From Actinoplanes sichuanensis (GTDB lineage Bacteria > Actinomycetota > Actinomycetes > Mycobacteriales > Micromonosporaceae): a stretch of 64,000 nucleotides of DNA. This document shows, piece by piece, positions 1 through 64,000 of the stretch (the first letter of the stretch is position 1; each line of letters opens with the position of its first letter). Both the position numbers and the translations under genes were made by a program. The stretch spans positions 7,626,001 to 7,690,000 of the forward strand of contig NZ_AP028461.1 of the NCBI RefSeq assembly GCF_033097365.1. Direction: 5' to 3'. Below the pieces are notes generated by a model. That model searched no databases. It was given only the letters and a program-made list of their open reading frames with translations, and was not told the DNA's origin.

Positions 1-403
1 AGAGCAACTGCCACGGCACCAGGTTGGAGTGGTGTTCCATCTCGGAGATCACCACCTCGTCGCCGGGGCCCAGGCGCAGCATCTGACCCAGCGAGTACGC
101 CGCCAGGTTGATCGCCTCGGTGGAGTTCTTGGTGAACACCACCTCGTCCGGGCTCGCCGCGCCGATGAAGGTCGCGATGCGGGCCCGGGCACCCTCGTAG
201 GCCTCGGTCGACTCGGTGCCGAGCGTGTGCACGGAGCGGGACACGTTGCCGTTGTACCGCTCCTGGTGCGCGCGCATGACGTCGAGCACCTGAACCGGCT
301 TCTGCGAGGTGTTGGCGCTGTCCAGGTAGACCAGCGGGTGGCCGTTGACCTCCCGCTCGAAGATCGGGAAGTCCTTACGGACCCGCTCGACGTCGAAGCT
401 CAT
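1..403 (-). CDS. sufS: Cysteine desulfurase SufS (N-terminal part, cut by window edge)
   Basis: PLP-dependent enzyme that takes sulfur from cysteine for Fe-S cluster assembly. Only the first ~134 residues are present; the gene runs off the left edge. The minus-strand frame opens MSFDVERVRKDFPIF and continues with YLDSANTSQKP, the conserved N-terminal strand of class V aminotransferase-fold desulfurases, then FTKNSTEAINL and a motif ending EMEHHSNLVPWQ, which carries the His that stacks on PLP. The catalytic Cys and the PLP-Lys lie outside the window. The ATG at 403 has an AGAGGTC ribosome site overlapping the sufC stop region, so it is translated together with sufC as the last seen gene of the suf operon. 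Confidence 0.95.
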   Translation of the reverse strand, partial: MSFDVERVRKDFPIFEREVNGHPLVYLDSANTSQKPVQVLDVMRAHQERYNGNVSRSVHTLGTESTEAYEGARARIATFIGAASPDEVVFTKNSTEAINLAAYSLGQMLRLGPGDEVVISEMEHHSNLVPWQLL

Positions 404-413
404 CAGTGACCTC

Positions 414-1172
414 TCAGGCCTTGACCAGGTACTTCTTGTAGCCCTCGGCCTCGAGCTGCTCACCGAGCTCGGGACCGCCCTCCTCGACGATCCGGCCGCC
501 GACGAACACGTGCACGAAGTCCGGCTTGATGTAGCGCAGGATCCGGGTGTAGTGGGTGATCAGCAGGAAGCCGGTCGCCCCGGTCGCGCGGACCCGGTTG
601 ACGCCCTCGCTGACGATCTGCAGCGCGTCGATGTCGAGGCCGGAGTCGGTCTCGTCGAGGATCGCGATCTTCGGCTTGAGCAGCTCGAGCTGCATGATCT
701 CGTGCCGCTTCTTCTCACCACCGGAGAAGCCCTCGTTCACGTTGCGCTGCGCGAACGCGGGGTCCATCTGCAGCTTCTCCATGGCGCCGCGCAGCTCGCC
801 GGCCCAGGTGCGCAGCTTCGGCGCCTCGCCGTCGATCGCGGTCTTCGCGGTACGCAGGAAGTTCGCCACCGAGACGCCGGGGACCTCGACCGGGTACTGC
901 ATGGCCAGGAAGAGGCCGGCCCGGGCGCGCTCGTCGACGCTGAGCTCCAGGATGTCCTGGCCGTCCAGGGTCACCGAGCCACCGGTGATCTCGTACTTCG
1001 GGTGGCCCGCGATGGAGTAGGCGAGCGTCGACTTGCCGGAGCCGTTCGGGCCCATGATGGCGTGCGTCTCGCCCGACTTGATGGTGAGGTCGACCCCGGC
1101 GAGGATCGGCTTCAGCTCGCCATCCGGCAGCTTCACCGAAACCTGCAGGTCGCGGATCTCCAGGGTGCTCAC
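414..1172 (-). CDS. sufC: Fe-S assembly ATPase SufC
   Basis: Soluble ABC-type ATPase of the SufBCD scaffold, which builds Fe-S clusters in the cytoplasm. 252 residues, the usual length. Visible motifs: Walker A GPNGSGKST, signature FSGGEKKRHEI, Walker B and following loop in AILDETDSGLDIDAL. The GKS and SGGEKKR motifs are typical of SufC and distinguish it from ordinary ABC transporters. The start is a GTG at 1172 whose last bases overlap the TGA of the upstream Rieske gene (GTGA), so translation is probably coupled. Sits between the Rieske gene and sufS. Confidence 0.97.
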   Translation of the reverse strand: MSTLEIRDLQVSVKLPDGELKPILAGVDLTIKSGETHAIMGPNGSGKSTLAYSIAGHPKYEITGGSVTLDGQDILELSVDERARAGLFLAMQYPVEVPGVSVANFLRTAKTAIDGEAPKLRTWAGELRGAMEKLQMDPAFAQRNVNEGFSGGEKKRHEIMQLELLKPKIAILDETDSGLDIDALQIVSEGVNRVRATGATGFLLITHYTRILRYIKPDFVHVFVGGRIVEEGGPELGEQLEAEGYKKYLVKA

Positions 1173-1501
1173 GGCTCTACTCCATTGCTAGGTGTCGTCG
1201 AAACGTAGATTTCGCCGTCGCGGATCTCGACGGGGTAGACCGCCACCGGGCTGAAGGCCGGCGGTCCGGAGGGTTGGCCGGTGCGCAGGTCGAAACGGGA
1301 ACCGTGCAACCAGCACTCCAGCGTGCACCCGTCCACCTCCCCCTCGGAGAGCGCCACGGAGGCGTGGCTGCACTCGTCGCGGACGGCGTAGAAGTTGTCG
1401 TCGTCGGCGTGCACGACAGCGATCTCGACACCGTCGATCTCCACCTGGAGAGCGGTGCCTTTCGCGATGTCGGTCACCGGGCCGACATTCTCAAAAGCCA
1501 C
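1169..1501 (-). CDS. Rieske-type 2Fe-2S ferredoxin of the suf operon
   Basis: Small soluble Rieske-fold electron-transfer protein lying inside the suf operon between sufD and sufC, a place often held by such a gene in actinobacteria. Ligands are clear: Cys-x-His in ECSHASVAL and Cys-x2-His in ECWLHGSRFDLRTG, with the typical downstream GPPAFSPVAVYPVE segment. The start is uncertain. A GTG at 1501 overlaps the end of sufD by 11 bases; another in-frame GTG lies at 1531. Neither has a good ribosome site, which suggests coupled translation. Its role (electron supply or cluster carrier for assembly) is inferred only from its place. Confidence 0.85.
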   Translation of the reverse strand: MAFENVGPVTDIAKGTALQVEIDGVEIAVVHADDDNFYAVRDECSHASVALSEGEVDGCTLECWLHGSRFDLRTGQPSGPPAFSPVAVYPVEIRDGEIYVSTTPSNGVEP

Positions 1502-2618
1502 TGTCGACCAGCCGGGCCTCGATGGCGTCACCGAGCCGCTCGCGCAGCGCCTCGGCGGGGATCTTGTTGATCAGCTCGGCGAAGAAGCCACGGACGACCA
1601 GCTTGCGGGCCTCGGACTCGGGGATGCCGCGGGCCATCAGGTAGAAGAGCTGCTCGTCGTCGAAACGCCCGGTCGCGCTGGCGTGCCCGGCGCCGGCGAT
1701 CTCGCCGGTCTCGATCTCCAGATTGGGTACGGAGTCCGCCCGCGCCCCATCGGTGAGGAGCAGGTTCCGGTTGATCTCATACGTGTCGGTGCCGGTGGCG
1801 GCGGCCCGGATCAGCACGTCGCCGACCCAGACGGTGTGCGCCGACGAGCCCTGCAGCGCGCCGCGGTAACCCACGTAGCTGCGGCAGTCCGGAACGGCGT
1901 GGTCGACCAGCTGGCGGTGCTCGTGGTGCTGACCGGAGTCGGCGAAGTAGAGACCCCACAGCTCGGCGTCGCCGCCGCGTCCCGCGTACTCCACCGAGGT
2001 GAACTGGCGAACCAGGTCGCCGCCGAGGGTGACCTGCACGTGCTGGACGCGGGCGTCCCGGCCGACCTTGAACTTGACGTGCTGCGCCTGGACCGCGTCG
2101 CGGTCCCACTCGGCGAGCGTCACGAAGGTCAGCTGCGCGCCGTCGCCGATCACGACCTCGACGTTGTCGGCCAGCGTCACCGAACCGGTCTGCTCCAGGA
2201 CGATCGTCGCCTTGGCGAAGGCGCCCACCTTGACGTAGGTGCGTGCGGCCGCAGCGTCGCCGCCCTTGCCGACCAGCCGGATGACCACGGCCTCGGCGGG
2301 CTCGGTCTCGGGCGCCACCTCGATCAGGGTGACACCGGCGGCCGAGCCGTACGCGAGAGCGCTGACCCGGTCGAACGGGGTGAGCACCGACTCCACGCCG
2401 GCCGCCGTCGACACCGTCACGCCGGCGGGCAGGTCACCGTGTTCCACGGAAGGGGCCGCCCCGCTCAGCGACGTGGCGGTGACCAGGTCACGCAGGCGCT
2501 TGAGCGGGGTGAAACGCCACTCCTCCTCCAGGCCGTTGAGGGCCGGGAAGTCGGCGACGTCGAAGGAGCGCAGCACCTGCGACTTGGTGCTCGGCGGGGC
2601 GATGGCCTCGGTAGTCAT
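1491..2618 (-). CDS. sufD: Fe-S cluster assembly protein SufD
   Basis: Scaffold subunit that pairs with SufB and binds SufC. 375 residues. The C-terminal half carries the shared SufB/SufD beta-helix core, with the typical HASATGRFDDEQLFYLMARG stretch followed by PESEARKLVVRGFF. The ATG at 2618 has an AAAGGACG ribosome site. It lies 46 bases after sufB on the same strand, and the downstream Rieske gene overlaps its 3' end. Confidence 0.96.
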   Translation of the reverse strand: MTTEAIAPPSTKSQVLRSFDVADFPALNGLEEEWRFTPLKRLRDLVTATSLSGAAPSVEHGDLPAGVTVSTAAGVESVLTPFDRVSALAYGSAAGVTLIEVAPETEPAEAVVIRLVGKGGDAAAARTYVKVGAFAKATIVLEQTGSVTLADNVEVVIGDGAQLTFVTLAEWDRDAVQAQHVKFKVGRDARVQHVQVTLGGDLVRQFTSVEYAGRGGDAELWGLYFADSGQHHEHRQLVDHAVPDCRSYVGYRGALQGSSAHTVWVGDVLIRAAATGTDTYEINRNLLLTDGARADSVPNLEIETGEIAGAGHASATGRFDDEQLFYLMARGIPESEARKLVVRGFFAELINKIPAEALRERLGDAIEARLVDSGF

Positions 2619-2664
2619 TTCGTCCTTTAGTCCGCGTTTACTCAGGGGATGGCCGCGCGGGTGA

Positions 2665-4086
2665 TTAACCCACGGCCCCTTCCATCTGGAGCTCGATGAG
2701 GCGGTTCAGCTCCAGCGCGTACTCCATCGGGAGCTCCTTGGCGATCGGCTCGATGAAGCCGCGCACGATCATCGCCATCGCCTCGTCCTCGGTCAGGCCC
2801 CGGCTCATCAGGTAGAAGAGCTGGTCCTCGCTGACCTTGGAGACGGTCGCCTCGTGGCCCATGTTGACGTCGTCCTCACGGATGTCGACGTACGGGTACG
2901 TGTCGGACCGGGAGATCGTGTCGACCAGCAGCGCGTCGCACTTGACCGTGCTCTTCGAGTGCGACGAACCCTCCAGGACCTGGACCAGACCGCGGTACGA
3001 CGTACGGCCACCGCCCCGGGCGATCGACTTGGAGACGATCGTCGACGAGGTGTGCGGCGCGGCGTGCACCATCTTGGCGCCGGAGTCCTGGTGCTGGCCC
3101 TCGCCGGCCATCGCGATCGACAGAACCTCACCCTTGGCGTGCGGGCCGGTCATGTACACGGCCGGGTACTTCATGGTCACCTTGGAACCGATGTTGCCGT
3201 CGATCCACTCCATGGTCGCGCCCTCTTCACAGGTGGCGCGCTTGGTGACCAGGTTGTACACGTTGTTCGACCAGTTCTGGATGGTCGTGTACCGCACCCG
3301 GGCGTTCTTCTTCACGACGATCTCGACGACCGCGGAGTGCAGCGAGTCGGACGAGTAGATCGGCGCCGTGCAGCCCTCGACGTAGTGCACGTAGGAGCCC
3401 TCGTCGGCGATGATCAGGGTCCGCTCGAACTGGCCCATGTTCTCCGTGTTGATCCGGAAGTAGGCCTGCAGCGGGATGTCGACGTGCACACCCTTCGGCA
3501 CGTAGATGAACGAGCCGCCGGACCAGGTCGCGGTGTTCAGCGCGGCGAACTTGTTGTCGCCGACCGGGATCACCGTGCCGAAGTACTCCTGGAAGATCTC
3601 CGGGTGCTCCTTGAGCGCGGTGTCGGTGTCCAGGAAGAGCACACCCTGCTCCTCCAGGTCCTCACGGATCGCGTGGTAGACGACCTCGGACTCGTACTGC
3701 GCGGCGACACCGGCGACCAGGCGCTGCTTCTCCGCCTCCGGGATGCCCAGCTTGTCGTACGTCGCCTTGATGTCCTCCGGCAGCTCCTCCCACGAGGTGG
3801 CCTGCTTCTCGGTGGACCGCACGAAGTACTTGATGTTCTGGAAGTCGATGCCGGTCAGGTCGGCGCCCCAGTGCGGCATCGGCTTGCGGTCGAACAGCCG
3901 CAGACCCTTGAGCCGGAGGTTGAGCATCCACTCCGGCTCGCTCTTCAGCTCGGAGATGTTGCGCACCACGGCCTCGGACAGACCGCGCTGCGCGGCAGCC
4001 CCGGCGACGTCGGCATCGGCCCAGCCGTACTCGTACTTGCCAAGAGCGGCGAGGTGCTCTTCCTGAGTGACGATCTGGTCAGTCAT
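2665..4086 (-). CDS. sufB: Fe-S cluster assembly protein SufB
   Basis: Main scaffold subunit of the SufBCD complex. 473 residues, family length. Recognisable blocks are [13 protein letters not shown] near the N terminus, [20 protein letters not shown] in the middle, [10 protein letters not shown] (with the conserved Cys) and, near the C terminus, [20 protein letters not shown]. The ATG at 4086 overlaps the stop of the upstream regulator gene (ATGA), so regulator and scaffold are co-translated. Confidence 0.98.
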
Positions 4087-4805
4087 GTATCTGTCCTAAC
4101 CGTGATGGCGGTGGTGGCGTGCGGCGCGGGGATGTGCGTGGTGCACACCCCGTCGCCGTGCGCGATGGTGGCGAGGCGCTGCACGTGGGTGCCGATGAGC
4201 CGGGAGATGACTTCGGTCTCGGCGTCGCACAGCTGAGGGAACTCGGCAGCCACGTGAGCCACCGGGCAGTGATGTTGGCACAGCTGCCCGCCGGACGCGA
4301 TCGTCGAGGCGTTGGCAGCGTAGCCCTCGGCCGTCAGCACCTCGGCGAGAGCCTCGGCCCGGGCGATCGGATCGCGGCCGGCCACGTCCAGAGCCGCTCG
4401 GCAGCGCTCCTCGAGCGCCTCGACCTGGGCGGCGGCGAAGGCGGAGACCGCCTCCGGGCCGTGCTGCTGGGAGATCCACCGCAGCGCGGCGGTGGCGATG
4501 CCGTCGTAGTGATGCGGATTGAGGTCCTCGCGGGCGGCGGCCGTCAACACGAACGCCTTCGCCGGGCGGCCCCGGCCACGCGGCTTGTTCTGGCGCAGCT
4601 CACGAGTCTCGACGAGGCTCTCGGCGAGCATCGCGTCGAGATGCTTACGGATGGCGGCGGGGCTCAGACCCAGCGCGGCACCGAGCTCGGCCGCGGTGGT
4701 GGCGCCACGCTTCAGAAGCAGCTGCGCGACGCGGTCACGGGTGCGCCCGTCGGCCGCGGCGGCCGGAGCCGTCACGCCGATCTGGATCAGCACCTCGTTT
4801 TTCAC
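4083..4805 (-). CDS. sufR: SufR-type Fe-S-sensing transcriptional repressor
   Basis: ArsR/DeoR-like winged-helix regulator that heads the suf operon; in actinobacteria this family represses suf when its own Fe-S cluster is intact. HTH region: [20 protein letters not shown]. The C-terminal half has the cluster-binding cysteines in [25 protein letters not shown] spacing, plus a further Cys in GDGVCTTH. Start choice: a GTG at 4805 gives 240 residues, close to family length; a longer reading from a TTG at 4841 has no better ribosome site. The AT-richer stretch around the start (TACGTAACGTTGGCGTA on the minus strand) could hold an operator, but I see no clean palindrome. Confidence 0.9.
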
Positions 4806-4910
4806 TACGCCAACGTTACGTATTTCATTCGGGGCCTGCAAACCGGCCCCCGGTGATCCACCCCACCGCCTGCCGGAGCTGCAAAGATCAAGATCAGCAG
4901 CGAGCGTACG

Positions 4911-5909
4911 ATGCGCGGGGTGAAGTCCTCCACGGCGCCCCTTGCGTCCGCTTTCCTGGCCTCCCGCCCCGTTCAGTGGTGCGGATCCTCGTTGCGCGGG
5001 CTGGCGCTGGCCTCGGTGGTCGCCAACATCGGCATCATCGTCACCGGCGCCGCGGTCCGGCTCACCAAGTCCGGGCTGGGCTGCCCCACCTGGCCCCGGT
5101 GCACCGACGACTCCTACGTGTCGACGCCCGAGATGGGGATCAACGGAGCCATCGAGTTCGGCAACCGGCTGCTCACCTTCGTCCTGGTGGCGATCGCCGT
5201 GGCCTGCTTCCTCGGCGCGCTGGCCCGGCGTCGGCGCTCACTGGTCAGGCTGTCGGTCGCGGTCGCGCTCGGGATCCCCGGGCAGGGCGTGATCGGCGGC
5301 ATCACGGTGCTCACCAACCTCAACCCGTGGGTGGTCGGGCTGCACTTCATCCTGTCCGTCGCGTTGATCACCGGGGCGTTCGCGCTGTGGCGCCGGGTGG
5401 ACGAGGGTGACGGCGACCCGGTGCCGCTGGTCCCGGCCCCGCTGCGGCAGCTCGCTCGGGTGGTCACGGCGGTCGGTTTCGCGGTGATCGCGGCCGGCGT
5501 GGTGGTGACCGGCAGCGGGCCGCACTCCGGTGACCAGGGCGCCAAGCGCAACAACCTCGACCCCCAGCAGGTCTCCCAGATCCACGCCGACCTGGTGTTC
5601 CTGCTGATCGGCCTGACCGTGGCGCTGTGGTTCGCGCTCCGCGCGGTCGACGCCCCGGCAGCCGCGATCCGCGCCGCCGCGGTGCTCTTCTGGGTCGAGA
5701 TGGGCCAGGGGCTGATCGGCTTCGTGCAGTACTTCACCCACCTGCCGGTCCTGCTGGTCGCCGCCCACATGCTCGGCTCCGGCCTGGTCTGGGTGGCCAC
5801 CCTGTCGGCGCTGTGGTCGCTGCGCGCCCGCCCGGTGGTCCCCGCCGCCGGGCCGGCCCCGACCGCCACCCCGGCCGAGGCCACCGCCGACCCGGTCCCC
5901 ACCGCCTGA
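4911..5909 (+). CDS. ctaA: Heme A synthase CtaA (COX15 family)
   Basis: Membrane enzyme that oxidises the C8 methyl of heme O to make heme A for cytochrome oxidase. 332 residues with about eight hydrophobic segments. Family marks: NIGIIVTGAAVRLTKSGLGC near the N terminus followed by PTWPRC, then IEFGNRLL with the conserved Glu, VVGLHFILS with a heme-ligand His, and GPHSGDQGAKR. A second heme-type His is in VLLVAAHMLGSGLVW. It is divergent from the suf operon; ctaB, the preceding step in the pathway, lies nearby at 7452-8411. The C terminus is a disordered Pro/Ala/Thr tail. Confidence 0.95.
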   Translation: MRGVKSSTAPLASAFLASRPVQWCGSSLRGLALASVVANIGIIVTGAAVRLTKSGLGCPTWPRCTDDSYVSTPEMGINGAIEFGNRLLTFVLVAIAVACFLGALARRRRSLVRLSVAVALGIPGQGVIGGITVLTNLNPWVVGLHFILSVALITGAFALWRRVDEGDGDPVPLVPAPLRQLARVVTAVGFAVIAAGVVVTGSGPHSGDQGAKRNNLDPQQVSQIHADLVFLLIGLTVALWFALRAVDAPAAAIRAAAVLFWVEMGQGLIGFVQYFTHLPVLLVAAHMLGSGLVWVATLSALWSLRARPVVPAAGPAPTATPAEATADPVPTA

Positions 5910-5966
5910 CGCCACCCGACCGTCGGTCTTGTGACGCTGCGACTGCTCCGGACAGCGCGACCTCGC

Positions 5967-6026
5967 CACGCGGCGCGGGCAGGAGACACGCGGCGCGGGC
6001 AGGAGACACGCGGCGCGGATAGGAGA
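5967..6026. repeat. Three tandem 20-bp repeats downstream of ctaA
   Basis: Three head-to-tail copies of cacgcggcgcgggcaggaga at 5967-5986, 5987-6006 and 6007-6026. The first two are identical and the third differs at two bases. They lie in non-coding DNA immediately before the stem-loop that separates ctaA from the convergent ATP-grasp gene. No function is evident. Confidence 0.9.
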
Positions 6027-6027
6027 A

Positions 6028-6074
6028 CAGCGTGGTGACCGGCGGCCCGGAACGGACCGTGGGTCACCACGCTG
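6028..6074. terminator. Bidirectional stem-loop between ctaA and the ATP-grasp gene
   Basis: Perfect 13-bp inverted repeat: CAGCGTGGTGACC at 6028-6040 and GGTCACCACGCTG at 6062-6074, with a 21-base G/C-rich loop. It sits between two convergent genes (ctaA ends at 5909, the ATP-grasp gene at 6081). No T-run follows, which is common for actinobacterial terminators. Confidence 0.75.
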
Positions 6075-6080
6075 ATTCGG

Positions 6081-6959
6081 TCAGATGCGGGCGAGAATCG
6101 CGTCGGCGAGCCGCTCGGCCGCGCCCGGCGCATGCAACAGGAACAGTGCCGGCTCGGTGAGCTCCAACTCGATGAGCATCGGCGCGCCGTCCGGCCCGGG
6201 GATGAGGTCGACCCGGGCGTACAGCAGACGCTTGTCCCCGCCGGGCACGGCGGTGAGGACCCGGGCGGCCAGGTCCAGTTCAGCCGGGGACGGTGTCCGC
6301 GGGGTGATCCGCTCGGAATCGATGTCCACCTTGACGTCACCCCGGGCGGCGAGCATCGCGCCCTTGCGGATGCCGTGGCTGAACGTCAGCTCACCGGTCT
6401 CGTCCGGAGTGCACAGCACCGCGGTCTCCCCGGCGGTGTCCACCGCGGACAGGTAGGGCTGGACCATCGCGGTCCGCCCGCCGCCGGTGAGTCGGGTGAC
6501 GTGCGCGACGGCCTCCGCGGCCTGTCCGGGGAGGAGGTACCGGGCGGTGTCCCGGCTGCCGGCGCTGATCGTCGGCTTGACCACCCACTCACCGTCGGCG
6601 GGTGGCGTCCAGCTCTGACCCGGCCCGACATACTCGGTCGGGATGATCGGGATGCCGGCCGCCGCGAGGTCGCCCAGATACCGCTTGTCGGTGTTCCAGG
6701 CGATGATGTCGGCCGGGTTGGCCAGCCGCGGGACGGACCGGGCCCAGGCGACGAACGCGTCGGGCCGGTCGGTGTAGTCCCATGGGGACCGGATGACCAC
6801 GAGGTCGTAACCGGACCAGTCGGCCTCCGGGTCGTCCCAGCGCACCGCCTCGACGACCAGGCCGCGTGCGCGCAACGCGTCACGCAGCGGATGGTCGTCG
6901 TCCCACAGGTCGGGGAAGGCTGCGCAGGTGACGAGCGCGACCCGGGAGTCACGGCCCAT
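6081..6959 (-). CDS. ATP-grasp domain protein
   Basis: 292-residue protein with an ATP-grasp fold, the fold of ATP-dependent carboxylate-amine/thiol ligases. The N-terminal pre-ATP-grasp part contains PDLWDDDHPLRDALRARGL and YDLVVIRSPWDYTDRP; the ATP-binding part has GEWVVKPTISAGSRDT; the metal-binding end has LLYARVDLIPGPDG and MLIELELTEPALFL. It resembles family members related to ligases of small-molecule pathways, but the substrate cannot be told. The ATG at 6959 overlaps the TGA of the upstream gene by one base (TGATG), so the two are translationally coupled. A longer reading from 7073 would run through that gene. Confidence 0.85.
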   Translation of the reverse strand: MGRDSRVALVTCAAFPDLWDDDHPLRDALRARGLVVEAVRWDDPEADWSGYDLVVIRSPWDYTDRPDAFVAWARSVPRLANPADIIAWNTDKRYLGDLAAAGIPIIPTEYVGPGQSWTPPADGEWVVKPTISAGSRDTARYLLPGQAAEAVAHVTRLTGGGRTAMVQPYLSAVDTAGETAVLCTPDETGELTFSHGIRKGAMLAARGDVKVDIDSERITPRTPSPAELDLAARVLTAVPGGDKRLLYARVDLIPGPDGAPMLIELELTEPALFLLHAPGAAERLADAILARI

Positions 6960-7252
6960 CAGCGGGCCATGCTCCGCCGCGACATCGAACGCCACAGGTC
7001 GTTGCTGGGCCGCATCTGCTCCAGGAGCTCGCGCTCCCACTCGTTCTCCACCTGGACGCCGGCCTTGTCGCACGCCTCACGGGCGACACCGGTGTCCTGG
7101 GCGAACTGGTCGGACCACTCGCCGTCCTCTCCGACGAGGACGATCCGGGCGCCGCGCTTACCGACGTACTCGATCACCGCCTTGGCGCCGCCGTGTCCGG
7201 CGGCGAAGGACTTGATCGAGGAGGTCAGTGTCGTAACGGAACCTTCTGCCAT
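6959..7252 (-). CDS. Small conserved-looking hypothetical protein coupled to the ATP-grasp gene
   Basis: 97 residues, cytoplasmic by appearance. Opens MAEGSVTTLTSSIKSFAAGH and continues with an alpha/beta-like core (AVIEYVGKRGARIVLVGEDG), then a charged C-terminal helix region rich in Glu and Arg. I do not recognise a named family. Its stop codon overlaps the start of the ATP-grasp gene, suggesting the two products act together. The 200 bases upstream, up to ctaB, probably hold the promoter. Confidence 0.75.
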   Translation of the reverse strand: MAEGSVTTLTSSIKSFAAGHGGAKAVIEYVGKRGARIVLVGEDGEWSDQFAQDTGVAREACDKAGVQVENEWERELLEQMRPSNDLWRSMSRRSMAR

Positions 7253-7451
7253 GGTGCGCAGCCTAAGCAGTCAAGGACGCCACGGTGTGCACCCTGATCG
7301 GTTTTTGTGACTCCAATTACCTGCAGGTTTCAACATTCGAGTAGATGTTATGAGCAGGTAACGTACGAATTGTTCCGCCGCCCGGAATCCGCCCTTCGAG
7401 TGACGGACAGTGATTCACAGTGCTGACAATCCGGGCATCCTGTGCGACTGG

Positions 7452-8411
7452 TCAAATCAGAGCGTCAACCGCGACGGCCATGAAGACCACCGTGAGGTAC
7501 GTGATCGACAGGTGGAACAGGCGCATCGGCTTGACCGCCGTGCCACCGCCCGCTCCCCGCGCCAGCCGGATCGCCTCGACGAGGAACACGGCGCCCATGA
7601 TGATCGCGGTGACCCCGTAGATCGGCCCGAGACCGAGCGGCCACGCGGCGAGCGAAGCGGCCACCGTGAGGACGGTGTAGAGGATGATCTCGAAATTGAC
7701 CCGCTTCATCGAGCGGACCACGGGCAGCATCGGGATGCCGGCCCGGGCGTAGTCCTCCTTGTACTTCACCGCGAGCGCGTAGAAGTGCGGCATCTGCCAA
7801 AAGAAGACAATCGCAAAAAGCGCCCATGCCATCGGCGGGATGGTGTTCGTGACGGCGGCCCAGCCGATCACCACCGGAGCGGCGCCACACACTCCACCCC
7901 AGAACGTGTTCGCGGGCGTACGACGCTTCAGCCACATGGTGTAGATGACGTCGTAGTAGAAGATGGAGAACGCGGTCAGCGCGGTGGCCAACCAGTTGGT
8001 GAGAAGCGCCATCAGGGCGACGGAGATCACAGCCAGTGTGAGGCCGAAGATCAGCACGGCACGCGGCGTCATCTGGTTCGCCGGCAGCGGGCGTCGTTTG
8101 GTGCGCCGCATCAGCTCGTCGATGTCGCGGTCGATGTAGCAGTTGAGCGCGCTCGCGGCGCCGCCCGCCAGACCGCCACCGACCAGCACGGCCGTGAATG
8201 TGACCGGGTCAGGCCACCCCTGGGCGGCCAGCATCATGGTCGGCACGGTGGTGACCAGGAGCAGTTCCACGATCTGCGGTTTGGTCAGGGCGAGATACGC
8301 CCGGAACACCGCGACCCAGCTCCGCCGGGCCTCGACGCGCTCAGCGCGACCGGGGCGATCGGCACCGCCGGGCGTCCGCCGTTGGACGGGACGCTCGGTG
8401 ATCATGCTCAC
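7452..8411 (-). CDS. ctaB: Protoheme IX farnesyltransferase (heme O synthase) CtaB
   Basis: Integral membrane prenyltransferase that adds farnesyl to heme B to give heme O, the substrate of CtaA. 319 residues, about nine hydrophobic segments. The two Asp-rich prenyltransferase motifs are visible: [20 protein letters not shown] and the second region [17 protein letters not shown]. The GTG at 8411 has a GGAAGG ribosome site nine bases upstream; an ATG two codons later (8405) is the alternative. Divergent from tkt, with a 260-base promoter region between. Confidence 0.96.
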
Positions 8412-8670
8412 GGACAGCCACCTTCCGGCATCGCCTTTATTTCGCGGCCGTTAATCGGGTGATGACCCGGCCGCCAACCCGGACAGCCTACGCGTAGCCG
8501 TTGATGCTGCTCGGGGCACCCGGCACGGGTGCATGCGGTCACACCCGTTGAACCGGCGTGTCCGCTCACAGCGTATGTGCCTAGTGCGTTCGCTGCGCAG
8601 ACGTTTAGCCCGACTGGATAGGGTCAAGCCGAAAAGGGTTCCATTATTTTGCCCGAGGAGCAGAACCGAC

Positions 8671-10785
8671 GTGGCTGCCACAGATCCCGCTCTCAACTGG
8701 TCCGACCTCGACCGCAAGGCGGTGGACACCACCCGGGTCTTGGCCATGGACGCCGTGGAGAAGGCCGGCAACGGCCACCCCGGTACCGCCATGAGCCTGG
8801 CCCCGGCCGCCTACCTGCTGTTCAACCGTGTCATGCGGCACGACCCCACGGACCCGGAGTGGGCGGGACGCGACCGCTTCGTGCTCTCGTGTGGTCACTC
8901 CAGCCTCACCCTTTACGTACAGTTGTTCCTCAATGGTTACAGCCTGTCGCTGGATGACCTGAAGGCGCTGCGCCAGTGGGACTCGCTGACCCCGGGCCAC
9001 CCGGAGTACGGGCACACCCCCGGCGTCGAGATCACCACCGGCCCGCTGGGCCAGGGCATCGGCAACGCGATCGGCATGGCCATGTCGGCCCGCCGTGAGC
9101 GCGGCCTGTTCGACCCGGACGCCCCGGCCGGCGAGTCGCCGTTCGACCACTACGTCTACTCGATCGCCTCGGACGGCGACATCGAGGAGGGCGTGAGCCA
9201 CGAGTCGTCGGCCATCGCCTCGGTGCAGAAGCTCGGCAACCTCGTCGTGATCTACGACGACAACGAGATCTCCATCGAGGACGACACCCGGATCGCCAAG
9301 AACGAGGACGTCGGCAAGCGCTACGAGGCGTACGGCTGGCACGTCCAGACGGTGAACTGGCGCGGCTCGGACCCGTACGTCGAGGACGTCGAGGAGCTGT
9401 ACGCGGCGATCCAGGCCGCCAAGGCGGTGACCGACAAGCCGTCGTTCATCGTGCTGAAGACGATCATCGGCTACCCGGCGCCGAAGAAGCGGAACACCGG
9501 CAAGATCCACGGTTCCGCGCTGGGCGCCGCCGAGATCACCGCCACCAAGGAGCTGCTCGGTTTCGCCGACGAGCCGTTCGCGATCGACGACGAGGTCGTC
9601 AAGCACGCGCAGCAGGTCGTCGAGCGTGGCCGCGAGGCCCGCGCCGCCTGGCAGGAGAAGTTCGACGCCTGGGCGGCCGGCAACGCCGAGGGCAAGGCGC
9701 TCTTCGACCGTCTCGCCACCCGCTCCCTGCCGGACGGCTGGCACAAGGCGCTGCCCGAGTTCCCGGCGGACGCCAAGGGCCTGGCCACCCGCGCCGCGTC
9801 CGGCAAGATCCTGGAGGCGCTCGCCCCGGTCCTGCCCGAGCTGTGGGGCGGTTCCGCCGACCTGGCGGAGTCCAACAACACCACGATGAAGGGCGAGCCG
9901 TCCTTCATCCCGGCGGAGTACGCGACCAAGGAGTTCCCCGGTCACGAGTACGGCCGCACGCTGCACTTCGGCATCCGCGAGCACGGCATGGGCTCGATCC
10001 TCAACGGCATCGCGGTGCACGGCGGCACCCGGCCGTACGGTGGCACGTTCCTGGTCTTCAGTGACTACATGCGTGGCTCGGTCCGGCTCTCCGCGCTGAT
10101 GAAGCTGCCGGTCGTGTTCGTGTGGACGCACGACTCGATCGGTCTCGGCGAGGACGGCCCGACGCACCAGCCGATCGAGACGCTGACCGCGCTGCGCGCC
10201 ATCGTCGGCCTCGACGTGGTCCGCCCGGCCGACGCCAACGAGACGGCGTACGCCTGGCGTGGCGCCCTGGAGCACACCGACCGTCCGACCGCGCTCGCGC
10301 TGTCCCGGCAGAACCTGCCGACGATCGACCGCTCCAAGTACGCGTCGGCCGAGGGCACCCTCAAGGGCGGCTACATCCTCTCCGAGGCGACCGGCGGCAC
10401 GCCGCAGGTGATCCTGATCGCCAGCGGCTCCGAGGTGTCGATCGCGCTGACCGCGCAGGAGCGCCTGGAGGCCGCCGGCACCCCCACCCGAGTGGTGTCG
10501 ATGCCCTGCCAGGAGTGGTTCTTCCAGCAGGACGTGGCATACCAGCAGCAGGTTCTGCCGCACGGTGTGAAGGCGCGTGTCACCGTGGAAGCGGGTATCC
10601 GGATGAGCTGGGACCGGATCCTCGGCGACGCGGGCGAGGCGGTCAGCATCGAGCACTACGGCGCCAGCGCCCCGGCCGCGGTTCTGTTCGAGCAGTTCGG
10701 GTTCACCGCTGACAACGTCGTCGCGAAGGCCCACGCGTCCCTGGCCAAGGTCGGCGAGATCACCGGCCACAAGACCGGTAACTGA
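8671..10785 (+). CDS. tkt: Transketolase
   Basis: Thiamine diphosphate enzyme of the non-oxidative pentose-phosphate pathway. 704 residues. Conserved blocks: [15 protein letters not shown] near the N terminus, [14 protein letters not shown], the ThDP/metal motif GDGDIEEG-type stretch ([12 protein letters not shown]), then [15 protein letters not shown] in the pyrimidine-binding domain. I chose the GTG at 8671, which has GAGGAG ten bases upstream and matches family N termini. The ATG at 8533 would add 46 Arg-rich residues without similarity. First gene of the tkt-tal-zwf-opcA-pgl run. Confidence 0.98.
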
Positions 10786-10823
10786 CTTCTACTACTGCGT
10801 CACTCATTCAGGAGTTGAGGGAA

Positions 10824-11927
10824 ATGACCGACAGACTGGCTGAGCTCTCCGCCCAGGGCGTCGCGGTGTGGCTCGACGACCTCTCCCGGGTGCGGCTGAC
10901 CAGCGGCTCGCTGGACAAACTGCGTACCGAGCAGCACGTGGTCGGCGTGACCACGAACCCGAGCATCTTCCAGAAGGCGCTGTCCGACGCCGACGCCTAC
11001 GACGAGCAGGTCCGTGACCTGGCCGTCCAGGGCGTGACGGTGGAGGAGGCGATCCGGCTGATGACCGCCAAGGACGTCCGCTGGGCCGCCGACGTGTTCC
11101 GCCCGGCGTACGACGCCTCCAACGGCATCGACGGTCGCATCTCGATCGAGGTGGACCCGCGCAAGGCGCACGAGACCGAGTCCACCGTCGCCGAGGCGAA
11201 GACCCTGTGGTGGCTCGTCGACCGGCCGAACCTGTACATCAAGATCCCGGCGACGCTGGCCGGCCTGCCCGCCATCACCCAGGTGCTGGGGGCGGGCATC
11301 AGCGTCAACGTCACGCTGATCTTCTCGGTCGAGCGGTACCAGGCCGTGATGGAGGCGTTCCTGGCCGGTCTCGAGCTGGCGAAGGTGAACGGCCACGACC
11401 TTTCCAAGATCGGCTCGGTCGCGTCGTTCTTCGTCTCGCGCGTGGACAGCGAGGTGGACAAGCGCCTCGACAAGATCGGTTCGGACGAGGCCAAGGCTCT
11501 CAAGGGCAAGGCGGCCATCGCCAACGCCCGGCTCGCCTACGAGGCGTACACCGAGGTCTTCGGCACCGACCGCTGGAAGGCCCTGGCCTCGGCCGGCGCC
11601 CACCCGCAGCGCCCGCTCTGGGCGTCCACCGGCACGAAGAACCCGGAGTTCCTGGACACGATCTACGTCGAGGAGCTGATCGCGCCCGGCACGGTGAACA
11701 CCATGCCGGAGTCGGTCATCTTCGCGTACGAGGACCACGGCACCACCCGCGGCGACACCGTCACCGGCAACTTCGCGGACGCCCACCAGGTCTTCACCGA
11801 CCTCACGGCGGTCGGCATCGACTTCGCCGACGTGTTCAAGGTCCTCGAGGACGAGGGCGTGGAGAAGTTCGAGCAGGCCTGGAACGAGCTGCTCGAGAAC
11901 GTCGCGAAGACACTCAAGGCCGCGTAA
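10824..11927 (+). CDS. tal: Transaldolase
   Basis: Transfers a dihydroxyacetone unit in the non-oxidative pentose-phosphate pathway. 367 residues, the longer actinobacterial type. Marks: [13 protein letters not shown] at the N terminus, the Schiff-base Lys in LYIKIPAT, and [16 protein letters not shown] at 10824 with GGAG nine bases upstream and a second purine run just before the start. It follows tkt by 38 bases and is separated from zwf by a strong hairpin. Confidence 0.97.
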
Positions 11928-11940
11928 GCGCTGAATGACG

Positions 11941-11969
11941 GAGCGGCCTGTCCGGTGGACAGGCCGCTC
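11941..11969 (+). terminator. Hairpin between tal and zwf
   Basis: Perfect 13-bp stem GAGCGGCCTGTCC / GGACAGGCCGCTC with a 3-base loop (GGT), starting 13 bases after the tal stop. No T-run. It may end or attenuate transcription between tal and zwf. An in-frame ATG for zwf at 11955 would lie inside this stem, which argues against it as the zwf start. Confidence 0.8.
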
Positions 11970-11999
11970 CGCACCCTCCAGAACTGGCAGGATGGGAAC

Positions 12000-13517
12000 G
12001 TGGGTAATCCGCTGCGCACCGCACAGGACCGTCGGCTTCCGCGGATCCCGGAGCCCTGTGCTCTGGTCATCTTCGGGGTCACCGGTGACCTGTCCCGTAA
12101 GAAGCTCATCCCGGCCGTGTACGACCTGGCCAACCGCGGTCTGCTTCCTCCCGGTTTCGTGGTGGTGGGCTTCGCCCGCGCCGACTGGGGCGACGGCAGC
12201 TTCGAGTCCCTGGCCTACGCGGCAGCCAAGAAGGGCGCCCGGACGCCCTGGCGTGACGACGTCTGGCAGCGCCTCTCCGAGCGATTCCACTTCATTCCCG
12301 GCTCGTTCGACGACGACGACGCCTTCGACAAGCTCGCGGCCACGCTGGACGAGTTGAAGGAGCGCAACGGCATCGCCGGCAACGCGGCCTTCTACTTCTC
12401 CATCCCGCCGGCCGCGTTCCCGCTGGTCCTCAACCAGCTCAACCGCACCGGCATGGCCGACCCGTCGAAGACCGGCGGCTGGCGCCGGGTCGTGGTGGAG
12501 AAGCCGTTCGGCCACGACTTCCAGAGCGCCGTGCAGCTCAACCAGCTCGTCGACGACGTGTTCATCCCGGAGGACGTCTTCCGGATCGACCACTACCTCG
12601 GCAAAGAGACCGTGCAGAACATCATGGCGCTGCGCTTCGCGAACAGCCTGTTCGAGCCGGTGTGGAACTCGAAGTACGTCGACAGTGTGCAGATCACCAT
12701 GGCCGAGGACGTCGGCATCGGCACCCGCGCGGCGTTCTACGACGCCTCCGGCGCGGCCCGCGACGTCCTGCAGAACCATCTGCTGCAGCTGCTCGCGATG
12801 ATCGCCATGGAAGAGCCGACGAGCTTCGACCCCCAGGAGGTACGGGCGGAGAAGCTCAAGGTCCTCAAGGCGATCAGCCTGCCGCCCGACATCAGCACCG
12901 GCTCCGTCCGCGGGCAGTACCTTCCCGGCTGGGTGGCCGGCGAACGTGCCGTCGGGTATCTGGAGGAGCCGAACATCCCGGCCACCTCCACCACCGAGAC
13001 GTACGCCGCGGTCCGCCTCGGCATCCAGAACCGGCGCTGGGCCGGCGTCCCGTTCTACGTGCGGGTCGGCAAGCGGATGCCCCGGCGGGTCACCGAGATC
13101 GCGATCCTGTTCAAGCGGGCGCCACACCTGCCGTTCGACCCGGCCGACGTGGAGATGCTGGGCCACAACCAGCTGGTCGTGCGGGTCCAGCCGGACGAGG
13201 GCGTGGTCCTGAAGTTCGGCTCCAAGGTGCCCGGCACCTCGATGGAGGTCCGGGACATCGCGATGGACTTCCAGTACGGCGAGGCGTTCACCGAGTCCAG
13301 CCCGGAGGCGTACGAGCGGCTGGTCCTGGATGTTCTGATCGGCGACCGGACGCTGTTCCCGGACGCCGCCGAGATCGAGCAGTCCTGGCGGGTCATCGAC
13401 CCGCTCGAAGCCGCCTGGGCGGGACAGAAACCGGAGCCGTACCGGGCCGGCGAGTGGGGCCCGCGGGCCTCCGACGAGATGCTGGCGCGCGAAGGCCGTA
13501 CCTGGAGGCGGGCATGA
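12000..13517 (+). CDS. zwf: Glucose-6-phosphate 1-dehydrogenase
   Basis: NADP-dependent first enzyme of the oxidative pentose-phosphate pathway. 505 residues, usual length. Nucleotide-binding motif VIFGVTGDLSRKKLIPA near the N terminus; active site RIDHYLGKETVQN with the substrate-binding Lys and the catalytic His. GTG at 12000 with AGGATGGG just upstream; the ATG at 11955 is inside a terminator stem. The end overlaps opcA by four bases (ATGA). Confidence 0.97.
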   Translation: MGNPLRTAQDRRLPRIPEPCALVIFGVTGDLSRKKLIPAVYDLANRGLLPPGFVVVGFARADWGDGSFESLAYAAAKKGARTPWRDDVWQRLSERFHFIPGSFDDDDAFDKLAATLDELKERNGIAGNAAFYFSIPPAAFPLVLNQLNRTGMADPSKTGGWRRVVVEKPFGHDFQSAVQLNQLVDDVFIPEDVFRIDHYLGKETVQNIMALRFANSLFEPVWNSKYVDSVQITMAEDVGIGTRAAFYDASGAARDVLQNHLLQLLAMIAMEEPTSFDPQEVRAEKLKVLKAISLPPDISTGSVRGQYLPGWVAGERAVGYLEEPNIPATSTTETYAAVRLGIQNRRWAGVPFYVRVGKRMPRRVTEIAILFKRAPHLPFDPADVEMLGHNQLVVRVQPDEGVVLKFGSKVPGTSMEVRDIAMDFQYGEAFTESSPEAYERLVLDVLIGDRTLFPDAAEIEQSWRVIDPLEAAWAGQKPEPYRAGEWGPRASDEMLAREGRTWRRA

Positions 13518-14497
13518 TCGGTCTGTGGGACACCACCGGCAACGAGGTCGTCAAGGCTCTGGCCGCGGAGCGGCGCAGCGCCGGTGGCGTGGCCTCCGGT
13601 CTGGCGCTGACGCTGATCGCGGTGGTCGAGGAGAAGAAGGTCCGGGAGGCCGAGGCGGCGGCCACCATCGCCGCCGCGGCGCACCCCTGCCGGCTGCTGA
13701 TCGTGGTCCGCTCCGACATGGAGGGCCGCAGCCGGCTGGACGCGGAGATCGTCGTGGGCGGGCGTCTCGGCCCGGCCGAGGCGGTCGTCATGCGGATGTA
13801 CGGCCGTCTCGCGCTGCACGCCGAGTCGGTCGTGATGCCGCTGCTCGCCCCGGACGTCCCGGTGGTCACCTGGTGGCACGAGGACCCGCCGAACATGATC
13901 GCCAACGACTTCCTGGGCGTCGTCGCGGAACGCCGGATCACCGACAGCGCGCAGGCAGCCGACCCGGTGGCCGCGCTCAAGCAGCGGGCCGTCGACTACG
14001 CGCCGGGTGACACCGACCTCACCTGGACCCGGATCACGCTGTGGCGGACCCTGGTGGCCGGCGCTTTCGACAGCACCGAGGCCCGGGTCGTCGGCGCGCG
14101 CATCGTGGCGCCGGACCGGGACCCCACCGCCTGGCTGATGATGGGCTGGCTCAAGTCCCGCCTCGGCATCGAGCCGACGATGGAGCACACCGACCGGGCA
14201 CCGCGCCTGCACTCGGTGGAGCTGCAGTGCGAGAACGGCGACTGCGTCCGGGTCACCCGCGAGGAGGGCACGGCGCTGTTCAGCCGGACCGGCCAGGAGG
14301 ACCGTTACATGCCGCTGCCGAAGCGGCCGGTCGGGGACGAGCTGGCCGAGGAGCTGCGCCGGCTCGACGCCGACCAGATCTACGCGGACGCGCTCGGCGC
14401 CATGGCCGGTCTGTCCGGTCTGGACCACCGCAACCCGGCGCGGGTGCACGTCTGGAAGGATCCGGCTCTGGCCGCGATCGCCAGTTCCGCTGCCTGA
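13514..14497 (+). CDS. opcA: Glucose-6-phosphate dehydrogenase assembly protein OpcA
   Basis: Partner of Zwf, needed for its assembly or redox activation in actinobacteria and cyanobacteria. 327 residues. Recognised by MIGLWDTTGNEVVKALAAER, then PCRLLIVVRSD, PVVTWWHEDPP and TAWLMMGWLKSRLG. Starts in ATGA overlap with the zwf stop, implying 1:1 coupled synthesis with Zwf. Followed by a hairpin and pgl. Confidence 0.95.
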   Translation: MIGLWDTTGNEVVKALAAERRSAGGVASGLALTLIAVVEEKKVREAEAAATIAAAAHPCRLLIVVRSDMEGRSRLDAEIVVGGRLGPAEAVVMRMYGRLALHAESVVMPLLAPDVPVVTWWHEDPPNMIANDFLGVVAERRITDSAQAADPVAALKQRAVDYAPGDTDLTWTRITLWRTLVAGAFDSTEARVVGARIVAPDRDPTAWLMMGWLKSRLGIEPTMEHTDRAPRLHSVELQCENGDCVRVTREEGTALFSRTGQEDRYMPLPKRPVGDELAEELRRLDADQIYADALGAMAGLSGLDHRNPARVHVWKDPALAAIASSAA

Positions 14498-14511
14498 CAC
14501 CTACACATCGG

Positions 14512-14540
14512 GGCCGTCCGTCGCACTGCGGCGGGCGGCC
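14512..14540 (+). terminator. Stem-loop between opcA and pgl
   Basis: GGCCGTCCGTCGC at 14512-14524 pairs with GCGGCGGGCGGCC at 14528-14540 around a 3-base loop; two positions are G-U pairs in RNA. It lies 15 bases after the opcA stop and 24 bases before the pgl start, so it may reduce read-through into pgl. Confidence 0.55.
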
Positions 14541-14564
14541 TCGCACATTGAGGGAGAGACCCCA

Positions 14565-15311
14565 TTGAGTGAGACCGTGGTCGTGGTGGTTCCGGACGCC
14601 GACATCCTGGCGTCCACGGTGGCGGCACGGCTCGCCGTCAAAATCATCGACGCGCAGGCGGTGCACGGTACGGCGAGTGTGGTGCTGACCGGCGGCCGGG
14701 TCGCCGCGAAGGTGCTGCGCTCGGTCCGGGAGCTGCCCGCCGCCGCGGCGATCGACTGGTCCCGGGTGGACCTGTGGTGGGGTGACGAGCGGTTCCTGCC
14801 GTCCGGCGACCCGGACCGCAACGAGACCCAGGCCCGCGAGGCGCTGCTGGACAAGCTGCCTCTCGACCCGGCGCGAGTGCACGCGATGCCGGCCTCCGAC
14901 GGCCCGGACGGCGAGGACGCGGTCAAGGCCGCCGCCCGGTACGCCGCCGAACTCGCCGCCGCGGCCGGGCCCGGTGCGTCGGTGCCCCGCTTCGACGTGC
15001 TGATGCTCGGCGTCGGTGAGGACGGGCACGTGGCGTCGCTCTTCCCGGGGCACCCGGTGCTGGCCGAGACCGGTACCACGGCCGCCACCTTCGACAGCCC
15101 GAAGCCGCCGCCCACCCGGGTCACGCTCACCGTGCCGACGATCCGGAGCGCCGACGAGGTGTGGCTGATCGCCGCGGGGCCGGACAAGGCCGCCCCGATC
15201 GGCACGGTGCTGTCCGGCGGGGACCTGCCCGCGGCGAGCGCGACCGGCGTACAGAAGACGCTCTGGCTGCTGGACCAGGCCGCCGCGGCGAACCTGCCCG
15301 CCCAGCGGTGA
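14565..15311 (+). CDS. pgl: 6-phosphogluconolactonase
   Basis: Hydrolyses 6-phosphogluconolactone after the Zwf step. 248 residues, SugarP_isomerase/NagB-like fold. Marks: VVLTGGRVAAKVL, WSRVDLWWGDERFLPSGDPD with the ERF signature, and VLMLGVGEDGHVASLFPGHP with the catalytic His. The start is a TTG at 14565, preceded by AGGGAGAG at good spacing; no ATG or GTG fits better. Last gene of the pentose-phosphate run. Confidence 0.95.
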   Translation: MSETVVVVVPDADILASTVAARLAVKIIDAQAVHGTASVVLTGGRVAAKVLRSVRELPAAAAIDWSRVDLWWGDERFLPSGDPDRNETQAREALLDKLPLDPARVHAMPASDGPDGEDAVKAAARYAAELAAAAGPGASVPRFDVLMLGVGEDGHVASLFPGHPVLAETGTTAATFDSPKPPPTRVTLTVPTIRSADEVWLIAAGPDKAAPIGTVLSGGDLPAASATGVQKTLWLLDQAAAANLPAQR

Positions 15312-15316
15312 CCACC

Positions 15317-15356
15317 GGTGTGGTGACCTGCGACTCGAAACGCCGGTCACCACACC
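15317..15356. terminator. Bidirectional stem-loop downstream of pgl
   Basis: Perfect 12-bp inverted repeat GGTGTGGTGACC (15317-15328) and GGTCACCACACC (15345-15356) with a 16-base loop. It lies between the convergent pgl and sigma-partner genes and can serve both. Confidence 0.75.
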
Positions 15357-15384
15357 TACCGCGAGCGCGGCGTGCGGTGCGGCG

Positions 15385-15831
15385 TCAGGACGGACCGGCG
15401 GCCGGGGTCGCCGCCGGCGGCAGGTCCGCGGTCTTCCCACCGGGGGTGGCCTCGGGCACGCCGGTGACCGGTTTCGTCGCCGCCGACCGGGACGGAGTGA
15501 GCGGCGCGGACGGCGGAAGCGACGCCTCCGGCGCGGGCCTGGTCGTCGAGAGGGACGGCGGGACCGGGGTGGACGGCACCGGTGGCGCGGTGACGACCGG
15601 ATCGGCGGGCTGGACCGGCGCGGGATCGGGTGCGCCCGGCCCCAGCGTCACGGTCAGCGCCACCGCGGCGATCGCCACCCCGACCGGTAACGGCAGCCAG
15701 CGCCACAGGCGCAGCCGTTTGCGCGGCACCGCCACCGTCGGCGGCACCCCGAACCGCAGCCGCTCCTGCGTGATCTGACCGGCCCGGGCGACCAGCGCGC
15801 TCCGCAGCCGCAGTTCCAGATCGTCGGTCAC
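15385..15831 (-). CDS. Membrane-anchored Pro-rich partner of the SigE-family sigma factor (putative anti-sigma)
   Basis: 148 residues: a charged cytoplasmic N terminus (MTDDLELRLRSALVAR), one hydrophobic segment around residues 45-62 (LPLPVGVAIAAVALTVTL), then a long Pro/Ala/Ser/Thr-rich tail that would lie outside the cell. It begins in ATGA overlap with the sigma factor gene at 15828, the usual place for a membrane anti-sigma factor or accessory protein. No anti-sigma motif (such as a zinc HxxxCxxC) is visible, so the role is inferred from context only. Confidence 0.7.
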   Translation of the reverse strand: MTDDLELRLRSALVARAGQITQERLRFGVPPTVAVPRKRLRLWRWLPLPVGVAIAAVALTVTLGPGAPDPAPVQPADPVVTAPPVPSTPVPPSLSTTRPAPEASLPPSAPLTPSRSAATKPVTGVPEATPGGKTADLPPAATPAAGPS

Positions 15832-16403
15832 CGGTCCCCCATTCGTGCTCGCAGGATGGACAGCGCACGGTGCGCCGTCGACTTGACCGTGCCGCGGGAG
15901 ACCCGCAGTGTGTCGGCGATCTCCCCCTCGGAGAGCTCCGACCAGTAACGCAGGACCAGGACCTGGCGCTGCCGGGCGGTCAGGCCGCGCAGCGCCCGCA
16001 ACATCTCCCGGTCACCGACCCCGAGCAGCGCCTCGTCCTCCGCCGCCGGAACGTTCTCCGGCGGCGGAGGAAGATAGGCCCGGGCGGTCCGGCGGCGGCG
16101 CAGCGCGGACCGAGCCGCGTTGGTCACCCCGGTGATCAGGTACGCGTTCGGATCCGTCACCCCGCGCAGGTCGGGCCCGTGCCGCCGGTAGAGCGCGGTG
16201 AACACGTCCTGCACGATGTCCTCCGCGGTGGCCAGGTCGTCGACCATCAGCACCGCCAGCCGCACCATGCTGAGCCGCCGGCTGTGGTAGAGCTCGTTGA
16301 TCGCCGGCGGCGACTCCGGGGTGCCCCGACCGGCCGCTCGCACACCGGCGGAGACTCCGCGCAGCCAGGCGAGCAGCGAAGGGAACGGCAGAACAGAGAT
16401 CAC
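15828..16403 (-). CDS. RNA polymerase sigma-70 factor, ECF/SigE family
   Basis: 191 residues with sigma regions 2 and 4. Region 2: LAVLMVDDLATAEDIVQDVF followed by TALYRRHGPD; region 4: LTARQRQVLVLRYWSELSEG and the HTH EIADTLRVSRGTVKSTAHR. Typical of the large actinobacterial SigE-type ECF group that regulates stress or envelope genes. The GTG at 16403 starts an N-terminal extension of about 35 residues before region 2; an internal start is possible. Its target genes cannot be seen here. Confidence 0.88.
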   Translation of the reverse strand: MISVLPFPSLLAWLRGVSAGVRAAGRGTPESPPAINELYHSRRLSMVRLAVLMVDDLATAEDIVQDVFTALYRRHGPDLRGVTDPNAYLITGVTNAARSALRRRRTARAYLPPPPENVPAAEDEALLGVGDREMLRALRGLTARQRQVLVLRYWSELSEGEIADTLRVSRGTVKSTAHRALSILRARMGDR

Positions 16404-16448
16404 GGGCGCCCCGGGGTGGTGTGGAGGGAAGGAACGGTACCTTCCGGG

Positions 16449-16871
16449 TCAGTTCGAGCGCGACGGCGTGGCGGCCGGCTTCGGCGCCTTGGTCGCGGCC
16501 GGTCCGGTGGCCGGGGTGACGGCCGGCTTACCGGGCGCCGGGGTCGCGGCGGGGCCCTTGCCCGGGGTGACGGCGGGCTTACCGGCCGGGGTGGTGGCGG
16601 GCTCGGCGGTCGGCTTGTGGCCGGTCTGGGCGGGCTTCGACACCGGCGGAACCGGGGCCGGGGTCTCCGCGATCGGCGAGGTCACCGCGGCCGGCTTCGA
16701 CGGTGCGGGGGTGGCCGGCTCGGCGGTCGGCTGGTGGCTGGTCGCCGCCGGGGTCGGGGGCACCGGGGCCGGGGTGGCCTCGTCGGCGAACGCGGTGGCC
16801 GACAGGCCGGCGATGCCGAGCACGGTCACGGCGCCGACGGTGAGAGCCAGGCCACGGGTCGAGATTCGCAT
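16449..16871 (-). CDS. Secreted Pro/Ala/Thr-rich low-complexity protein
   Basis: 140 residues. A Sec signal peptide is clear: MRISTRGLALTVGAVTVLGI then AGLSATAFA, with likely cleavage after AFA. The mature part is almost entirely Pro, Ala, Thr, Lys and Gly in imperfect repeats such as HQPTAEPATP and HKPTAEPATT. AGGAG lies before the ATG at 16871. No enzymatic domain; probably an extended wall-associated protein. It follows the sigma gene on the same strand but has its own ribosome site and upstream space. Confidence 0.75.
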   Translation of the reverse strand: MRISTRGLALTVGAVTVLGIAGLSATAFADEATPAPVPPTPAATSHQPTAEPATPAPSKPAAVTSPIAETPAPVPPVSKPAQTGHKPTAEPATTPAGKPAVTPGKGPAATPAPGKPAVTPATGPAATKAPKPAATPSRSN

Positions 16872-16975
16872 CGGTACTCCTGCTCGTTTGGTTGCTGTCG
16901 CAGGAGTAGACGCGCGGCCGGTCAGAAGGTTGGCGGTTCGGGAGTGACGCGCGCCACAGATCTAGGCTTCGAAGC

Positions 16976-17581
16976 ATGCAGCCGACCATTCGCGCCTACC
17001 GGCCCACCGACCTCGACGCGATCTATGACATCTGCGTACGCACCGCCGCCGCGGGCCAGGACGCACGCGGCAAGCACACCACCGACCGCATGCTCGGCGA
17101 TGTCTGGGCGGTGCCGTATGTGACCCGCGAACCCGAGCACGCGCACGTGCTCGACGACGGGACCGGCACGGCCGTCGGCTACATCCTGGGCACCGCCGAC
17201 ACCGAGGCGTTCGTGAAGTGGTTCCGCGAGGAGTGGATCCCGGCGAAGGCCCCGACTTTCGCCGCCGACGACCCGAAGGACCGGGAACTGGCCGCGGTGT
17301 TCAACTCGCCGGAGAAGATGATCCGGCCCGAGTTCGCCGACTATCCGGCCCACCTGCACATCGACCTGCTGCCGGAGTGGCAGGGACGGGGGCGGGGGCG
17401 CGCGCTGATGGCGGCGTTCCTGGACGGACTGCGCGCCGCCGGTGTGGCGAGGGTGCACCTCGGCATGGCCGTGGAGAACACCGGCGCCTACGCGTTCTAT
17501 CGCAAGCTGGGCTTCCACGACATCGCGGTGCCGAACCCGGGCGCCCGCTTCGTGGGCCGCGACACGGAGCCGCTGATCTGA
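16976..17581 (+). CDS. GNAT-family N-acetyltransferase
   Basis: 201 residues with the GNAT fold. The acetyl-CoA pyrophosphate-binding loop is LPEWQGRGRGRALMAAFLDGL, matching the Q/RxxGxG/A motif, and VENTGAYAFYRKLGFHD is the C-terminal motif B typical of the family. The middle has an insert with PTFAADDPKDREL, as in GNATs related to eukaryotic-type amino-sugar acetylases; the substrate is not determined. Convergent with rbpA across a strong stem-loop. Confidence 0.88.
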   Translation: MQPTIRAYRPTDLDAIYDICVRTAAAGQDARGKHTTDRMLGDVWAVPYVTREPEHAHVLDDGTGTAVGYILGTADTEAFVKWFREEWIPAKAPTFAADDPKDRELAAVFNSPEKMIRPEFADYPAHLHIDLLPEWQGRGRGRALMAAFLDGLRAAGVARVHLGMAVENTGAYAFYRKLGFHDIAVPNPGARFVGRDTEPLI

Positions 17582-17587
17582 CCCGGC

Positions 17588-17625
17588 CGGGCGTGCCGGC
17601 TGCCCCTGTCCAGCCGGCACGCCCG
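17588..17625. terminator. Bidirectional terminator between the GNAT gene and rbpA
   Basis: Perfect 15-bp stem CGGGCGTGCCGGCTG (17588-17602) / CAGCCGGCACGCCCG (17611-17625), 8-base loop. It fills the 48 bases between two convergent stop codons. Confidence 0.85.
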
Positions 17626-17629
17626 TCGA

Positions 17630-17971
17630 TCATTCGCCGCGTCGCTGACGGACCTTGGCGAGCGCCTCGACGAGGATCGCCGCGGCGTCCTCGTCGGAGC
17701 GACGCTCCTTCACATACGCCAGATGCGACTTGTACGGCTCGGTCCGCGCCCGGCCAGGCGGGCTGGACGGGTCGAGACCGGCCGGCTGCCCGCACCGCGG
17801 ACAGTCCCAGGTGTCGGGGTTCGCCGCCTCCGCCGCGAACCAGATGATGCTGTCGTGACCGGCCGCGCAGAAGTAGGTCACCTGCCTGCGCGGTGCGGGT
17901 TCGCTGCGCTCGTCGGGTCGCATCGGGCTGGACCCGATCCGGCTGCCGCGAATAGCGCTGCCACTGGACAC
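17630..17971 (-). CDS. rbpA: RNA polymerase-binding protein RbpA
   Basis: Actinobacterial transcription factor that binds RNA polymerase and the housekeeping sigma factor and stabilises the open complex. 113 residues from a GTG at 17971 with AGGAG eight bases upstream. Sequence is family-typical: SSGSAIRGSRIGSSPM at the start, zinc-binding CAAGH ... WDCPRCGQPAG, and the sigma-interacting C terminus RTEPYKSHLAYVKERRSDED. A longer reading from 18064 lacks similarity. Confidence 0.96.
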   Translation of the reverse strand: MSSGSAIRGSRIGSSPMRPDERSEPAPRRQVTYFCAAGHDSIIWFAAEAANPDTWDCPRCGQPAGLDPSSPPGRARTEPYKSHLAYVKERRSDEDAAAILVEALAKVRQRRGE

Positions 17972-18059
17972 GGACGTCACTCCTGTCTCGAGGGGCCTCT
18001 CAGAGGGTCGCCGTCCGGCTCCGGGGGACTCGTGAGGGGCGCACGAACCGGACAGCAGG

Positions 18060-18097
18060 AACAAAAAACCGCACGGCCGGAAAAACCGGCCGCGCGG
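18060..18097 (-). terminator. Rho-independent terminator after secG
   Basis: On the minus strand a 12-bp stem (CCGCGCGGCCGG / CCGGCCGTGCGG, one G-U pair) with a TTTTT loop is followed directly by TTTTTTGTT. This is a textbook intrinsic terminator, 25 bases beyond the secG stop, and it insulates secG from rbpA. Confidence 0.92.
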
Positions 18098-18122
18098 CAG
18101 ATTGTACGACTACAGCGCGCTG

Positions 18123-18377
18123 TCAGGAAGCCAGCTGAACCTTCAGCCAGAAGCCCAGCCCGACAATGCACGCGAACCAGATGATGGCCACCAGAACGGT
18201 GTAGCGGTCGAGGTTTTTCTCCGCCACCGACGAACCGGCCAGGCTGGAGGTGACGCCGCCGCCGAACATGCTCGACATGCCGCCGCCCTTGCCGCGGTGC
18301 AGGAGGATCAGCAGGGTCAGCAGAATGCTGGTGATGATCAGCAACACGATCAACGTGTAAGCGAACGCGATCGGCAT
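18123..18377 (-). CDS. secG: Preprotein translocase subunit SecG
   Basis: Small membrane subunit of the SecYEG channel. 84 residues with two membrane segments (AFAYTLIVLLIITSILLTLL and TVLVAIIWFACIVGLGFWL) around the conserved loop LHRGKGGGMSSMFGGGV and SSLAGSSVAEKNLDR. The ATG at 18377 is preferred by family length; an ATG four codons upstream at 18389 is also possible. Downstream of gap-pgk-tpiA as in many actinobacteria. Confidence 0.95.
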   Translation of the reverse strand: MPIAFAYTLIVLLIITSILLTLLILLHRGKGGGMSSMFGGGVTSSLAGSSVAEKNLDRYTVLVAIIWFACIVGLGFWLKVQLAS

Positions 18378-18469
18378 CGTCGGGTTCATTCCTCTCGAAG
18401 GGCAAGCAGCGGTCCCACAATAGCGGGTGCCCGGCCGCATGATACGACCGGGCACGCGCTAACTACGGT

Positions 18470-18556
18470 GAACCTTTTTCAACCTGGCATCGAGCCGGAG
18501 ACGCAAGATTGTCGATCTCTCGCGGTGGCCCGGCCTCGCCACGTTGAAAAAAGTTC
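18470..18556. repeat. 87-bp palindromic element between tpiA and secG
   Basis: The ends form a 14-bp inverted repeat with one mismatch: GAACCTTTTTCAAC (18470-18483) and GTTGAAAAAAGTTC (18543-18556). Inner pairing continues with CGAGCCGG and CCGGCCTCG. The result is a long hairpin with A/T-rich outer arms in otherwise very G/C-rich DNA, ending two bases from the tpiA stop. It could be the tpiA terminator or a small dispersed palindromic repeat. Function unknown. Confidence 0.6.
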
Positions 18557-18557
18557 A

Positions 18558-19349
18558 TCAGCGTCCGACGTGCTCCGGAAAACGCACGATGGCGGCGAAG
18601 CCCTCGGCGTCCAGAGCGGCGCCACCGACCAGGGCACCGTCCACGTCCGGCTTGGCCATGATCTGGGCGATGTTGTTCGCCTTGACCGAGCCGCCGTACT
18701 GGATGCGGACCACGTCGGCCACCTCGGCGCCGAACTTCTCGGCGAGGCGGCCACGGATCGCGCCGCAGACCTCCTGAGCGTCCTCAGGCGTCGCGGTCTT
18801 GCCGGTGCCGATCGCCCAGACCGGCTCGTAGGCGATCACGATCTGCTTGAGCTGCTCGGTCTTGAGCCCCTCAAGACCGGCGTCGACCTGGGCGAGCACG
18901 TGCTCGACCTGGTTGCCGGCCTCGCGGATCTCCAGGCCCTCGCCGACGCAGAAGATCGGCACCAGACCGGCCTCGAAGGCGGCCTTGTTCTTCGCGTTGA
19001 CGGTTGCGTCGTCCTCGCCGTGGTACTCACGGCGCTCGGAGTGGCCGACCACGACGTAGGTGCAGCCCAGTTTGGCGAGCATGCCGCCGGAGATCTCACC
19101 GGTGTACGCGCCGGACGCGAACTTCGAGACGTCCTGCGCCCCGTACCCGATATTGAGCTTGTCGTCCTTGATCGCGCCCTCGACGCTGCGCAGATCGGTG
19201 AACGGCGGCAGGACGACCGTCTCGACGGCCTCCAGCTGCGCGGCGTTCAGGCTCGCGGCCAGCTTCCGGACCAGGAGGATCGCCTCGAAATGGTTGAGGT
19301 TCATCTTCCAGTTGCCGGCGATGATCGGCTTGCGGGTCACGTCACCCAT
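18558..19349 (-). CDS. tpiA: Triosephosphate isomerase
   Basis: Interconverts dihydroxyacetone phosphate and glyceraldehyde 3-phosphate. 263 residues, TIM barrel. N-terminal Asn and Lys in AGNWKMN, catalytic His in [10 protein letters not shown], catalytic Glu in [16 protein letters not shown], phosphate-binding loop [13 protein letters not shown]. The ATG at 19349 overlaps the pgk stop by one base (TGATG) and has GGAGAAG upstream; a GTG one codon earlier is an alternative. Confidence 0.98.
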
Positions 19350-20545
19350 CACTTCTCCAGAGCGGCGACGCCCGGCAGCGTCTTGCCTTCGAGGTACTCC
19401 AGGGACGCGCCCCCACCGGTGGAGATGTGACCGAACGCGGACTCGTCGAGCCCGAGCGTGCGCACGGCGGCCGCGGAGTCACCGCCACCGACGACCGAGA
19501 AGCCGTCGATCTTGGTGATCGCCTCGGCCACGCCCCGGGTACCCGCGGCGAACGGCGCCAGCTCGAACACGCCCATCGGACCGTTCCAGAACACGGTCTT
19601 GGCACCGGCGATCGCCGACGCGAAGAGCTCCGTGGACTTGGGGCCGATGTCGAGACCCAGCCGGTCGGCCGGGATCCCGGACGCGTCGACCACGTCGTGC
19701 TGCGCGTCCGCGGAGAACTCCGAGGCCGCGACGACGTCGACGGGCAGCACGATCCGGCCCTGCGCCTGCTCCAGCAGATCGGCGCATACCGAGACCATCT
19801 CGTCCTCGAGCAGCGACTTACCGACCTCGTGGCCCTGAGCCTTGAGGAAGGTGAAGCACATGCCACCACCGACGAGCAGCTTGTCCACCTTGGGCAGCAG
19901 CGCCTGGATGACGGCGAGCTTGTCGGAGACCTTCGAGCCGCCGAGCACGACGACGTAGGGCTGCTCCGGACTCTCCGACACCTTCTTGAGGACCTCGACC
20001 TCCTTGAGGACGAGACCACCGGCGAAGTGCGGCAGGCGGGCCGGCACGTCGAACACCGAAGCGTGCTTGCGGTGCACGGCGCCGAACGCGTCGTCGACGT
20101 AGAAGTCGGCGAACGCGGCCAACTGGTCCGCGAAGGCGCCCCGCTCGGCGTCGTCCTTCGAGGTCTCGCCCGCGTTGAAGCGCAGGTTCTCCAGCAGGAG
20201 CACCTCGCCGTCGGCGAGCGCCTCGACCTTGGCCTGAGCGTCGGCGCCGACGGTGTCGGCGGCGAAGACCACCGCGGAGCCGAGCAGCTCACCCAGACGG
20301 GTGGCGACCGGCGCGAGGGTGAACTTGGGGTCCGGCGCGCCCTTCGGGCGGCCCAGGTGGGACGCCACGATCACCTTGGCGCCCGCGTCACGCAGGGCGA
20401 TCAGCGTCGGCAGGACCGCGCGGGCGCGGCCGTCGTCACTGATGACACCCGGGTTGCTCTTGTCGAAGGGCACGTTCAGGTCGGCGCGCACGAACACGCG
20501 CCGACCCGAGACACCCTCGCCGAGCAGGTCGTCGAGAGTCCTCAT
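19349..20545 (-). CDS. pgk: Phosphoglycerate kinase
   Basis: ATP-forming glycolytic enzyme. 398 residues from the ATG at 20545. Marks: [20 protein letters not shown] substrate-binding signature, [27 protein letters not shown] stretch, [13 protein letters not shown], and the C-terminal [10 protein letters not shown]. The reading from 20605 would overlap gap and adds 20 residues with no similarity. Only eight bases separate gap from pgk. Confidence 0.98.
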
Positions 20546-20553
20546 CGTGAAGA

Positions 20554-21874
<1,321 letters not shown>

Positions 21875-22855
21875 TCAGCAGGCCATCATCTCCGGCGTCA
21901 CGGCCGCCTCGGTGTCCGGGATCCCGAGGTCACGGGCCCGCTTGTCGGCCAGGGCCAGCAGCCGCCGGATCCGGCCGGCGATCGCGTCCTTGGTCAGCGG
22001 CGGGTCGGCCAGGGCGCCCAACTCCTCCAGCGACGCCTGCCGGTGCTCCAGGCGCAGGCGGCCGGCCGAAGTCAGATGGTTCGGCGCGTCCTCGGAGAGG
22101 ATCTCCAGCGCGCGGGTGACCCGGGCCGCGGCCGCGACCGCCGCACGGGCCGAGCGCCGCAGGTTGGCGTCGTCGAAGTTGGCCAGCCGGTTCGCGGTGG
22201 CGCGCACCTCACGGCGTACCCTCCGCTCCTCCCAGGCCAGCACGCTGGAATGCGCGCCGACCCGGGTGAGCAGCGCGGCGATCGCGTCGCCGTCCTTGAT
22301 CACCACCCGGTCGACGCCGCGCACCTCGCGGTCCTTGGCGGTGATGCCGATGCGCCGCGCAGCGCCGCGCAGCGCCAGCGCCGCCTCCGGACCCGGGCAG
22401 GTGATCTCCAGAGCGCTCGAACGGCCCGGCTCGGTCAGCGAGCCGTGCGCCATGAACGCGCCCCGCCACGCCGCCACCGAGCAGCACACGTTGCCGCTCA
22501 CCACGTGCTGCGGCAGGCCCCGGACCGGACGGCCGCGTACGTCGAGCAGCCCGGTCTGACGGGCCAGGACCTCGCCGTCCTTGACGATCCGGACGATGTA
22601 GTGACTGCCCTTGCGCAGCCCGCCCGAAGCCAGGACGTGCACCTCGCTGGGGTAGCCGTAGACGTCGGCGATCTCCCGCCGCAGCCGCCGGGCCACCGCT
22701 CCGGTGTCCAGCTCCGCCTCGACGACCACCCGACCGGAGACGATGTGCAGCCCACCGGCGAAACGCAGCAACGCCGCCATCTCCGCCCGGCGGCAACAGG
22801 GCTTGGGCACGTCGACCCGGCTCAGCTCGTCCTTGACCGCTGCCGTCATCGCCAT
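21875..22855 (-). CDS. whiA: Sporulation/division regulator WhiA
   Basis: DNA-binding regulator required for sporulation septation in Streptomyces. 326 residues, with a degenerate LAGLIDADG-like N-terminal domain ([40 protein letters not shown]) and a C-terminal HTH ([24 protein letters not shown] stretch, AGRIRRLL). GAGGTGA lies upstream of the ATG at 22855. Part of the widespread whiA-yvcK-rapZ-uvrC block, here separated from yvcK by 93 bases. Confidence 0.97.
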
Positions 22856-22948
22856 CGTGTTGTCACCTCATGCGCCGGATCTTGAACAACTGAGCCTTAT
22901 TCACGACGGTGGAGACCGTCGTCGGTGTGTGCCGCTCTACGTCAGTAA

Positions 22949-23968
22949 TCAACGAGTGGCGCCCAATACTGGCACCAGGGCGGCGCCCAATGACTCAGGA
23001 TCATGCCGTGGGCTTCCGTCCGCAACGGCCACGGGCACCAGAACCAGTTCCGCGCCCAGATCGCGAGCCGCCGCCCGGACCGGTTCCGGCTCGCCGACCC
23101 ACTTCGCGTCGGCCAGCACCGTGTCGACCCGGAGCTGTGGAAGGTACCAGTGCAGGGCCGCCAGATGATCGGCGGTGGACAGCCCGGCCGTCTCCCGGTC
23201 GGGGCTCAGATTGAGGGTGACCAGCCGGCGGGCCGGGCTCGCCACGATCGCCGCGGCCAACTCCGGGACCAGCAGGTGCGGCAGCACACTCGTGTACCAA
23301 CTACCCGGCCCGAAGATCAGCCAGTCGGCGGACCGGACCGCCTCGATCGCCTCCGGGCAGGCCGGCGGGTCGGCCGGGACCAGCCGCAGCGAGGCCACCC
23401 GCCCGTCGGCGACCGCCACCGAGTGCTGGCCGGAGAGCGTCACCCGGCTGCCGTCGGCGGCCACCACGTCGGCCTCTATCCCGACCGCGTGCCGGGCCAT
23501 CGGCAGCACCCGGCCCCGCGCGCCGACCATCTCGGCCGCGTGGTCCAGGGCGGCCACCGGGTCGCCGAGCATCTCGATCAGGCCGAGCAGCAGCAGATTG
23601 CCGACCGCGTGCCCGGCCAGAGTGTCCTGGCTGCGGTCGGCGCGCCGCTCGATCCGCGGCCCGCGGCCCACGGCGGCGTGCTCCGGGATCGCCATCGACA
23701 TCGCGGCGAACCGGTGCTGCATGAGGCTCGCGGTGAGCCGGTGGGTGGGATGGTCGTCGGCCAGCGCGGCCAGCGCCTGCCGCAGGTCGCCCGGGGGTAG
23801 CAGCGCGTCCCGCTCGACCCGCAGCCGACCGCTGGACCCGCCGTCGTCACCGACCGTGACGATCGCGGTGATCTCCAGGTCGAGGTCGCGCGCGCTGTGC
23901 CGCAGGGCCCGCAGGGACGCGCCCAGCCCGTGTCCGCCGCCGAAGGCGACCACCCGGATCGCCGTCAC
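22949..23968 (-). CDS. yvcK: YvcK/CofD-like gluconeogenesis-growth factor
   Basis: 339-residue member of the YvcK branch of the CofD-like family, which binds UDP-sugars and influences cell-wall growth. Nucleotide-binding GGGHGLGASLRALR at the N terminus, then AIVTVGDDGGSSGRLR and GHAVGNLLLLGL, all family hallmarks. The GTG at 23968 overlaps the rapZ TGA (GTGA), so it is co-translated with rapZ. Confidence 0.96.
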   Translation of the reverse strand: MTAIRVVAFGGGHGLGASLRALRHSARDLDLEITAIVTVGDDGGSSGRLRVERDALLPPGDLRQALAALADDHPTHRLTASLMQHRFAAMSMAIPEHAAVGRGPRIERRADRSQDTLAGHAVGNLLLLGLIEMLGDPVAALDHAAEMVGARGRVLPMARHAVGIEADVVAADGSRVTLSGQHSVAVADGRVASLRLVPADPPACPEAIEAVRSADWLIFGPGSWYTSVLPHLLVPELAAAIVASPARRLVTLNLSPDRETAGLSTADHLAALHWYLPQLRVDTVLADAKWVGEPEPVRAAARDLGAELVLVPVAVADGSPRHDPESLGAALVPVLGATR

Positions 23969-24879
23969 TCGCGCCCCAGGTCGCGGTGCGAGGTGTGAGC
24001 GGACAGGCGCATGTCGGACAGCCGGGAGGTGAGCTCCTCGGCGATCGCGACACTGCGGTGCTTGCCCCCGGTGCAGCCGATCGCCACCGTCAGGTAGCGC
24101 TTGCCCTCCCGCTCGAAACCGGGGGCGGTGGCGGCGATCAGGCCGGCGTAGGTGGCGACGAAGTCGGTCGCGCCCTCCTGACCCAGGACGTAGCTGCTCA
24201 CCCCCTCCTCCAGGCCGGTGTGCTCACGCAGCTCCGGCACCCAGAACGGGTTGGGCAGGAAGCGGGCGTCCAACACGTAGTCGGCGTCCGGCGGCAGGCC
24301 GTACTTGAAACCGAAGGAGAGCACGGTGATCCGCAGCCGACGCGAGTCCTCCCCGCCGAACAGCTCCTCGACCCGGCGGCGCAGCTGATTCACATTCAGG
24401 TGACTGGTGTCGATGATCACGTCGGACTGCTCGCGGGCCTCGGCCAGCAGCTTGCGCTCGGCGGCGATGCCGTCGGCCAGCCGGCCGTCACCCTGGAGCG
24501 GGTGCGAGCGCCGCACCGACTCGAAACGCCTGATCAGCACCTCGTCGTCGGCGTCCACGAACACCACGCGCGGCGAGAACCCGCGCTCCTTCAGAGCGCG
24601 CACCGCACCGGCCAGGTCGGTGGAGAAGGCCCGGCTGCGCACGTCGAGCACCATGGCGGTACGCCGTGCGGCACCCCCGGCGGCGAAGGCCAGTTCCGCC
24701 ATCTCCAGCATCAGGGCCTGCGGCAGGTTGTCGACCACGTAGAAGCCGACATTCTCCAGCGCACGCGCCACCGTGCTGCGGCCACCGCCGGACAGACCGG
24801 TCACCACCACCAGGTCGGTCCCCGCCTCGTCGGGCTCCACCACCTCGTCGGGCCCGAGATCCGGCATCGCTTCGGTCAC
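23965..24879 (-). CDS. rapZ: RapZ-family nucleotide-binding protein
   Basis: P-loop protein of the RapZ/YvcJ family; it binds nucleotides, and in enterobacteria it guides small-RNA decay. Walker A GLSGGGRSTVARALE, then YVVDNLPQALMLEMAE, RRSHPL, and the C-terminal VAIGCTGGKHRSVAIAEEL. The GTG at 24879 (304 residues) lies right after AGGAGG; a reading from 24927 lacks a ribosome site. Couples to yvcK downstream and follows uvrC. Confidence 0.94.
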   Translation of the reverse strand: MTEAMPDLGPDEVVEPDEAGTDLVVVTGLSGGGRSTVARALENVGFYVVDNLPQALMLEMAELAFAAGGAARRTAMVLDVRSRAFSTDLAGAVRALKERGFSPRVVFVDADDEVLIRRFESVRRSHPLQGDGRLADGIAAERKLLAEAREQSDVIIDTSHLNVNQLRRRVEELFGGEDSRRLRITVLSFGFKYGLPPDADYVLDARFLPNPFWVPELREHTGLEEGVSSYVLGQEGATDFVATYAGLIAATAPGFEREGKRYLTVAIGCTGGKHRSVAIAEELTSRLSDMRLSAHTSHRDLGRE

Positions 24880-24943
24880 CACGCCTCCTGCGTCATCACG
24901 CCCGCGCTGATTCGGCGGACACAACATGGTAGGCCGACACGGC

Positions 24944-26923
24944 TCACCGCCCCGCGGTCTTCCCCGTCTCGGGTGAACGCAGCGCGGCCAGCACCGATTC
25001 CGCCGTCTTCAGACCGATGCCGGGAACCTCGGCGATCTCCTCCGGAGTGGCGTCGGCGAGCCGCTTCAGCGACCCGAAGTGACGCAGCAGAGCCTTGCGG
25101 CGCACCTCGCCCAGACCGGCCACCTCGTCCAGCGCGGACTCGGTCATCCGCTTGGAACGGCGCTGCCGGTGGAACGTGATGGCGAACCGGTGTGCCTCGT
25201 CGCGCACCCGCTGCAGCAGGTAGAGCGCCTCCGAGGTACGCGGAAGGATGACCGGGAAGTCGTCGGCGGGCAGCCACACCTCCTCCAGCCGCTTGGCCAG
25301 CCCACACAACGCCACGTCGGTGACACCCATCTCGGCCAGGACCGCGGCGACCGCGTTGACCTGCGGCTGGCCACCGTCGACGACGATCAGCTGCGGAGGG
25401 TACGCGAATCGGCGCGCCTTGCCGGTCAGCGGATCGATGCCCGGCAGCTCCCCCTCGGCGGCCGGAGTCTCGGGCCGAGCCGACGCCTCGGGCTGGACCG
25501 ACGCCTCGGGCTGGACCGACGCCTTGTAGCGGGCGAACCGCCGGCGCATCACCTCGCTCATCGCGGACAGATCGTCCATGCCGCTGCCGTCCGGGTTGCC
25601 GCGGACGATGAAGCGACGGTACTCACTCTTACGCTCCAGCCCGTCCTCGAAGACCACCATCGAGGCGACCACGTCGGTGCCCTGGATCTGCGAGACGTCG
25701 AAACACTCGATGCGCAGCGGCACACCCTCCATGCCGAGCGACTCGGCGATCTCCTCGAGGGCCTTGCTGCGGGTGGTCAGGTCACCGGCCCGACGCAGCT
25801 TGTGCCGCTGGAGCACCTCGGCGGCGTTGCGCGCGACCGTCTCCATCAGCGATTTCTTGTCGCCGCGCTGGGGCACCCGCAGGGCGACCCGGCTGCCCCG
25901 GTGCTGGCTGAGCCAGTCGGCCAGCGCGTCGGCGTCCTCCGGCAGGTCGGGGACCAGGAGCTCCTTGGGGACGTCGCCCTCGCCCTTCTCATCGCCATAC
26001 ATCTGGCTGCAGAAGTGGTGGACCAGGTCGCCGGTGGTCAGCTCCTCCACCTTCTCCACCACCCAGCCGCGCTGGCCGCGGACCCGGCCGCCGCGCACGT
26101 GGAACACCTGGACGGCCGCCTCGAGCGGGTCCTCGGCGAAGGCCACGATGTCGGCGTCGGTGCCGTCGCCGAGCACGACCGTCTGTTTCTCCAGGGCGCG
26201 GCGCAGGGCCACCAGGTCGTCACGGAGCCGGGCGGCGAGCTCGAACTCCAACTCCTCGGAGGCCTGCAGCATCTCCCGCTCGACCCGCTTGAGGAACTGG
26301 TCGGTGCGGCCGGCCATGAAGTCGCAGAAGTCGTCGACGATCTCGCGGTGCTCGGCCTGGCTGACCCGGCCGACACACGGGGCCGAGCACTTGCCGATGT
26401 CACCGAGCAGGCAGGGCCGGCCGATCTGGTGGGCCCGTTTGAAGACGCCGGCCGAGCAGGTCCGCGCTGGGAACACCCGCAGCAGCAGGTCGAGGGTCTC
26501 GCGGATGGCCCAGGCATGCGAGTAGGGACCGAAGTAGCGGACGCCCTTGCGCTTGGCGCCGCGCATCACCTGGAGCCGCGGGAACTCCTCGTCGAGAGTG
26601 ACGGCGAGAAACGGATACGACTTGTCGTCGCGATATTTCACGTTGAAGCGGGGGTCGAACTCCTTGATCCAGGAGAACTCCAGCTGCAGCGCCTCGACCT
26701 CGGTGCCGACTGTGACCCAGTCCACACTGCCGGCGGTGGTGACCATCTGCTGGGTGCGCGCGTGCAGCGACCAGACGTCGGCGAAGTAGGAATTCAGCCG
26801 GTTACGCAGGCTTTTCGCCTTGCCGACATAGATCACCCGGCCGGCCGGGTCACGGAAGCGGTAGACGCCCGGGGCATCGGGGATGGTACCGGGAGCCGGA
26901 CGATAGGTGGACGGGTCTGGCAC
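24944..26923 (-). CDS. uvrC: Excinuclease ABC subunit UvrC
   Basis: Makes both incisions in nucleotide excision repair. 659 residues. GIY-YIG domain at the N terminus ([20 protein letters not shown]), Cys-rich segment [20 protein letters not shown] motif around [17 protein letters not shown], RNase H-like domain with [20 protein letters not shown] and [13 protein letters not shown], and a C-terminal tandem HhH ([20 protein letters not shown]). A short tandem-repeat insert lies between the UvrC core segments near residues 465-485. GTG start at 26923. Confidence 0.97.
25471..25524. repeat. In-frame 18-bp tandem repeat inside uvrC
   Basis: Three head-to-tail 18-bp units at 25471-25488, 25489-25506 and 25507-25524. 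The last two are identical (cgggctggaccgacgcct) and the first is diverged. They encode a low-complexity six-residue repeat read as QPEASV-type units in UvrC, in what should be a surface loop. Copy number could vary between strains without breaking the frame. Confidence 0.85.
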
Positions 26924-26963
26924 AACCCCAACACTAGTGCGTGGGACTGACAGAATTGCCCGG

Positions 26964-27002
26964 CCGCAGGCCCGGTGCCGCCGCCACGGCCCGGGCCTGC
27001 GG
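26964..27002 (-). terminator. Stem-loop downstream of the Rieske lipoprotein gene
   Basis: Perfect 12-bp inverted repeat CCGCAGGCCCGG (26964-26975) / CCGGGCCTGCGG (26991-27002) with a 15-base loop, starting six bases beyond the Rieske stop codon and before uvrC on the same strand. Confidence 0.75.
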
Positions 27003-27007
27003 TCCGA

Positions 27008-27532
27008 TCAGGCGGTGACGATGTTGTCGCCGTCCAGCGTCACAGCGGTCTCGGCGAGCGCGGCCTTGGCCGGGCCCTTGGTCACCGCGCCGGTCGCGAT
27101 GTCGAAGTCACTGGCGTGGCACAGGCACTTGATCTGGCCGCCCTCGATCTTGCTGACCGGGCAGCCCTGGTGCGTGCAGATCTTGCTGAACGCCTTGAAG
27201 GTGCCCTCCTCGGGCTGGGTGACGACCAGATCGTCGAGGATCACGCCGCCGCCCACCTCCACCTTGGACGCGGCGACCAGGACCGTGCCGCCGGCCGCGG
27301 CGTCGCCGCCGCCGGTGCTCCCGCCCTCGGTGCCCTTGCTGCCGGCCGGGACCGGGTTCTTGTTGAAGTCGGTGCCGTTGGGGTTGGTGCCGCTGGAGTC
27401 CGTGCCGCAGGCGGCCAGCGCCGCGGCCACGCCGATACCGCCGGCGCCCATCAGGACGACGCGTCGTGTCGAGGTGGAGCCCGTGCGGTCCTGCTGGATC
27501 TCGGCGTCGGTCCTCGGCTGCACGTCAGTCAT
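27008..27532 (-). CDS. Rieske 2Fe-2S lipoprotein, likely Tat-exported
   Basis: 174 residues. The N terminus carries twin Arg in TSTRRVVLMGAGGIGVAAAL and a lipobox ending LAAC, so a Tat-exported lipoprotein is likely. A Gly/Ser/Thr-rich linker leads to a Rieske domain with ligands in ICTHQGCPVSK and CLCHASDFD (C-x-H ... C-x2-H), including the two disulfide cysteines typical of exported Rieske proteins. It is a free-standing, cell-surface electron carrier; its redox partners are not encoded nearby. Confidence 0.9.
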   Translation of the reverse strand: MTDVQPRTDAEIQQDRTGSTSTRRVVLMGAGGIGVAAALAACGTDSSGTNPNGTDFNKNPVPAGSKGTEGGSTGGGDAAAGGTVLVAASKVEVGGGVILDDLVVTQPEEGTFKAFSKICTHQGCPVSKIEGGQIKCLCHASDFDIATGAVTKGPAKAALAETAVTLDGDNIVTA

Positions 27533-27759
27533 CTTTGTCGCCCTCCACTACCTGTCTTCTGCCGCCAATGTCACGCGGAGTCGCCCCGGAATACGGATCA
27601 GGGCCCACGATCAGTTCAAACGTGTCGAGCGAGGTTTCTCCCGCTTCCTCCGCCTTCGGCCGACCCATTTGCCGGGGTACGCCGAACAGCGGGACACCCG
27701 GCTGACCTTAAGAGACCAACCGGGTGCCGTTGCTGAGAGTCGTCTAAGAATCTTCTAAA

Positions 27760-30696
27760 TCAGACCGCGGTCTTGGCCCGCGACCTGGTGACCCGGGTCC
27801 CGTTGGCCTTCGCGGCCCGGGCGACCGCGTCCTTCGACCCACCGCCCTCGCCGGACAGGCCCAGCATGTGCCGCAGGAACTGGCCGGTGTGACTCTCCGG
27901 CACCTCGGCCAACTCCTCGGGCCGGCCGGCCGCCAGCACCAGGCCGCCCTTGCTGCCGCCCTCCGGGCCCATGTCGATCAGCCAGTCGGCCGACTTGATC
28001 ACGTCGAGGTTGTGCTCGATGGTGATCACCGTGTTGCCCTTGTCGACCAGGCCGTTCAGCACCAGCAGGAGCTTGCGGATGTCTTCGAAGTGCAGGCCGG
28101 TGGTCGGCTCGTCGAGCACGTAGACGGTCCGCCCGGTGGAGCGTTTCTGCAGCTCGGAAGCGAGCTTGACGCGCTGCGCCTCACCACCGGACAGGGTCGT
28201 CGCGGGCTGGCCCAGCCGCACGTAGCCGAGGCCGACCTCGACCAGGGTGCGCAGGTGCCGGTGGATCGACGGCAGGGCCGAGAAGAACTCGGCGGCCTCC
28301 TCGATCGGCATGTTCAGGATCTCCGAGATGGTCTTGCCCTTGTAGTGCACCTCCAGGGTCTCCCGGTTGTACCGGGCCCCCTTGCACACCTCGCACGGGA
28401 CGTAGACGTCCGGCAGGAAGTTCATCTCGATCTTGATGGTGCCGTCGCCCGAGCAGTTCTCGCAGCGACCGCCCTTGACGTTGAACGAGAATCGGCCCGG
28501 ACCATACCCCCGGACCTTGGCCTCGGTCGTCTCGGCGAACAGCTTGCGGATGTGATCGAAGACACCCGTGTAGGTGGCCGGGTTCGACCGTGGGGTCCGC
28601 CCGATCGGCGACTGGTCCACCCCGACGACCTTGTCCACGTGTTCCAGCCCGGTCACCCGGGTGTGCCGGCCGGGCACCTGCCGGGCGCCGTTGATCTGGT
28701 TGGCCATCACGGTGTGCAGGATGTCGTTGACCAGCGTCGACTTACCCGAGCCGCTGACCCCGGTGACCGCGATGAACTGGCCCAGCGGGAACGGCACGGT
28801 CAGGTTGCGCAGGTTGTGCTCACGCGCCCCGTGCACCACGACCTCACGGCCGGCGGTCTGCGGGCGGCGGGTGGCCGGCACCGGGATCGACTTCCGGCCG
28901 GACAGGTACGCCCCGGTCGGCGACTGCTCGTTGGCCAGCAACCCCTCGACGGTGCCGCTGTGCACGATGTGGCCACCGTGCTCACCGGCGCCGGGGCCGA
29001 TGTCGACGATCCAGTCGGCGGTACGGATGGTGTCCTCGTCGTGTTCCACCACGATCAACGTGTTGCCCAGGTTGCGCAGCCGCACCAGGGTCTCGATCAG
29101 CCGATGGTTGTCCCGCTGGTGCAGGCCGATCGACGGCTCGTCCAGCACATACAGCACGCCGACCAGGCCGGAGCCGATCTGGGTGGCGAGCCGGATGCGC
29201 TGCGCCTCACCGCCGGAGAGGGTGCCGGCGCCCCGGTCCAGCGACAGGTAGTCCAGGCCGACGTCGACCAGGAACCGCAGCCGGGCGTTGATCTCCTTGA
29301 GCACCCGCTCGGCGATCATCTTCTGCCGGTCGTCGAGCTCGATGCCGGACAGCAACTCGGCGCACTCACCGACGGACAGGTTGCAGACCTCGGCGATGCT
29401 CCGGCCGGCCACCGTCACGGCCAGCACCTCGGGCTTGAGCCGGGCGCCGCCGCAGACCGAGCAGGGCACGTCGCGCATGTACCCCTCGTACTTCTCGCGC
29501 GACCAGTCGCTCTCGGTGTCGTTGTGCCGCCGCTCGATCCACTGCACCACGCCCTCGAAACCGGTGTAGTAGGAGCGCTCCCGCCCGTACTTGTTCCGGT
29601 ACCGCACGTGGACCTGGTCCTCGGCGCCATACATGATCAGTTTCTGGGCCCGGGTCGGCAGCGCCCGCCAGGGCTGGTCCAGGGTGAAGCCCTCGGCACC
29701 GGCAAGGGCCTCGAGCAGACGCAGGAAATACTCCTGGGTGGTGCCGCCGGCCCACGGCTGGATCGCGCCCTCCCGCAGGCTCTTCTCCTCGTCGGGGATG
29801 AGCAGCTCCGGGTCGACCTCCTTCTTCGTGCCGAGGCCGGAGCACTCGGGACACGCACCGTACGGCGCGTTGAAGGAGAAGACCCGGGGCTCCAGGTCCT
29901 CGATCGCCAGGGGATGGTCGTTGGGGCAGGCCAGGTGCTCGGAGAAGCGGCGCTCCCGCTCCGGGTCGCCCTCCGGCAGGTCGACGAAGTCGAGCAGGAC
30001 GATGCCGCCGGCCAGTCCGAGCGCGGCCTCGACCGAGTCGGTGAGGCGCTGCTTGCTGGACGCCTTCACGCTGAGCCGGTCGATCACCACCTCGATGGTG
30101 TGCTTCTCCTGCTTCTTCAGCTTCGGCGGCTCGGTCAGCGGGTGCACCACGCCGTTGACCCGGGCCCGCGCGTAGCCCTTGGCCTGCAGCTCGGCGAAGA
30201 GGTCGACATACTCCCCCTTGCGGCCGCGGATCACCGGGGCGAGCACCATGAACCGGGTGCCCTCCTCCATGGCGAGCACCCGGTCGACGATCTGCTGCGG
30301 GGTCTGCTTGCTGATCCGCTCCTTGCAGACCGGGCAGTGCGGGATGCCGGTCCGGGCGAAGAGGAGACGCAGGTAGTCGTACACCTCGGTGATCGTGCCG
30401 ACGGTGGAGCGCGGGTTGCGGTTCGTCGATTTCTGGTCGATCGACACCGCCGGGGACAGGCCCTCGATGAAGTCGACGTCGGGCTTGTCCATCTGGCCGA
30501 GGAACTGCCGCGCATACGAGGAGAGCGACTCCACGTAGCGCCGCTGCCCCTCGGCGAAGATCGTGTCGAAGGCGAGGCTGGACTTGCCCGAACCGGAGAG
30601 CCCGGTGAAGACGATCATGGCGTCGCGGGGCAGGTCGAGGTTGACGTCACGCAGGTTGTGCTCGCGAGCGCCACGGATTGTCAGTCGGTCGGCCAC
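27760..30696 (-). CDS. uvrA: Excinuclease ABC subunit UvrA
   Basis: Damage-recognition ATPase of nucleotide excision repair. 978 residues with two ABC modules: Walker [13 protein letters not shown] and [12 protein letters not shown], signatures [19 protein letters not shown] and [15 protein letters not shown]. Zinc modules visible as [22 protein letters not shown], and CENCSGDG with [11 protein letters not shown] chose the GTG at 30696 (GGAAAGG seven bases upstream); 30723 would add nine residues. The C terminus has a basic Lys/Arg/Thr tail. Confidence 0.98.
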
Positions 30697-30799
30697 GGCC
30701 AGCCTTTCCGCTTTCAGGATCACACCCGTACAGGTGTATGAGTCGAGCAGACACTCTAGCTACGGGGTATGACAATTTCCCGCACCGGCCCGCTCACTC

Positions 30800-32578
30800 C
30801 TACGAGTTAACTCTCCAGATCTCGGCGCCGCCCACCAGCTCCGGCTGGCCGTACAGCTCGACCAGCAGTGTTCGCAGCGCCGGGGTGTGCTTCTCGTCCG
30901 GCACCAGCAGCAGAACCGCGGCCCGCCAGTACTTCATGTCCGCTTCGACCTGCTCCCGGCGCCACGGTGTGATCTCCGGAACCTCGCCGGTACGGCCGAC
31001 GTTCTTGAACATCCAGGAGGTGTAGCGCGACGGCGCCGACCACGAACCGGTGTTGTCGTGCGGCGGCTCGGCCGGGCCCATGAAGTACCCACGCGGCGTG
31101 GCGTAGTCCAGGTTGTTGAGGGTGGCCCAGCGCTGCCCGGTCCGGCCGGTGGTGACCTCCGGCATCGGGACGGTGATCAGGGTGCGGCCCTCCGGCACAT
31201 ACTGCTTGTAGAGGCCGGCGGTGATGAACTCCGGCATCGGCGTGCCCTCGAACACCGGCAGCGGCCGCGGGATCAACGGCACCAGGGCCAGCACCATGCC
31301 GACCTTGAACAGTCGGCGGCGACGCTCCGGGTACTCCTTGATCCGGTCCACGGCGAAGGCCAGCAGCACACCGGCGACCATCGACGGCACCATCGCGAAC
31401 CGGCTGACGCTCACCAGGTCGATCACCGGGAGGTGCTTGATCAGAGCGAACGGCAGCGGTACGTCGGTCCGGAACCCGGCCACCTGCAGCTTGGGGCCGA
31501 ACGACATGACCAGCAGCACCATCCCGGCGATCGCGGTGGCCCGCATCGCCGAGTTACGCCACAGGATCACGATCGACACGATGATCATCACGAGGCCGAA
31601 CGGGCCCCAGAAGGTGTTGTCCTCGGTCGCGCTCACGCTCAACCGGCGGGTGATCGCGCCGATGCCGAACAGCGAGTTCCGCGCGAAGGCGCCGGGCGAC
31701 ACCAGGTCCATGACGTACTTGGACGGGTCGAACGGCTGCCCGTGGTAGGTGCCCTTGCCGAAGAACTGGCGCCACAGCGGGTACGCGACCAGCACACCCG
31801 AGGTGAGCGCGGCCACCCCGAGCCCGCCGACGAACCGCTTCCACACCCGCTTCGCCTCGGCCCGCTCCATGAACGCGTAGCTGACCGCGAAGATGCCGAG
31901 CGTCAGCGCCACGAAGAGCAGCGCCTCCTCGTTGATGAAGATCTGCACCACGATCAGCAGGCCGAGGATGACCCCGCTGCGCCAGGCCCGACCGGGCTCA
32001 CGCAGCCGCAGCACCTGCCACACGATGAACGGCAGCAGGTAGTTGTTGACGAAGTTCACATGGCCGTTCGCGTGCGACACCATGGCCGGCCCGAGACCGG
32101 CGAACGCGGCACCGATCGCGGCGGCGCCCCGGCTGCGACCCAGCGGGCGGGACAACACCCAATACCAGGCCGCGGCGGTGCCGGCCAGGCCGAGCGTCAT
32201 CAGCAGCACGACCGTCACGCCGCCGCCGAAGAAGTGCGTGATCGGCGCCAGCGGCAGCGCCAACGCGAGGATGGACGTGTTCGCCATCATGTTCACGCCG
32301 TACGGGACGTTGAACCGGTCCTCGAAGAACAGCGACCCGCCGTCGAAGACCACCCGCTCGGCGTGCGCCAGCATGAACAGGAAGATGCCGTGGTCGGAGT
32401 CGTTGCCCTGGAGCACTCGACCGTTCGGATCCATCCACAGCTTGATCATCACGAGCACGCCGAGCGCGAGGAACCCCAGCAAGAGGCCGGTCTCGGCCCA
32501 CAGCCAACGCTTCCTGGGTGTCTGCGGAGTCGTCTCCTCGACGTCCTCCGCGACCTCGGTCGCCTGCTTATCGGTCAT
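30800..32578 (-). CDS. Polytopic membrane protein, GT-C-glycosyltransferase-like
   Basis: 592 residues: a short acidic N terminus, about eleven membrane segments, and a C-terminal extracytoplasmic domain of about 150 residues. The first outside loop carries QGNDSDHGIFLFMLAHAERV, with acidic residues placed as in GT-C glycosyltransferases, and SHANGHVNFVNNYLLPF follows. I infer a lipid-linked-sugar glycosyltransferase or related envelope enzyme; the exact family and substrate are not certain. Start at 32578; an upstream ATG at 32605 is possible. Confidence 0.75.
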   Translation of the reverse strand: MTDKQATEVAEDVEETTPQTPRKRWLWAETGLLLGFLALGVLVMIKLWMDPNGRVLQGNDSDHGIFLFMLAHAERVVFDGGSLFFEDRFNVPYGVNMMANTSILALALPLAPITHFFGGGVTVVLLMTLGLAGTAAAWYWVLSRPLGRSRGAAAIGAAFAGLGPAMVSHANGHVNFVNNYLLPFIVWQVLRLREPGRAWRSGVILGLLIVVQIFINEEALLFVALTLGIFAVSYAFMERAEAKRVWKRFVGGLGVAALTSGVLVAYPLWRQFFGKGTYHGQPFDPSKYVMDLVSPGAFARNSLFGIGAITRRLSVSATEDNTFWGPFGLVMIIVSIVILWRNSAMRATAIAGMVLLVMSFGPKLQVAGFRTDVPLPFALIKHLPVIDLVSVSRFAMVPSMVAGVLLAFAVDRIKEYPERRRRLFKVGMVLALVPLIPRPLPVFEGTPMPEFITAGLYKQYVPEGRTLITVPMPEVTTGRTGQRWATLNNLDYATPRGYFMGPAEPPHDNTGSWSAPSRYTSWMFKNVGRTGEVPEITPWRREQVEADMKYWRAAVLLLVPDEKHTPALRTLLVELYGQPELVGGAEIWRVNS

Positions 32579-32787
32579 CTCATCCGCCGCACGCACCGGC
32601 CGCATTCTGCCAGAACGACGCACGCCACTCACATCGCCGCCGAGATGACGGGGGGACGGGAAGCCGGGTGGGGCCGCCGGTGGGGCCGGTGACCACGCAA
32701 CCGCCCGGCGGCCGCCTGGCCGCCGGGAGCGGGCAGCCACCCGCGTCCCGGCCGACCACGGCGCGCGTAGCCGTACCAGATCAGGAT

Positions 32788-33837
32788 TTATAGAAGACGG
32801 GAACTCGGCGGCGCGGGGATCCGGCGAGAGCGGGCCAGCCTCGCGGATCGCCTGCCGCTCTCCACCTCGACCTCGCGGCGGAGTTTGCGCCAACTGGCCA
32901 GGCGGCGCGGCGGCAGCGAACCGTCGGCCAGGGCGGCCTGGACCGCGCAACCCGGTTCGGTCTCGTGCCGGCAGTCGTCGAAACGGCAGTGCCCGGCCAG
33001 GTCGAGCACGTCGGCGAAGGCCCGTTCCAGGCCACCTTCGGTGTCCAGCAGACCGACCCCCCGGATGCCCGGCGTGTCGATCACCGCGCCACCGTCCGGC
33101 AGGACCACCAGATTTCGGTACGCCGTGGTGTGCCGGCCCTTACCGTCGGCGTCCCGGATCGCCTGTACCGGCATGACCGTGGCCCCGGCCAGCGCGTTGG
33201 CCAGGGTCGACTTGCCGGCGCCGGAGCGGCCCAGCAGGGCCAGCGTGCGGCCGGGACCGATGTGTTCGCGCAGCTCGGCGAGGCCGGTGCCGTGCTGGAC
33301 GCTGACCGGCAGCACCGGCACCCCGGGGGCGAGCTCGGCCACCTGCCGGGCGATCGCGGACGGGTCCCGACTGGTGTCGGTCTTGGTGAGGACGAGCAGC
33401 GGGTCGGCGCCGGACTCCCAGGCCAGGGCGAGCAGGCGCTCGACCCGGGCGTCGTCCGGCTCCGGATGAATCGGCTCGACGACGGCGACCGTGTTCATGT
33501 TGGCCGCCAGGACCTGGCCCGACGCGTCCTTGTCGGCGGTGCGACGGATCAGTGTGGTCCGCCGGGGCAGGACCAGTTCGAGGGTGGTACGTCTGTCCGG
33601 CCAGTGCCGCAACACCACCCAGTCACCGGAACAGGGGGTCAGAGCGGGATCACGGGCGATGTCGATCAGGACCGAACCACCCAGGGTGGCCCGGGTCACG
33701 CCGTCGGTGGTGAGCACGGTGCAGACGCCCCGGTCGGTGCGCAGCACCCGCCCCGGCGTCGCGTCGGCCCGGTCGAATCGGCGGTATCGGGATGCGAAGT
33801 GTTCGTCCCAGCCGAGCTGGGACAGGTGGTACGACAT
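32788..33837 (-). CDS. rsgA: Ribosome small-subunit GTPase RsgA
   Basis: Circularly permuted GTPase that assists late 30S ribosome maturation. 349 residues: OB-fold N terminus, G4 motif LTKTD, G1 LLGRSGAGKSTLANAL, switch region GKGRHTTAYRNLVVLPDG, G3 DTPGIRG, then the zinc-binding CRFDDCRHETEPGCAV. The order G4-G1-G3 is the permutation expected for this family. A Ser/Arg-rich C-terminal tail follows. Confidence 0.96.
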   Translation of the reverse strand: MSYHLSQLGWDEHFASRYRRFDRADATPGRVLRTDRGVCTVLTTDGVTRATLGGSVLIDIARDPALTPCSGDWVVLRHWPDRRTTLELVLPRRTTLIRRTADKDASGQVLAANMNTVAVVEPIHPEPDDARVERLLALAWESGADPLLVLTKTDTSRDPSAIARQVAELAPGVPVLPVSVQHGTGLAELREHIGPGRTLALLGRSGAGKSTLANALAGATVMPVQAIRDADGKGRHTTAYRNLVVLPDGGAVIDTPGIRGVGLLDTEGGLERAFADVLDLAGHCRFDDCRHETEPGCAVQAALADGSLPPRRLASWRKLRREVEVESGRRSARLARSRRIPAPPSSRLL

Positions 33838-34012
33838 GGGAACCCTTTACGGTCTCGAGAGGGCGGAGCCCCCGGGTGAAGGGACGCGGCAAGCAGTGAA
33901 CGGCACGGTCCTCACCTCCTCCGCGGGTTGATCGTCGCGTCTGGCACCGACGGTACGACCGTGGTCACCGCGGGCGAAAGCGATTTCCGCCGGGCCCGGA
34001 TAGGGTCGGCGG

Positions 34013-34657
34013 GTGAGCACTGACTACACAGGTGACGTCGTCCGTGGCGGCGAGCCGGCGGTTCGTGACCTGGGCGGCGGCCTGACCTTGACGAAGGTGT
34101 CGGTCGGCCCGATGGACAACAACGCCTACCTGCTCAGCGCCGGTGGCGAGCAGCTTCTCGTCGACGCCGCCAACGACGCCGGCACCCTGCTCGACCTGAT
34201 CGGCCCGGCCGGGCTGCGCACGGTGGTGACCACCCACCGGCACGGCGACCACTGGCAGGCGCTGGCCGAGGTGGTGAAGGTCACCGGGGCGTCGTCGCTG
34301 GCGCACACCGACGACGCCGGCGAGATCCCGGTGGTGACCGGCACCCTCCGCGACGGGGACACGGTCGAGGTCGGCGGACACGTGCTCGACGTGATCCACA
34401 TCGTGGGGCACACACCCGGATCGATCGTGCTGTCCTACCGGGGCGAGCACCTGTTCACCGGCGACAGCCTGTTCCCCGGCGGGGTCGGCAACACGCGTGG
34501 CGTCAAGGAGAACTTCGAGTCCCTGATCAACGACGTCGAGGCGAAGCTGTTCGGTCGCTTCGGCGACGGCACCTGGTTCTACCCGGGCCACGGCAAGGAC
34601 TCGACACTCGGCGCCGAACGCCCGGCCCTCCCGGAGTGGCGAGCCCGCGGCTGGTGA
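34013..34657 (+). CDS. Metallo-beta-lactamase-fold hydrolase
   Basis: 214-residue glyoxalase II-like hydrolase. Metal ligands: THRHGDHWQ (HxHxDH motif), HIVGHTPGSIVL, FTGDSLFPGG and YPGHGKDST, the full set for a binuclear metal site. Substrate unknown; this branch is usually listed as an MBL-fold metallohydrolase. The GTG at 34013 starts the gene, convergent with the toxin gene six bases beyond its stop. Confidence 0.9.
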   Translation: MSTDYTGDVVRGGEPAVRDLGGGLTLTKVSVGPMDNNAYLLSAGGEQLLVDAANDAGTLLDLIGPAGLRTVVTTHRHGDHWQALAEVVKVTGASSLAHTDDAGEIPVVTGTLRDGDTVEVGGHVLDVIHIVGHTPGSIVLSYRGEHLFTGDSLFPGGVGNTRGVKENFESLINDVEAKLFGRFGDGTWFYPGHGKDSTLGAERPALPEWRARGW

Positions 34658-34663
34658 TCCCGG

Positions 34664-35074
34664 TCAGTCGAACGGGTTGATCAGCGGGACACCCGTGTGG
34701 GCGACATCGGCGATGTTGCGGGTGACCAGCGTCAGTCCGTGGACGCGTGCCGTGGCGGCCATCAGCCCGTCGATGATCGGCGGGGCCGGGGTCATGGCAC
34801 TCATCCGGCCCCACTCCTCGGCGATCGGCGCCGTCACCGGCAACAGCCGGTCACGGTGGGCGACGGTCAGGCCGGTCAGCCAATTCTCCAGAATGTCCGC
34901 CTGGCCGGGATCTCGCGGGCGGAGCCGGTCGATGCCGCGCCGTACCTCACCGACCACCAGGGTGCTGAGGTAGACGACGGCACGGGGATGGCCGGCGTGC
35001 CACTCCGCGACCCGTGAGTGCGGGGTCTTCTTGCGGAGCTCGGAGACGACGTTCGTGTCGAGCAGGAAGGCCAA
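34664..35074 (-). CDS. vapC: PIN-domain toxin, VapC/FitB type
   Basis: 136-residue PIN-domain ribonuclease. The first acidic residue is in FLLDTNVVSELRKK at the N terminus; others are in STLVVGEVRRGI (Glu), PPIIDGLMAATA (Asp) and LVTRNIADV, the expected four-acid set. Begins two bases after the antitoxin stop, so the two are co-translated. The RNA target is not predictable from sequence. Confidence 0.9.
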   Translation of the reverse strand: MAFLLDTNVVSELRKKTPHSRVAEWHAGHPRAVVYLSTLVVGEVRRGIDRLRPRDPGQADILENWLTGLTVAHRDRLLPVTAPIAEEWGRMSAMTPAPPIIDGLMAATARVHGLTLVTRNIADVAHTGVPLINPFD

Positions 35075-35076
35075 GG

Positions 35077-35334
35077 TCAGCCGGCCAGGTCGATGTCGCG
35101 GGGCTGCTCCCGCCGCCGGTCGATCTCGGCGTCGAGGTCGAAGTCGTCGAGGGGATCGGCGCGCAGGTACGCCATCAGGCCGACCTGCTCGCCGCGAAGC
35201 CGCCGGTACTCCGCGATGTCGATGAGGACCGCGACCTCTTCACCGTGCTTGGTGACGATCTGCGCCTCGCCCGCCTCGGCCGCGCGCAGCACCTCGCTGA
35301 ATCGCTGCTTGGCTTCCTGAACCTGCCAGTGCAT
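35077..35334 (-). CDS. Phd/YefM-family antitoxin
   Basis: 85 residues. The N-terminal half is the Phd/YefM DNA-binding fold (WQVQEAKQRFSEVLRAAEAG followed by QIVTKHGEEVAVLIDIAEYR). The acidic C-terminal part (LDDFDLDAEIDRRRE) is the usual toxin-wrapping segment. A GGAGAGG ribosome site precedes the ATG at 35334. It should neutralise the PIN toxin and repress its own operon, probably through the palindrome 16 bases upstream. Confidence 0.92.
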   Translation of the reverse strand: MHWQVQEAKQRFSEVLRAAEAGEAQIVTKHGEEVAVLIDIAEYRRLRGEQVGLMAYLRADPLDDFDLDAEIDRRREQPRDIDLAG

Positions 35335-35349
35335 GACGCCTCTCCAGCC

Positions 35350-35363
35350 TCTGTCTAGACAGA
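35350..35363. promoter_or_regulatory. Candidate operator palindrome of the toxin-antitoxin operon
   Basis: Perfect 14-bp palindrome TCTGTCTAGACAGA, 16 bases upstream of the antitoxin ATG and 7 bases from the stop of the LuxR-type gene. Phd/YefM antitoxins commonly bind such palindromes over their own promoter. Confidence 0.7.
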
Positions 35364-35370
35364 CTGGATA

Positions 35371-38256
35371 CTACCCGCGGAGGGAGCGGGCCAGGTCTCG
35401 TAAAGCGGCCCGGTCCGGGCGTTCGGTCTTCGCCATCAGGCGGGCCACGTGTTTCTCGACCGTTCGTGGGGACAGGTGCAACCGGCTGGCGATCTCCTGA
35501 TTGCCCAGGCGGGCCGCGATCAGGTCGAGGACCTCGTATTCGCGGACGGTCACACCCCGGGCCCGCAACGCCGCCGGGATGTTGTCCACCCCGTCGCGCC
35601 GCTGGCCGACCGCGACACCGGCCTGACGCAGCAGCGACCGGCAGGCCCGGGCCACCACCGCGTGCTCCGCCTCGTGGAAGTGCTCCTCGGCGCGGCGCAG
35701 CCAGTTCACCGGATCGCCCCAGCCGTCGGTGAGCGCCGCCTCCGACGCGAGCCGCAGCGTGAGATGCCCGGCCAGCGGGTACGGCTCGGCGGCCCGGATG
35801 GCGTTCTCGGCGGCGGCCGCGGCCCCGCCGGGGTCACCGGTCCGGCCGAGCAGCACGGCCCGGGCCATCTCGGCGAACTGCCGGTTCCAGCGCAGCCGCC
35901 GCACCCCGTCCGAGTCGTCGTCCAGGGCGGCCGGGTCGCCGAGGTCACCGGCGACCGCCTTGAGCAGCAGGTCCAGCCCGGCCCGCCCGTTGATCGGGGA
36001 CAGTGCCGGGTTGCCGCCGTCGGCCCGCAGCGCGTCGGCCATCTCGGCGGTGGCCCGTGGGCGGTCCTCCTCCAGCAGTGAGCAGAACACCCGGGCCAGG
36101 CCGAACACCTTGGCGTCGACGGGTGCGTCGGCCCGGTAGCGGCGCAACTCGGCCAGCCGGTTCTCCATCTCCCGGCGCTGGCCCTGGTGGGCGGCGACGA
36201 TGGCGCTGGTCTGCCGCAGGTGCCCGGCGGTCTCGACCATCTCCAGCCGGGTGGTGGCCGACAGGGTCTGCGCGACGATCTCCTCGGCCTCGGCGTATCC
36301 GCCCTGAAGTGCCACCTGAAGCGCGATGCTCGCCTCGGCCTGGTGGGCGGCGGTCACCGCGCCGATCGACCAGGCGTCCCGGCGGACCTGACGCAGCCGG
36401 CGCAGGCTGCCGTCGCGGGCCGCGTCGTCGTTGCCGAGCCGGACCAGCGCGTGCACCTCCCACAGCCGCAGCCCGTGCCGTACCGCCAGCTCCCGGGAGT
36501 GTTCCAGGCAGGCGGTCGCCTCGTCGGTGTTGCGTTGGCGGACCAGCATGCCGAGCAGCTGCCACGCCTGGCAGGCCACCACCGGCAGGTCGTGGCGCTC
36601 GGCGATCGCGGCCGCCCGCCGGGCCAGGTCCTCGGCCTTGCCGACCTGTTCCGGGCCGGGCAGTTCGATGATCAGGTGCGCGGCCACCACGTCGATGGCC
36701 GCGGTCTCGGCCGGGGTGGCGTCGGCGCCGAGCTGCCGGCGCGCCTCGGCGACCTGGGCCAGCCCGTCGGTGGTGCGGGCGGCGAAGACCGCGGCCCAGG
36801 CCAGTCGGGTGTGCAGGACCGCGAGCCGCTGCCGGCTCAGGCCGCCGCCGAGCCCGTCGAGTTCCGGCATCATCTGCAGGGCCCGGTCGATCCGCCCGGC
36901 CTCGACCAGCGCCTGGACCAGCCGTTCGCCGGCGTCGGCGCGCAGGGCCGGGTCGTCGGTCCGGGCGGTGGCCTGTTCGAGCAGGTCGACGGCGGAGGCG
37001 GCGGCGCCGTCGGCGAGCGCCCGGGACGCGGCCTCGATCAGGTGGCGGCCGGCGGCGTCGTGGTCACCGGCCTGCCGGCGTAACCGGGCGGCCAACTGGC
37101 AGAGCGGGCCGGGCAGTTCGGGGTGCAGTTTCTCGACCGTGTCGGCGGCCTGCCGGGCCAGGTCGGCGGTCTGGCCCGCCGGGTGGGACTCGAGCAGGGC
37201 CTCGGCGGTGACCGGGTGGCGGAACCCGTACCACCCGGGGGTGTCGGTCATGGGTTTGATCAGCTCGGCGGCCAGGCCGTGGTGCAGCAGGAAGGTCAGG
37301 TCGGGTTCGCTGAGGCCGGTCATGGCCGGCAGTGCGGCGAGCGGGAACCGCTCGCCGAAGACGGCCGCCGCGGGCAGCAGCCGCCGCAACTCGGGACGAC
37401 TGCCCTCCAGGCGGCGGGCCAGGCGCCGGGACAGCGATCCGGGAACCGCCGCCTGCGGGCGGCCGTTGAGCTGCCAGCCGTCCGGCCCGGTGACCAGGTG
37501 ACCGGCGTCGACCAGACCGTCCAGCAGTTCACCGGCGAGGGCCGGGTTGCCGGCGCTGGGCTGCCAGACCAGCTCGAACAGGTCGTCACCGACCCGGGCG
37601 GCCGGGCAGTCGAGCCGGGTGCCGACGAATTCGCGCAGCTCGTCGCGGTCGAGGCGGGGCAGCCGGAGCAGGTCGGCCACCCCCCGCTGGGCGGCCGACC
37701 GGACCACGTCCAGCGCCGTGCACTCCTGGTCGAGCAGCGCGGCGACCATGGTGACCGGCTGATCGGCCAGGTTGTCGGCCAGGTAGTCGACGATGGTCAG
37801 AGTCTCGGCGTCGGCGTCGTGCAGGTCGTCGAGCAGCAGCAGGCAGCCGCGTTCCCGGCCGGCCAGGGCGAGCAGCCGCAGCACCCCTTCGGCGAGGACG
37901 ATCAGCGACTGCTCCTCGGGGCCGACGGCCGGATCGCGCCACTCCGGGATGAGCCGGCCCAGAACCAGGCGGTACGGCCCGAGCGCGTCCGCGGTGTGTG
38001 CGCCGGCCGTGCGGGTGAACTGCAGCAGCGCCTCGGCGAGCGGCCGGAACGGGGTGGTCGGGGTGATCCCGCCGGCCCGACCGCGCAGCACGACCATGTC
38101 GGTCCGGGCGAGGCGCCCCACCTCGGCGAGCAGCCGGGATCGACCGGAGCCGCTCTCCCCGCGCAGGAAGAGGCTGCCGCCCTCGCCCGCACGCGTGCGG
38201 GACAGGGCGTCGCCGAGCTGCGAGAGAAGGCTGGCGCGTCCGCAGAAGGTCGGCAT
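35371..38256 (-). CDS. Large ATP-binding LuxR-family (LAL) transcriptional regulator
   Basis: 961 residues. N-terminal AAA/STAND ATPase with Walker A GESGSGRS at residues 33-40 and Walker B in CLLLLDDLHDADAETL; the central part is a long helical TPR-like region; the C terminus (about 902-961) is a LuxR-type HTH with LGNQEIASRLHLSPRTVEKH. LAL regulators often activate secondary-metabolite clusters. It lies on the same strand just downstream of the RiPP arm (87 bases after the 52-residue peptide), so it is the likely pathway-specific regulator. No clear ribosome site precedes the ATG at 38256. Confidence 0.9.
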   Translation of the reverse strand: MPTFCGRASLLSQLGDALSRTRAGEGGSLFLRGESGSGRSRLLAEVGRLARTDMVVLRGRAGGITPTTPFRPLAEALLQFTRTAGAHTADALGPYRLVLGRLIPEWRDPAVGPEEQSLIVLAEGVLRLLALAGRERGCLLLLDDLHDADAETLTIVDYLADNLADQPVTMVAALLDQECTALDVVRSAAQRGVADLLRLPRLDRDELREFVGTRLDCPAARVGDDLFELVWQPSAGNPALAGELLDGLVDAGHLVTGPDGWQLNGRPQAAVPGSLSRRLARRLEGSRPELRRLLPAAAVFGERFPLAALPAMTGLSEPDLTFLLHHGLAAELIKPMTDTPGWYGFRHPVTAEALLESHPAGQTADLARQAADTVEKLHPELPGPLCQLAARLRRQAGDHDAAGRHLIEAASRALADGAAASAVDLLEQATARTDDPALRADAGERLVQALVEAGRIDRALQMMPELDGLGGGLSRQRLAVLHTRLAWAAVFAARTTDGLAQVAEARRQLGADATPAETAAIDVVAAHLIIELPGPEQVGKAEDLARRAAAIAERHDLPVVACQAWQLLGMLVRQRNTDEATACLEHSRELAVRHGLRLWEVHALVRLGNDDAARDGSLRRLRQVRRDAWSIGAVTAAHQAEASIALQVALQGGYAEAEEIVAQTLSATTRLEMVETAGHLRQTSAIVAAHQGQRREMENRLAELRRYRADAPVDAKVFGLARVFCSLLEEDRPRATAEMADALRADGGNPALSPINGRAGLDLLLKAVAGDLGDPAALDDDSDGVRRLRWNRQFAEMARAVLLGRTGDPGGAAAAAENAIRAAEPYPLAGHLTLRLASEAALTDGWGDPVNWLRRAEEHFHEAEHAVVARACRSLLRQAGVAVGQRRDGVDNIPAALRARGVTVREYEVLDLIAARLGNQEIASRLHLSPRTVEKHVARLMAKTERPDRAALRDLARSLRG

Positions 38257-38298
38257 CAGGCGGTAGCTTATTGCTCACCGGACGTAGATGTCCATCAC

Positions 38299-38324
38299 TG
38301 CCGCCGTCGGACGGCAGGCGGCAG
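38299..38324 (-). terminator. Stem-loop between the small secreted peptide and the LAL gene
   Basis: 8-bp stem CTGCCGCC (38299-38306) / GGCGGCAG (38317-38324) with a 10-base G/C-rich loop that can pair further. It lies 20 bases beyond the small-peptide stop. It may end or thin out transcription of the RiPP arm before the regulator gene. Confidence 0.5.
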
Positions 38325-38343
38325 CGACGGGCATCGCGACGGG

Positions 38344-38502
38344 TCAGTTCGGCTGACCGATACAGCAGCCGGTGCCGCCCGGCCACGCCTGCGCCGGCGA
38401 GCCGATCGCCACCGCTCCGGCCACGAATCCGACGGCGGCCATGACCACCACGGCCAGGCGCAGCCGGTTCTTCGGGCCGCGTGCGAGCTTCTTCTCGTTC
38501 AT
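38344..38502 (-). CDS. 52-residue secreted peptide with C-terminal GTGCCIGQPN
   Basis: Missed by length-based callers unless started at the ATG at 38502, which has a very strong GGGGGAGG ribosome site. Residues 1-15 are basic (MNEKKLARGPKNRLR), 16-34 hydrophobic, and SPAQA at 35-39 is a good signal-peptidase site. That leaves a 13-residue mature peptide starting at Trp40 with adjacent Cys46 and Cys47. It lies 58 bases after the radical SAM gene on the same strand. It could be a signalling peptide, a bacteriocin-like product or an extra cluster substrate; I recognise no family. Confidence 0.75.
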   Translation of the reverse strand: MNEKKLARGPKNRLRLAVVVMAAVGFVAGAVAIGSPAQAWPGGTGCCIGQPN

Positions 38503-38560
38503 CGTGGTGCCTCCCCCGGGCCGATGGCCCCGCCGTGTCTTGGCTGATGGGAAGACCCTG

Positions 38561-40696
38561 TCACGCGGCGGCACGTCCGGGCATGGGTGCGTTGCACGTA
38601 TGTTTACGGTCGCCGGTCACCGGCACCCGCCGGATCGCCCGGCGCGCGATGAGGAAGTCCCAGATCCGGTCGGCGGATTCGGCGGGCAACATCCAGGCCC
38701 GGCGACGGGCATCGGCGATCGTCGACGCCGTGGTGAAGATCTTCAGGAACGGGACGGTACGGCGGGGCAGCAGCATGACCCGCCCGTCGGCCCGCCGGAA
38801 GGCCACCCGGTCGCCCGGTTCGTCGGAGTTCGCCCGCTGGATCTCGGCGAGCCGCCGCAGCACATCCGGGTCCTGGTCGGGCAGCAGTTCGCCGTCGAGC
38901 ACGAACTCCCGGTCCTCGTCGTCCGGCCCGCGCCGCACGCTGCGTTCCAGCAGATCACTGACCGCGGTGCCGTACCGGTCGTGGTAGAAGAACGTGTGCG
39001 GGGTGTCGGTGCTGCTCACCCAGGGCCGCGGGTACTCACCCATGTAGAGGCTGAGTTTGTCGGCCATCACCTCGTCGCGGACGGTCTGCGTGATCGGCTC
39101 GTCGAAGAGCAGCGTACGGTCGATGTCGGCGCCCTCGAAGGAGCGGATGCCGCTGATCCCGAACCGATCAGGCTGTTTGGCCACGATGGCGCCCGGGGTG
39201 AGGACGAACTCGCCGAGGCCACCGAAGGTCCACAGTTCCCGGTTGTCCCGCAGGAAACTCACCGACTCGCGGGCCTCGTCCAGGGTCTCGGTGGGAAAAC
39301 CGGTGAAGCCCATGATCTGTACGCCGATCCCGGCCTTGTGCATCGAGGACATCGTCTGCCGTACCTGCGCCGGTCTGGTGCCCTTGTCGATCAGGTCGAG
39401 GATCCGCTGGTTGCCCGACTCGAAACCCACCGAGATTGCCGTGCACCCGGCCTGTTTCAGCAGCTCGCACCGCTCGTCGGACCAGTACTTCTCGAGCCTG
39501 ATCTCGGCGCCCCAGCGCACGTCGATGCCCCGCTCGACGACCTTCTCGGCGAACCGCAGGATGGCCGCCGGCGCGAGCACGTCCACCGAGAAGTAGACGA
39601 ACTGCGCGAACTTCGACAGTTCCTCGACGTCGCGGATCATCCGGTCCACGGTGTCCTGCCGCCACGGGCTGGTCGGCCCGTCGGTGTTCAGCCCGTAGTC
39701 GCAGAACGTGCACTTGTTCCAGTAGCAGCCCCGGGTCGGCGAGTAGTACACGAACCGGGTCGGGCTCAGGTACATGTCCCAGGGCAGGTTGCTGAAGTCC
39801 GGGGTGGGCAGCTCGCCGAGCTTCTCATAGTGCAGCATCGGCAGCGCCCGGACCGCGCCGTGCTTCGGGTGCAGCCGCACGTTGGGGTGCTTGGTGGGCA
39901 GCGTGCCGGCGCCGAGCGCGTCGAGGATCTCGGTGTACGCGCTCTCGCCCTCCCCCACCACCAGCCCGTCGAAGTCGGCGAACAGCTCGAACAGCCGTTT
40001 CTTGTCCCGCAGGTTCTTGAAGCAGTCGGAGACCTCGGTGCCACCGGCGATCAGGAAGACGTCCGGCAGGGTCTGGCGGATCAGCCGGGCCAGCCACAGC
40101 GCGAACGGCAGCTGCCACTGGTAGGTGATGCTGATCCCGACCAGGTCGAAGTTCCCGGCCCGCAGTCGGGGCAGCAGCGACTCCTGGTAGTACGGCGTGA
40201 ACGGCCGGCTCAGCCGGGACAGCACGGCCGGGTCGGTCAGCGCCCGCAGCGACCCGATCTCGATCTCCCGGGGCGCGTTGAGTTGGAAGCCGTTCTGGAA
40301 CTGGCCGGGGAAGCCGGCGCCGCCGAGGCAGCTCATCCAGGCCGACACCCCGTCCACCGCACGGTGGTAGGCGTCCAGGTCGAAGAACCGTTCCGGGTCC
40401 TGGAAGGTGGCCACCGCGTCCCGGATCGCCTCCGGATCGGGGGTGCCGGTCTGCAGCAGGTGGGCCCGTTCGGTCAGGTCGGTGGTGGTCCGGGCGGCGC
40501 TCAACGCCTGGTCGAGCCAGGCCAGCGCGGACGGCGTGTAGGAGTGGTGGAACGCCTCGATGTTGGCGTCGATCACGGTCGCCGGGCGATGACCCACCGA
40601 GCGGGCGTACGAGTCGAGATAGTTCAGTGAGTGGTAGCCGGACGTCGGGTCGGTCAGCGGAGGGTAGATGAGCGCGGCGTTCGGGCTGCTGGTCAC
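38561..40696 (-). CDS. Radical SAM RiPP maturase with B12-binding-like N-terminal region
   Basis: 711 residues. The N-terminal third has a Rossmann-like layout seen in cobalamin-binding radical SAM proteins (AALIYPPLTDPTSGYHSLNY; DLVGISITYQWQLPFALWLA; FLIAGGTEVSD) but lacks the DxHxxG cobalamin motif. The radical SAM cluster motif is RGCYWNKCTFCDYG with Cys324, Cys329 and Cys332, i.e. CX4CX2C rather than the usual CX3CX2C. It resembles the CW-x-CxFC motif of maturases in NHLP/peptide clusters. The GTG at 40696 overlaps the tfuA TGA, with AGGTGG upstream; a longer start at 40735 is less likely. Reaction unknown. Confidence 0.85.
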   Translation of the reverse strand: MTSSPNAALIYPPLTDPTSGYHSLNYLDSYARSVGHRPATVIDANIEAFHHSYTPSALAWLDQALSAARTTTDLTERAHLLQTGTPDPEAIRDAVATFQDPERFFDLDAYHRAVDGVSAWMSCLGGAGFPGQFQNGFQLNAPREIEIGSLRALTDPAVLSRLSRPFTPYYQESLLPRLRAGNFDLVGISITYQWQLPFALWLARLIRQTLPDVFLIAGGTEVSDCFKNLRDKKRLFELFADFDGLVVGEGESAYTEILDALGAGTLPTKHPNVRLHPKHGAVRALPMLHYEKLGELPTPDFSNLPWDMYLSPTRFVYYSPTRGCYWNKCTFCDYGLNTDGPTSPWRQDTVDRMIRDVEELSKFAQFVYFSVDVLAPAAILRFAEKVVERGIDVRWGAEIRLEKYWSDERCELLKQAGCTAISVGFESGNQRILDLIDKGTRPAQVRQTMSSMHKAGIGVQIMGFTGFPTETLDEARESVSFLRDNRELWTFGGLGEFVLTPGAIVAKQPDRFGISGIRSFEGADIDRTLLFDEPITQTVRDEVMADKLSLYMGEYPRPWVSSTDTPHTFFYHDRYGTAVSDLLERSVRRGPDDEDREFVLDGELLPDQDPDVLRRLAEIQRANSDEPGDRVAFRRADGRVMLLPRRTVPFLKIFTTASTIADARRRAWMLPAESADRIWDFLIARRAIRRVPVTGDRKHTCNAPMPGRAAA

Positions 40697-42018
40697 TGGT
40701 GCACCACCTCGCGAGGTCGAGTCGGGGGGAACCACGGCGCCCGGAGCACGCGCAGGTAGCCGATGAGGAAACCGGCCAGTTCACGGAGCTGGTCGAGGTC
40801 GCGGAAGCCGCGGTCCCAGGCGGCCGCGGTCAGGCCGGCCGGCTCGCAGCCCCACTGGGCGGCGAGCACCGCGTCGGTGATCCCGGCCCGGAACCGGGCC
40901 GGGCGCCCCTGTCGCCGGGTGAGTCCGGCCTGGATGCCCTTGGCGGTGACGACCGCCTGCCGGGCGATGTCGAGCACGTCGGCCCGGTGTAGCTCGGGCG
41001 GGATCATCGCCGGTGAGATCTGCCTGGTCTCGGCCGCGCCGAGACTGCGGACCAGCAGTCGCAGGGTGGCCTCGGCGGCGGGCAGGCCCACCTCGTCCGG
41101 GGTGAGCCACGAGCCGTCCGGGACCGGCCCACCGCGGCCGAGACGCTCGGCCGTGCGCAGGGCCGACTCCTCCAGGGCGGGGTCGTCCGGCGCGGCACCG
41201 CTGAAGTCGGCCAGCACCCGGGCCCGATGCGCGGCCGCGAAGCCGGGGTGCAGCACGCGCAGCGCGACCAGCAACTCCTGTTCGCTGACCCCGCCGGTCT
41301 GCTCGTAGCGGGAGCGCCAGCCCTCCAAGTAGGTGGTGTGCACGTGTTCGATCGGCTCGTCGCCGGGTCCGGCCGGGCACAGCCGGGGGTCATCGGCCGC
41401 GGCGGCGCGCAGCAGCAGCCGGGCGTCGGCGGCCTTCGCGTCGACCGGATGCTCCCGCAGCCACGACCCCAGCCCGTCCATCGCGGAGCCGGCCCGCAGC
41501 GCCAGCGAACGCCAGGTCAGCAGCCGGAACGGGATGTCGGCGGCGGTCTTCAGCAGCAGCTCGCCCTCGTCCGGGCCGATCGCGCCGGCCGTGATCGCCT
41601 CGCGGACCGCGATCCGGATGTTCACCAGCGGCTCGCTCAGCTGCCGGTACTCGTCCTCATCGAGCCCGTGCACCACGGCTACCTCGTGGTCACCGGTGAC
41701 GGTGCCGTCCCGGTAGAGCTCGAAGACGTCACCGAAGCCGCGCATGCCGTACGGCCACAGCTCGGCGGCCCGCAGCGCGCCCATGCTGCTGCCACCGGCC
41801 ACCGTGACGCCGCGTTCCAGCAGGAACAGGATCTCCCGATGCCGGACCGGCGGCCGGTGCATGAAGAAGCCGTCGATGATCAGCACCCGGTCGTCCGGGC
41901 CGGGGGCGAGCCGGAGCAGGTCGCCGTGCCCGACCGGCGGCAGGATCCGCGCGCCGGGCAGCAGTGCGGCGGCCTCCGCGGCGGGCAGGCTCGGGCCGAG
42001 GAAGACCAGGTCAGACAT
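40693..42018 (-). CDS. tfuA: TfuA-domain protein, partner of YcaO
   Basis: 441 residues. The TfuA core is at roughly residues 1-170: LVFLGPSLPAAEAAALLPGA, VLIIDGFFMHRPPVRHREIL, and VAGGSSMGALRAAELWPYGM with the conserved SSMGALRAAE block. TfuA proteins work with YcaO enzymes in backbone thioamidation (thioviridamide-type peptides and methanogen McrA), possibly delivering sulfur. The C-terminal ~270 residues are an extension beyond the usual stand-alone TfuA length. The ATG at 42018 overlaps the ycaO stop by eight bases. Confidence 0.88.
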   Translation of the reverse strand: MSDLVFLGPSLPAAEAAALLPGARILPPVGHGDLLRLAPGPDDRVLIIDGFFMHRPPVRHREILFLLERGVTVAGGSSMGALRAAELWPYGMRGFGDVFELYRDGTVTGDHEVAVVHGLDEDEYRQLSEPLVNIRIAVREAITAGAIGPDEGELLLKTAADIPFRLLTWRSLALRAGSAMDGLGSWLREHPVDAKAADARLLLRAAAADDPRLCPAGPGDEPIEHVHTTYLEGWRSRYEQTGGVSEQELLVALRVLHPGFAAAHRARVLADFSGAAPDDPALEESALRTAERLGRGGPVPDGSWLTPDEVGLPAAEATLRLLVRSLGAAETRQISPAMIPPELHRADVLDIARQAVVTAKGIQAGLTRRQGRPARFRAGITDAVLAAQWGCEPAGLTAAAWDRGFRDLDQLRELAGFLIGYLRVLRAPWFPPTRPREVVHQ

Positions 42019-43195
42019 CGCCGGCTCCGGGGCGCAGGGAGAGCGCGGCGTCGTCGACCAGGCGCAGGCCCGGCGCGATCACCCGGCTCACCGGGATGCC
42101 GACCTCGTCGTGGGTCAGGTCCACCACGAACGGCTCGTGGCCGGTGTACTCCATGATCCGGGCGGCTACGTGCTGCACGAGGGCCTCCAGGTCCTGGCCG
42201 AGGGCGGTCACCGCGGGATCCGGCGGGCGGATCGGCTCGCAGGGCAGGTCGAGGGCGGGCGGCGGCTCGGCGTACGGGTCGGCGGCCATGTAGACCTCAC
42301 CGGCGATGTCGTCGCGGGCCCCGCCGACGGTGACCAGCCGGGACTGGGCCGCCTCGGCCAGCGCCCGGCCGACCGCCCGACCCGGGTCGACGTGACATCC
42401 GAAGCCGCCGAAGACCATCGGGATCGAGTTGTCCCACATCGACGCGCCGTAGCAGGGCAGCCCGGTCGGGCCGGTCAGGTCGACCACCTCGACCCAACTG
42501 GAGGAGCCACGGACCGCGGCGAGCACGGCCATGGTCGAGGGATCGGTGCAACTGTCCGGGTCCACGTAGCGGCGGTCGGCGAGAGCGGAGATCGCGTACG
42601 GCGTCATCCCGTCCCGCTCGACGAGTTCCAGCAGCGCGTGCAGGGTCGCCTCGGCCGCGGTGTTCCCGGTGGCCAGCCCGCTGCTGGTCGGGGTGAAGAG
42701 GACGTCGTTCGGGATGCCCCCGGGGGTGACCGTGAAGTCGAGATAGACCAGGTCGTAGGGGGCCAGGTAGGTGCGCCCGGTCAGCAGGCCACGACCGGCG
42801 ATCCAGTCGAGCACGGTCCGGCCGGTCAGTGGCGACCGCGGCGCCAGATGCAGGGAGCGAGGGTCAAACCCGAGATCAAGATCAAGGGCCGGCGCTCGTA
42901 CGGCCACCGCGCGCCGCGGATTCTCGGCGTGCCAGCCCTCGATGCTCTCCATCGTCGCGGCCACCCGGGACTGGGCCGCGGTGAGCCCGGTGCCGACGGT
43001 CACGGCCAGGCACCGCCCGGTGGGGCGGTAGGCCACGTGCACCGGCAGCCCGACCTCGTCCAGCCCGGTGATGTCGGCGACCCGGGTGATCCCGAACCGC
43101 GGCAGCATCGGCCGGATCCGTTCCCAGGTCTGCTCGGCGGTCGCCGCCCGGTACGACGCGGTCCGGGTCGGGTGATCGTTGACGGTCGTCGGCAC
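42011..43195 (-). CDS. Stand-alone YcaO enzyme, TfuA-associated (probable thioamide-forming)
   Basis: 394 residues, one YcaO ATP-binding domain. Motifs: AATMESIEGWHAENPRRAV, LHALLELVERDGM and RALAEAAQSRLVTV supply the Glu/Arg set that holds ATP and Mg. It activates a peptide amide with ATP; with TfuA the known outcome is a thioamide, while with an E1-like partner it is an azoline. Since it overlaps tfuA, thioamidation is the favoured reading. GTG start at 43195 with GGGGAGG upstream. Sits directly after the Asn-rich precursor, beyond a hairpin. Confidence 0.92.
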   Translation of the reverse strand: MPTTVNDHPTRTASYRAATAEQTWERIRPMLPRFGITRVADITGLDEVGLPVHVAYRPTGRCLAVTVGTGLTAAQSRVAATMESIEGWHAENPRRAVAVRAPALDLDLGFDPRSLHLAPRSPLTGRTVLDWIAGRGLLTGRTYLAPYDLVYLDFTVTPGGIPNDVLFTPTSSGLATGNTAAEATLHALLELVERDGMTPYAISALADRRYVDPDSCTDPSTMAVLAAVRGSSSWVEVVDLTGPTGLPCYGASMWDNSIPMVFGGFGCHVDPGRAVGRALAEAAQSRLVTVGGARDDIAGEVYMAADPYAEPPPALDLPCEPIRPPDPAVTALGQDLEALVQHVAARIMEYTGHEPFVVDLTHDEVGIPVSRVIAPGLRLVDDAALSLRPGAGDV

Positions 43196-43219
43196 GGTTC
43201 GTCCTCCCCGGGAAGTGCG

Positions 43220-43250
43220 GGGCCGGCGCGAACGGGGGTCGCGCCGGCCC
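43220..43250 (-). terminator. Strong hairpin between Asn-rich precursor and ycaO
   Basis: Perfect 12-bp stem GGGCCGGCGCGA (43220-43231) / TCGCGCCGGCCC (43239-43250) with a 7-base loop. It starts six bases after the precursor stop and ends 25 bases before the ycaO GTG. No T-run. Such hairpins after RiPP precursor genes often protect or partly terminate the short mRNA, giving more precursor than enzyme. Confidence 0.75.
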
Positions 43251-43255
43251 GGCCG

Positions 43256-43609
43256 TCACTTGGACTGGTAGAGGTTGTTGTTGACGTTGTTGCCGGCCGC
43301 GATCAGCTCGAGGTCCTCGTCGGTGAGCTCGCTCAGGTCGATCGGGGCGTGCTCGGGAACACGCAGCACGTGCGTCCCGGGGGTGCCGTGGAAGGCCTGC
43401 AGGATCTCGGTCCGGGTGAGCAGCTCCTCCGGCTGGCTCCGGTCGACCGTCACGGTCGCCGCGGGGTCGACCGGCAGGCCGGCCTCGATCGCGTACTGCT
43501 TCGGGTCGGCGAGCAGCGCCGACAGCGCGGCGTCGTCGCTCCAGACCTTGGCCAGCAGGCCCTGGTAGGCCCGGTCGAACTCGGTGAAGTCGGTCTCTTC
43601 GGCGCTCAT
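43256..43609 (-). CDS. NHLP-leader RiPP precursor with Asn-rich, Cys-free tail
   Basis: 117 residues. The leader resembles the nitrile-hydratase-like (NHLP/proteusin) type: FDRAYQGLLAKVWSDDAALS, LLADPKQYAIEAGLPVDP, VTVDRSQPEE, then the acidic LSELTDEDLELIAAG, which ends in the small-residue cleavage motif. The tail after it (residues 107-117) is NNVNNNLYQSK: five Asn, no Cys. Strong GGAAGGAC ribosome site before the ATG at 43609. It is directly followed by the YcaO/TfuA/radical SAM genes, so these are its likely modifiers. Asn-rich cores are known in polytheonamide-type proteusins. Confidence 0.85.
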   Translation of the reverse strand: MSAEETDFTEFDRAYQGLLAKVWSDDAALSALLADPKQYAIEAGLPVDPAATVTVDRSQPEELLTRTEILQAFHGTPGTHVLRVPEHAPIDLSELTDEDLELIAAGNNVNNNLYQSK

Positions 43610-43683
43610 GACACACGTCCTTCCGGTGCTACTGCGAATGGGGTGACGGCCCGGTGATGCCGGTGGGGCCGTGATGCCGGGCC

Positions 43684-43772
43684 GGGAAGCGGCGGTGGCG
43701 TGACCACGACGCTAGGAACGGCCGGAGGGCCCGGGCAAGGGAAGCGGCGGTGACGGCACGGGACGGTGCCGT
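43684..43772 (-). promoter_or_regulatory. Intergenic region between the two precursors: direct repeat and small hairpin
   Basis: The 200 bases between the precursor genes hold a 14-bp direct repeat, GGGAAGCGGCGGTG, at 43684-43697 and 43739-43752, and a 7-bp stem (ACGGCAC 43753-43759 / GTGCCGT 43766-43772) after the Cys-rich precursor. They could be part of a promoter for the Asn-rich precursor or a weak terminator; neither can be proven from sequence. Confidence 0.4.
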
Positions 43773-43809
43773 GACGCTCCGAGCACGGAACCGATCGATG
43801 TCATCGCGG

Positions 43810-44175
43810 TCAGGTGCAGCAGCAGGGGCAGCAGCAGGCGCCCGTCGGGTCCACCCCGGCCACCACACTGTCCAGCTCGTGCTCGGACAGTTCCTGCTCG
43901 TCGAGCTCGTCCAGGGCGGGCACGTAGAGCAGCAGCGGCCCGCGGCCGGCGGCGGCGTCCGCCCAGGCCCGGACCTGCACGTCGATGTCCGGATCCATGT
44001 GCTGGGCGTCGCGCACCACCACGACCGGTACCTCCGGCGGCAGCAGCAGGTCGTGCTCGGCGAGCAGCCGGTGCGGATCGGTGCCGAGCAGGCGTTCCTG
44101 CTCCGGTTCCGACCAGACACCGGCGACCAGTCGGCCGTACGCGGTGATGAAGAGTGTGCGTTCTGACGGGTCCAT
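43810..44175 (-). CDS. NHLP-leader RiPP precursor with CCCPCCCT tail
   Basis: 121 residues from the ATG at 44175 (GGAGA upstream). The leader parallels the neighbouring precursor: FITAYGRLVAGVWSEPEQER, LLGTDPHRLLAEHDLLLPPE, VVVVRDAQHMD, YVPALDELDEQELSEHELDS, ending VVAG. The tail (residues 108-121) is VDPTGACCCPCCCT: six Cys in two triplets around Pro, all at the extreme C terminus, ideal for serial thiazole formation by the cyclodehydratase/SagB pair encoded divergently at 45477-49290. A longer reading from 44268 has no ribosome site. Confidence 0.88.
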   Translation of the reverse strand: MDPSERTLFITAYGRLVAGVWSEPEQERLLGTDPHRLLAEHDLLLPPEVPVVVVRDAQHMDPDIDVQVRAWADAAAGRGPLLLYVPALDELDEQELSEHELDSVVAGVDPTGACCCPCCCT

Positions 44176-44242
44176 CGTTTCTGTCTCCGCTCTCACGGGG
44201 CCTGCAGGATTCGCCCATCGTCGGCGCGGACTCCGGTGGCGA

Positions 44243-44307
44243 CCGGGCACGGCATCGATCGGTGTCACGGTGCCGCCCGCCCGGACACGGTTCGGTGCCG
44301 TGCCCGG
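44243..44307. promoter_or_regulatory. Divergent promoter region with a perfect 12-bp inverted repeat
   Basis: The 213 bases between the minus-strand precursor arm and the plus-strand lipoprotein/cyclodehydratase arm must carry both promoters. CCGGGCACGGCA (44243-44254) and TGCCGTGCCCGG (44296-44307) are a perfect inverted repeat 41 bases apart, with the sub-motif CGGTGCCG repeated between them. It may be a binding site for the cluster's LAL or MerR regulator. Confidence 0.5.
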
Positions 44308-44388
44308 CCCGGCGCCGGAACCTCGCCGAATACTCGGATCACGGCGGCGGACGCCGGTTGCGGTAGTGACGAGGATCAGGTGGTCGAC

Positions 44389-45375
44389 ATGGCATCCCGG
44401 ACGCGTGACGGGCTCGGGCGGATGGTGATCCCGACGGTCTTCCTGCTGGCCGTCGCCGGGTGCGGCGACCCGGGGACCGAGCCGGCGGCGGCACCGCCGG
44501 AGGCCGTCGGGCCGAGCGCCGCGGGCTTCGACCCGGCCGCGGTGCTGGCCGAGTTCGACGCGGCCGACTCGGCGGCGTCGAAGAGCGGCGACGGCGAGAG
44601 ACTGGCCGTCTGGGAGACCGGACCGGCCCTGCAGAACAGCCTGGCCGGGGTGAAACGGGCCCGGCTCAGCAAGCGGGTCCTACCCGGTTTCAAACACCGG
44701 GAGCCGGTGTTCGCGGTGTCCGAATCCTGCTTCGTGGTCTCCGCCGAGATGGCCGTGGACGGCGAGGACCGGCCCCGCGCCGACGCCGCCCACTTCGCCA
44801 GGACGGCCGACGGCAGATGGCAGCTCAGCCACCACGTGATGATCTCCGACGAGCGGGTGGCGGCGACCGGGGCGTTCCAGCGGGCGACCGCGCACCCGAC
44901 CGACGAGGTGCTGGCGGCGGCCCGCCGGACCGCGCTGACCGGTGAGGTCTTCAACCGCAGCATCGCCGGACCGGCCGACACCACGCTCCTGGCGCGCAGC
45001 GCCGTCCTCGACGACCAGCTGGCCGCCGGATGGTCCATCTACACGTCGCAGATGGAGGCCGCGTCGATGACGGTGGACCGCAGGCTGACCGCCTCGGAAT
45101 GGGCTCCGTGCGCGGCGAAGGCCGACGACGGCATCGTGGGCTTCCTGACCCTCAACGTGGTCGACACGATCGTCTCCACGACGGACGGCGCCGACGCGGT
45201 CCTCGCCCCGCCCGCCCCGGATCTGCTGGCCACCGGCCGGACCACCGCGGTGAAGGCACACACGATCACCGTCTCCCGCGTCGAGACGTTCCTGCTCAAG
45301 ATGCCGCCGGACGGCGGCCCGGCCGCGGTGCTCGGCCTGACCGACGCCGCCACCGAGATCGTCGCCACCGACTAG
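44389..45375 (+). CDS. Lipoprotein of unknown function at the RiPP cluster
   Basis: 328 residues. The N terminus has a lipoprotein signal: basic MASRTRDGLGR, hydrophobic MVIPTVFLLAVAGC with lipobox VAGC, then a Gly/Pro/Ala linker. The exported part of about 290 residues has no motif I know; one Cys pair (ESCFVV and WAPCAAK) could form a disulfide. The ATG at 44389 was chosen to place the signal at the N terminus. First gene of the plus-strand arm, divergent from the precursors; immunity or product binding is possible but speculative. Confidence 0.75.
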   Translation: MASRTRDGLGRMVIPTVFLLAVAGCGDPGTEPAAAPPEAVGPSAAGFDPAAVLAEFDAADSAASKSGDGERLAVWETGPALQNSLAGVKRARLSKRVLPGFKHREPVFAVSESCFVVSAEMAVDGEDRPRADAAHFARTADGRWQLSHHVMISDERVAATGAFQRATAHPTDEVLAAARRTALTGEVFNRSIAGPADTTLLARSAVLDDQLAAGWSIYTSQMEAASMTVDRRLTASEWAPCAAKADDGIVGFLTLNVVDTIVSTTDGADAVLAPPAPDLLATGRTTAVKAHTITVSRVETFLLKMPPDGGPAAVLGLTDAATEIVATD

Positions 45376-45476
45376 CCCGTTCGCGGCCCGCCACTACGGC
45401 CGGGATCGGTGCCATTGCTGGAGCCGACCGGGATGCCGACCAAGAATCGCCGGTAACCGGCTGTGAGGTGAGACCG

Positions 45477-47807
45477 ATGCAGAACCCCCGCTTCCGCCAC
45501 GACTACCTGCCGATCCGTCTCGCCGAGCCGTACCGGGACCACCTCGTCGTGGTCGGCGAGACCCGCAACGTGCTGATCGACGACCCGGTCGCGGTGGAAC
45601 TGGCCACGCTCCTGGACGGCACCCGCGCCCTCGGTCAGGTGGTCGGTGAACTGGTCGGCCGGCACTCGGCCGGGGCCCTGGCCCGCGCGCTGCGCCGGCT
45701 CGACGGCCTGGACCTGCTGGCCGGCGGGCCGTGCGCGACCCCGCGACCGGCCGCGGCGGCCTGGGACGCCCGCGCCGTGGCCCCGGACCGGGCCGAACAG
45801 TGGCGGCGCGACGGGCGGGTGCTGCTGGTCGACGCCGGCTCCCCGACCGCCGCCGACCTCGCCACCCGGCTCGGCGACCTCGGCCCACCGGTGACCGTAC
45901 TGCCGATCGACGAACTCGGGCTCCCGCGACGAAAGGGACAAATCAACGAGGGCTCCCTGCCGGACCGGGGCCGGCTTCTGGAGCGGGACGGGCTGATCGT
46001 CGTCGCGGCCGGGTCGATGATCGATCCCCGGCTGGGCGCGCTCAACGAAGCGCTCCTGGCCGCTGGACGGCCATGGCTGATGGTCCGGCCGCACGGGCAC
46101 GTACTGCTGCTCGGCCCGCACTTCCGGCCCGGCACGACCGGCTGCTGGGAGTGCCTGCGGCGGCGCTGGACCGACAACGAGGAGGTCATCAACTTCGTCG
46201 TCGAGCAGCGCCGGGACCGGGACCGGCCCAGCCCGGCCTGGGCGGCGCTGGCCGCCACCACCACGGCCCTGGCCGGGCTGCTCGCCGCCGAACTGCCGGT
46301 GCTGGCAGTGGCCGGCGACTCGCCCCGGGTCACCGGGCGGATGGTCTCACTCGACACCCGTGACCTGAGCACCGGCACGCACACGCTGGTCCGGCTGCCG
46401 CAGTGCCCGGCCTGCGGCGACCCGGCCCGGCTGGACGGGGACGGACCACGGGTGACGGTGGCCGACGGTCCGCTCGCCGCCGACGACGGGACCGGCAGTC
46501 GCGCCCGACCCGCCGCGGAGACCCTCCGACTGCTGGAGCACCAGGTCAGCCCGTACCTCGGGGTGGTGACCAGGCTGACACCGACGGGTGGTGACAGCGG
46601 CGGCGGGATGATGTTCGGTTTCACCGCCGGGCACAACTTCGCGCTGGCCCGCGGCCCGGAACGGCTGCGCGGCAACCTGCGCGGGCTCAGCGGCGGCAAG
46701 GGCCGCACCGAGACGCAGGCCCGGGTCAGCGCGATCGGCGAGGCGATCGAGCGGTACTGCGGGGTGTGGCGGGGTGATCGACCCACCCATCGGGCCACCT
46801 TCCGGGACCTGGGTCGGGACCGGGCCGTGCCGATGTCCGAGCTGCGGCACTTCTCGGCCCGCCAGTACGCCGAACGGGACCTGACGAACCCGCGGGCCGG
46901 GATGTTCCACCACGTACCGGCCGCCGTCGCCGACGACACCGAACTCGACTGGACCACCGGCTGGTCGCTGACCCACGACCGGCCGTGCGACCTGCCCGCC
47001 GCCTACGTCTGGTACGGCCATCCGGAGTCGACCCGGCTCGGCCCGGCCGACTCCAACGGCTGCGCGGCGGGCGGCACGCTCGGCGAGGCGATCCTGCAGG
47101 GCTTCTACGAGCTGGTCGAACGGGATGCCGTCGCCCTCTGGTGGTACCACCGCTCCCGGCTGCCCGGAGTCGACCTGGCCGCCTCCGACGACCCGTGGCC
47201 GGCCGCCGTGCGGCGGCACTACCGCACCGTCCTCGGCCGGGAACTCTGGGTCCTCGACCTCACCGCCGACCTGCGGATCCCGGTGTACGCGGCGGTCAGC
47301 GAACGCGACGGTGGCGGGCAGGTGCTGGTCGGCTTCGGTGCGCATCCGAGCGCCGCGGTCGCGCTGACCCGGGCGGTGAGCGAACTCAACCAGTTCCTGC
47401 CCCTGGCCGCGGCCGTGGCCGGTGCGAACGGCGGCTACCACGGCGCCGAGCCGGAGACCGCCCGCTGGCTGGGCACCGTGACCACCGCCGACCAGCCGTG
47501 GCTGCGGCCCGATCCGGATCAGCCGCCGACGACTCCGGCGGCTCATCCGGTCCCGGCCGCGACCGGCACCTCGGCTGCGGTGGCCGCCGCCGTCGGTGCC
47601 GCCCGGAACGCCGGCCTGGAGCTGATCGTGGTCGACCAGTCCCGCCCGGAGCTGGAGCTGGCCGTGGCCCGGGTGGTCGTGCCGGGGCTGCGGCACTTCT
47701 GGCGGCGGCTCGGTCCGGGGCGGCTGTGGGCGGTGCCGGCCGCCCTCGGACGGGCGCCGCGGGCCACCGCCGAAGACGAGATCAACCCGTTGAGTGTCTT
47801 CTTCTGA
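45477..47807 (+). CDS. Leader-binding/YcaO cyclodehydratase fusion (TOMM biosynthesis)
   Basis: 776 residues from the ATG at 45477 (GAGGTGA upstream). Residues 1-90 look like a winged-helix leader-recognition part (LATLLDGTRALGQVVGELVG); about 90-360 is an E1/ThiF-like partner domain with zinc cysteines Cys223/Cys226 (CWEC) and Cys310/Cys313 (CPAC); about 385-776 is YcaO with VSAIGEAIERYCGVWR (Glu422, Glu425), FYELVERDAVALWWYH and RAVSELNQFLP. It should turn Cys (Ser/Thr) into azolines using ATP. The C terminus is NPLSVFF, not the Pro-rich PxPxP end common in this class. Reading the gene from 45030 would overlap the lipoprotein. Confidence 0.93.
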   Translation: MQNPRFRHDYLPIRLAEPYRDHLVVVGETRNVLIDDPVAVELATLLDGTRALGQVVGELVGRHSAGALARALRRLDGLDLLAGGPCATPRPAAAAWDARAVAPDRAEQWRRDGRVLLVDAGSPTAADLATRLGDLGPPVTVLPIDELGLPRRKGQINEGSLPDRGRLLERDGLIVVAAGSMIDPRLGALNEALLAAGRPWLMVRPHGHVLLLGPHFRPGTTGCWECLRRRWTDNEEVINFVVEQRRDRDRPSPAWAALAATTTALAGLLAAELPVLAVAGDSPRVTGRMVSLDTRDLSTGTHTLVRLPQCPACGDPARLDGDGPRVTVADGPLAADDGTGSRARPAAETLRLLEHQVSPYLGVVTRLTPTGGDSGGGMMFGFTAGHNFALARGPERLRGNLRGLSGGKGRTETQARVSAIGEAIERYCGVWRGDRPTHRATFRDLGRDRAVPMSELRHFSARQYAERDLTNPRAGMFHHVPAAVADDTELDWTTGWSLTHDRPCDLPAAYVWYGHPESTRLGPADSNGCAAGGTLGEAILQGFYELVERDAVALWWYHRSRLPGVDLAASDDPWPAAVRRHYRTVLGRELWVLDLTADLRIPVYAAVSERDGGGQVLVGFGAHPSAAVALTRAVSELNQFLPLAAAVAGANGGYHGAEPETARWLGTVTTADQPWLRPDPDQPPTTPAAHPVPAATGTSAAVAAAVGAARNAGLELIVVDQSRPELELAVARVVVPGLRHFWRRLGPGRLWAVPAALGRAPRATAEDEINPLSVFF

Positions 47808-47823
47808 TCGTCCGGAGGGGCCC

Positions 47824-49290
47824 GTGTCATCGACCACCGCAGTGCCCACCGAACCGGATACCGGCTCGGTCCGCCGGGTTCCGGTCCGGGAGGAGTACCG
47901 CTTCCGGGACCGGACCACCCTGGCCAACGGCACCGGCGACTCGATCACCGTCCAGTACGGGCGGTTCCAACTGCACATGGAACGGCTCGGGCTGGGCCGC
48001 CGGGCGATGCTGCTGCGGCTGGCCGACGAATGGCTCGACGACGACGCCGTCCAGCATCTGGTGGCCACGGTCGAGGGCGAGAACAGCATCCTGCGGGCCC
48101 AGGTGCTGCTCCGACGGCTGGTCACGCACGCCTGGCTGCGCCGCCGGCTGTCCGCCGGCAACCGGCCGCTGCTGGAGATCGACCCGCAGGGGCTCGGCGC
48201 GTCGGTGCTGCCGCCACCGGCCCGGCACCGGCCCGGAGTCAGATACCGGATGTCGCGTCTGGCCCGGATCGACGCCGACGGCGAGGTGCTGTCCGCGCTC
48301 AGCCCGGCGCATGCGGTGGTCGTCGGCTGTCCCGACCCACGGGTGGCCGGCCTGCTCGCGGTGGCCGCCGCCCAGGGCTGTGACCTGGACCGGGCGGCCG
48401 CCGTGCTGGGGGTGTCGGCGCCGGTGGCGGGCCGGGTCCTGGACGAGTTGCTCAGCGCCGGGATCGTGACGGAACCGGGCGGTACGGCCACACCCGCGGT
48501 GTTCTGGTCACCGGCGGAGCTGGAGGTACACCACAGGTCCCGGGTCGGGCGGCACGCGCTTCCGGTCGGCGGCACCTACCGGTTCCGGGACCGGCTGCCG
48601 GCCGAGCCGCTACGGCGTACCTTCCCCGACGCCCCGGCCACCGACCTGCCGGAACCGGACCTGGACGCGATCGCCGCGACCGAGCCGGCCCTGACCGACG
48701 TGATCCGGGCCCGGCGGTCGATCCGCGCCCACGACGACGCGCATCCGATCACCGTGGATCGGCTGGCCGAGTTCCTGTATCGGGTGCAGGCCACCCGCCC
48801 GGCCGGTGCCCACGACGGCATCGAGGTCGGGCACCGGCCGTACCCGGGTGGCGGTGGGCTCTACGAGCTGGAGATCTATCCGCTGGTGCTGAGCTGTGCG
48901 GGCCTGTCGCCGGGGCTGTACCACTACGACGGGACGGCGCACCAGCTGCGCCTGCTGGCCCCGCCGGGGCCGTTGACCGAACGGATGGCCGGGTACGCCC
49001 GAGCCGCCGCCGCGATGGCCGGGCCACCCCAGGTGCTGCTGGTGATCACTGCCCGGGTCGGCCGGCTGATGTGGAAGTACGAGGGGATCGGCTACCCGAT
49101 GATCCTCAAGCACTCGGGTGTACTCACCGAGCTGATGTACCTGGTCGCCACGGCGATGGGGCTGGCGCCGTGCGCGCTGGGCTCGGGCGACTCGGCCGCG
49201 TTCGCCGAGCTGTCCGGGATCGATCCGCTGGCCGAACCCGCGGTGGCCGACTTCGCGCTCGGCTCGCCCTACCCCAAGGAGCCCCGATGA
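47824..49290 (+). CDS. SagB-type azoline dehydrogenase
   Basis: 488 residues. The C-terminal half is a nitroreductase-fold FMN oxidase: DVIRARRSIRAHDDAHPITV, FLYRVQATRPAG, YPGGGGLYELEIYPLVLSCA and YLVATAMGLAPCALGSGD. It oxidises azolines made by the preceding YcaO fusion to aromatic azoles. The N-terminal ~250 residues are a helical extension with a winged-helix-like part. The GTG at 47824 follows GGAGGGG; an ATG at 47794 would overlap the upstream gene by 14 bases. Its end overlaps the adaptor start (ATGA). Confidence 0.92.
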   Translation: MSSTTAVPTEPDTGSVRRVPVREEYRFRDRTTLANGTGDSITVQYGRFQLHMERLGLGRRAMLLRLADEWLDDDAVQHLVATVEGENSILRAQVLLRRLVTHAWLRRRLSAGNRPLLEIDPQGLGASVLPPPARHRPGVRYRMSRLARIDADGEVLSALSPAHAVVVGCPDPRVAGLLAVAAAQGCDLDRAAAVLGVSAPVAGRVLDELLSAGIVTEPGGTATPAVFWSPAELEVHHRSRVGRHALPVGGTYRFRDRLPAEPLRRTFPDAPATDLPEPDLDAIAATEPALTDVIRARRSIRAHDDAHPITVDRLAEFLYRVQATRPAGAHDGIEVGHRPYPGGGGLYELEIYPLVLSCAGLSPGLYHYDGTAHQLRLLAPPGPLTERMAGYARAAAAMAGPPQVLLVITARVGRLMWKYEGIGYPMILKHSGVLTELMYLVATAMGLAPCALGSGDSAAFAELSGIDPLAEPAVADFALGSPYPKEPR

Positions 49291-50096
49291 GGTTCCGTAG
49301 GCAGGCGCTGCGGCACCTGGAGCAGCCGGAGAGCCTGGACCAGGTGGCCCGGCTGACCACGGTGCCGAGCTGGCTGCTCACCGCCGCGCTGGTGGTGACC
49401 GTGTTGGCCACCGGCGCCTGGACCACCACGGCGACGCTGGATCGGGAGGTCACCGCCGGTGGTGTGCTGATCCACCCGCACGGGGTCTCCGACTTCGACG
49501 CCGCAGAGACCGGTCGGGTGGTCAAGGTCTGGGTGGACCGGAATCAGCCGGTCGCCAAGGGCAGCCCGATCTACAGCGTGCAGGGTGACTCCGGTGGGAT
49601 CGTCACGGTGCCCGCGCCGTGGGACGCGTACGTGGTGAACCTGCTGATCGCCGAGGGCCGGGTGGTCGAGCGCGGTTCCCGGGTGGCCGAACTGGAACGG
49701 CTGGACGCGCCGGGTGACGCCCTGCAGGCGGTGCTGTTCGTACCGGCCGCGAGCGCGCCGATGCTCTCCGCCGGCCAGCCCGTGCACGTCGACGTGGCCG
49801 CGGTCTCCACCACGGTCTTCGGCACCCTGCAGGGCGAGGTCGGTACGGTCGGCGCGTTCCCGGAGACCGAGGACTCGCTGCGGGCGTTCCTCGGTTCGGG
49901 CCGGGACGTGCGGCCGTTCCTGGCCGACGGCAGCGTGGTCCGGGTGGTGGTGCTGCTGCACGCCGACCCGGAGTCGCCGACCGGGTTGCAGTGGTCGAAG
50001 GCGTCCCCGCCGTTTCGGCTCACCTCGATCAGCGAGGTCGACGGCCGGATCGTGGTCGGCCAGGATCGGCCGCTGGACTGGGTGCTGGGCCGATGA
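49287..50096 (+). CDS. HlyD-like membrane-fusion adaptor of the NHLM exporter
   Basis: 269 residues. One N-terminal membrane helix (WLLTAALVVTVLATGAW) and an outside beta-rich biotinyl/HlyD-like region (GRVVKVWVDRNQPVAKGSPI and TVPAPWDAYVVNLLIAEGRV). NHLP peptide-export operons regularly hold such an adaptor before their two ABC proteins. Starts in ATGA overlap with the sagB-like gene and ends in overlap with the C39 exporter, so the plus arm is tightly coupled. Shorter than typical HlyD proteins, lacking a long coiled coil. Confidence 0.85.
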   Translation: MRFRRQALRHLEQPESLDQVARLTTVPSWLLTAALVVTVLATGAWTTTATLDREVTAGGVLIHPHGVSDFDAAETGRVVKVWVDRNQPVAKGSPIYSVQGDSGGIVTVPAPWDAYVVNLLIAEGRVVERGSRVAELERLDAPGDALQAVLFVPAASAPMLSAGQPVHVDVAAVSTTVFGTLQGEVGTVGAFPETEDSLRAFLGSGRDVRPFLADGSVVRVVVLLHADPESPTGLQWSKASPPFRLTSISEVDGRIVVGQDRPLDWVLGR

Positions 50097-52270
50097 CCGA
50101 CACCGTGATCGACCTGGACCGGGCCGCCCCGGAGCCGCCGCGCCGCCGCCGGGTGCGCACACCGACGCTGATCCAGATGGAGGCGGTCGAGTGCGGCGCG
50201 GCCTCGCTCGGCATCGTGCTGGCCCACCACGGCCGACACGTACCCCTGGAGGAGCTGCGGGAACGCTGCGGGGTCAGCCGGGACGGCTCGAACGCCTCCA
50301 CCGTGCTCAAGGGCGCCCGGCACTACGGGATGACCGCCAAGGGCTTCCAGATGGAGGTCGACAAGCTCGCCTCGGTGCCGCTGCCGGCCATCCTGTTCTG
50401 GAAGTTCCAACACTTCCTGGTGTTGGAGGGGATGGGCGCCAAGAAGGTCTGGGTGAACGACCCGGCGACCGGCCCGCGCCCGATCGGCTGGGCCGAGTTC
50501 GACGAGGGCTACACCGGCATCGTGCTGACGCTGACCCCGGATCCGGAGAGGTTCCGACCCGGCGGCGACCGGTTCCGGGCCTGGGCCGCGCTGGCCGCCC
50601 GCTGGCGGGGGCTGCGCGCGGTCGCCGCCCAGGCCGTCCTGCTCGGCCTGGTGATGGCCGTGGTCGGCCTGACCATGCCCGCGGTGGTCCGGATCTTCGT
50701 CGACCAGGTGCTGCTCGGTGGCGGTGGGGCGCTTTCCGGGCTGCTCACCGCGATGGCCGGGGCCGCGGTGGTCACGCTGCTCGCGGCACTGGCCCAGGAA
50801 CGCCTGATGGTCCGGGCCGAGACCGCGATGGCGCTGAGCACGGCGGCCCGACTGTTCCGGCGGCTGATGCGGCTGCCCGCGGCGTTCTTCGACCAGCGGC
50901 AGGCGGCCGACCTGACCCGCCGGATCCGCAGCACCGACGTGGTGGCCGACGTGGTCACCAGGCGGCTGACACTGACCCTGGTCGACGTGACGCTGGTGGT
51001 CGCGTACGGCGGCCTGCTCTGCCTTTACGATCCGCTGCTGGGCGCCGTGTCGGTGCTGCTGTGCGGCCTGAACGTGCTGGCCCTGCGGTACGTTTCGGCG
51101 CTGCGCACCACGGCGGTGGCGAGTCTGCAGGCCGAACGCAGCAAGCTGTTCAGCACCGTGCACACCACCATCCAGATGATCGAGACGGTCAAGGCGGGCG
51201 GCGCCGAGCAGCACAGTTTCCAGCAGTTCAGCTCGCGGGCCGCAGCGGTCACCAACGACCAGCAGCGGCTCGGCCGGCCCACCGCGATCCTCTCGGTCGT
51301 GCCCGCGCTGCTGGCCACCCTGAACACCGCGGTCCTGCTCGGGCTGGGCGGCCCACGGATCCTGGCCGGCAGCCTCAGCATCGGCGTCGTGCTCGGCATG
51401 CAGACCCTGGTGGTGGCGATGAACCGGCCGGTCGCCGCGCTCACCGCGGTCGGCGCGCAGGTCCAGGAGATGTCGGCCGATCTGAGCCGACTGCGCGACG
51501 TGGAGAACTATCCGGCCCCGGATCCGCCCCGGCCCGAGCCGCCGGAACCACTGGACGGGCACCTGCGGATCGAGGGCCTGACCTTCGGCTACAACCCGCT
51601 CGCGGCACCGCTGCTGAGCGAGTTCGACCTGGATCTGCCGCCGGGCGCCCGGGTGGCGCTGGTGGGCCGCTCGGGCAGCGGCAAGTCGACGGTCGGGCGG
51701 CTGGTGTCCGGCCTGTACCGGCCGTGGTCCGGGCGGATCACCGTGGACGGCCGGGAACGGGCGAGCATCGACCCGGGGCTGTGGGCGGCCACCGTGGCGA
51801 TGGTCGACCAGGAGCAGATCCTGTTCGAGGGCACGATCCGGGAGAACGTCACACTCTGGGACTCGTCGGTCTCGGACGAGGACGTGGTCGCCGCGCTGTC
51901 CGACGCCGCGGTGCTGGACGTGGTGCTGTCCCGGCCGGGTGGCCTGGGCGCCCGGGTCGACGAGGGCGGCCGCAACTTCTCCGGCGGTCAACGTCAACGG
52001 CTGGAGATCGCCCGCGCGCTGGTACGCCGTCCGCGCCTGCTGGTCCTCGACGAGGCGACCAGCGCGTTGGACGCCCAGACCGAGCAGACCATCGACCACC
52101 ACCTGCGCCGTCGCGGAGCCACCTGCCTGATCGTGGCGCACCGGCTGTCCACGATCCGCGACTGCGACCTGATCGTGGTGCTGGACGGCGGGCGCGAGGT
52201 CGAACGCGGCACCCACGACGAGCTGGTGGCTCGGGACGGTCACTACGCACGACTGGTCCGGGACGAGTGA
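50093..52270 (+). CDS. NHLM-type ABC exporter with C39 leader peptidase
   Basis: 725 residues. C39 protease domain: Cys34 in MEAVECGAASLG, His107 in FWKFQHFLVLEG, Asp123 in VWVNDPATG, the full catalytic set. Next come about six membrane segments and a nucleotide-binding domain with Walker A GRSGSGKSTVGRL near residue 525, signature FSGGQRQRLEIARAL, Walker B LLVLDEATSALD. It should cut the NHLP leaders after the AAG/VAG motif and export the modified peptides, with the neighbouring ABC protein. ATGA overlap with the adaptor gene. Confidence 0.94.
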   Translation: MTDTVIDLDRAAPEPPRRRRVRTPTLIQMEAVECGAASLGIVLAHHGRHVPLEELRERCGVSRDGSNASTVLKGARHYGMTAKGFQMEVDKLASVPLPAILFWKFQHFLVLEGMGAKKVWVNDPATGPRPIGWAEFDEGYTGIVLTLTPDPERFRPGGDRFRAWAALAARWRGLRAVAAQAVLLGLVMAVVGLTMPAVVRIFVDQVLLGGGGALSGLLTAMAGAAVVTLLAALAQERLMVRAETAMALSTAARLFRRLMRLPAAFFDQRQAADLTRRIRSTDVVADVVTRRLTLTLVDVTLVVAYGGLLCLYDPLLGAVSVLLCGLNVLALRYVSALRTTAVASLQAERSKLFSTVHTTIQMIETVKAGGAEQHSFQQFSSRAAAVTNDQQRLGRPTAILSVVPALLATLNTAVLLGLGGPRILAGSLSIGVVLGMQTLVVAMNRPVAALTAVGAQVQEMSADLSRLRDVENYPAPDPPRPEPPEPLDGHLRIEGLTFGYNPLAAPLLSEFDLDLPPGARVALVGRSGSGKSTVGRLVSGLYRPWSGRITVDGRERASIDPGLWAATVAMVDQEQILFEGTIRENVTLWDSSVSDEDVVAALSDAAVLDVVLSRPGGLGARVDEGGRNFSGGQRQRLEIARALVRRPRLLVLDEATSALDAQTEQTIDHHLRRRGATCLIVAHRLSTIRDCDLIVVLDGGREVERGTHDELVARDGHYARLVRDE

Positions 52271-52283
52271 GAGGTCGGGGTCG

Positions 52284-55103
52284 ATGACGATCGAGACGGT
52301 CACCGGGGACGGCGCGCTGCTCGTGGTGGACGCGCCGAGCGACCTGTTCCTGGTGCGCACCAGGGTCGGTGGCGCGCGGTCCCGGCGGCACTTCGTGGCC
52401 CGGATCCCGGCCGGTGGGCTGGTACCCGACGTCGCCCGGTCCGGGGTGTGGCGGCTGCTGGCCGTACCGCTGCCGGGTGGACGTCTCGACCGCCTGCCCG
52501 GACCGCCCGACGGCGCCGAGGCGATCGATCTGTCGCTGGCCGCGCTGGCCGGCGCGGTCCGTGGCGACCGGGAGCCGCCGCGGGACGCCCGGACGCTCTA
52601 CGCGGGGCAGGTCGAGGCGGCCACCGCGGGCACCACCTTCACCGGCACCCCGGCGGTGTGCTGGGTGCGCGGCACCGGCGGCCGCCTGACCCGCAACGAC
52701 GGTGGGCCGGACGAGACGTTCGAGGAGGGTGTGCCGGTGCTGCTGGCCGGGCGCGACTGGGTGCGCCCGGAACGAGGCGGCGCGGTGGAGGCGTGCTCCA
52801 GCGACGATCTGCTGCGCTCGGGCGAGCTGTGGGACGTGGTCCGCGACCGGACCGCCCGGCTGCTGCGCCTGGTCGAACGGCAGGGTGCGGCGGCCGACGC
52901 GGCGCTGCTGACCTCGCTGACCGCCCGCGAGGAGGGGAACCGGGCGGCGGTGGCCCGCGCGACCCGGATCGCGTCCGGTCTGGTCGGCGCCCGGCCGTCC
53001 GCCGGTCACACCGGGCGGGGCGAGCGGTTCCGGCGGGCCGCCGCCGCGTTGCGCCTGGTCGCCGGTGCGGGCGGGCTGCCGGTGGTGGAGCCGGCCGGGC
53101 GGCGCGACGAACCGGCCGATCTGGCCGAGGCGGTCCGTGCGGTGGCCCGCAGCTCGTCGCTGCACCTGCGGGACGTGCAGCTACCGGAGGACTGGTGGCG
53201 GCACGACCTGGGCCCGCTGCTGGGCTGGCGGGCCGAGGAGACCGGGACCGCCGTGGTGTGTCTGGTGCATCGACGCGGCCGGTACCGGGAGGTGGACCCG
53301 GAGACCGGGGCGGTCCTGGCCACCGGCCGGGCCGCCGCCGACGGGGTGTCCCGGACCGCCACCCAGGTGCAGGTGCCGCTACCGGTCGAGACATCGGTGC
53401 CGAAGGTGTTCCGGCTGGGCAGCACCGGCGCGGGCCCGGATCTGGCCGTCCTGGCCGGGTGCGGGCTGATCGTCGCCGCGCTGGCCCTGGCCGCGCCGAT
53501 CGTGACCGGCCGGGTGCTGGGCGCGCTGGCCGAACGGGTGTCGGTGTCCGGCCTGACCTGGTCGGCACTGCTGCTGGTGGCCTGCGGCGGGGTGGCCGCC
53601 CTGGTCGGCGTGGCGACGAATCTACGTATGTTGCGCGGTGAGGGCCGGGTCGAGTACGGCGTACAGCTGGTCCTCTGGGATCGCCTGCTGCGGCTGCCGG
53701 TCCGGTTCTTCCGGGACACCAGCAGCGGCGAGCTGGCCAACACGCTGCTCGGGGTCACGTTCGTCCGGGAGGCGCTGTCCGGGGTGATCCTGCTGCTGCT
53801 CACCTCGTCGCTGACCGCGATCACCATGCTGACGCTGGTGTGGGTGCTGAGTCCACCGCTGGGGCTGGCCGCCACCGGCTTGGCGCTGGCCGCGCTGGTG
53901 CTGGTCGGCGTGCTGGGCCGGGTGGTGATCGCGCGGCAGCGGCGGGCGCTGCCGGCCGAGCACCGGGCGGTGTCCACCGCGCACCAGCTGATCAGCGGAA
54001 TCTCCAAGATCAAACTCGCCGGGGCGGAGCAGCGGGCGTTCGCCCGATGGTTCGAGCAGACGGCGTACGCCCGGGGCACCCTCAACCGGGTCCGCGGCGT
54101 GCAGGCCGTGCTGCGGGCGGTGGCCACCGTGCTGCCGATCGCCGGTCAGCTGCTGCTGTTCACGATCCTGGCCGGCCCGCTCGCCGGCGAACTGGCCCCG
54201 GACGACTTCTTCGCCCTCAACGTGGCCTTCCTGATGCTGGTCGGCGCGCTGCTGGTGATCGTCTCCGGAAGTGTCGAGCTGCTGGCCGCGCTACCCCGCC
54301 TCGCCGAGCTGAAGCTGCTGCTCGCCGGCGTGCCGGAGCGGACACCGGACCGGGCCGACCCGGGCGACCTGCGCGGCGAGATCACCCTCCAGGACGTGAG
54401 CTTCGGGTACGGCCCGGACGCCCCGCCGGTGATCGACGACGTGACGCTGCGGGTGCCGGCCGGTAGCTTCACGGCGATCGTCGGCCCGAGCGGATGCGGC
54501 AAGTCCACCCTGCTCCGGCTGCTGCTGGGCTTCGAGTCGCCGGCGCAGGGTTCGGTCTACTACGACAACCAGGATCTCGCCGAACTGGACCTGCAGGCGG
54601 TCCGCCGACAGTGCGGGGTGGTGCTGCAGGACGGGCAACTGTTCGCCGGTTCGCTGCGCGACAACGTGTGCGGCGCCGCCTCGTACAGCCTGGAACGGGT
54701 CCTGGAGGCGGCCCGGCTGGCCGGACTCGACGACGACATCGCGCACCTGCCGATGGGTGTGGCGACGATGGTTCCGCACGGTGGCGGCACACTCTCGGTC
54801 GGGCAGCGGCAGCGCGTCCTGATCGCCCGGGCGCTGATCCACCGACCCCGGATGATCTTCTTCGACGAGGCGACCAGCGCGCTCGACAACCGCACCCAGG
54901 AGCGGGTCACCGAGAGCACCCGGCAGCTCAGCGCCACCCGCCTGGTGATCGCGCACCGGTTGTCCACGGTGCGGCACGCCGACCTGATCGTGGTGATGGA
55001 GCGGGGGCGGATCGTGCAGCAGGGCACGTTCGCCGACCTGATGGCCGAGCGGGACGGTCTGTTCCACCGGCTGGCCCGCCGCCAACTGGTCACCGAGGAC
55101 TGA
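52284..55103 (+). CDS. Second NHLM-type ABC exporter, no peptidase
   Basis: 939 residues. A ~380-residue N-terminal region specific to the second NHLM exporter (opens MTIETVTGDGALLVVDAPSD, without C39 residues), then membrane segments from about residue 385 and an ATPase domain: Walker A GPSGCGKSTLLRLLLGFESP near 734, signature LSVGQRQRVLIARAL (SVGQ rather than SGGQ), Walker B MIFFDEATSALDN. It likely pairs with the C39 exporter as a heterodimer. Fourteen bases after it; its stop abuts the convergent MerR stop. Confidence 0.92.
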   Translation: MTIETVTGDGALLVVDAPSDLFLVRTRVGGARSRRHFVARIPAGGLVPDVARSGVWRLLAVPLPGGRLDRLPGPPDGAEAIDLSLAALAGAVRGDREPPRDARTLYAGQVEAATAGTTFTGTPAVCWVRGTGGRLTRNDGGPDETFEEGVPVLLAGRDWVRPERGGAVEACSSDDLLRSGELWDVVRDRTARLLRLVERQGAAADAALLTSLTAREEGNRAAVARATRIASGLVGARPSAGHTGRGERFRRAAAALRLVAGAGGLPVVEPAGRRDEPADLAEAVRAVARSSSLHLRDVQLPEDWWRHDLGPLLGWRAEETGTAVVCLVHRRGRYREVDPETGAVLATGRAAADGVSRTATQVQVPLPVETSVPKVFRLGSTGAGPDLAVLAGCGLIVAALALAAPIVTGRVLGALAERVSVSGLTWSALLLVACGGVAALVGVATNLRMLRGEGRVEYGVQLVLWDRLLRLPVRFFRDTSSGELANTLLGVTFVREALSGVILLLLTSSLTAITMLTLVWVLSPPLGLAATGLALAALVLVGVLGRVVIARQRRALPAEHRAVSTAHQLISGISKIKLAGAEQRAFARWFEQTAYARGTLNRVRGVQAVLRAVATVLPIAGQLLLFTILAGPLAGELAPDDFFALNVAFLMLVGALLVIVSGSVELLAALPRLAELKLLLAGVPERTPDRADPGDLRGEITLQDVSFGYGPDAPPVIDDVTLRVPAGSFTAIVGPSGCGKSTLLRLLLGFESPAQGSVYYDNQDLAELDLQAVRRQCGVVLQDGQLFAGSLRDNVCGAASYSLERVLEAARLAGLDDDIAHLPMGVATMVPHGGGTLSVGQRQRVLIARALIHRPRMIFFDEATSALDNRTQERVTESTRQLSATRLVIAHRLSTVRHADLIVVMERGRIVQQGTFADLMAERDGLFHRLARRQLVTED

Positions 55104-55853
55104 TCAGCCCAGGTCCATCACGGCGGCGGTCTCCACCAGCATGACGGTGCCCTGACCGGAGCGACGGCCCACGATGTCCACCACGGACGTCGGGCCGCGG
55201 TTCTCGGCGACCACCCGGAACGCCTCGCTGAGCAGGTCGATCAGCCCCTGCGCGAGCAGCTCGGCCGAGTCGCTCCACTCGTCCCAGGTGTTCGCACGCG
55301 GCCGGGCCGGGTCGCCCGGCAGCGACAGGATCCGGTCGCCGGTCGCCCGCAGCAGCTCGTCGACCGGGCGGCCGATCCGGTCCAGTACCTCGACCAGCAC
55401 CTGCACGGTCTGCCGGGCGGGCAGACCGGACCGGTGCAGTTCCAGAGCCGCGCGCAGCGCCCGCGGCCGGACCAGCTGGACCGCCCCGTTCTCCCGCCAC
55501 GCGACCACCCCGTGTCTGGTGAGCGCGTCGACCAGCGCCGGGGACTCGGTGGCGAGCCGCTGCATCAGGGGGGCGAGGCCGTCGCCGCGAGGCTGTCCGG
55601 CACGTACCCCGAACATCGCCTCGATCGCGGTGAGGTTGAAGCCCTGCCGTTGCAGCGACAGGATCGCCTCCAGCCGGCGCAGGTGATGTTCCTGGTAGAC
55701 CACGGTACGGCCGCGCCGGACCGGCGGGGCGAGGATGCGGCGGGCCTGATGCGCCCGGATGTTGCGAGGCGACATCCCGACCTGGCGGCTCAACTCCCCG
55801 ATGGTGAACTCCGGCTGGGTCGCCGCCGGTCCTTCCACACGCTGGACGGTCAT
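55104..55853 (-). CDS. MerR-family transcriptional regulator
   Basis: 249 residues from the ATG at 55853. N-terminal winged helix of the MerR family: FTIGELSRQVGMSPRNIRAH, RRGRTVVYQEHHLRRLEAIL, QRQGFNLTAIEAMFGV. The C-terminal ~170 residues are helical with no metal-binding Cys, so it probably senses an organic ligand or protein. Convergent with the second exporter: the stops are back to back (TGA/TCA). A regulator of the RiPP cluster is plausible by place only. Confidence 0.88.
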   Translation of the reverse strand: MTVQRVEGPAATQPEFTIGELSRQVGMSPRNIRAHQARRILAPPVRRGRTVVYQEHHLRRLEAILSLQRQGFNLTAIEAMFGVRAGQPRGDGLAPLMQRLATESPALVDALTRHGVVAWRENGAVQLVRPRALRAALELHRSGLPARQTVQVLVEVLDRIGRPVDELLRATGDRILSLPGDPARPRANTWDEWSDSAELLAQGLIDLLSEAFRVVAENRGPTSVVDIVGRRSGQGTVMLVETAAVMDLG

Positions 55854-55947
55854 CCCGCTACCCCCGCTCCTGCCCCGTCTGGGCACGGGACCATCGTCAC
55901 GCGCGGGTTCGCCTACCCACATCGGGGCGCGGCACGTACTTTTCTCA

Positions 55948-55988
55948 GCGGGGCGACCGGGGCGCTTTCCCCGTCCCGGTCGCCCCGC
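55948..55988 (-). terminator. Stem-loop downstream of the sigma-partner gene
   Basis: Perfect 14-bp inverted repeat GCGGGGCGACCGGG (55948-55961) / CCCGGTCGCCCCGC (55975-55988) with a 13-base loop, 15 bases beyond the end of the gene at 56004. Confidence 0.75.
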
Positions 55989-56003
55989 GCACCACGGCGG
56001 GGG

Positions 56004-56666
56004 TCAGCCGTGGGTGATCTTGGCGTTCTCGTCGACGTGGATGCCGGAGGCGAACTCCAACACCTCCTTCTCACCCCAGCCCAGGCCGTCCCAGACCTGG
56101 ATGACCATCCAGCGGCCCTCGCCCAGCTTGACGAAGAGCGCGCTGCCGTCGGTCTGGTCGATCATCTTGGTCAGCAGGCCCGTCGACCCGTTGACCGTGA
56201 CCTCCTTGCCCTTCAGCTCCTCGGTCGGGGCGAACTCCTGGAGCTGCGCGACGATCTTGCCGACGAAGCTGTTCGGGTCCTTGTCCTTGAACCCCTTCGG
56301 AGCGATGACGATGCCGTAGTCGTCGGCGCCCTGTAGCTCCCAGCCGTCCGGGACCTTGTCGAGGGTGAAGCCCTTGGGCTGTTCGCCCTGGTAGGCGACG
56401 AGCTTGGTGACGGCGGTCTGCGGCGCGCCGGCCGTCGGCCGGTCGACGGCGGCTTCCGGCGACGTCGGCGCGGCGCCGGTCCCGGTGGTGCCGACGATCA
56501 CCGCGGCCAGCGCGGCCACGGCGAAGGCGCAACTTCCGACAACCTGGGTGGTACGGCGCCGGCGCAGCGCCTTCTGTCCGCGGGCCAGGTCGGCCGCGAC
56601 CTGCTCCCGAGTGGGTTCAGCCACCGGGCCGGCGATCCGCGCCAACCCGTCCTGAAGGTTGTTCAT
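56004..56666 (-). CDS. Membrane protein partner of a SigE-family sigma factor
   Basis: 220 residues: cytoplasmic N terminus with EPTREQVAADLARGQKALRR, one membrane helix (residues ~43-60, VGSCAFAVAALAAVIVGTTG), and an outside domain of about 150 residues (GFTLDKVPDGWELQGADDYG, GEGRWMVIQVWDGLGWGEKE). Starts 15 bases after the sigma gene stop. Such pairs are common in actinobacteria; an anti-sigma or accessory role is inferred from the place only. Confidence 0.8.
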   Translation of the reverse strand: MNNLQDGLARIAGPVAEPTREQVAADLARGQKALRRRRTTQVVGSCAFAVAALAAVIVGTTGTGAAPTSPEAAVDRPTAGAPQTAVTKLVAYQGEQPKGFTLDKVPDGWELQGADDYGIVIAPKGFKDKDPNSFVGKIVAQLQEFAPTEELKGKEVTVNGSTGLLTKMIDQTDGSALFVKLGEGRWMVIQVWDGLGWGEKEVLEFASGIHVDENAKITHG

Positions 56667-56681
56667 GTCATTTTCTCCTGG

Positions 56682-57191
56682 TCACAGCAGTGCAAGGGAG
56701 GACTTGGAGCCGAGGACCGTACGGAGCCGGTCGAGCGCCCGGGCGGTCTGGCTCTTCACCGTTCCCTCGGAGCACCCGAGGGCGTCGGCGGTGTCGGCGA
56801 CATCGAGGTCGTAGAAGTAGCGGAACACCAGGGCCGCCCGCATCCGCGGTGGCAGCTCCCGCAAGGCCGCGCGCAGGCCGTCCGAGACGTCACCGTCGAT
56901 GTGGTCGGCCGCCGCCCGTTCGGGGACCTCGGCCATCGGCCGTTCGCTCCGTCGCCACCACCGCCGCCGCTCGTCGGTCAGCGCGTTCACCAGCGTCCGC
57001 CGGACGTAACCGTCCGGGTTGTCGGCCCGCTGGAAGGACGGCCACGCGACGTACAGCTTCGTCAGGGTGGACTGGACCAGGTCCTCGGCCAGGTGGGCGT
57101 CGCCCGCCGTGAGCAGAGTCGCGGTACGCACCAGCGCGGCCCTCCGGCTGACCACGAACTGATGGAATTGCTCATCACGCTCGGTCTTCAC
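56682..57191 (-). CDS. SigE-family RNA polymerase sigma factor
   Basis: 169 residues from the GTG at 57191 (GGAGGGG upstream). Region 2: EQFHQFVVSRRAALVRTATL and AEDLVQSTLTKLYVAWPSF; region 4: LRELPPRMRAALVFRYFYDL followed by DVADTADALGCSEGTVKSQT. Clear member of the actinobacterial SigE-type (SigK-like) ECF group. A reading from 57302 would extend into the divergent promoter region shared with the acyltransferase. Confidence 0.92.
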   Translation of the reverse strand: MKTERDEQFHQFVVSRRAALVRTATLLTAGDAHLAEDLVQSTLTKLYVAWPSFQRADNPDGYVRRTLVNALTDERRRWWRRSERPMAEVPERAAADHIDGDVSDGLRAALRELPPRMRAALVFRYFYDLDVADTADALGCSEGTVKSQTARALDRLRTVLGSKSSLALL

Positions 57192-57349
57192 ACGAGCCCC
57201 TCCTTCGCTCTCACGCCCCCCTGACGACTCCCTCCTCGACCAGGTTGCACGGCGGAGAAAAATCGACCCAGCGTGACAGCACCTCGACCAGGCGTCACAC
57301 ACCCGTTCAGCTGGATCTGAACGGACTGTGTCCCGGCTTTGATAGACCC

Positions 57350-58690
57350 GTGAATATCAGTAGTCTCGCCCGGGTGTCGACCGAAACCCGCGACCGGGAC
57401 GCCGCTGCCCCCACTCCGGCCCCCTCCCCCGCTGCTCAGGCCGTGAGTCCGCCGGCCGCCCGCCTGCGTTGGCTGGACGCTCTGCGGGGCATCGCGGTGC
57501 TCGCCGTGGTCTACGAGCACTTCGCCGCGTACCTGTTCCCGGGTGTGAAACAGGCCACTGTCCAGTGGGTGCACGCCGGCACCTTCGGTGTGACGCTCTT
57601 CTTCCTGGTCAGCGGCTACATCGTGCCCGCCTCGATCGAGCGGCGGGGCAGTCTCCGGCACTTCTGGATCGGCCGGCTGTTCCGGCTCTACCCGGCGTTC
57701 CTGATCACCATCGTCGGCGCTGCGGGCGTGGCCCAGGTGGCGTCCCGGCCGGGCGTCCCGGACGACCTGTTCGACAAGACGACGACCACCGTCCTGGGGC
57801 ATCTGACCATGCTGCAGGACATCCTCGGGGTGGCGAACGTCCAGTACCAGTTCTGGACCCTCACCTACGAGATGCTGTTCTACCTGATCGTCACGGTGGT
57901 GTTCGTCTTCGGCGTGCATCGGTTCAGCGCCGAGATCGCGCTGCTGCTGTCGGCGGCCGCGATCGCGCTGGGTTCGGTGCTGCCGGTCCGGGCGTTCGCC
58001 GGTGACCCCCTCGCGCTGCGCAACCTGGTCCTGATCACCGGCCTGGTCCTGCTGATCGGGGTGACCGCGGTCAGCAGCAAGCGGCGGGCGATCGTGGTGG
58101 CGGGCGCGGTGCTGCTCGGTTCGGGCGTGGTCGCGCTGCTCGGCGGCAACCAGGCCAAGGGCGGCTGGGAGGGTTTCGTCATCCTCGCCGTGATGTTCAC
58201 CGGCACCGCGCTGTACCGCGCCGAGCAGGGCCAGATCGCCAAGTGGCGGGCGGTCCCGGCGGTGGTCGCGGTGCTCACGGCGACGGTCATCGGCACGTAC
58301 GGCTACGGCAACATGTGGAACATGGTCGGCAAGTTCCCGGCCGACCGTTCGTGGACCGGCGGCCTGCTGCTCGCCTTCGTGTTCTTCGCCCTCGGCATGG
58401 CGCTGCGCCACAAGCCGGTGCCGGGCTGGCTGTCCTGGATCGGCGCGATCAGCTACTCGGTCTACCTGCTGCACTACCTGGTGCTAGCGCTCGCCGGTGA
58501 CCTGCTGCGCGGCAGCGTCGAGGAGCCGCTGCCGCTGAAGCTGGCGCTGACCGTGGGTTACCTTTCGGCGGTGCTGCTGGTCAGCTGGCTCTGCTACCGG
58601 GCGGTCGAACTGCCGTTCCAGTCGATGGGCCGCAAACTGTCCAAGCGGCTCGACGCGGGCGCCCCGAAACCGCCGAGCGCCCCGGCGTAG
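57350..58690 (+). CDS. Acyltransferase-3 family membrane protein
   Basis: 446 residues with about ten membrane segments. Family marks: LRWLDALRGIAVLAVVYEHF with the conserved Arg and His, FGVTLFFLVSGYIVPASIER, and HFWIGRLFRLYPAFLI. OafA/YrhL-type enzymes O-acylate cell-surface sugars or secondary metabolites. The C terminus is a basic/Pro-rich tail. Start uncertain: GTG at 57350 or GTG at 57374, neither with a ribosome site; a leaderless transcript is possible. Not clearly part of the RiPP cluster. Confidence 0.88.
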   Translation: MNISSLARVSTETRDRDAAAPTPAPSPAAQAVSPPAARLRWLDALRGIAVLAVVYEHFAAYLFPGVKQATVQWVHAGTFGVTLFFLVSGYIVPASIERRGSLRHFWIGRLFRLYPAFLITIVGAAGVAQVASRPGVPDDLFDKTTTTVLGHLTMLQDILGVANVQYQFWTLTYEMLFYLIVTVVFVFGVHRFSAEIALLLSAAAIALGSVLPVRAFAGDPLALRNLVLITGLVLLIGVTAVSSKRRAIVVAGAVLLGSGVVALLGGNQAKGGWEGFVILAVMFTGTALYRAEQGQIAKWRAVPAVVAVLTATVIGTYGYGNMWNMVGKFPADRSWTGGLLLAFVFFALGMALRHKPVPGWLSWIGAISYSVYLLHYLVLALAGDLLRGSVEEPLPLKLALTVGYLSAVLLVSWLCYRAVELPFQSMGRKLSKRLDAGAPKPPSAPA

Positions 58691-58702
58691 CGTTCGGCCG
58701 GC

Positions 58703-58726
58703 GGCGGGCGCTGAAGAGCGTCCGCC
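58703..58726. terminator. Stem-loop between acyltransferase and multi-kinase genes
   Basis: 10-bp stem GGCGGGCGCT (58703-58712) / AGCGTCCGCC (58717-58726) with a GAAG loop and one G-U pair, in the 35 bases between two convergent genes. Confidence 0.65.
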
Positions 58727-61700
58727 TAGTGCGGAAGGGGTCGCAGCCGGACGGTGAACGTGGAGCCGCCGTGGGCGCCCGGGTGGTACTCGACGTCGCC
58801 GTTGTTGGCTCGGGCCAGCTCGCGCACGATGTAGAGGCCCAGCCCGGTGCCGGCCACCTTCGCCGCGGTGGCCGAGGCCCGGGCGAACCTGTCGAAGAGC
58901 CGTCCCCGGAACTCCGGTGGCACGCCCGGCCCCTGGTCGTGGATCTCGATGGTGACCGTCGACCCGCCGCCCCGGGCGACCACCTCGCTGGCGCCTCCGC
59001 CGTACTTGGCCGCGTTGCTGATCAGGTTGGTGAGGATCTGGTCGAGGTGGCTCGGCTGCACCATGGCGATCAGATCGCGCGGGCAGGTCACCGGCACCGG
59101 GCCGGTGGCGGTCGCGGTCAGCGCGGCCTCGATGTGGTCGGCCACCGGTACCGGGGCGGGTGTCGCGGTGAGTCGTCCGGCGTCCACGCTGACCAGGTCG
59201 AGCACCTCCTGGACGATGGTGGCGAGCCGCTCGGTGGTGCGGTGCACCCGGGTGATGACGTCGCGGACCTCGTCCGGCAGCTCCTCCTCGGACAGGGTCA
59301 GGTCGAGGTTGCCGAGGATCATCGCGAGCGGGTTGTTGATCTCGTGCCCGAGCATGCCGATCAGGTCGGCCTTGAGCTGGTTGGCGGCTTCCAGGTCGGC
59401 GGTCCGGGCCCGTACGGTGTCCTCCAGCGAGTCGTAGAGCAGCGCGTTGTCCAGTGCCACGGCGAGCTGCCCGGCGATCAGCCGGACCGCCTCCAGCCGG
59501 TCGGTGGAGAAGACGCCGCCCTGCCGATGGTTCTCCAGGACGAGCACGGCACCGTCGGCGTCCCGGCTCGGGACCGGCACCGCGAGCAGCGCGCAGGCTT
59601 CCAGCCCGGCCAGGTGCGGGTCCCGCGCGAACCGATCGTCCACACAGGCGTCGGCGACCAGCAGCGGTCGACGGGTGCGCCGGACATAGCGCAGAGCCGA
59701 GTCGAACCCGGCTCCGGACGGCCCGGCCAGACGCACGTGGGTGGCGCCGGTCATCGCGCTGAGCACGTCACCGACCTGTTCCTCCAACCCGGCCAGCGAG
59801 GTCGCCGAGTTCAGCGCCCGGGAGGCCCGCAGGATGGCCATCAGGTCGATCCGGTCGGCCCCGGAGGCGCTGCCGGACGCGGTGATCTCGGTGGCTCGCA
59901 GGAACGGGTACCAGGACTCCAACCGGTCGGCCGGCGCGGCGGCGCCCCACGCCCGATAGGTGTCCCGGGCCTCGGCGAGCAGCCGGTGCGCGGTGTGGGT
60001 GAGTCCTCGTTCGAGGTGGAAGCGGGCGGCCCGTTCGGCGAGGACGGCCCGGTGCCAGGGTCGGCCGGCCACCTCGTGCAGGCCGGCGTCGAAGTGCCGG
60101 GCGGCGCTGTCCGGGTCGCCGCGCGCCCAGGCCCGTTCGGCGTCGACCAGATGCAGCAGGGGCCGGAAGTTGCGGGGCGCGTCGGCGGACCGGCGGGCCA
60201 GCCAGTCCCGGGTGTCGGTGAGCTCGTCCGTCACCCCGGTGTCGCCGTCGCGCAGCCGGGTGGCCAGGCTCAGGCAGTGCAGCACCCGGGCCAGCGCGGA
60301 CGCGTAGAAGCCACGGATCGCCTCGCTGAGTTGCATGGCCGCGGCGGCGTGTTCGGCCAGGGCCGTGTCGTCCTGCCGGAACAGCGCACCGAGCGCGCGA
60401 TTGACGTGGTGGGCGGCGGTCGCCGGTGGATAGGTGAGGATCGGCTCCTCGTCGACCGGTTCCTGGCCGCGCGCCGCCCGTACCAGATCGCGGTATGAGG
60501 TGAGGCTGAAGACCGCGATGCGGTTGCCGGTCCGCTCGGCCACGCCGAGCCCGGTGGCGATCTCCTCGGCGACCGTCTCCAGCGCGTCGGCGGTGTCCAG
60601 CACGATGGCCGCCAGCCGGGCACTGAGCAGCCCGGCGACCTGGACGTCACCGGCGGCGAGTAGGGCGTCGCGGTTCGCCTGAGCCGGTTCGACGAGGTCC
60701 TCCAGCGGTTCGAACCAGTGCGCGGCCAGGCACACGTACATGTACCGGGCGATCGCCGTCTCGGCCGGCCACCCGTGTTCCCGACCGACCGTGACGACGT
60801 GCCGGCTCAGCCGGTAGCCGGTGCGGTAGTCGTCGAACAGCGAGATGGTCGCGCAGATCACCGAACCGGCGGCACCGATCACCGGCGGGCACACCCCTTC
60901 GGTCCGCCACAGCCGGTACGCCTGCAGCAGCATCCACGAGTGTTCGATCGGTCCGAGCAGGTAGGCGGGCACGAGCAGCCGGTTGATCAGCCGCCCGGCC
61001 GCCAGCACCCACGGGACGGTGGTCTCGGCCGCGTGTTCCAGGTCACCGAGCCCGTCCCGCAGGATCCCGACCTCGCGCCGCAGGACGGGTTCCGGGTCGT
61101 CCGGGGGCTCGATGCCGAACCGGCTCAGCACGTCCAGGCCCAGGGCGTACGCGGCCGGGATCTGATTGCGCTGGCTCATCACGTTGATCTGGATCGCGGT
61201 GGCCTCGGTCAGGGTGACCAGGTCCGGGGACCGTCCGGCCAGCTCCCGGTAGACGAGGTCGGCGTCGTCGAGCCGGCCGAGACAGTAGTAGGTGAGGTGC
61301 CGGTCCAGGGCGACGGCGTCGCGGGCCCGGTCGTCGCCGGCGCCGGCCAGCAGCCGTTCGGCCGCGTCGAGCAGGTCGACGGCGATCGGATAGTTGGTCA
61401 GCCGGATGGTCCGGCGGGCGGCGTCGTGCAACAGGGCGGCCGCGGCCCGGCGCTCGGCGGGGCTCTCCACCAGGGCGGCGGCGGCCAGATACTGCTCGGC
61501 CGCCGCCTGTGGGAAGTCGGCGGCCAGCCGGCGGGCCATGGACAGTTGCAGGTGCTCCCGCTCGGTGTCCGGCAGACATTCCCGGGCCGCCTGGAGCACC
61601 AGGTCGTACCGGAACCGGACACTGTCCCCGGCCCGCAGCACGAAACCGTCGGAGACCGCCCGGTCCACGTGCCGCTCCAGGTCGGCCTCGGGTGTGCCGG

Positions 61701-63474
61701 TGGCGACGGCCAGCAGCCCGACGGTGACCTCGCCGCCGAGACAGGCCAGCGCGGCGTACCGGCGGCGGCCTCCGGGGGCCTGCTGCGCCAGACGGCGGCC
61801 GGGTAGCTGGGCCAGCTGGTGACGGGAGACGAAGGCCCGTACCTCCGTGTCGTCCCACCGCCAGCCCTCGTCGGACGGTCGCAGCAGGCCGTCCGCCCGC
61901 AGGGCGTTGAGCAGTTCGACTGTCGCGTAGGGACTGCCGTCGCTACCCGCCCGGACCAGGGCGCTGAGGCCGGCCGCCGACTCCGGTGGCATCCGCAGCA
62001 CCGTCGCCACGAGCGCCGCCGTGTCGCGGGGGCCGAGACCGCCGACCCGGATCGGCGGCGCGGCGGTGCCCGCCCGCAGCCAGCGGTCGACCGGTAGGCC
62101 GTCCCGGTAGGCGAGGACCATCAGCAGCCCGGGAATCGGCCCGTCGGCCAGGATCGCGTCCAGGACGTGCAGCGACCCGCTGCTCGCCCATTGCAGGTCG
62201 TCGAGGACGAAGACGATCCGGTGCCGTTCGGCGAACGCCCGCAGCAGGGTGACCGCGGTCGCGCTGGTCCGGGCCCGGGCGGTCACCGGGTCGCCCGGTG
62301 GTGGCCGGTCGCCGGTGCCGAGCAGGTCGGTCATCTCCGGGATGGCGGCGCGGGCTATCGAGACGTTCGCGCCGAGCGCGGCCAGGATCCGCTGCCGGGC
62401 GTCGGCCACCTCCGGTTCCGGCGCGGCGAGCAGCAACCGGGTCAGGGCCCGCAGCGCTCGGGTGATCCCGGCGGTGTCGGTACCGGTCCGGAACTGATCG
62501 AACCGCCCGTCGGCGAACCATCCGCCGCGTGCCGTGATCACCGGCCGCAGGCAGCGGGCCAGTGCGGTCTTGCCGATCCCGGGCGGCCCGCTGATCAGCA
62601 CGGCCGGCGCTCCGTCACGCATCGCCCCGTCGAGCGCCGCGGTCAGCGCGCCGATCTCCGGTTCCCGACCGATCAGTTCGGACGGCGGTTCGAGGAAGGC
62701 CGGGAAGTCCCGTTCGCCGAGCTCCCAGCCGGTGTCCGGGCCGGTCCGGCAGCGCGTCAGGTCGTGGGCGAGCCCGTCGGCGCTCTGGTAGCGGCGCCCC
62801 GGATCCTTCTCCAGCAGCCGCATGATGATCTCGCTGAACCGGGGCGGCAGCCCGGATCGCCGCTGCGCCACCGGCACCGGCGGCCGGACCAGGGTGTCCC
62901 GGACCAACTCCAGGGGATCGTCGCCGGTGAACGGCGGTTCGCCGACGGCCAGCGTGTACAGGGTGGCGCCGAGCCCGTACAGATCCGCCCGCGAGTCGAC
63001 GGCCGGCCCGATCCGCCCGGTCTGCTCCGGCGCGAGATAGCCGAGCGTGCCGACCGGCCCGTCCGGCTCGTCGGCCTCCGGCCGCCCGAGCAGCGCCAGA
63101 TCGAAATCGATCAGCACCGAACGTCCGGCGAGCACCACATTGGCCGGGGTGACATCACGATGGACGACGCCCGCACGGTGCACGGCGGCCAGCGTCACCG
63201 CCAGGTCCGCGGCGATTTTCAACAGCAGGGGTACGGCCAGGCGCCCCCGATCCAGCGGTGTGCCTCCGTCGTCCTTCAGGATCAGCGTCTGGCGCGACTG
63301 GGTGGCGGCCAGCCGGGGCACTCCCGGGATACCGGCGAGGTGGCCCAGGACCTCCTGCTCGTGCCGGATCCGCCGGACCGCACCGGGCCCGGTGGCACGT
63401 TTGCAGATCAGGGTCTCGTGGCGGTCGGCGGAGCTCCGGCGAAGGACCTGCGTCCGTTCGCTGCGATAGAGCAT
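58726..63474 (-). CDS. Giant Ser/Thr kinase-AAA-GAF-histidine kinase fusion
   Basis: 1582 residues from the ATG at 63474. Order: Ser/Thr protein kinase (about 1-245; Lys25 in LICKRAT, HRD at 105-107 in VVHRDVTPANV, DFD at 123-125 in place of DFG, APE in GYLAPEQTG); AAA/STAND ATPase (Walker A GPPGIGKT at 296-303, Walker B FVLDDLQW); long helical repeat region; GAF domain (about 1190-1340); HisKA with phospho-acceptor His1377 in MLGHEINNPLAMILG; HATPase with NLISNAAKYGGG, DQGPGVPP and GTGLGLYIV. No receiver domain follows. Similar multi-kinases occur in cyanobacteria and myxobacteria. Signal and target unknown. Confidence 0.9.
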   Translation of the reverse strand: MLYRSERTQVLRRSSADRHETLICKRATGPGAVRRIRHEQEVLGHLAGIPGVPRLAATQSRQTLILKDDGGTPLDRGRLAVPLLLKIAADLAVTLAAVHRAGVVHRDVTPANVVLAGRSVLIDFDLALLGRPEADEPDGPVGTLGYLAPEQTGRIGPAVDSRADLYGLGATLYTLAVGEPPFTGDDPLELVRDTLVRPPVPVAQRRSGLPPRFSEIIMRLLEKDPGRRYQSADGLAHDLTRCRTGPDTGWELGERDFPAFLEPPSELIGREPEIGALTAALDGAMRDGAPAVLISGPPGIGKTALARCLRPVITARGGWFADGRFDQFRTGTDTAGITRALRALTRLLLAAPEPEVADARQRILAALGANVSIARAAIPEMTDLLGTGDRPPPGDPVTARARTSATAVTLLRAFAERHRIVFVLDDLQWASSGSLHVLDAILADGPIPGLLMVLAYRDGLPVDRWLRAGTAAPPIRVGGLGPRDTAALVATVLRMPPESAAGLSALVRAGSDGSPYATVELLNALRADGLLRPSDEGWRWDDTEVRAFVSRHQLAQLPGRRLAQQAPGGRRRYAALACLGGEVTVGLLAVATGTPEADLERHVDRAVSDGFVLRAGDSVRFRYDLVLQAARECLPDTEREHLQLSMARRLAADFPQAAAEQYLAAAALVESPAERRAAAALLHDAARRTIRLTNYPIAVDLLDAAERLLAGAGDDRARDAVALDRHLTYYCLGRLDDADLVYRELAGRSPDLVTLTEATAIQINVMSQRNQIPAAYALGLDVLSRFGIEPPDDPEPVLRREVGILRDGLGDLEHAAETTVPWVLAAGRLINRLLVPAYLLGPIEHSWMLLQAYRLWRTEGVCPPVIGAAGSVICATISLFDDYRTGYRLSRHVVTVGREHGWPAETAIARYMYVCLAAHWFEPLEDLVEPAQANRDALLAAGDVQVAGLLSARLAAIVLDTADALETVAEEIATGLGVAERTGNRIAVFSLTSYRDLVRAARGQEPVDEEPILTYPPATAAHHVNRALGALFRQDDTALAEHAAAAMQLSEAIRGFYASALARVLHCLSLATRLRDGDTGVTDELTDTRDWLARRSADAPRNFRPLLHLVDAERAWARGDPDSAARHFDAGLHEVAGRPWHRAVLAERAARFHLERGLTHTAHRLLAEARDTYRAWGAAAPADRLESWYPFLRATEITASGSASGADRIDLMAILRASRALNSATSLAGLEEQVGDVLSAMTGATHVRLAGPSGAGFDSALRYVRRTRRPLLVADACVDDRFARDPHLAGLEACALLAVPVPSRDADGAVLVLENHRQGGVFSTDRLEAVRLIAGQLAVALDNALLYDSLEDTVRARTADLEAANQLKADLIGMLGHEINNPLAMILGNLDLTLSEEELPDEVRDVITRVHRTTERLATIVQEVLDLVSVDAGRLTATPAPVPVADHIEAALTATATGPVPVTCPRDLIAMVQPSHLDQILTNLISNAAKYGGGASEVVARGGGSTVTIEIHDQGPGVPPEFRGRLFDRFARASATAAKVAGTGLGLYIVRELARANNGDVEYHPGAHGGSTFTVRLRPLPH

Positions 63475-63699
63475 GACCTCGCCCACAGACCGATTTTTCT
63501 CACTTCTGGGGCCTGGGTGGTGCTTCTTCCGCAAACAGCCCAGTGTGCTGGGGCAATGCTGCGATGGATCCCTGCAACCGGTGGTGATGACGGGCCCCGG
63601 CACCGACCGGCATGGCCGGCCCCGGCCACCGCCGGTTGTCGGCACGTTTCGCGGCGCCGTGGTTAGGCTGGCGTGAGGCCGTGCACACCGGAGGTGACG
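63475..63699. promoter_or_regulatory. Divergent promoter region of the multi-kinase and ClpP-like genes
   Basis: 225 bases without a gene between two divergently transcribed starts; it must hold both promoters. It is somewhat less G/C-rich near the kinase start. I see no clear -35/-10 pair or inverted repeat. Confidence 0.4.
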
Positions 63700-64000
63700 A
63701 TGCCCCTGTATCCACACCAGCCGCATCACCGACCCGAGTGGCCGCCGCCGCAGCTGCCACCGGCCGGCCCCGGCCTGCCCGGCTGGCTGGAGGAGCGGCT
63801 CTTCGACCAGCGGATCGTGATGATGCGCGGGCATCTCAGCGCGGAGACCGCGACCGGGATCGCGGCGGCGCTGCTCACCCTCGACTCGGCCGGGCCGGAG
63901 GTGGTTCACCTGCACGTGTCGAGTCCGGGCGGTGATCTCAGCGCCGCGTTGTCGGTGGTCGACGTGCTCGACGCGCTGGCCGCTCCGGTGCACGCGCTGG
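63700..64000 (+). CDS. ClpP-like serine protease (N-terminal part, cut by window edge)
   Basis: About 100 residues of a gene that runs off the right edge. ATG at 63700 after GGAGGTGA. A His/Pro-rich N terminus (MPLYPHQPHHRPEWPPPQL) precedes WLEERLFDQRIVMMRGHLSA and VHLHVSSPGGDLSAALSVVD, matching the ClpP start and the SPGG oxyanion-hole loop. The catalytic Ser lies beyond the window. The N terminus differs from housekeeping ClpP1/P2, suggesting an accessory paralogue. Confidence 0.85.
   Translation, partial: MPLYPHQPHHRPEWPPPQLPPAGPGLPGWLEERLFDQRIVMMRGHLSAETATGIAAALLTLDSAGPEVVHLHVSSPGGDLSAALSVVDVLDALAAPVHAL

Follow-up and report, generated by a model that had tools for sequence, protein, structure and literature searches.

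Does a locus with two precursor-like genes and two different YcaO systems make one peptide bearing several types of modification, or two peptides with different chemistry that share an exporter? The original prediction left this choice open for a gene cluster of Actinoplanes sichuanensis, which lies in a 64,000-nucleotide stretch of DNA analyzed here as a whole (the window). Our analysis favors the two-peptide branch: two homologous NHLP-like precursors, P1 and P2, and two YcaO sets probably give rise to two separate products that leave the cell through one exporter. The choice is favored because the cores of the two precursors, the nearest relatives of the two YcaO proteins and the joint absence of P2 and E1-YcaO2 from one genome all separate the two routes.

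The genes of the locus are listed in Table 1. The pair of precursor-like genes, the YcaO and TfuA pair, the radical SAM gene (of the B12-binding type), the separate fusion of a leader-binding domain to YcaO and the SagB-type oxidase were all located as predicted, and the tfuA and ycaO1 genes overlap by 8 bp. Two other designations hold in part. P1 and P2 do match the model of NHLP leaders, with scores under the cut-off, and are hence termed NHLP-like; of the exporter, described as a complete NHLM set, ABC1 scores over its cut-off and ABC2 and the HlyD-like adaptor under theirs, hence NHLM-like. A scan of positions 43100-45500 for sigma-70 promoters found none. In 23 regions upstream of P2 (at most five per group), no 8-10-mer that could represent a shared operator occurred in more than two of the four groups, and no inverted repeat recurred across groups among the matches listed.

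Table 1. Genes of the locus, with positions in the window, strand and supporting matches (model cut-offs in parentheses).
Feature	Position	Strand	Evidence and remarks
LuxR-type AAA regulator	35371-38256	-	PF13191, PF00196; one edge of the locus
52-aa gene, Sec-type signal, ends GGTGCCIGQPN	38344-38502	-	Not in the original prediction
Cobalamin-binding radical SAM protein, predicted C-methyltransferase	38561-40735	-	PF04055 62.8 bits, PF02310 38.0 bits
TfuA with C-terminal helical extension	40693-42018	-	PF07812 135.8 bits (30); 6xp8
YcaO1, stand-alone, TfuA-partnered kind	42011-43195	-	PF02624 203.5 bits; MJ1094
P1, NHLP-like precursor, 117 aa	43256-43609	-	ORF and conservation; TIGR03793 21.6, below NCBIfam cut-off (50.9)
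P2, NHLP-like precursor, 121 aa	43810-44175	-	CCCPCC core; TIGR03793 16.8, below NCBIfam cut-off (50.9)
Lipoprotein, first domain predicted NTF2-like	44389-45375	+	Conservation and model; not in the original prediction
E1-YcaO2, leader-binding domain fused to YcaO, LynD/TruD type	45477-47807	+	TIGR03882 124.4 (36.9), TIGR03604 234.2 (219.25)
SagB-type FMN peptide dehydrogenase, Lys-Tyr motif	47794-49290	+	TIGR03605 144.1 (78.4)
HlyD-like exporter adaptor	49287-50096	+	TIGR03794 112.3, below cut-off (156.2)
ABC1, C39 peptidase and ABC exporter	50093-52270	+	TIGR03796 885.5, over NHLM cut-off (853.3); PF03412
ABC2, second exporter ATPase/permease	52284-55103	+	TIGR03797 677.1, below cut-off (709.4)
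MerR-type regulator	55104-55922	-	PF13411 52.4 bits; other edge of the locus

The same gene set was found by genome mining in 28 of 300 genomes of the family, the window's own genome included, so the grouping is more than chance; 18 of the 28 come from one genus and do not count as independent cases. YcaO1, TfuA, the radical SAM protein, ABC1, HlyD, SagB and E1-YcaO2 are present in all 28 genomes, as is ABC2, which is only partly seen in G046. The precursors occurred as 28 pairs, with one remnant of both, one locus with P1 only and none with P2 only (Fisher p 1.6e-38 for the 300 genomes, with kinship ignored and the remnant, G019, left out). Samples of the phylum (396 genomes) gave four matches each, two being distant NHLP-like relatives. 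Across the 28 loci, distances between YcaO1 sequences and between E1-YcaO2 sequences correlate at 0.96. These data bear on the possibility that two unrelated RiPP clusters merely have their place in common. Each enzyme set does appear complete by itself, TfuA/YcaO clusters are found on Streptomyces plasmids, and one genome (G488) has an NHLP-like peptide rich in Cys together with an E1 part, apart from the other set. However, there is a single exporter, the linkage persists in all 28 loci through two gene orders, no locus has P2 without P1, and G019 holds remnants of both precursors with no match to YcaO1. Given this joint occurrence in the 300 genomes, we judge two independent neighbors to be very unlikely.

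One further genome, G134, retains P1, YcaO1 and TfuA, and both P2 and E1-YcaO2 are absent from the whole genome; the lipoprotein had no match in the three stretches fetched. The sagB gene is kept there even though the cyclodehydratase is gone, and in the Lys-Tyr motif of its product Arg substitutes for Lys, giving RY in place of KY. The G134 locus looks partly decayed. Since its radical SAM frame is broken and its HlyD is shortened, the loss of P2 together with E1-YcaO2 in this single genome may be part of general decay.

P1 and P2 are homologous to each other (hhalign E 9.5e-17), and TIGR03793 is matched at E 0.01 or better by all 14 P2 rows and by 10 of 12 P1 rows. The core of P2, VDPTGACCCPCCCT, is preceded by ...VVAG; its CCCPCC motif is found in all 28 loci, and every one of the 28 cores contains six or seven Cys residues. 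No plasmid copies of P2 were found, and a literature search for a known compound with a CCCPCC core gave unrelated matches only. The core of P1, NNVNNNLYQSK, is preceded by ...LELIAAG and has no Cys; Gly is missing at some P1 sites (AAAV, AAAQ). Cys, Ser and Thr are altogether absent from 16 of the 31 P1 core stretches, which thus cannot serve as azole substrates; this weakens the case for a single hybrid peptide. This exclusion does not extend to the remaining 15 stretches, because they have Cys, Ser or Thr (nine have one Cys, none more than one). A core rich in Cys, Ser and Thr, a trait of LAP/TOMM peptides, is therefore found in P2 and not in P1. We predict that P2 is the substrate of E1-YcaO2 and SagB, and that P1 is the substrate of YcaO1, TfuA and the radical SAM protein.

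Alternatively, P2 could be the sole product, carrying both azoles and a thioamide, with P1 acting as a helper, a decoy or a chaperone-like leader. The homology of the two leaders would agree with this, and thiopeptides such as thiopeptin are described as having TfuA-YcaO thioamides (PMC8120280). Yet all 28 loci retain P1, leader and core alike, and three have it twice; it is the P1 cores that diversify while those of P2 scarcely vary, the P1 gene sits 60 bp upstream of ycaO1, and G134, for all its apparent decay, keeps P1 with YcaO1 and TfuA in the absence of P2. A sole P2 product is quite unlikely, and the assignment of one precursor to each YcaO set remains the preferred reading.

The enzymes predicted to act on P2 resemble those of azole biosynthesis. 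The nearest solved relatives of E1-YcaO2 are LynD, TruD and MusD, and LynD matches it at E 2e-123 over residues 14-774 of 777; the combination of an E1-like leader-binding domain with a SagD-type YcaO, another LAP/TOMM trait, is present in this protein. SagB carries the WKYEG motif in all 28 genomes, and we take its Lys-Tyr pair to be the mark of a SagB-type dehydrogenase. The fetched stretch of one genome (G650) encodes SagB and an NHLP-like leader and has no YcaO, so SagB is not necessarily an azoline oxidase in every locus. This case, and a P2 core so invariant that it could be a metal ligand, would suit a Cys-rich metal-binding or disulfide peptide without heterocycles, with E1-YcaO2 and SagB acting elsewhere. 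Such a role for P2 is highly improbable, given that all 28 genomes have a LynD-type cyclodehydratase and a SagB whose Lys-Tyr motif is intact, and that P2 and E1-YcaO2 are absent together from G134.

YcaO1 is of a different kind. Among solved YcaO proteins its nearest relative is MJ1094 (92.4 bits, with 59.3 bits for LynD), which we take to be a YcaO of the thioamidation kind; in support, YcaO1 matches TIGR03266 (167.7 bits, below the cut-off of 365). TfuA is nearest to 6xp8 in sequence as well as in predicted fold (TM 0.79, normalized by the 217-aa chain), and its Ser78 and Lys195, a putative catalytic pair, are invariant in 21 of 21 rows; a search with the whole model gave no PDB match for the C-terminal extension itself. 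YcaO1 and TfuA resemble archaeal thioamidation proteins. The possibility that they perform other amide chemistry on P1, yielding an amidine or a macrocycle, draws on the fact that amidines are also made by YcaO proteins (PMC8442711), but TfuA partners accompany thioamidation where they are described (PMC8153245, PMC8120280, PMC13185837), and the predicted fold of TfuA is like that of 6xp8; we regard it as unlikely. In all 29 rows, the radical SAM protein has a CX4CX2C motif. TokK is its sole solved match (E 5.3e-05), and its score with TIGR03975, the model of RiPP B12-dependent radical SAM C-methyltransferases, is 87.3 bits, far under the cut-off of 281.85. Its predicted role in methylating P1 is based on gene order and family.

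ABC1 has the ECG...HF...NDP pattern along with its C39 domain and is predicted to cut the leaders of both P1 and P2. ABC2 was seen whole in G041 and G066; in G046 only its first third is present, at the contig end. The lipoprotein is encoded in all 28 related loci. Its sequence has no Pfam, NCBIfam or PDB match, and a Foldseek search gave one match under E 0.001, with a poor TM score. In the model (pLDDT 88.3), NTF2-like matches fall on residues 17-132, from which the first domain is predicted to be NTF2-like; the second half is possibly another such domain. We predict a role in product binding or immunity. The MerR regulator is found in 27 loci, and in the remaining one, G046, the contig ends within ABC2. 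Only the window's locus and the three loci closest to it have a full-length match to the LuxR regulator, and the 52-aa signal gene is confined to the same four loci. A search for the latter in 200 family genomes gave matches in 77 at E 0.01, of which those in G000 and G041 were clear and the remaining 75 resemble generic signal peptides; G046 and G066 carry the gene and are not among the matches listed, presumably because they lie outside the 200-genome sample. By tblastn it was not found in five other Actinoplanes-type loci or in 22 further loci. We therefore do not count the 52-aa gene among the general components of the system.

From these relationships we infer thioamide chemistry, azole chemistry and shared export. 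In the first route, E1-YcaO2 would bind to the leader of P2 and form rings at the Cys residues in CCCPCCC, which SagB would oxidize to thiazoles. In the second, YcaO1 and TfuA would exchange backbone oxygen for sulfur in the Asn/Val-rich P1 core, giving a thioamide, and its unactivated carbons would be methylated by the cobalamin-binding radical SAM protein. For the P1 core NNVNNNLYQSK, the calculated [M+H]+ is 1307.634 without modification, 1323.611 with a single thioamide and 1337.627 with an added methyl group; for the P2 core it is 1375.428 without modification and 1255.271 with six azoles. Both leaders would then be cleaved after a Gly-Gly-like site by the C39 domain of ABC1, both cores would be exported by ABC1 together with HlyD and ABC2, and the lipoprotein may bind or neutralize product outside the membrane.

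If this division of labor is true, the copies of a duplicated precursor gene have come under different YcaO chemistries with one export route kept, and the locus offers a natural system for studying how homologous leaders are distinguished by an E1-YcaO and by a YcaO/TfuA pair. It is unusual in evolution for a near-invariant core such as CCCPCC to sit next to a partner that diversifies, and the conservation of this sequence points to a conserved target of P2. In two-component lantibiotics, alpha and beta peptides act together. By analogy, the two products might form an obligate two-peptide weapon, in which an invariant polythiazole P2 acts on a fixed target alongside a fast-diversifying, thioamide-hardened, C-methylated hydrophobic P1, two YcaO chemistries thereby serving one duplicated precursor; we put this forward tentatively, as a possible but doubtful extension. 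The cluster is present in Actinoplanes sandaracinus NEAU-A12, A. philippinensis DSM 43019 and A. xinjiangensis DSM 45184, and is thus directly testable.

As the original prediction had it, no characterized product could be recognized: a literature search, supplements aside, found neither a closely related cluster with a known product nor a report of a paired two-precursor, two-YcaO system. TfuA and LAP hybrids and two-YcaO clusters, on the other hand, are already published. In thioamide RiPPs of the YcaO/TfuA type (thioamitides such as thiostreptamide S4, and thiovarsolins), ycaO adjoins tfuA as it does here, and TsaH and TsaI are required for the thioamides (PMC8153245). According to the same source, a thioamide is recognized in MS/MS by a loss of 33.988 Da. 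The present locus differs in its NHLP-like precursor, peptidase-ABC exporter, B12-type radical SAM protein and second, azole-type YcaO. Genes for AviMeCys, a thioamitide trait (dehydration, decarboxylase), were not seen among 13 proteins from the LuxR to the MerR regulator in NCBIfam or 12 (the same set minus HlyD) in Pfam, counting the best 25 matches for the ABC proteins and with the 52-aa gene outside the scan. NHLP/Nif11 azole peptides of the TOMM/LAP class likewise combine an NHLP-like leader, a cyclodehydratase and a dehydrogenase (PMC4603692), to which the present locus adds a second precursor and the TfuA/YcaO set. The TfuA clusters with LAP genes of Malit et al. 2021 (PMC8120280) bring together TfuA/YcaO, a fused cyclodehydratase-YcaO and a dehydrogenase, as here; most of them also have split lanthipeptide dehydratases, and a two-precursor or NHLM system is not mentioned in the text of that paper. 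RiPPER Network 7 (Santos-Aberturas et al. 2019, PMC6511847) comprises TfuA-linked precursors with nitrile hydratase domains from Actinobacteria, and the present family may be among its members. Bottromycin clusters also have two YcaO proteins, one for the macroamidine and the other for the thiazoline, neither with a partner protein (PMC8442711). Dehydrazoles share NHLP-type precursors with the present cluster, whereas their clusters have a LanM-like dehydratase (PMC10676384), for which there was no match among the scanned proteins here (NCBIfam and Pfam, best 25 for the ABC proteins). In the same source, a Nakamurella cluster of dehydrazole type has a second YcaO that adjoins TfuA, and a Thioglobus cluster has two YcaO/dehydrogenase pairs, which were suggested to serve different precursors (PMC10676384).

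The genome of the window consists of a single 12.1 Mb contig, and its nearest named relatives at the locus are Actinoplanes species. The cluster is composed of two divergent gene series. The minus-strand series encodes, in reading order, the NHLP-like precursor peptides P2 and P1, the stand-alone YcaO1, TfuA, a cobalamin-binding radical SAM protein (rSAM), a 52-codon product with a Sec-type signal, which is possibly a secreted signal for the adjoining regulator by its predicted role, and a LuxR-type regulator. The plus-strand series, divergent from P2, encodes a lipoprotein, a fusion of a leader-binding domain with a YcaO (E1-YcaO2), SagB, HlyD, ABC1 with a C39 peptidase, and ABC2, after which a minus-strand MerR-type regulator bounds the cluster. 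Genes overlap or are narrowly spaced in ycaO1-tfuA-rSAM and likewise in E1-ycaO2-sagB-hlyD-ABC1, which suggests two operons. The coordinates of these and related features are listed in the table.

Features of the locus, its flanks and compared genomes (G, genome, with G000 that of the window; L, fetched DNA stretch)
Feature	Location	Strand	Remark
52-aa gene, Sec-type signal, GGTGCCIG-like tail	window 38344-38502	-	in the window locus and its three closest relatives, adjoining the LuxR regulator each time
TfuA	window 40693-42018	-	residues ~210-425: helical C-terminal extension common to aligned long TfuA proteins
PIN-domain protein and Phd/YefM-type antitoxin, likely a toxin-antitoxin pair	window 34664-35334	-	directly next to the cluster, on its LuxR side
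Sigma-70-family gene, probably ECF type	window 56682-57302	-	just outside the MerR end of the cluster
Further YcaO of the window's genome	G000:C1:4601996-4603018 (L002, L048)		part of a frame of 1219 codons; E1-YcaO2 and, close by, SagB are matched weakly
Distant NHLP-like precursor, G488	L130:1190-1537		core YCCCCCPCCSCT; neighbour of an E1-like fragment with which the contig ends
NHLP-like precursor with Cys-free core, SagB with intact Lys-Tyr motif, NHLM-like exporter, G650 (another family)	L129:2225-10189, L133		no YcaO within the fetched stretch

The leaders of P1 and P2 are homologous (hhalign probability 98.8, E 9.5e-17); their cores are dissimilar. P2 ends in GACCCPCCCT, and among the P2 cores of complete loci CCCPCC is found in 28/28 and CCCPCCCT in 25/28. 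This core is kept although identity to the P2 protein of the window falls to 50 percent, and some of its Cys and Pro codons differ synonymously (11 rows examined). The distant precursor of G488 indicates that a CCCPCC core also occurs outside the P1/P2 system. Asn, Val and Ile abound in the P1 cores, for example in NNVNNNLYQSK, INVNINLYQAK, ADNNVNIIAVLIL, DNNVNVSLCIFAETA and TKVNIIVACVVNA. Counting as core all residues after the predicted cleavage site, which is itself inferred, 16 of the 31 P1 genes from 28 genomes have core stretches free of Cys, Ser and Thr, as have 8 of 20 distinct cores; 22 of the 31 are free of Cys, and one Cys is the maximum in the others. Azol(in)e formation is impossible on a peptide without Cys, Ser or Thr; backbone thioamidation requires no side chain. 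In each of three genomes (L037, L038, L039), a single P2 gene is accompanied by two genes of the P1 type. Weak matches to the class IIb two-peptide bacteriocin model TIGR03949 were seen for 4 of 12 P1 rows (best E 0.00012).

E1-YcaO2 scores over the curated cut-offs for both the leader-binding domain and the SagD-type YcaO and aligns with LynD across almost its full length (E 2e-123), with further matches to TruD and MusD. The best solved relative of YcaO1 is MJ1094 (92.4 bits, versus 59.3 bits for LynD). The adjacent TfuA matches the thioamidation TfuA 6xp8 both by sequence and by predicted fold (mean pLDDT 86.1, TM 0.79 on target); when the whole model was searched against the PDB, the C-terminal extension drew no separate match. 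TfuA works with a YcaO in thioamidation, according to the title of the 6xp8 record and to passages of PMC8153245 and PMC13185837. Relatives of YcaO1 and TfuA at 32 to 33 percent also occur in Gammaproteobacteria, Legionella massiliensis among them, where they adjoin NHLM-like ABC genes (L009, L010, L011), with two YcaO and two TfuA matches each in L009 and L010.

When 67 genomes from the genus of the window, which is taken to be Actinoplanes, were searched, the P1 and P2 profiles matched the same ten: nine with both precursors, plus G019, where P2 is internally deleted, P1 is shortened and no YcaO1 relative was found. In G019, the P1-profile match of this search lies on the P2 remnant, and a better one, on the P1 remnant, was obtained in the family search. 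In the latter, of 300 genomes taken evenly from a larger group, each profile matches the same 30: 28 with complete pairs (9 Actinoplanes, 18 of genus g4 and one of g44), G019, and G134 with P1 only. Fisher's test on 28, 1, 0 and 270 genomes (n=299, without G019) gives 1.6e-38, a value far too strong because the genomes share descent. YcaO1, TfuA, rSAM, ABC1, HlyD, SagB, E1-YcaO2, the lipoprotein and ABC2 are present in 28/28 complete loci, ABC2 of G046 as its first third only because the contig ends there; MerR is seen in 27, the exception again being G046, with too short a contig. The divergent order is found in the window and its three closest relatives, and a second order runs from E1-ycaO2 through ABC2, then MerR, P2, P1, ycaO1, tfuA and rSAM. 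For YcaO1 and E1-YcaO2, the patristic distances have a correlation of 0.96 (378 pairs), and the values of all protein pairs without ABC2 lie between 0.91 and 0.99; the ABC2 correlations (0.68 to 0.80) cannot be relied on, since there was a wrong match among its sequences.

G134 retains P1, YcaO1 and TfuA. Its genome has no P2, the sole match of the P2 profile being the P1 gene, and genome-wide no E1-YcaO2, the one weak match being YcaO1 itself; no lipoprotein match was found within the three stretches fetched. The sagB gene is still there, with WRYEG in place of the WKYEG of the 28 complete-locus genomes. This pattern is consistent with an assignment of E1-YcaO2, SagB and the lipoprotein to P2. 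The rSAM frame is also broken and HlyD shortened, which may mean that decay affects the entire locus. SagB without a YcaO in the stretch fetched from G650 implies that the link between SagB and azoles is not universal.

In the mechanism that we consider most likely, P2 would be converted to a polythiazole by E1-YcaO2 and SagB, and P1 to a thioamide by YcaO1 and TfuA, with rSAM as its predicted methylase; the C39 domain would take off the leaders, and both products would be exported together. As judged from the sequences, near-invariant P2 versus diverse P1 suggests a fixed target for the former and a changing one for the latter. From this follows the tentative idea, which we consider rather doubtful, that the two products act together like two-component lantibiotic peptides.

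No report of a two-precursor, two-YcaO system of this make was found in the literature searched, supplements lying outside it, and earlier publication is possible. TfuA-linked precursors of nitrile-hydratase type are already described in a part of PMC6511847, which names their members in its supplements only. Clusters with two YcaOs are already described in parts of PMC10676384 and PMC8442711, and TfuA clusters with LAP genes in a part of PMC8120280.
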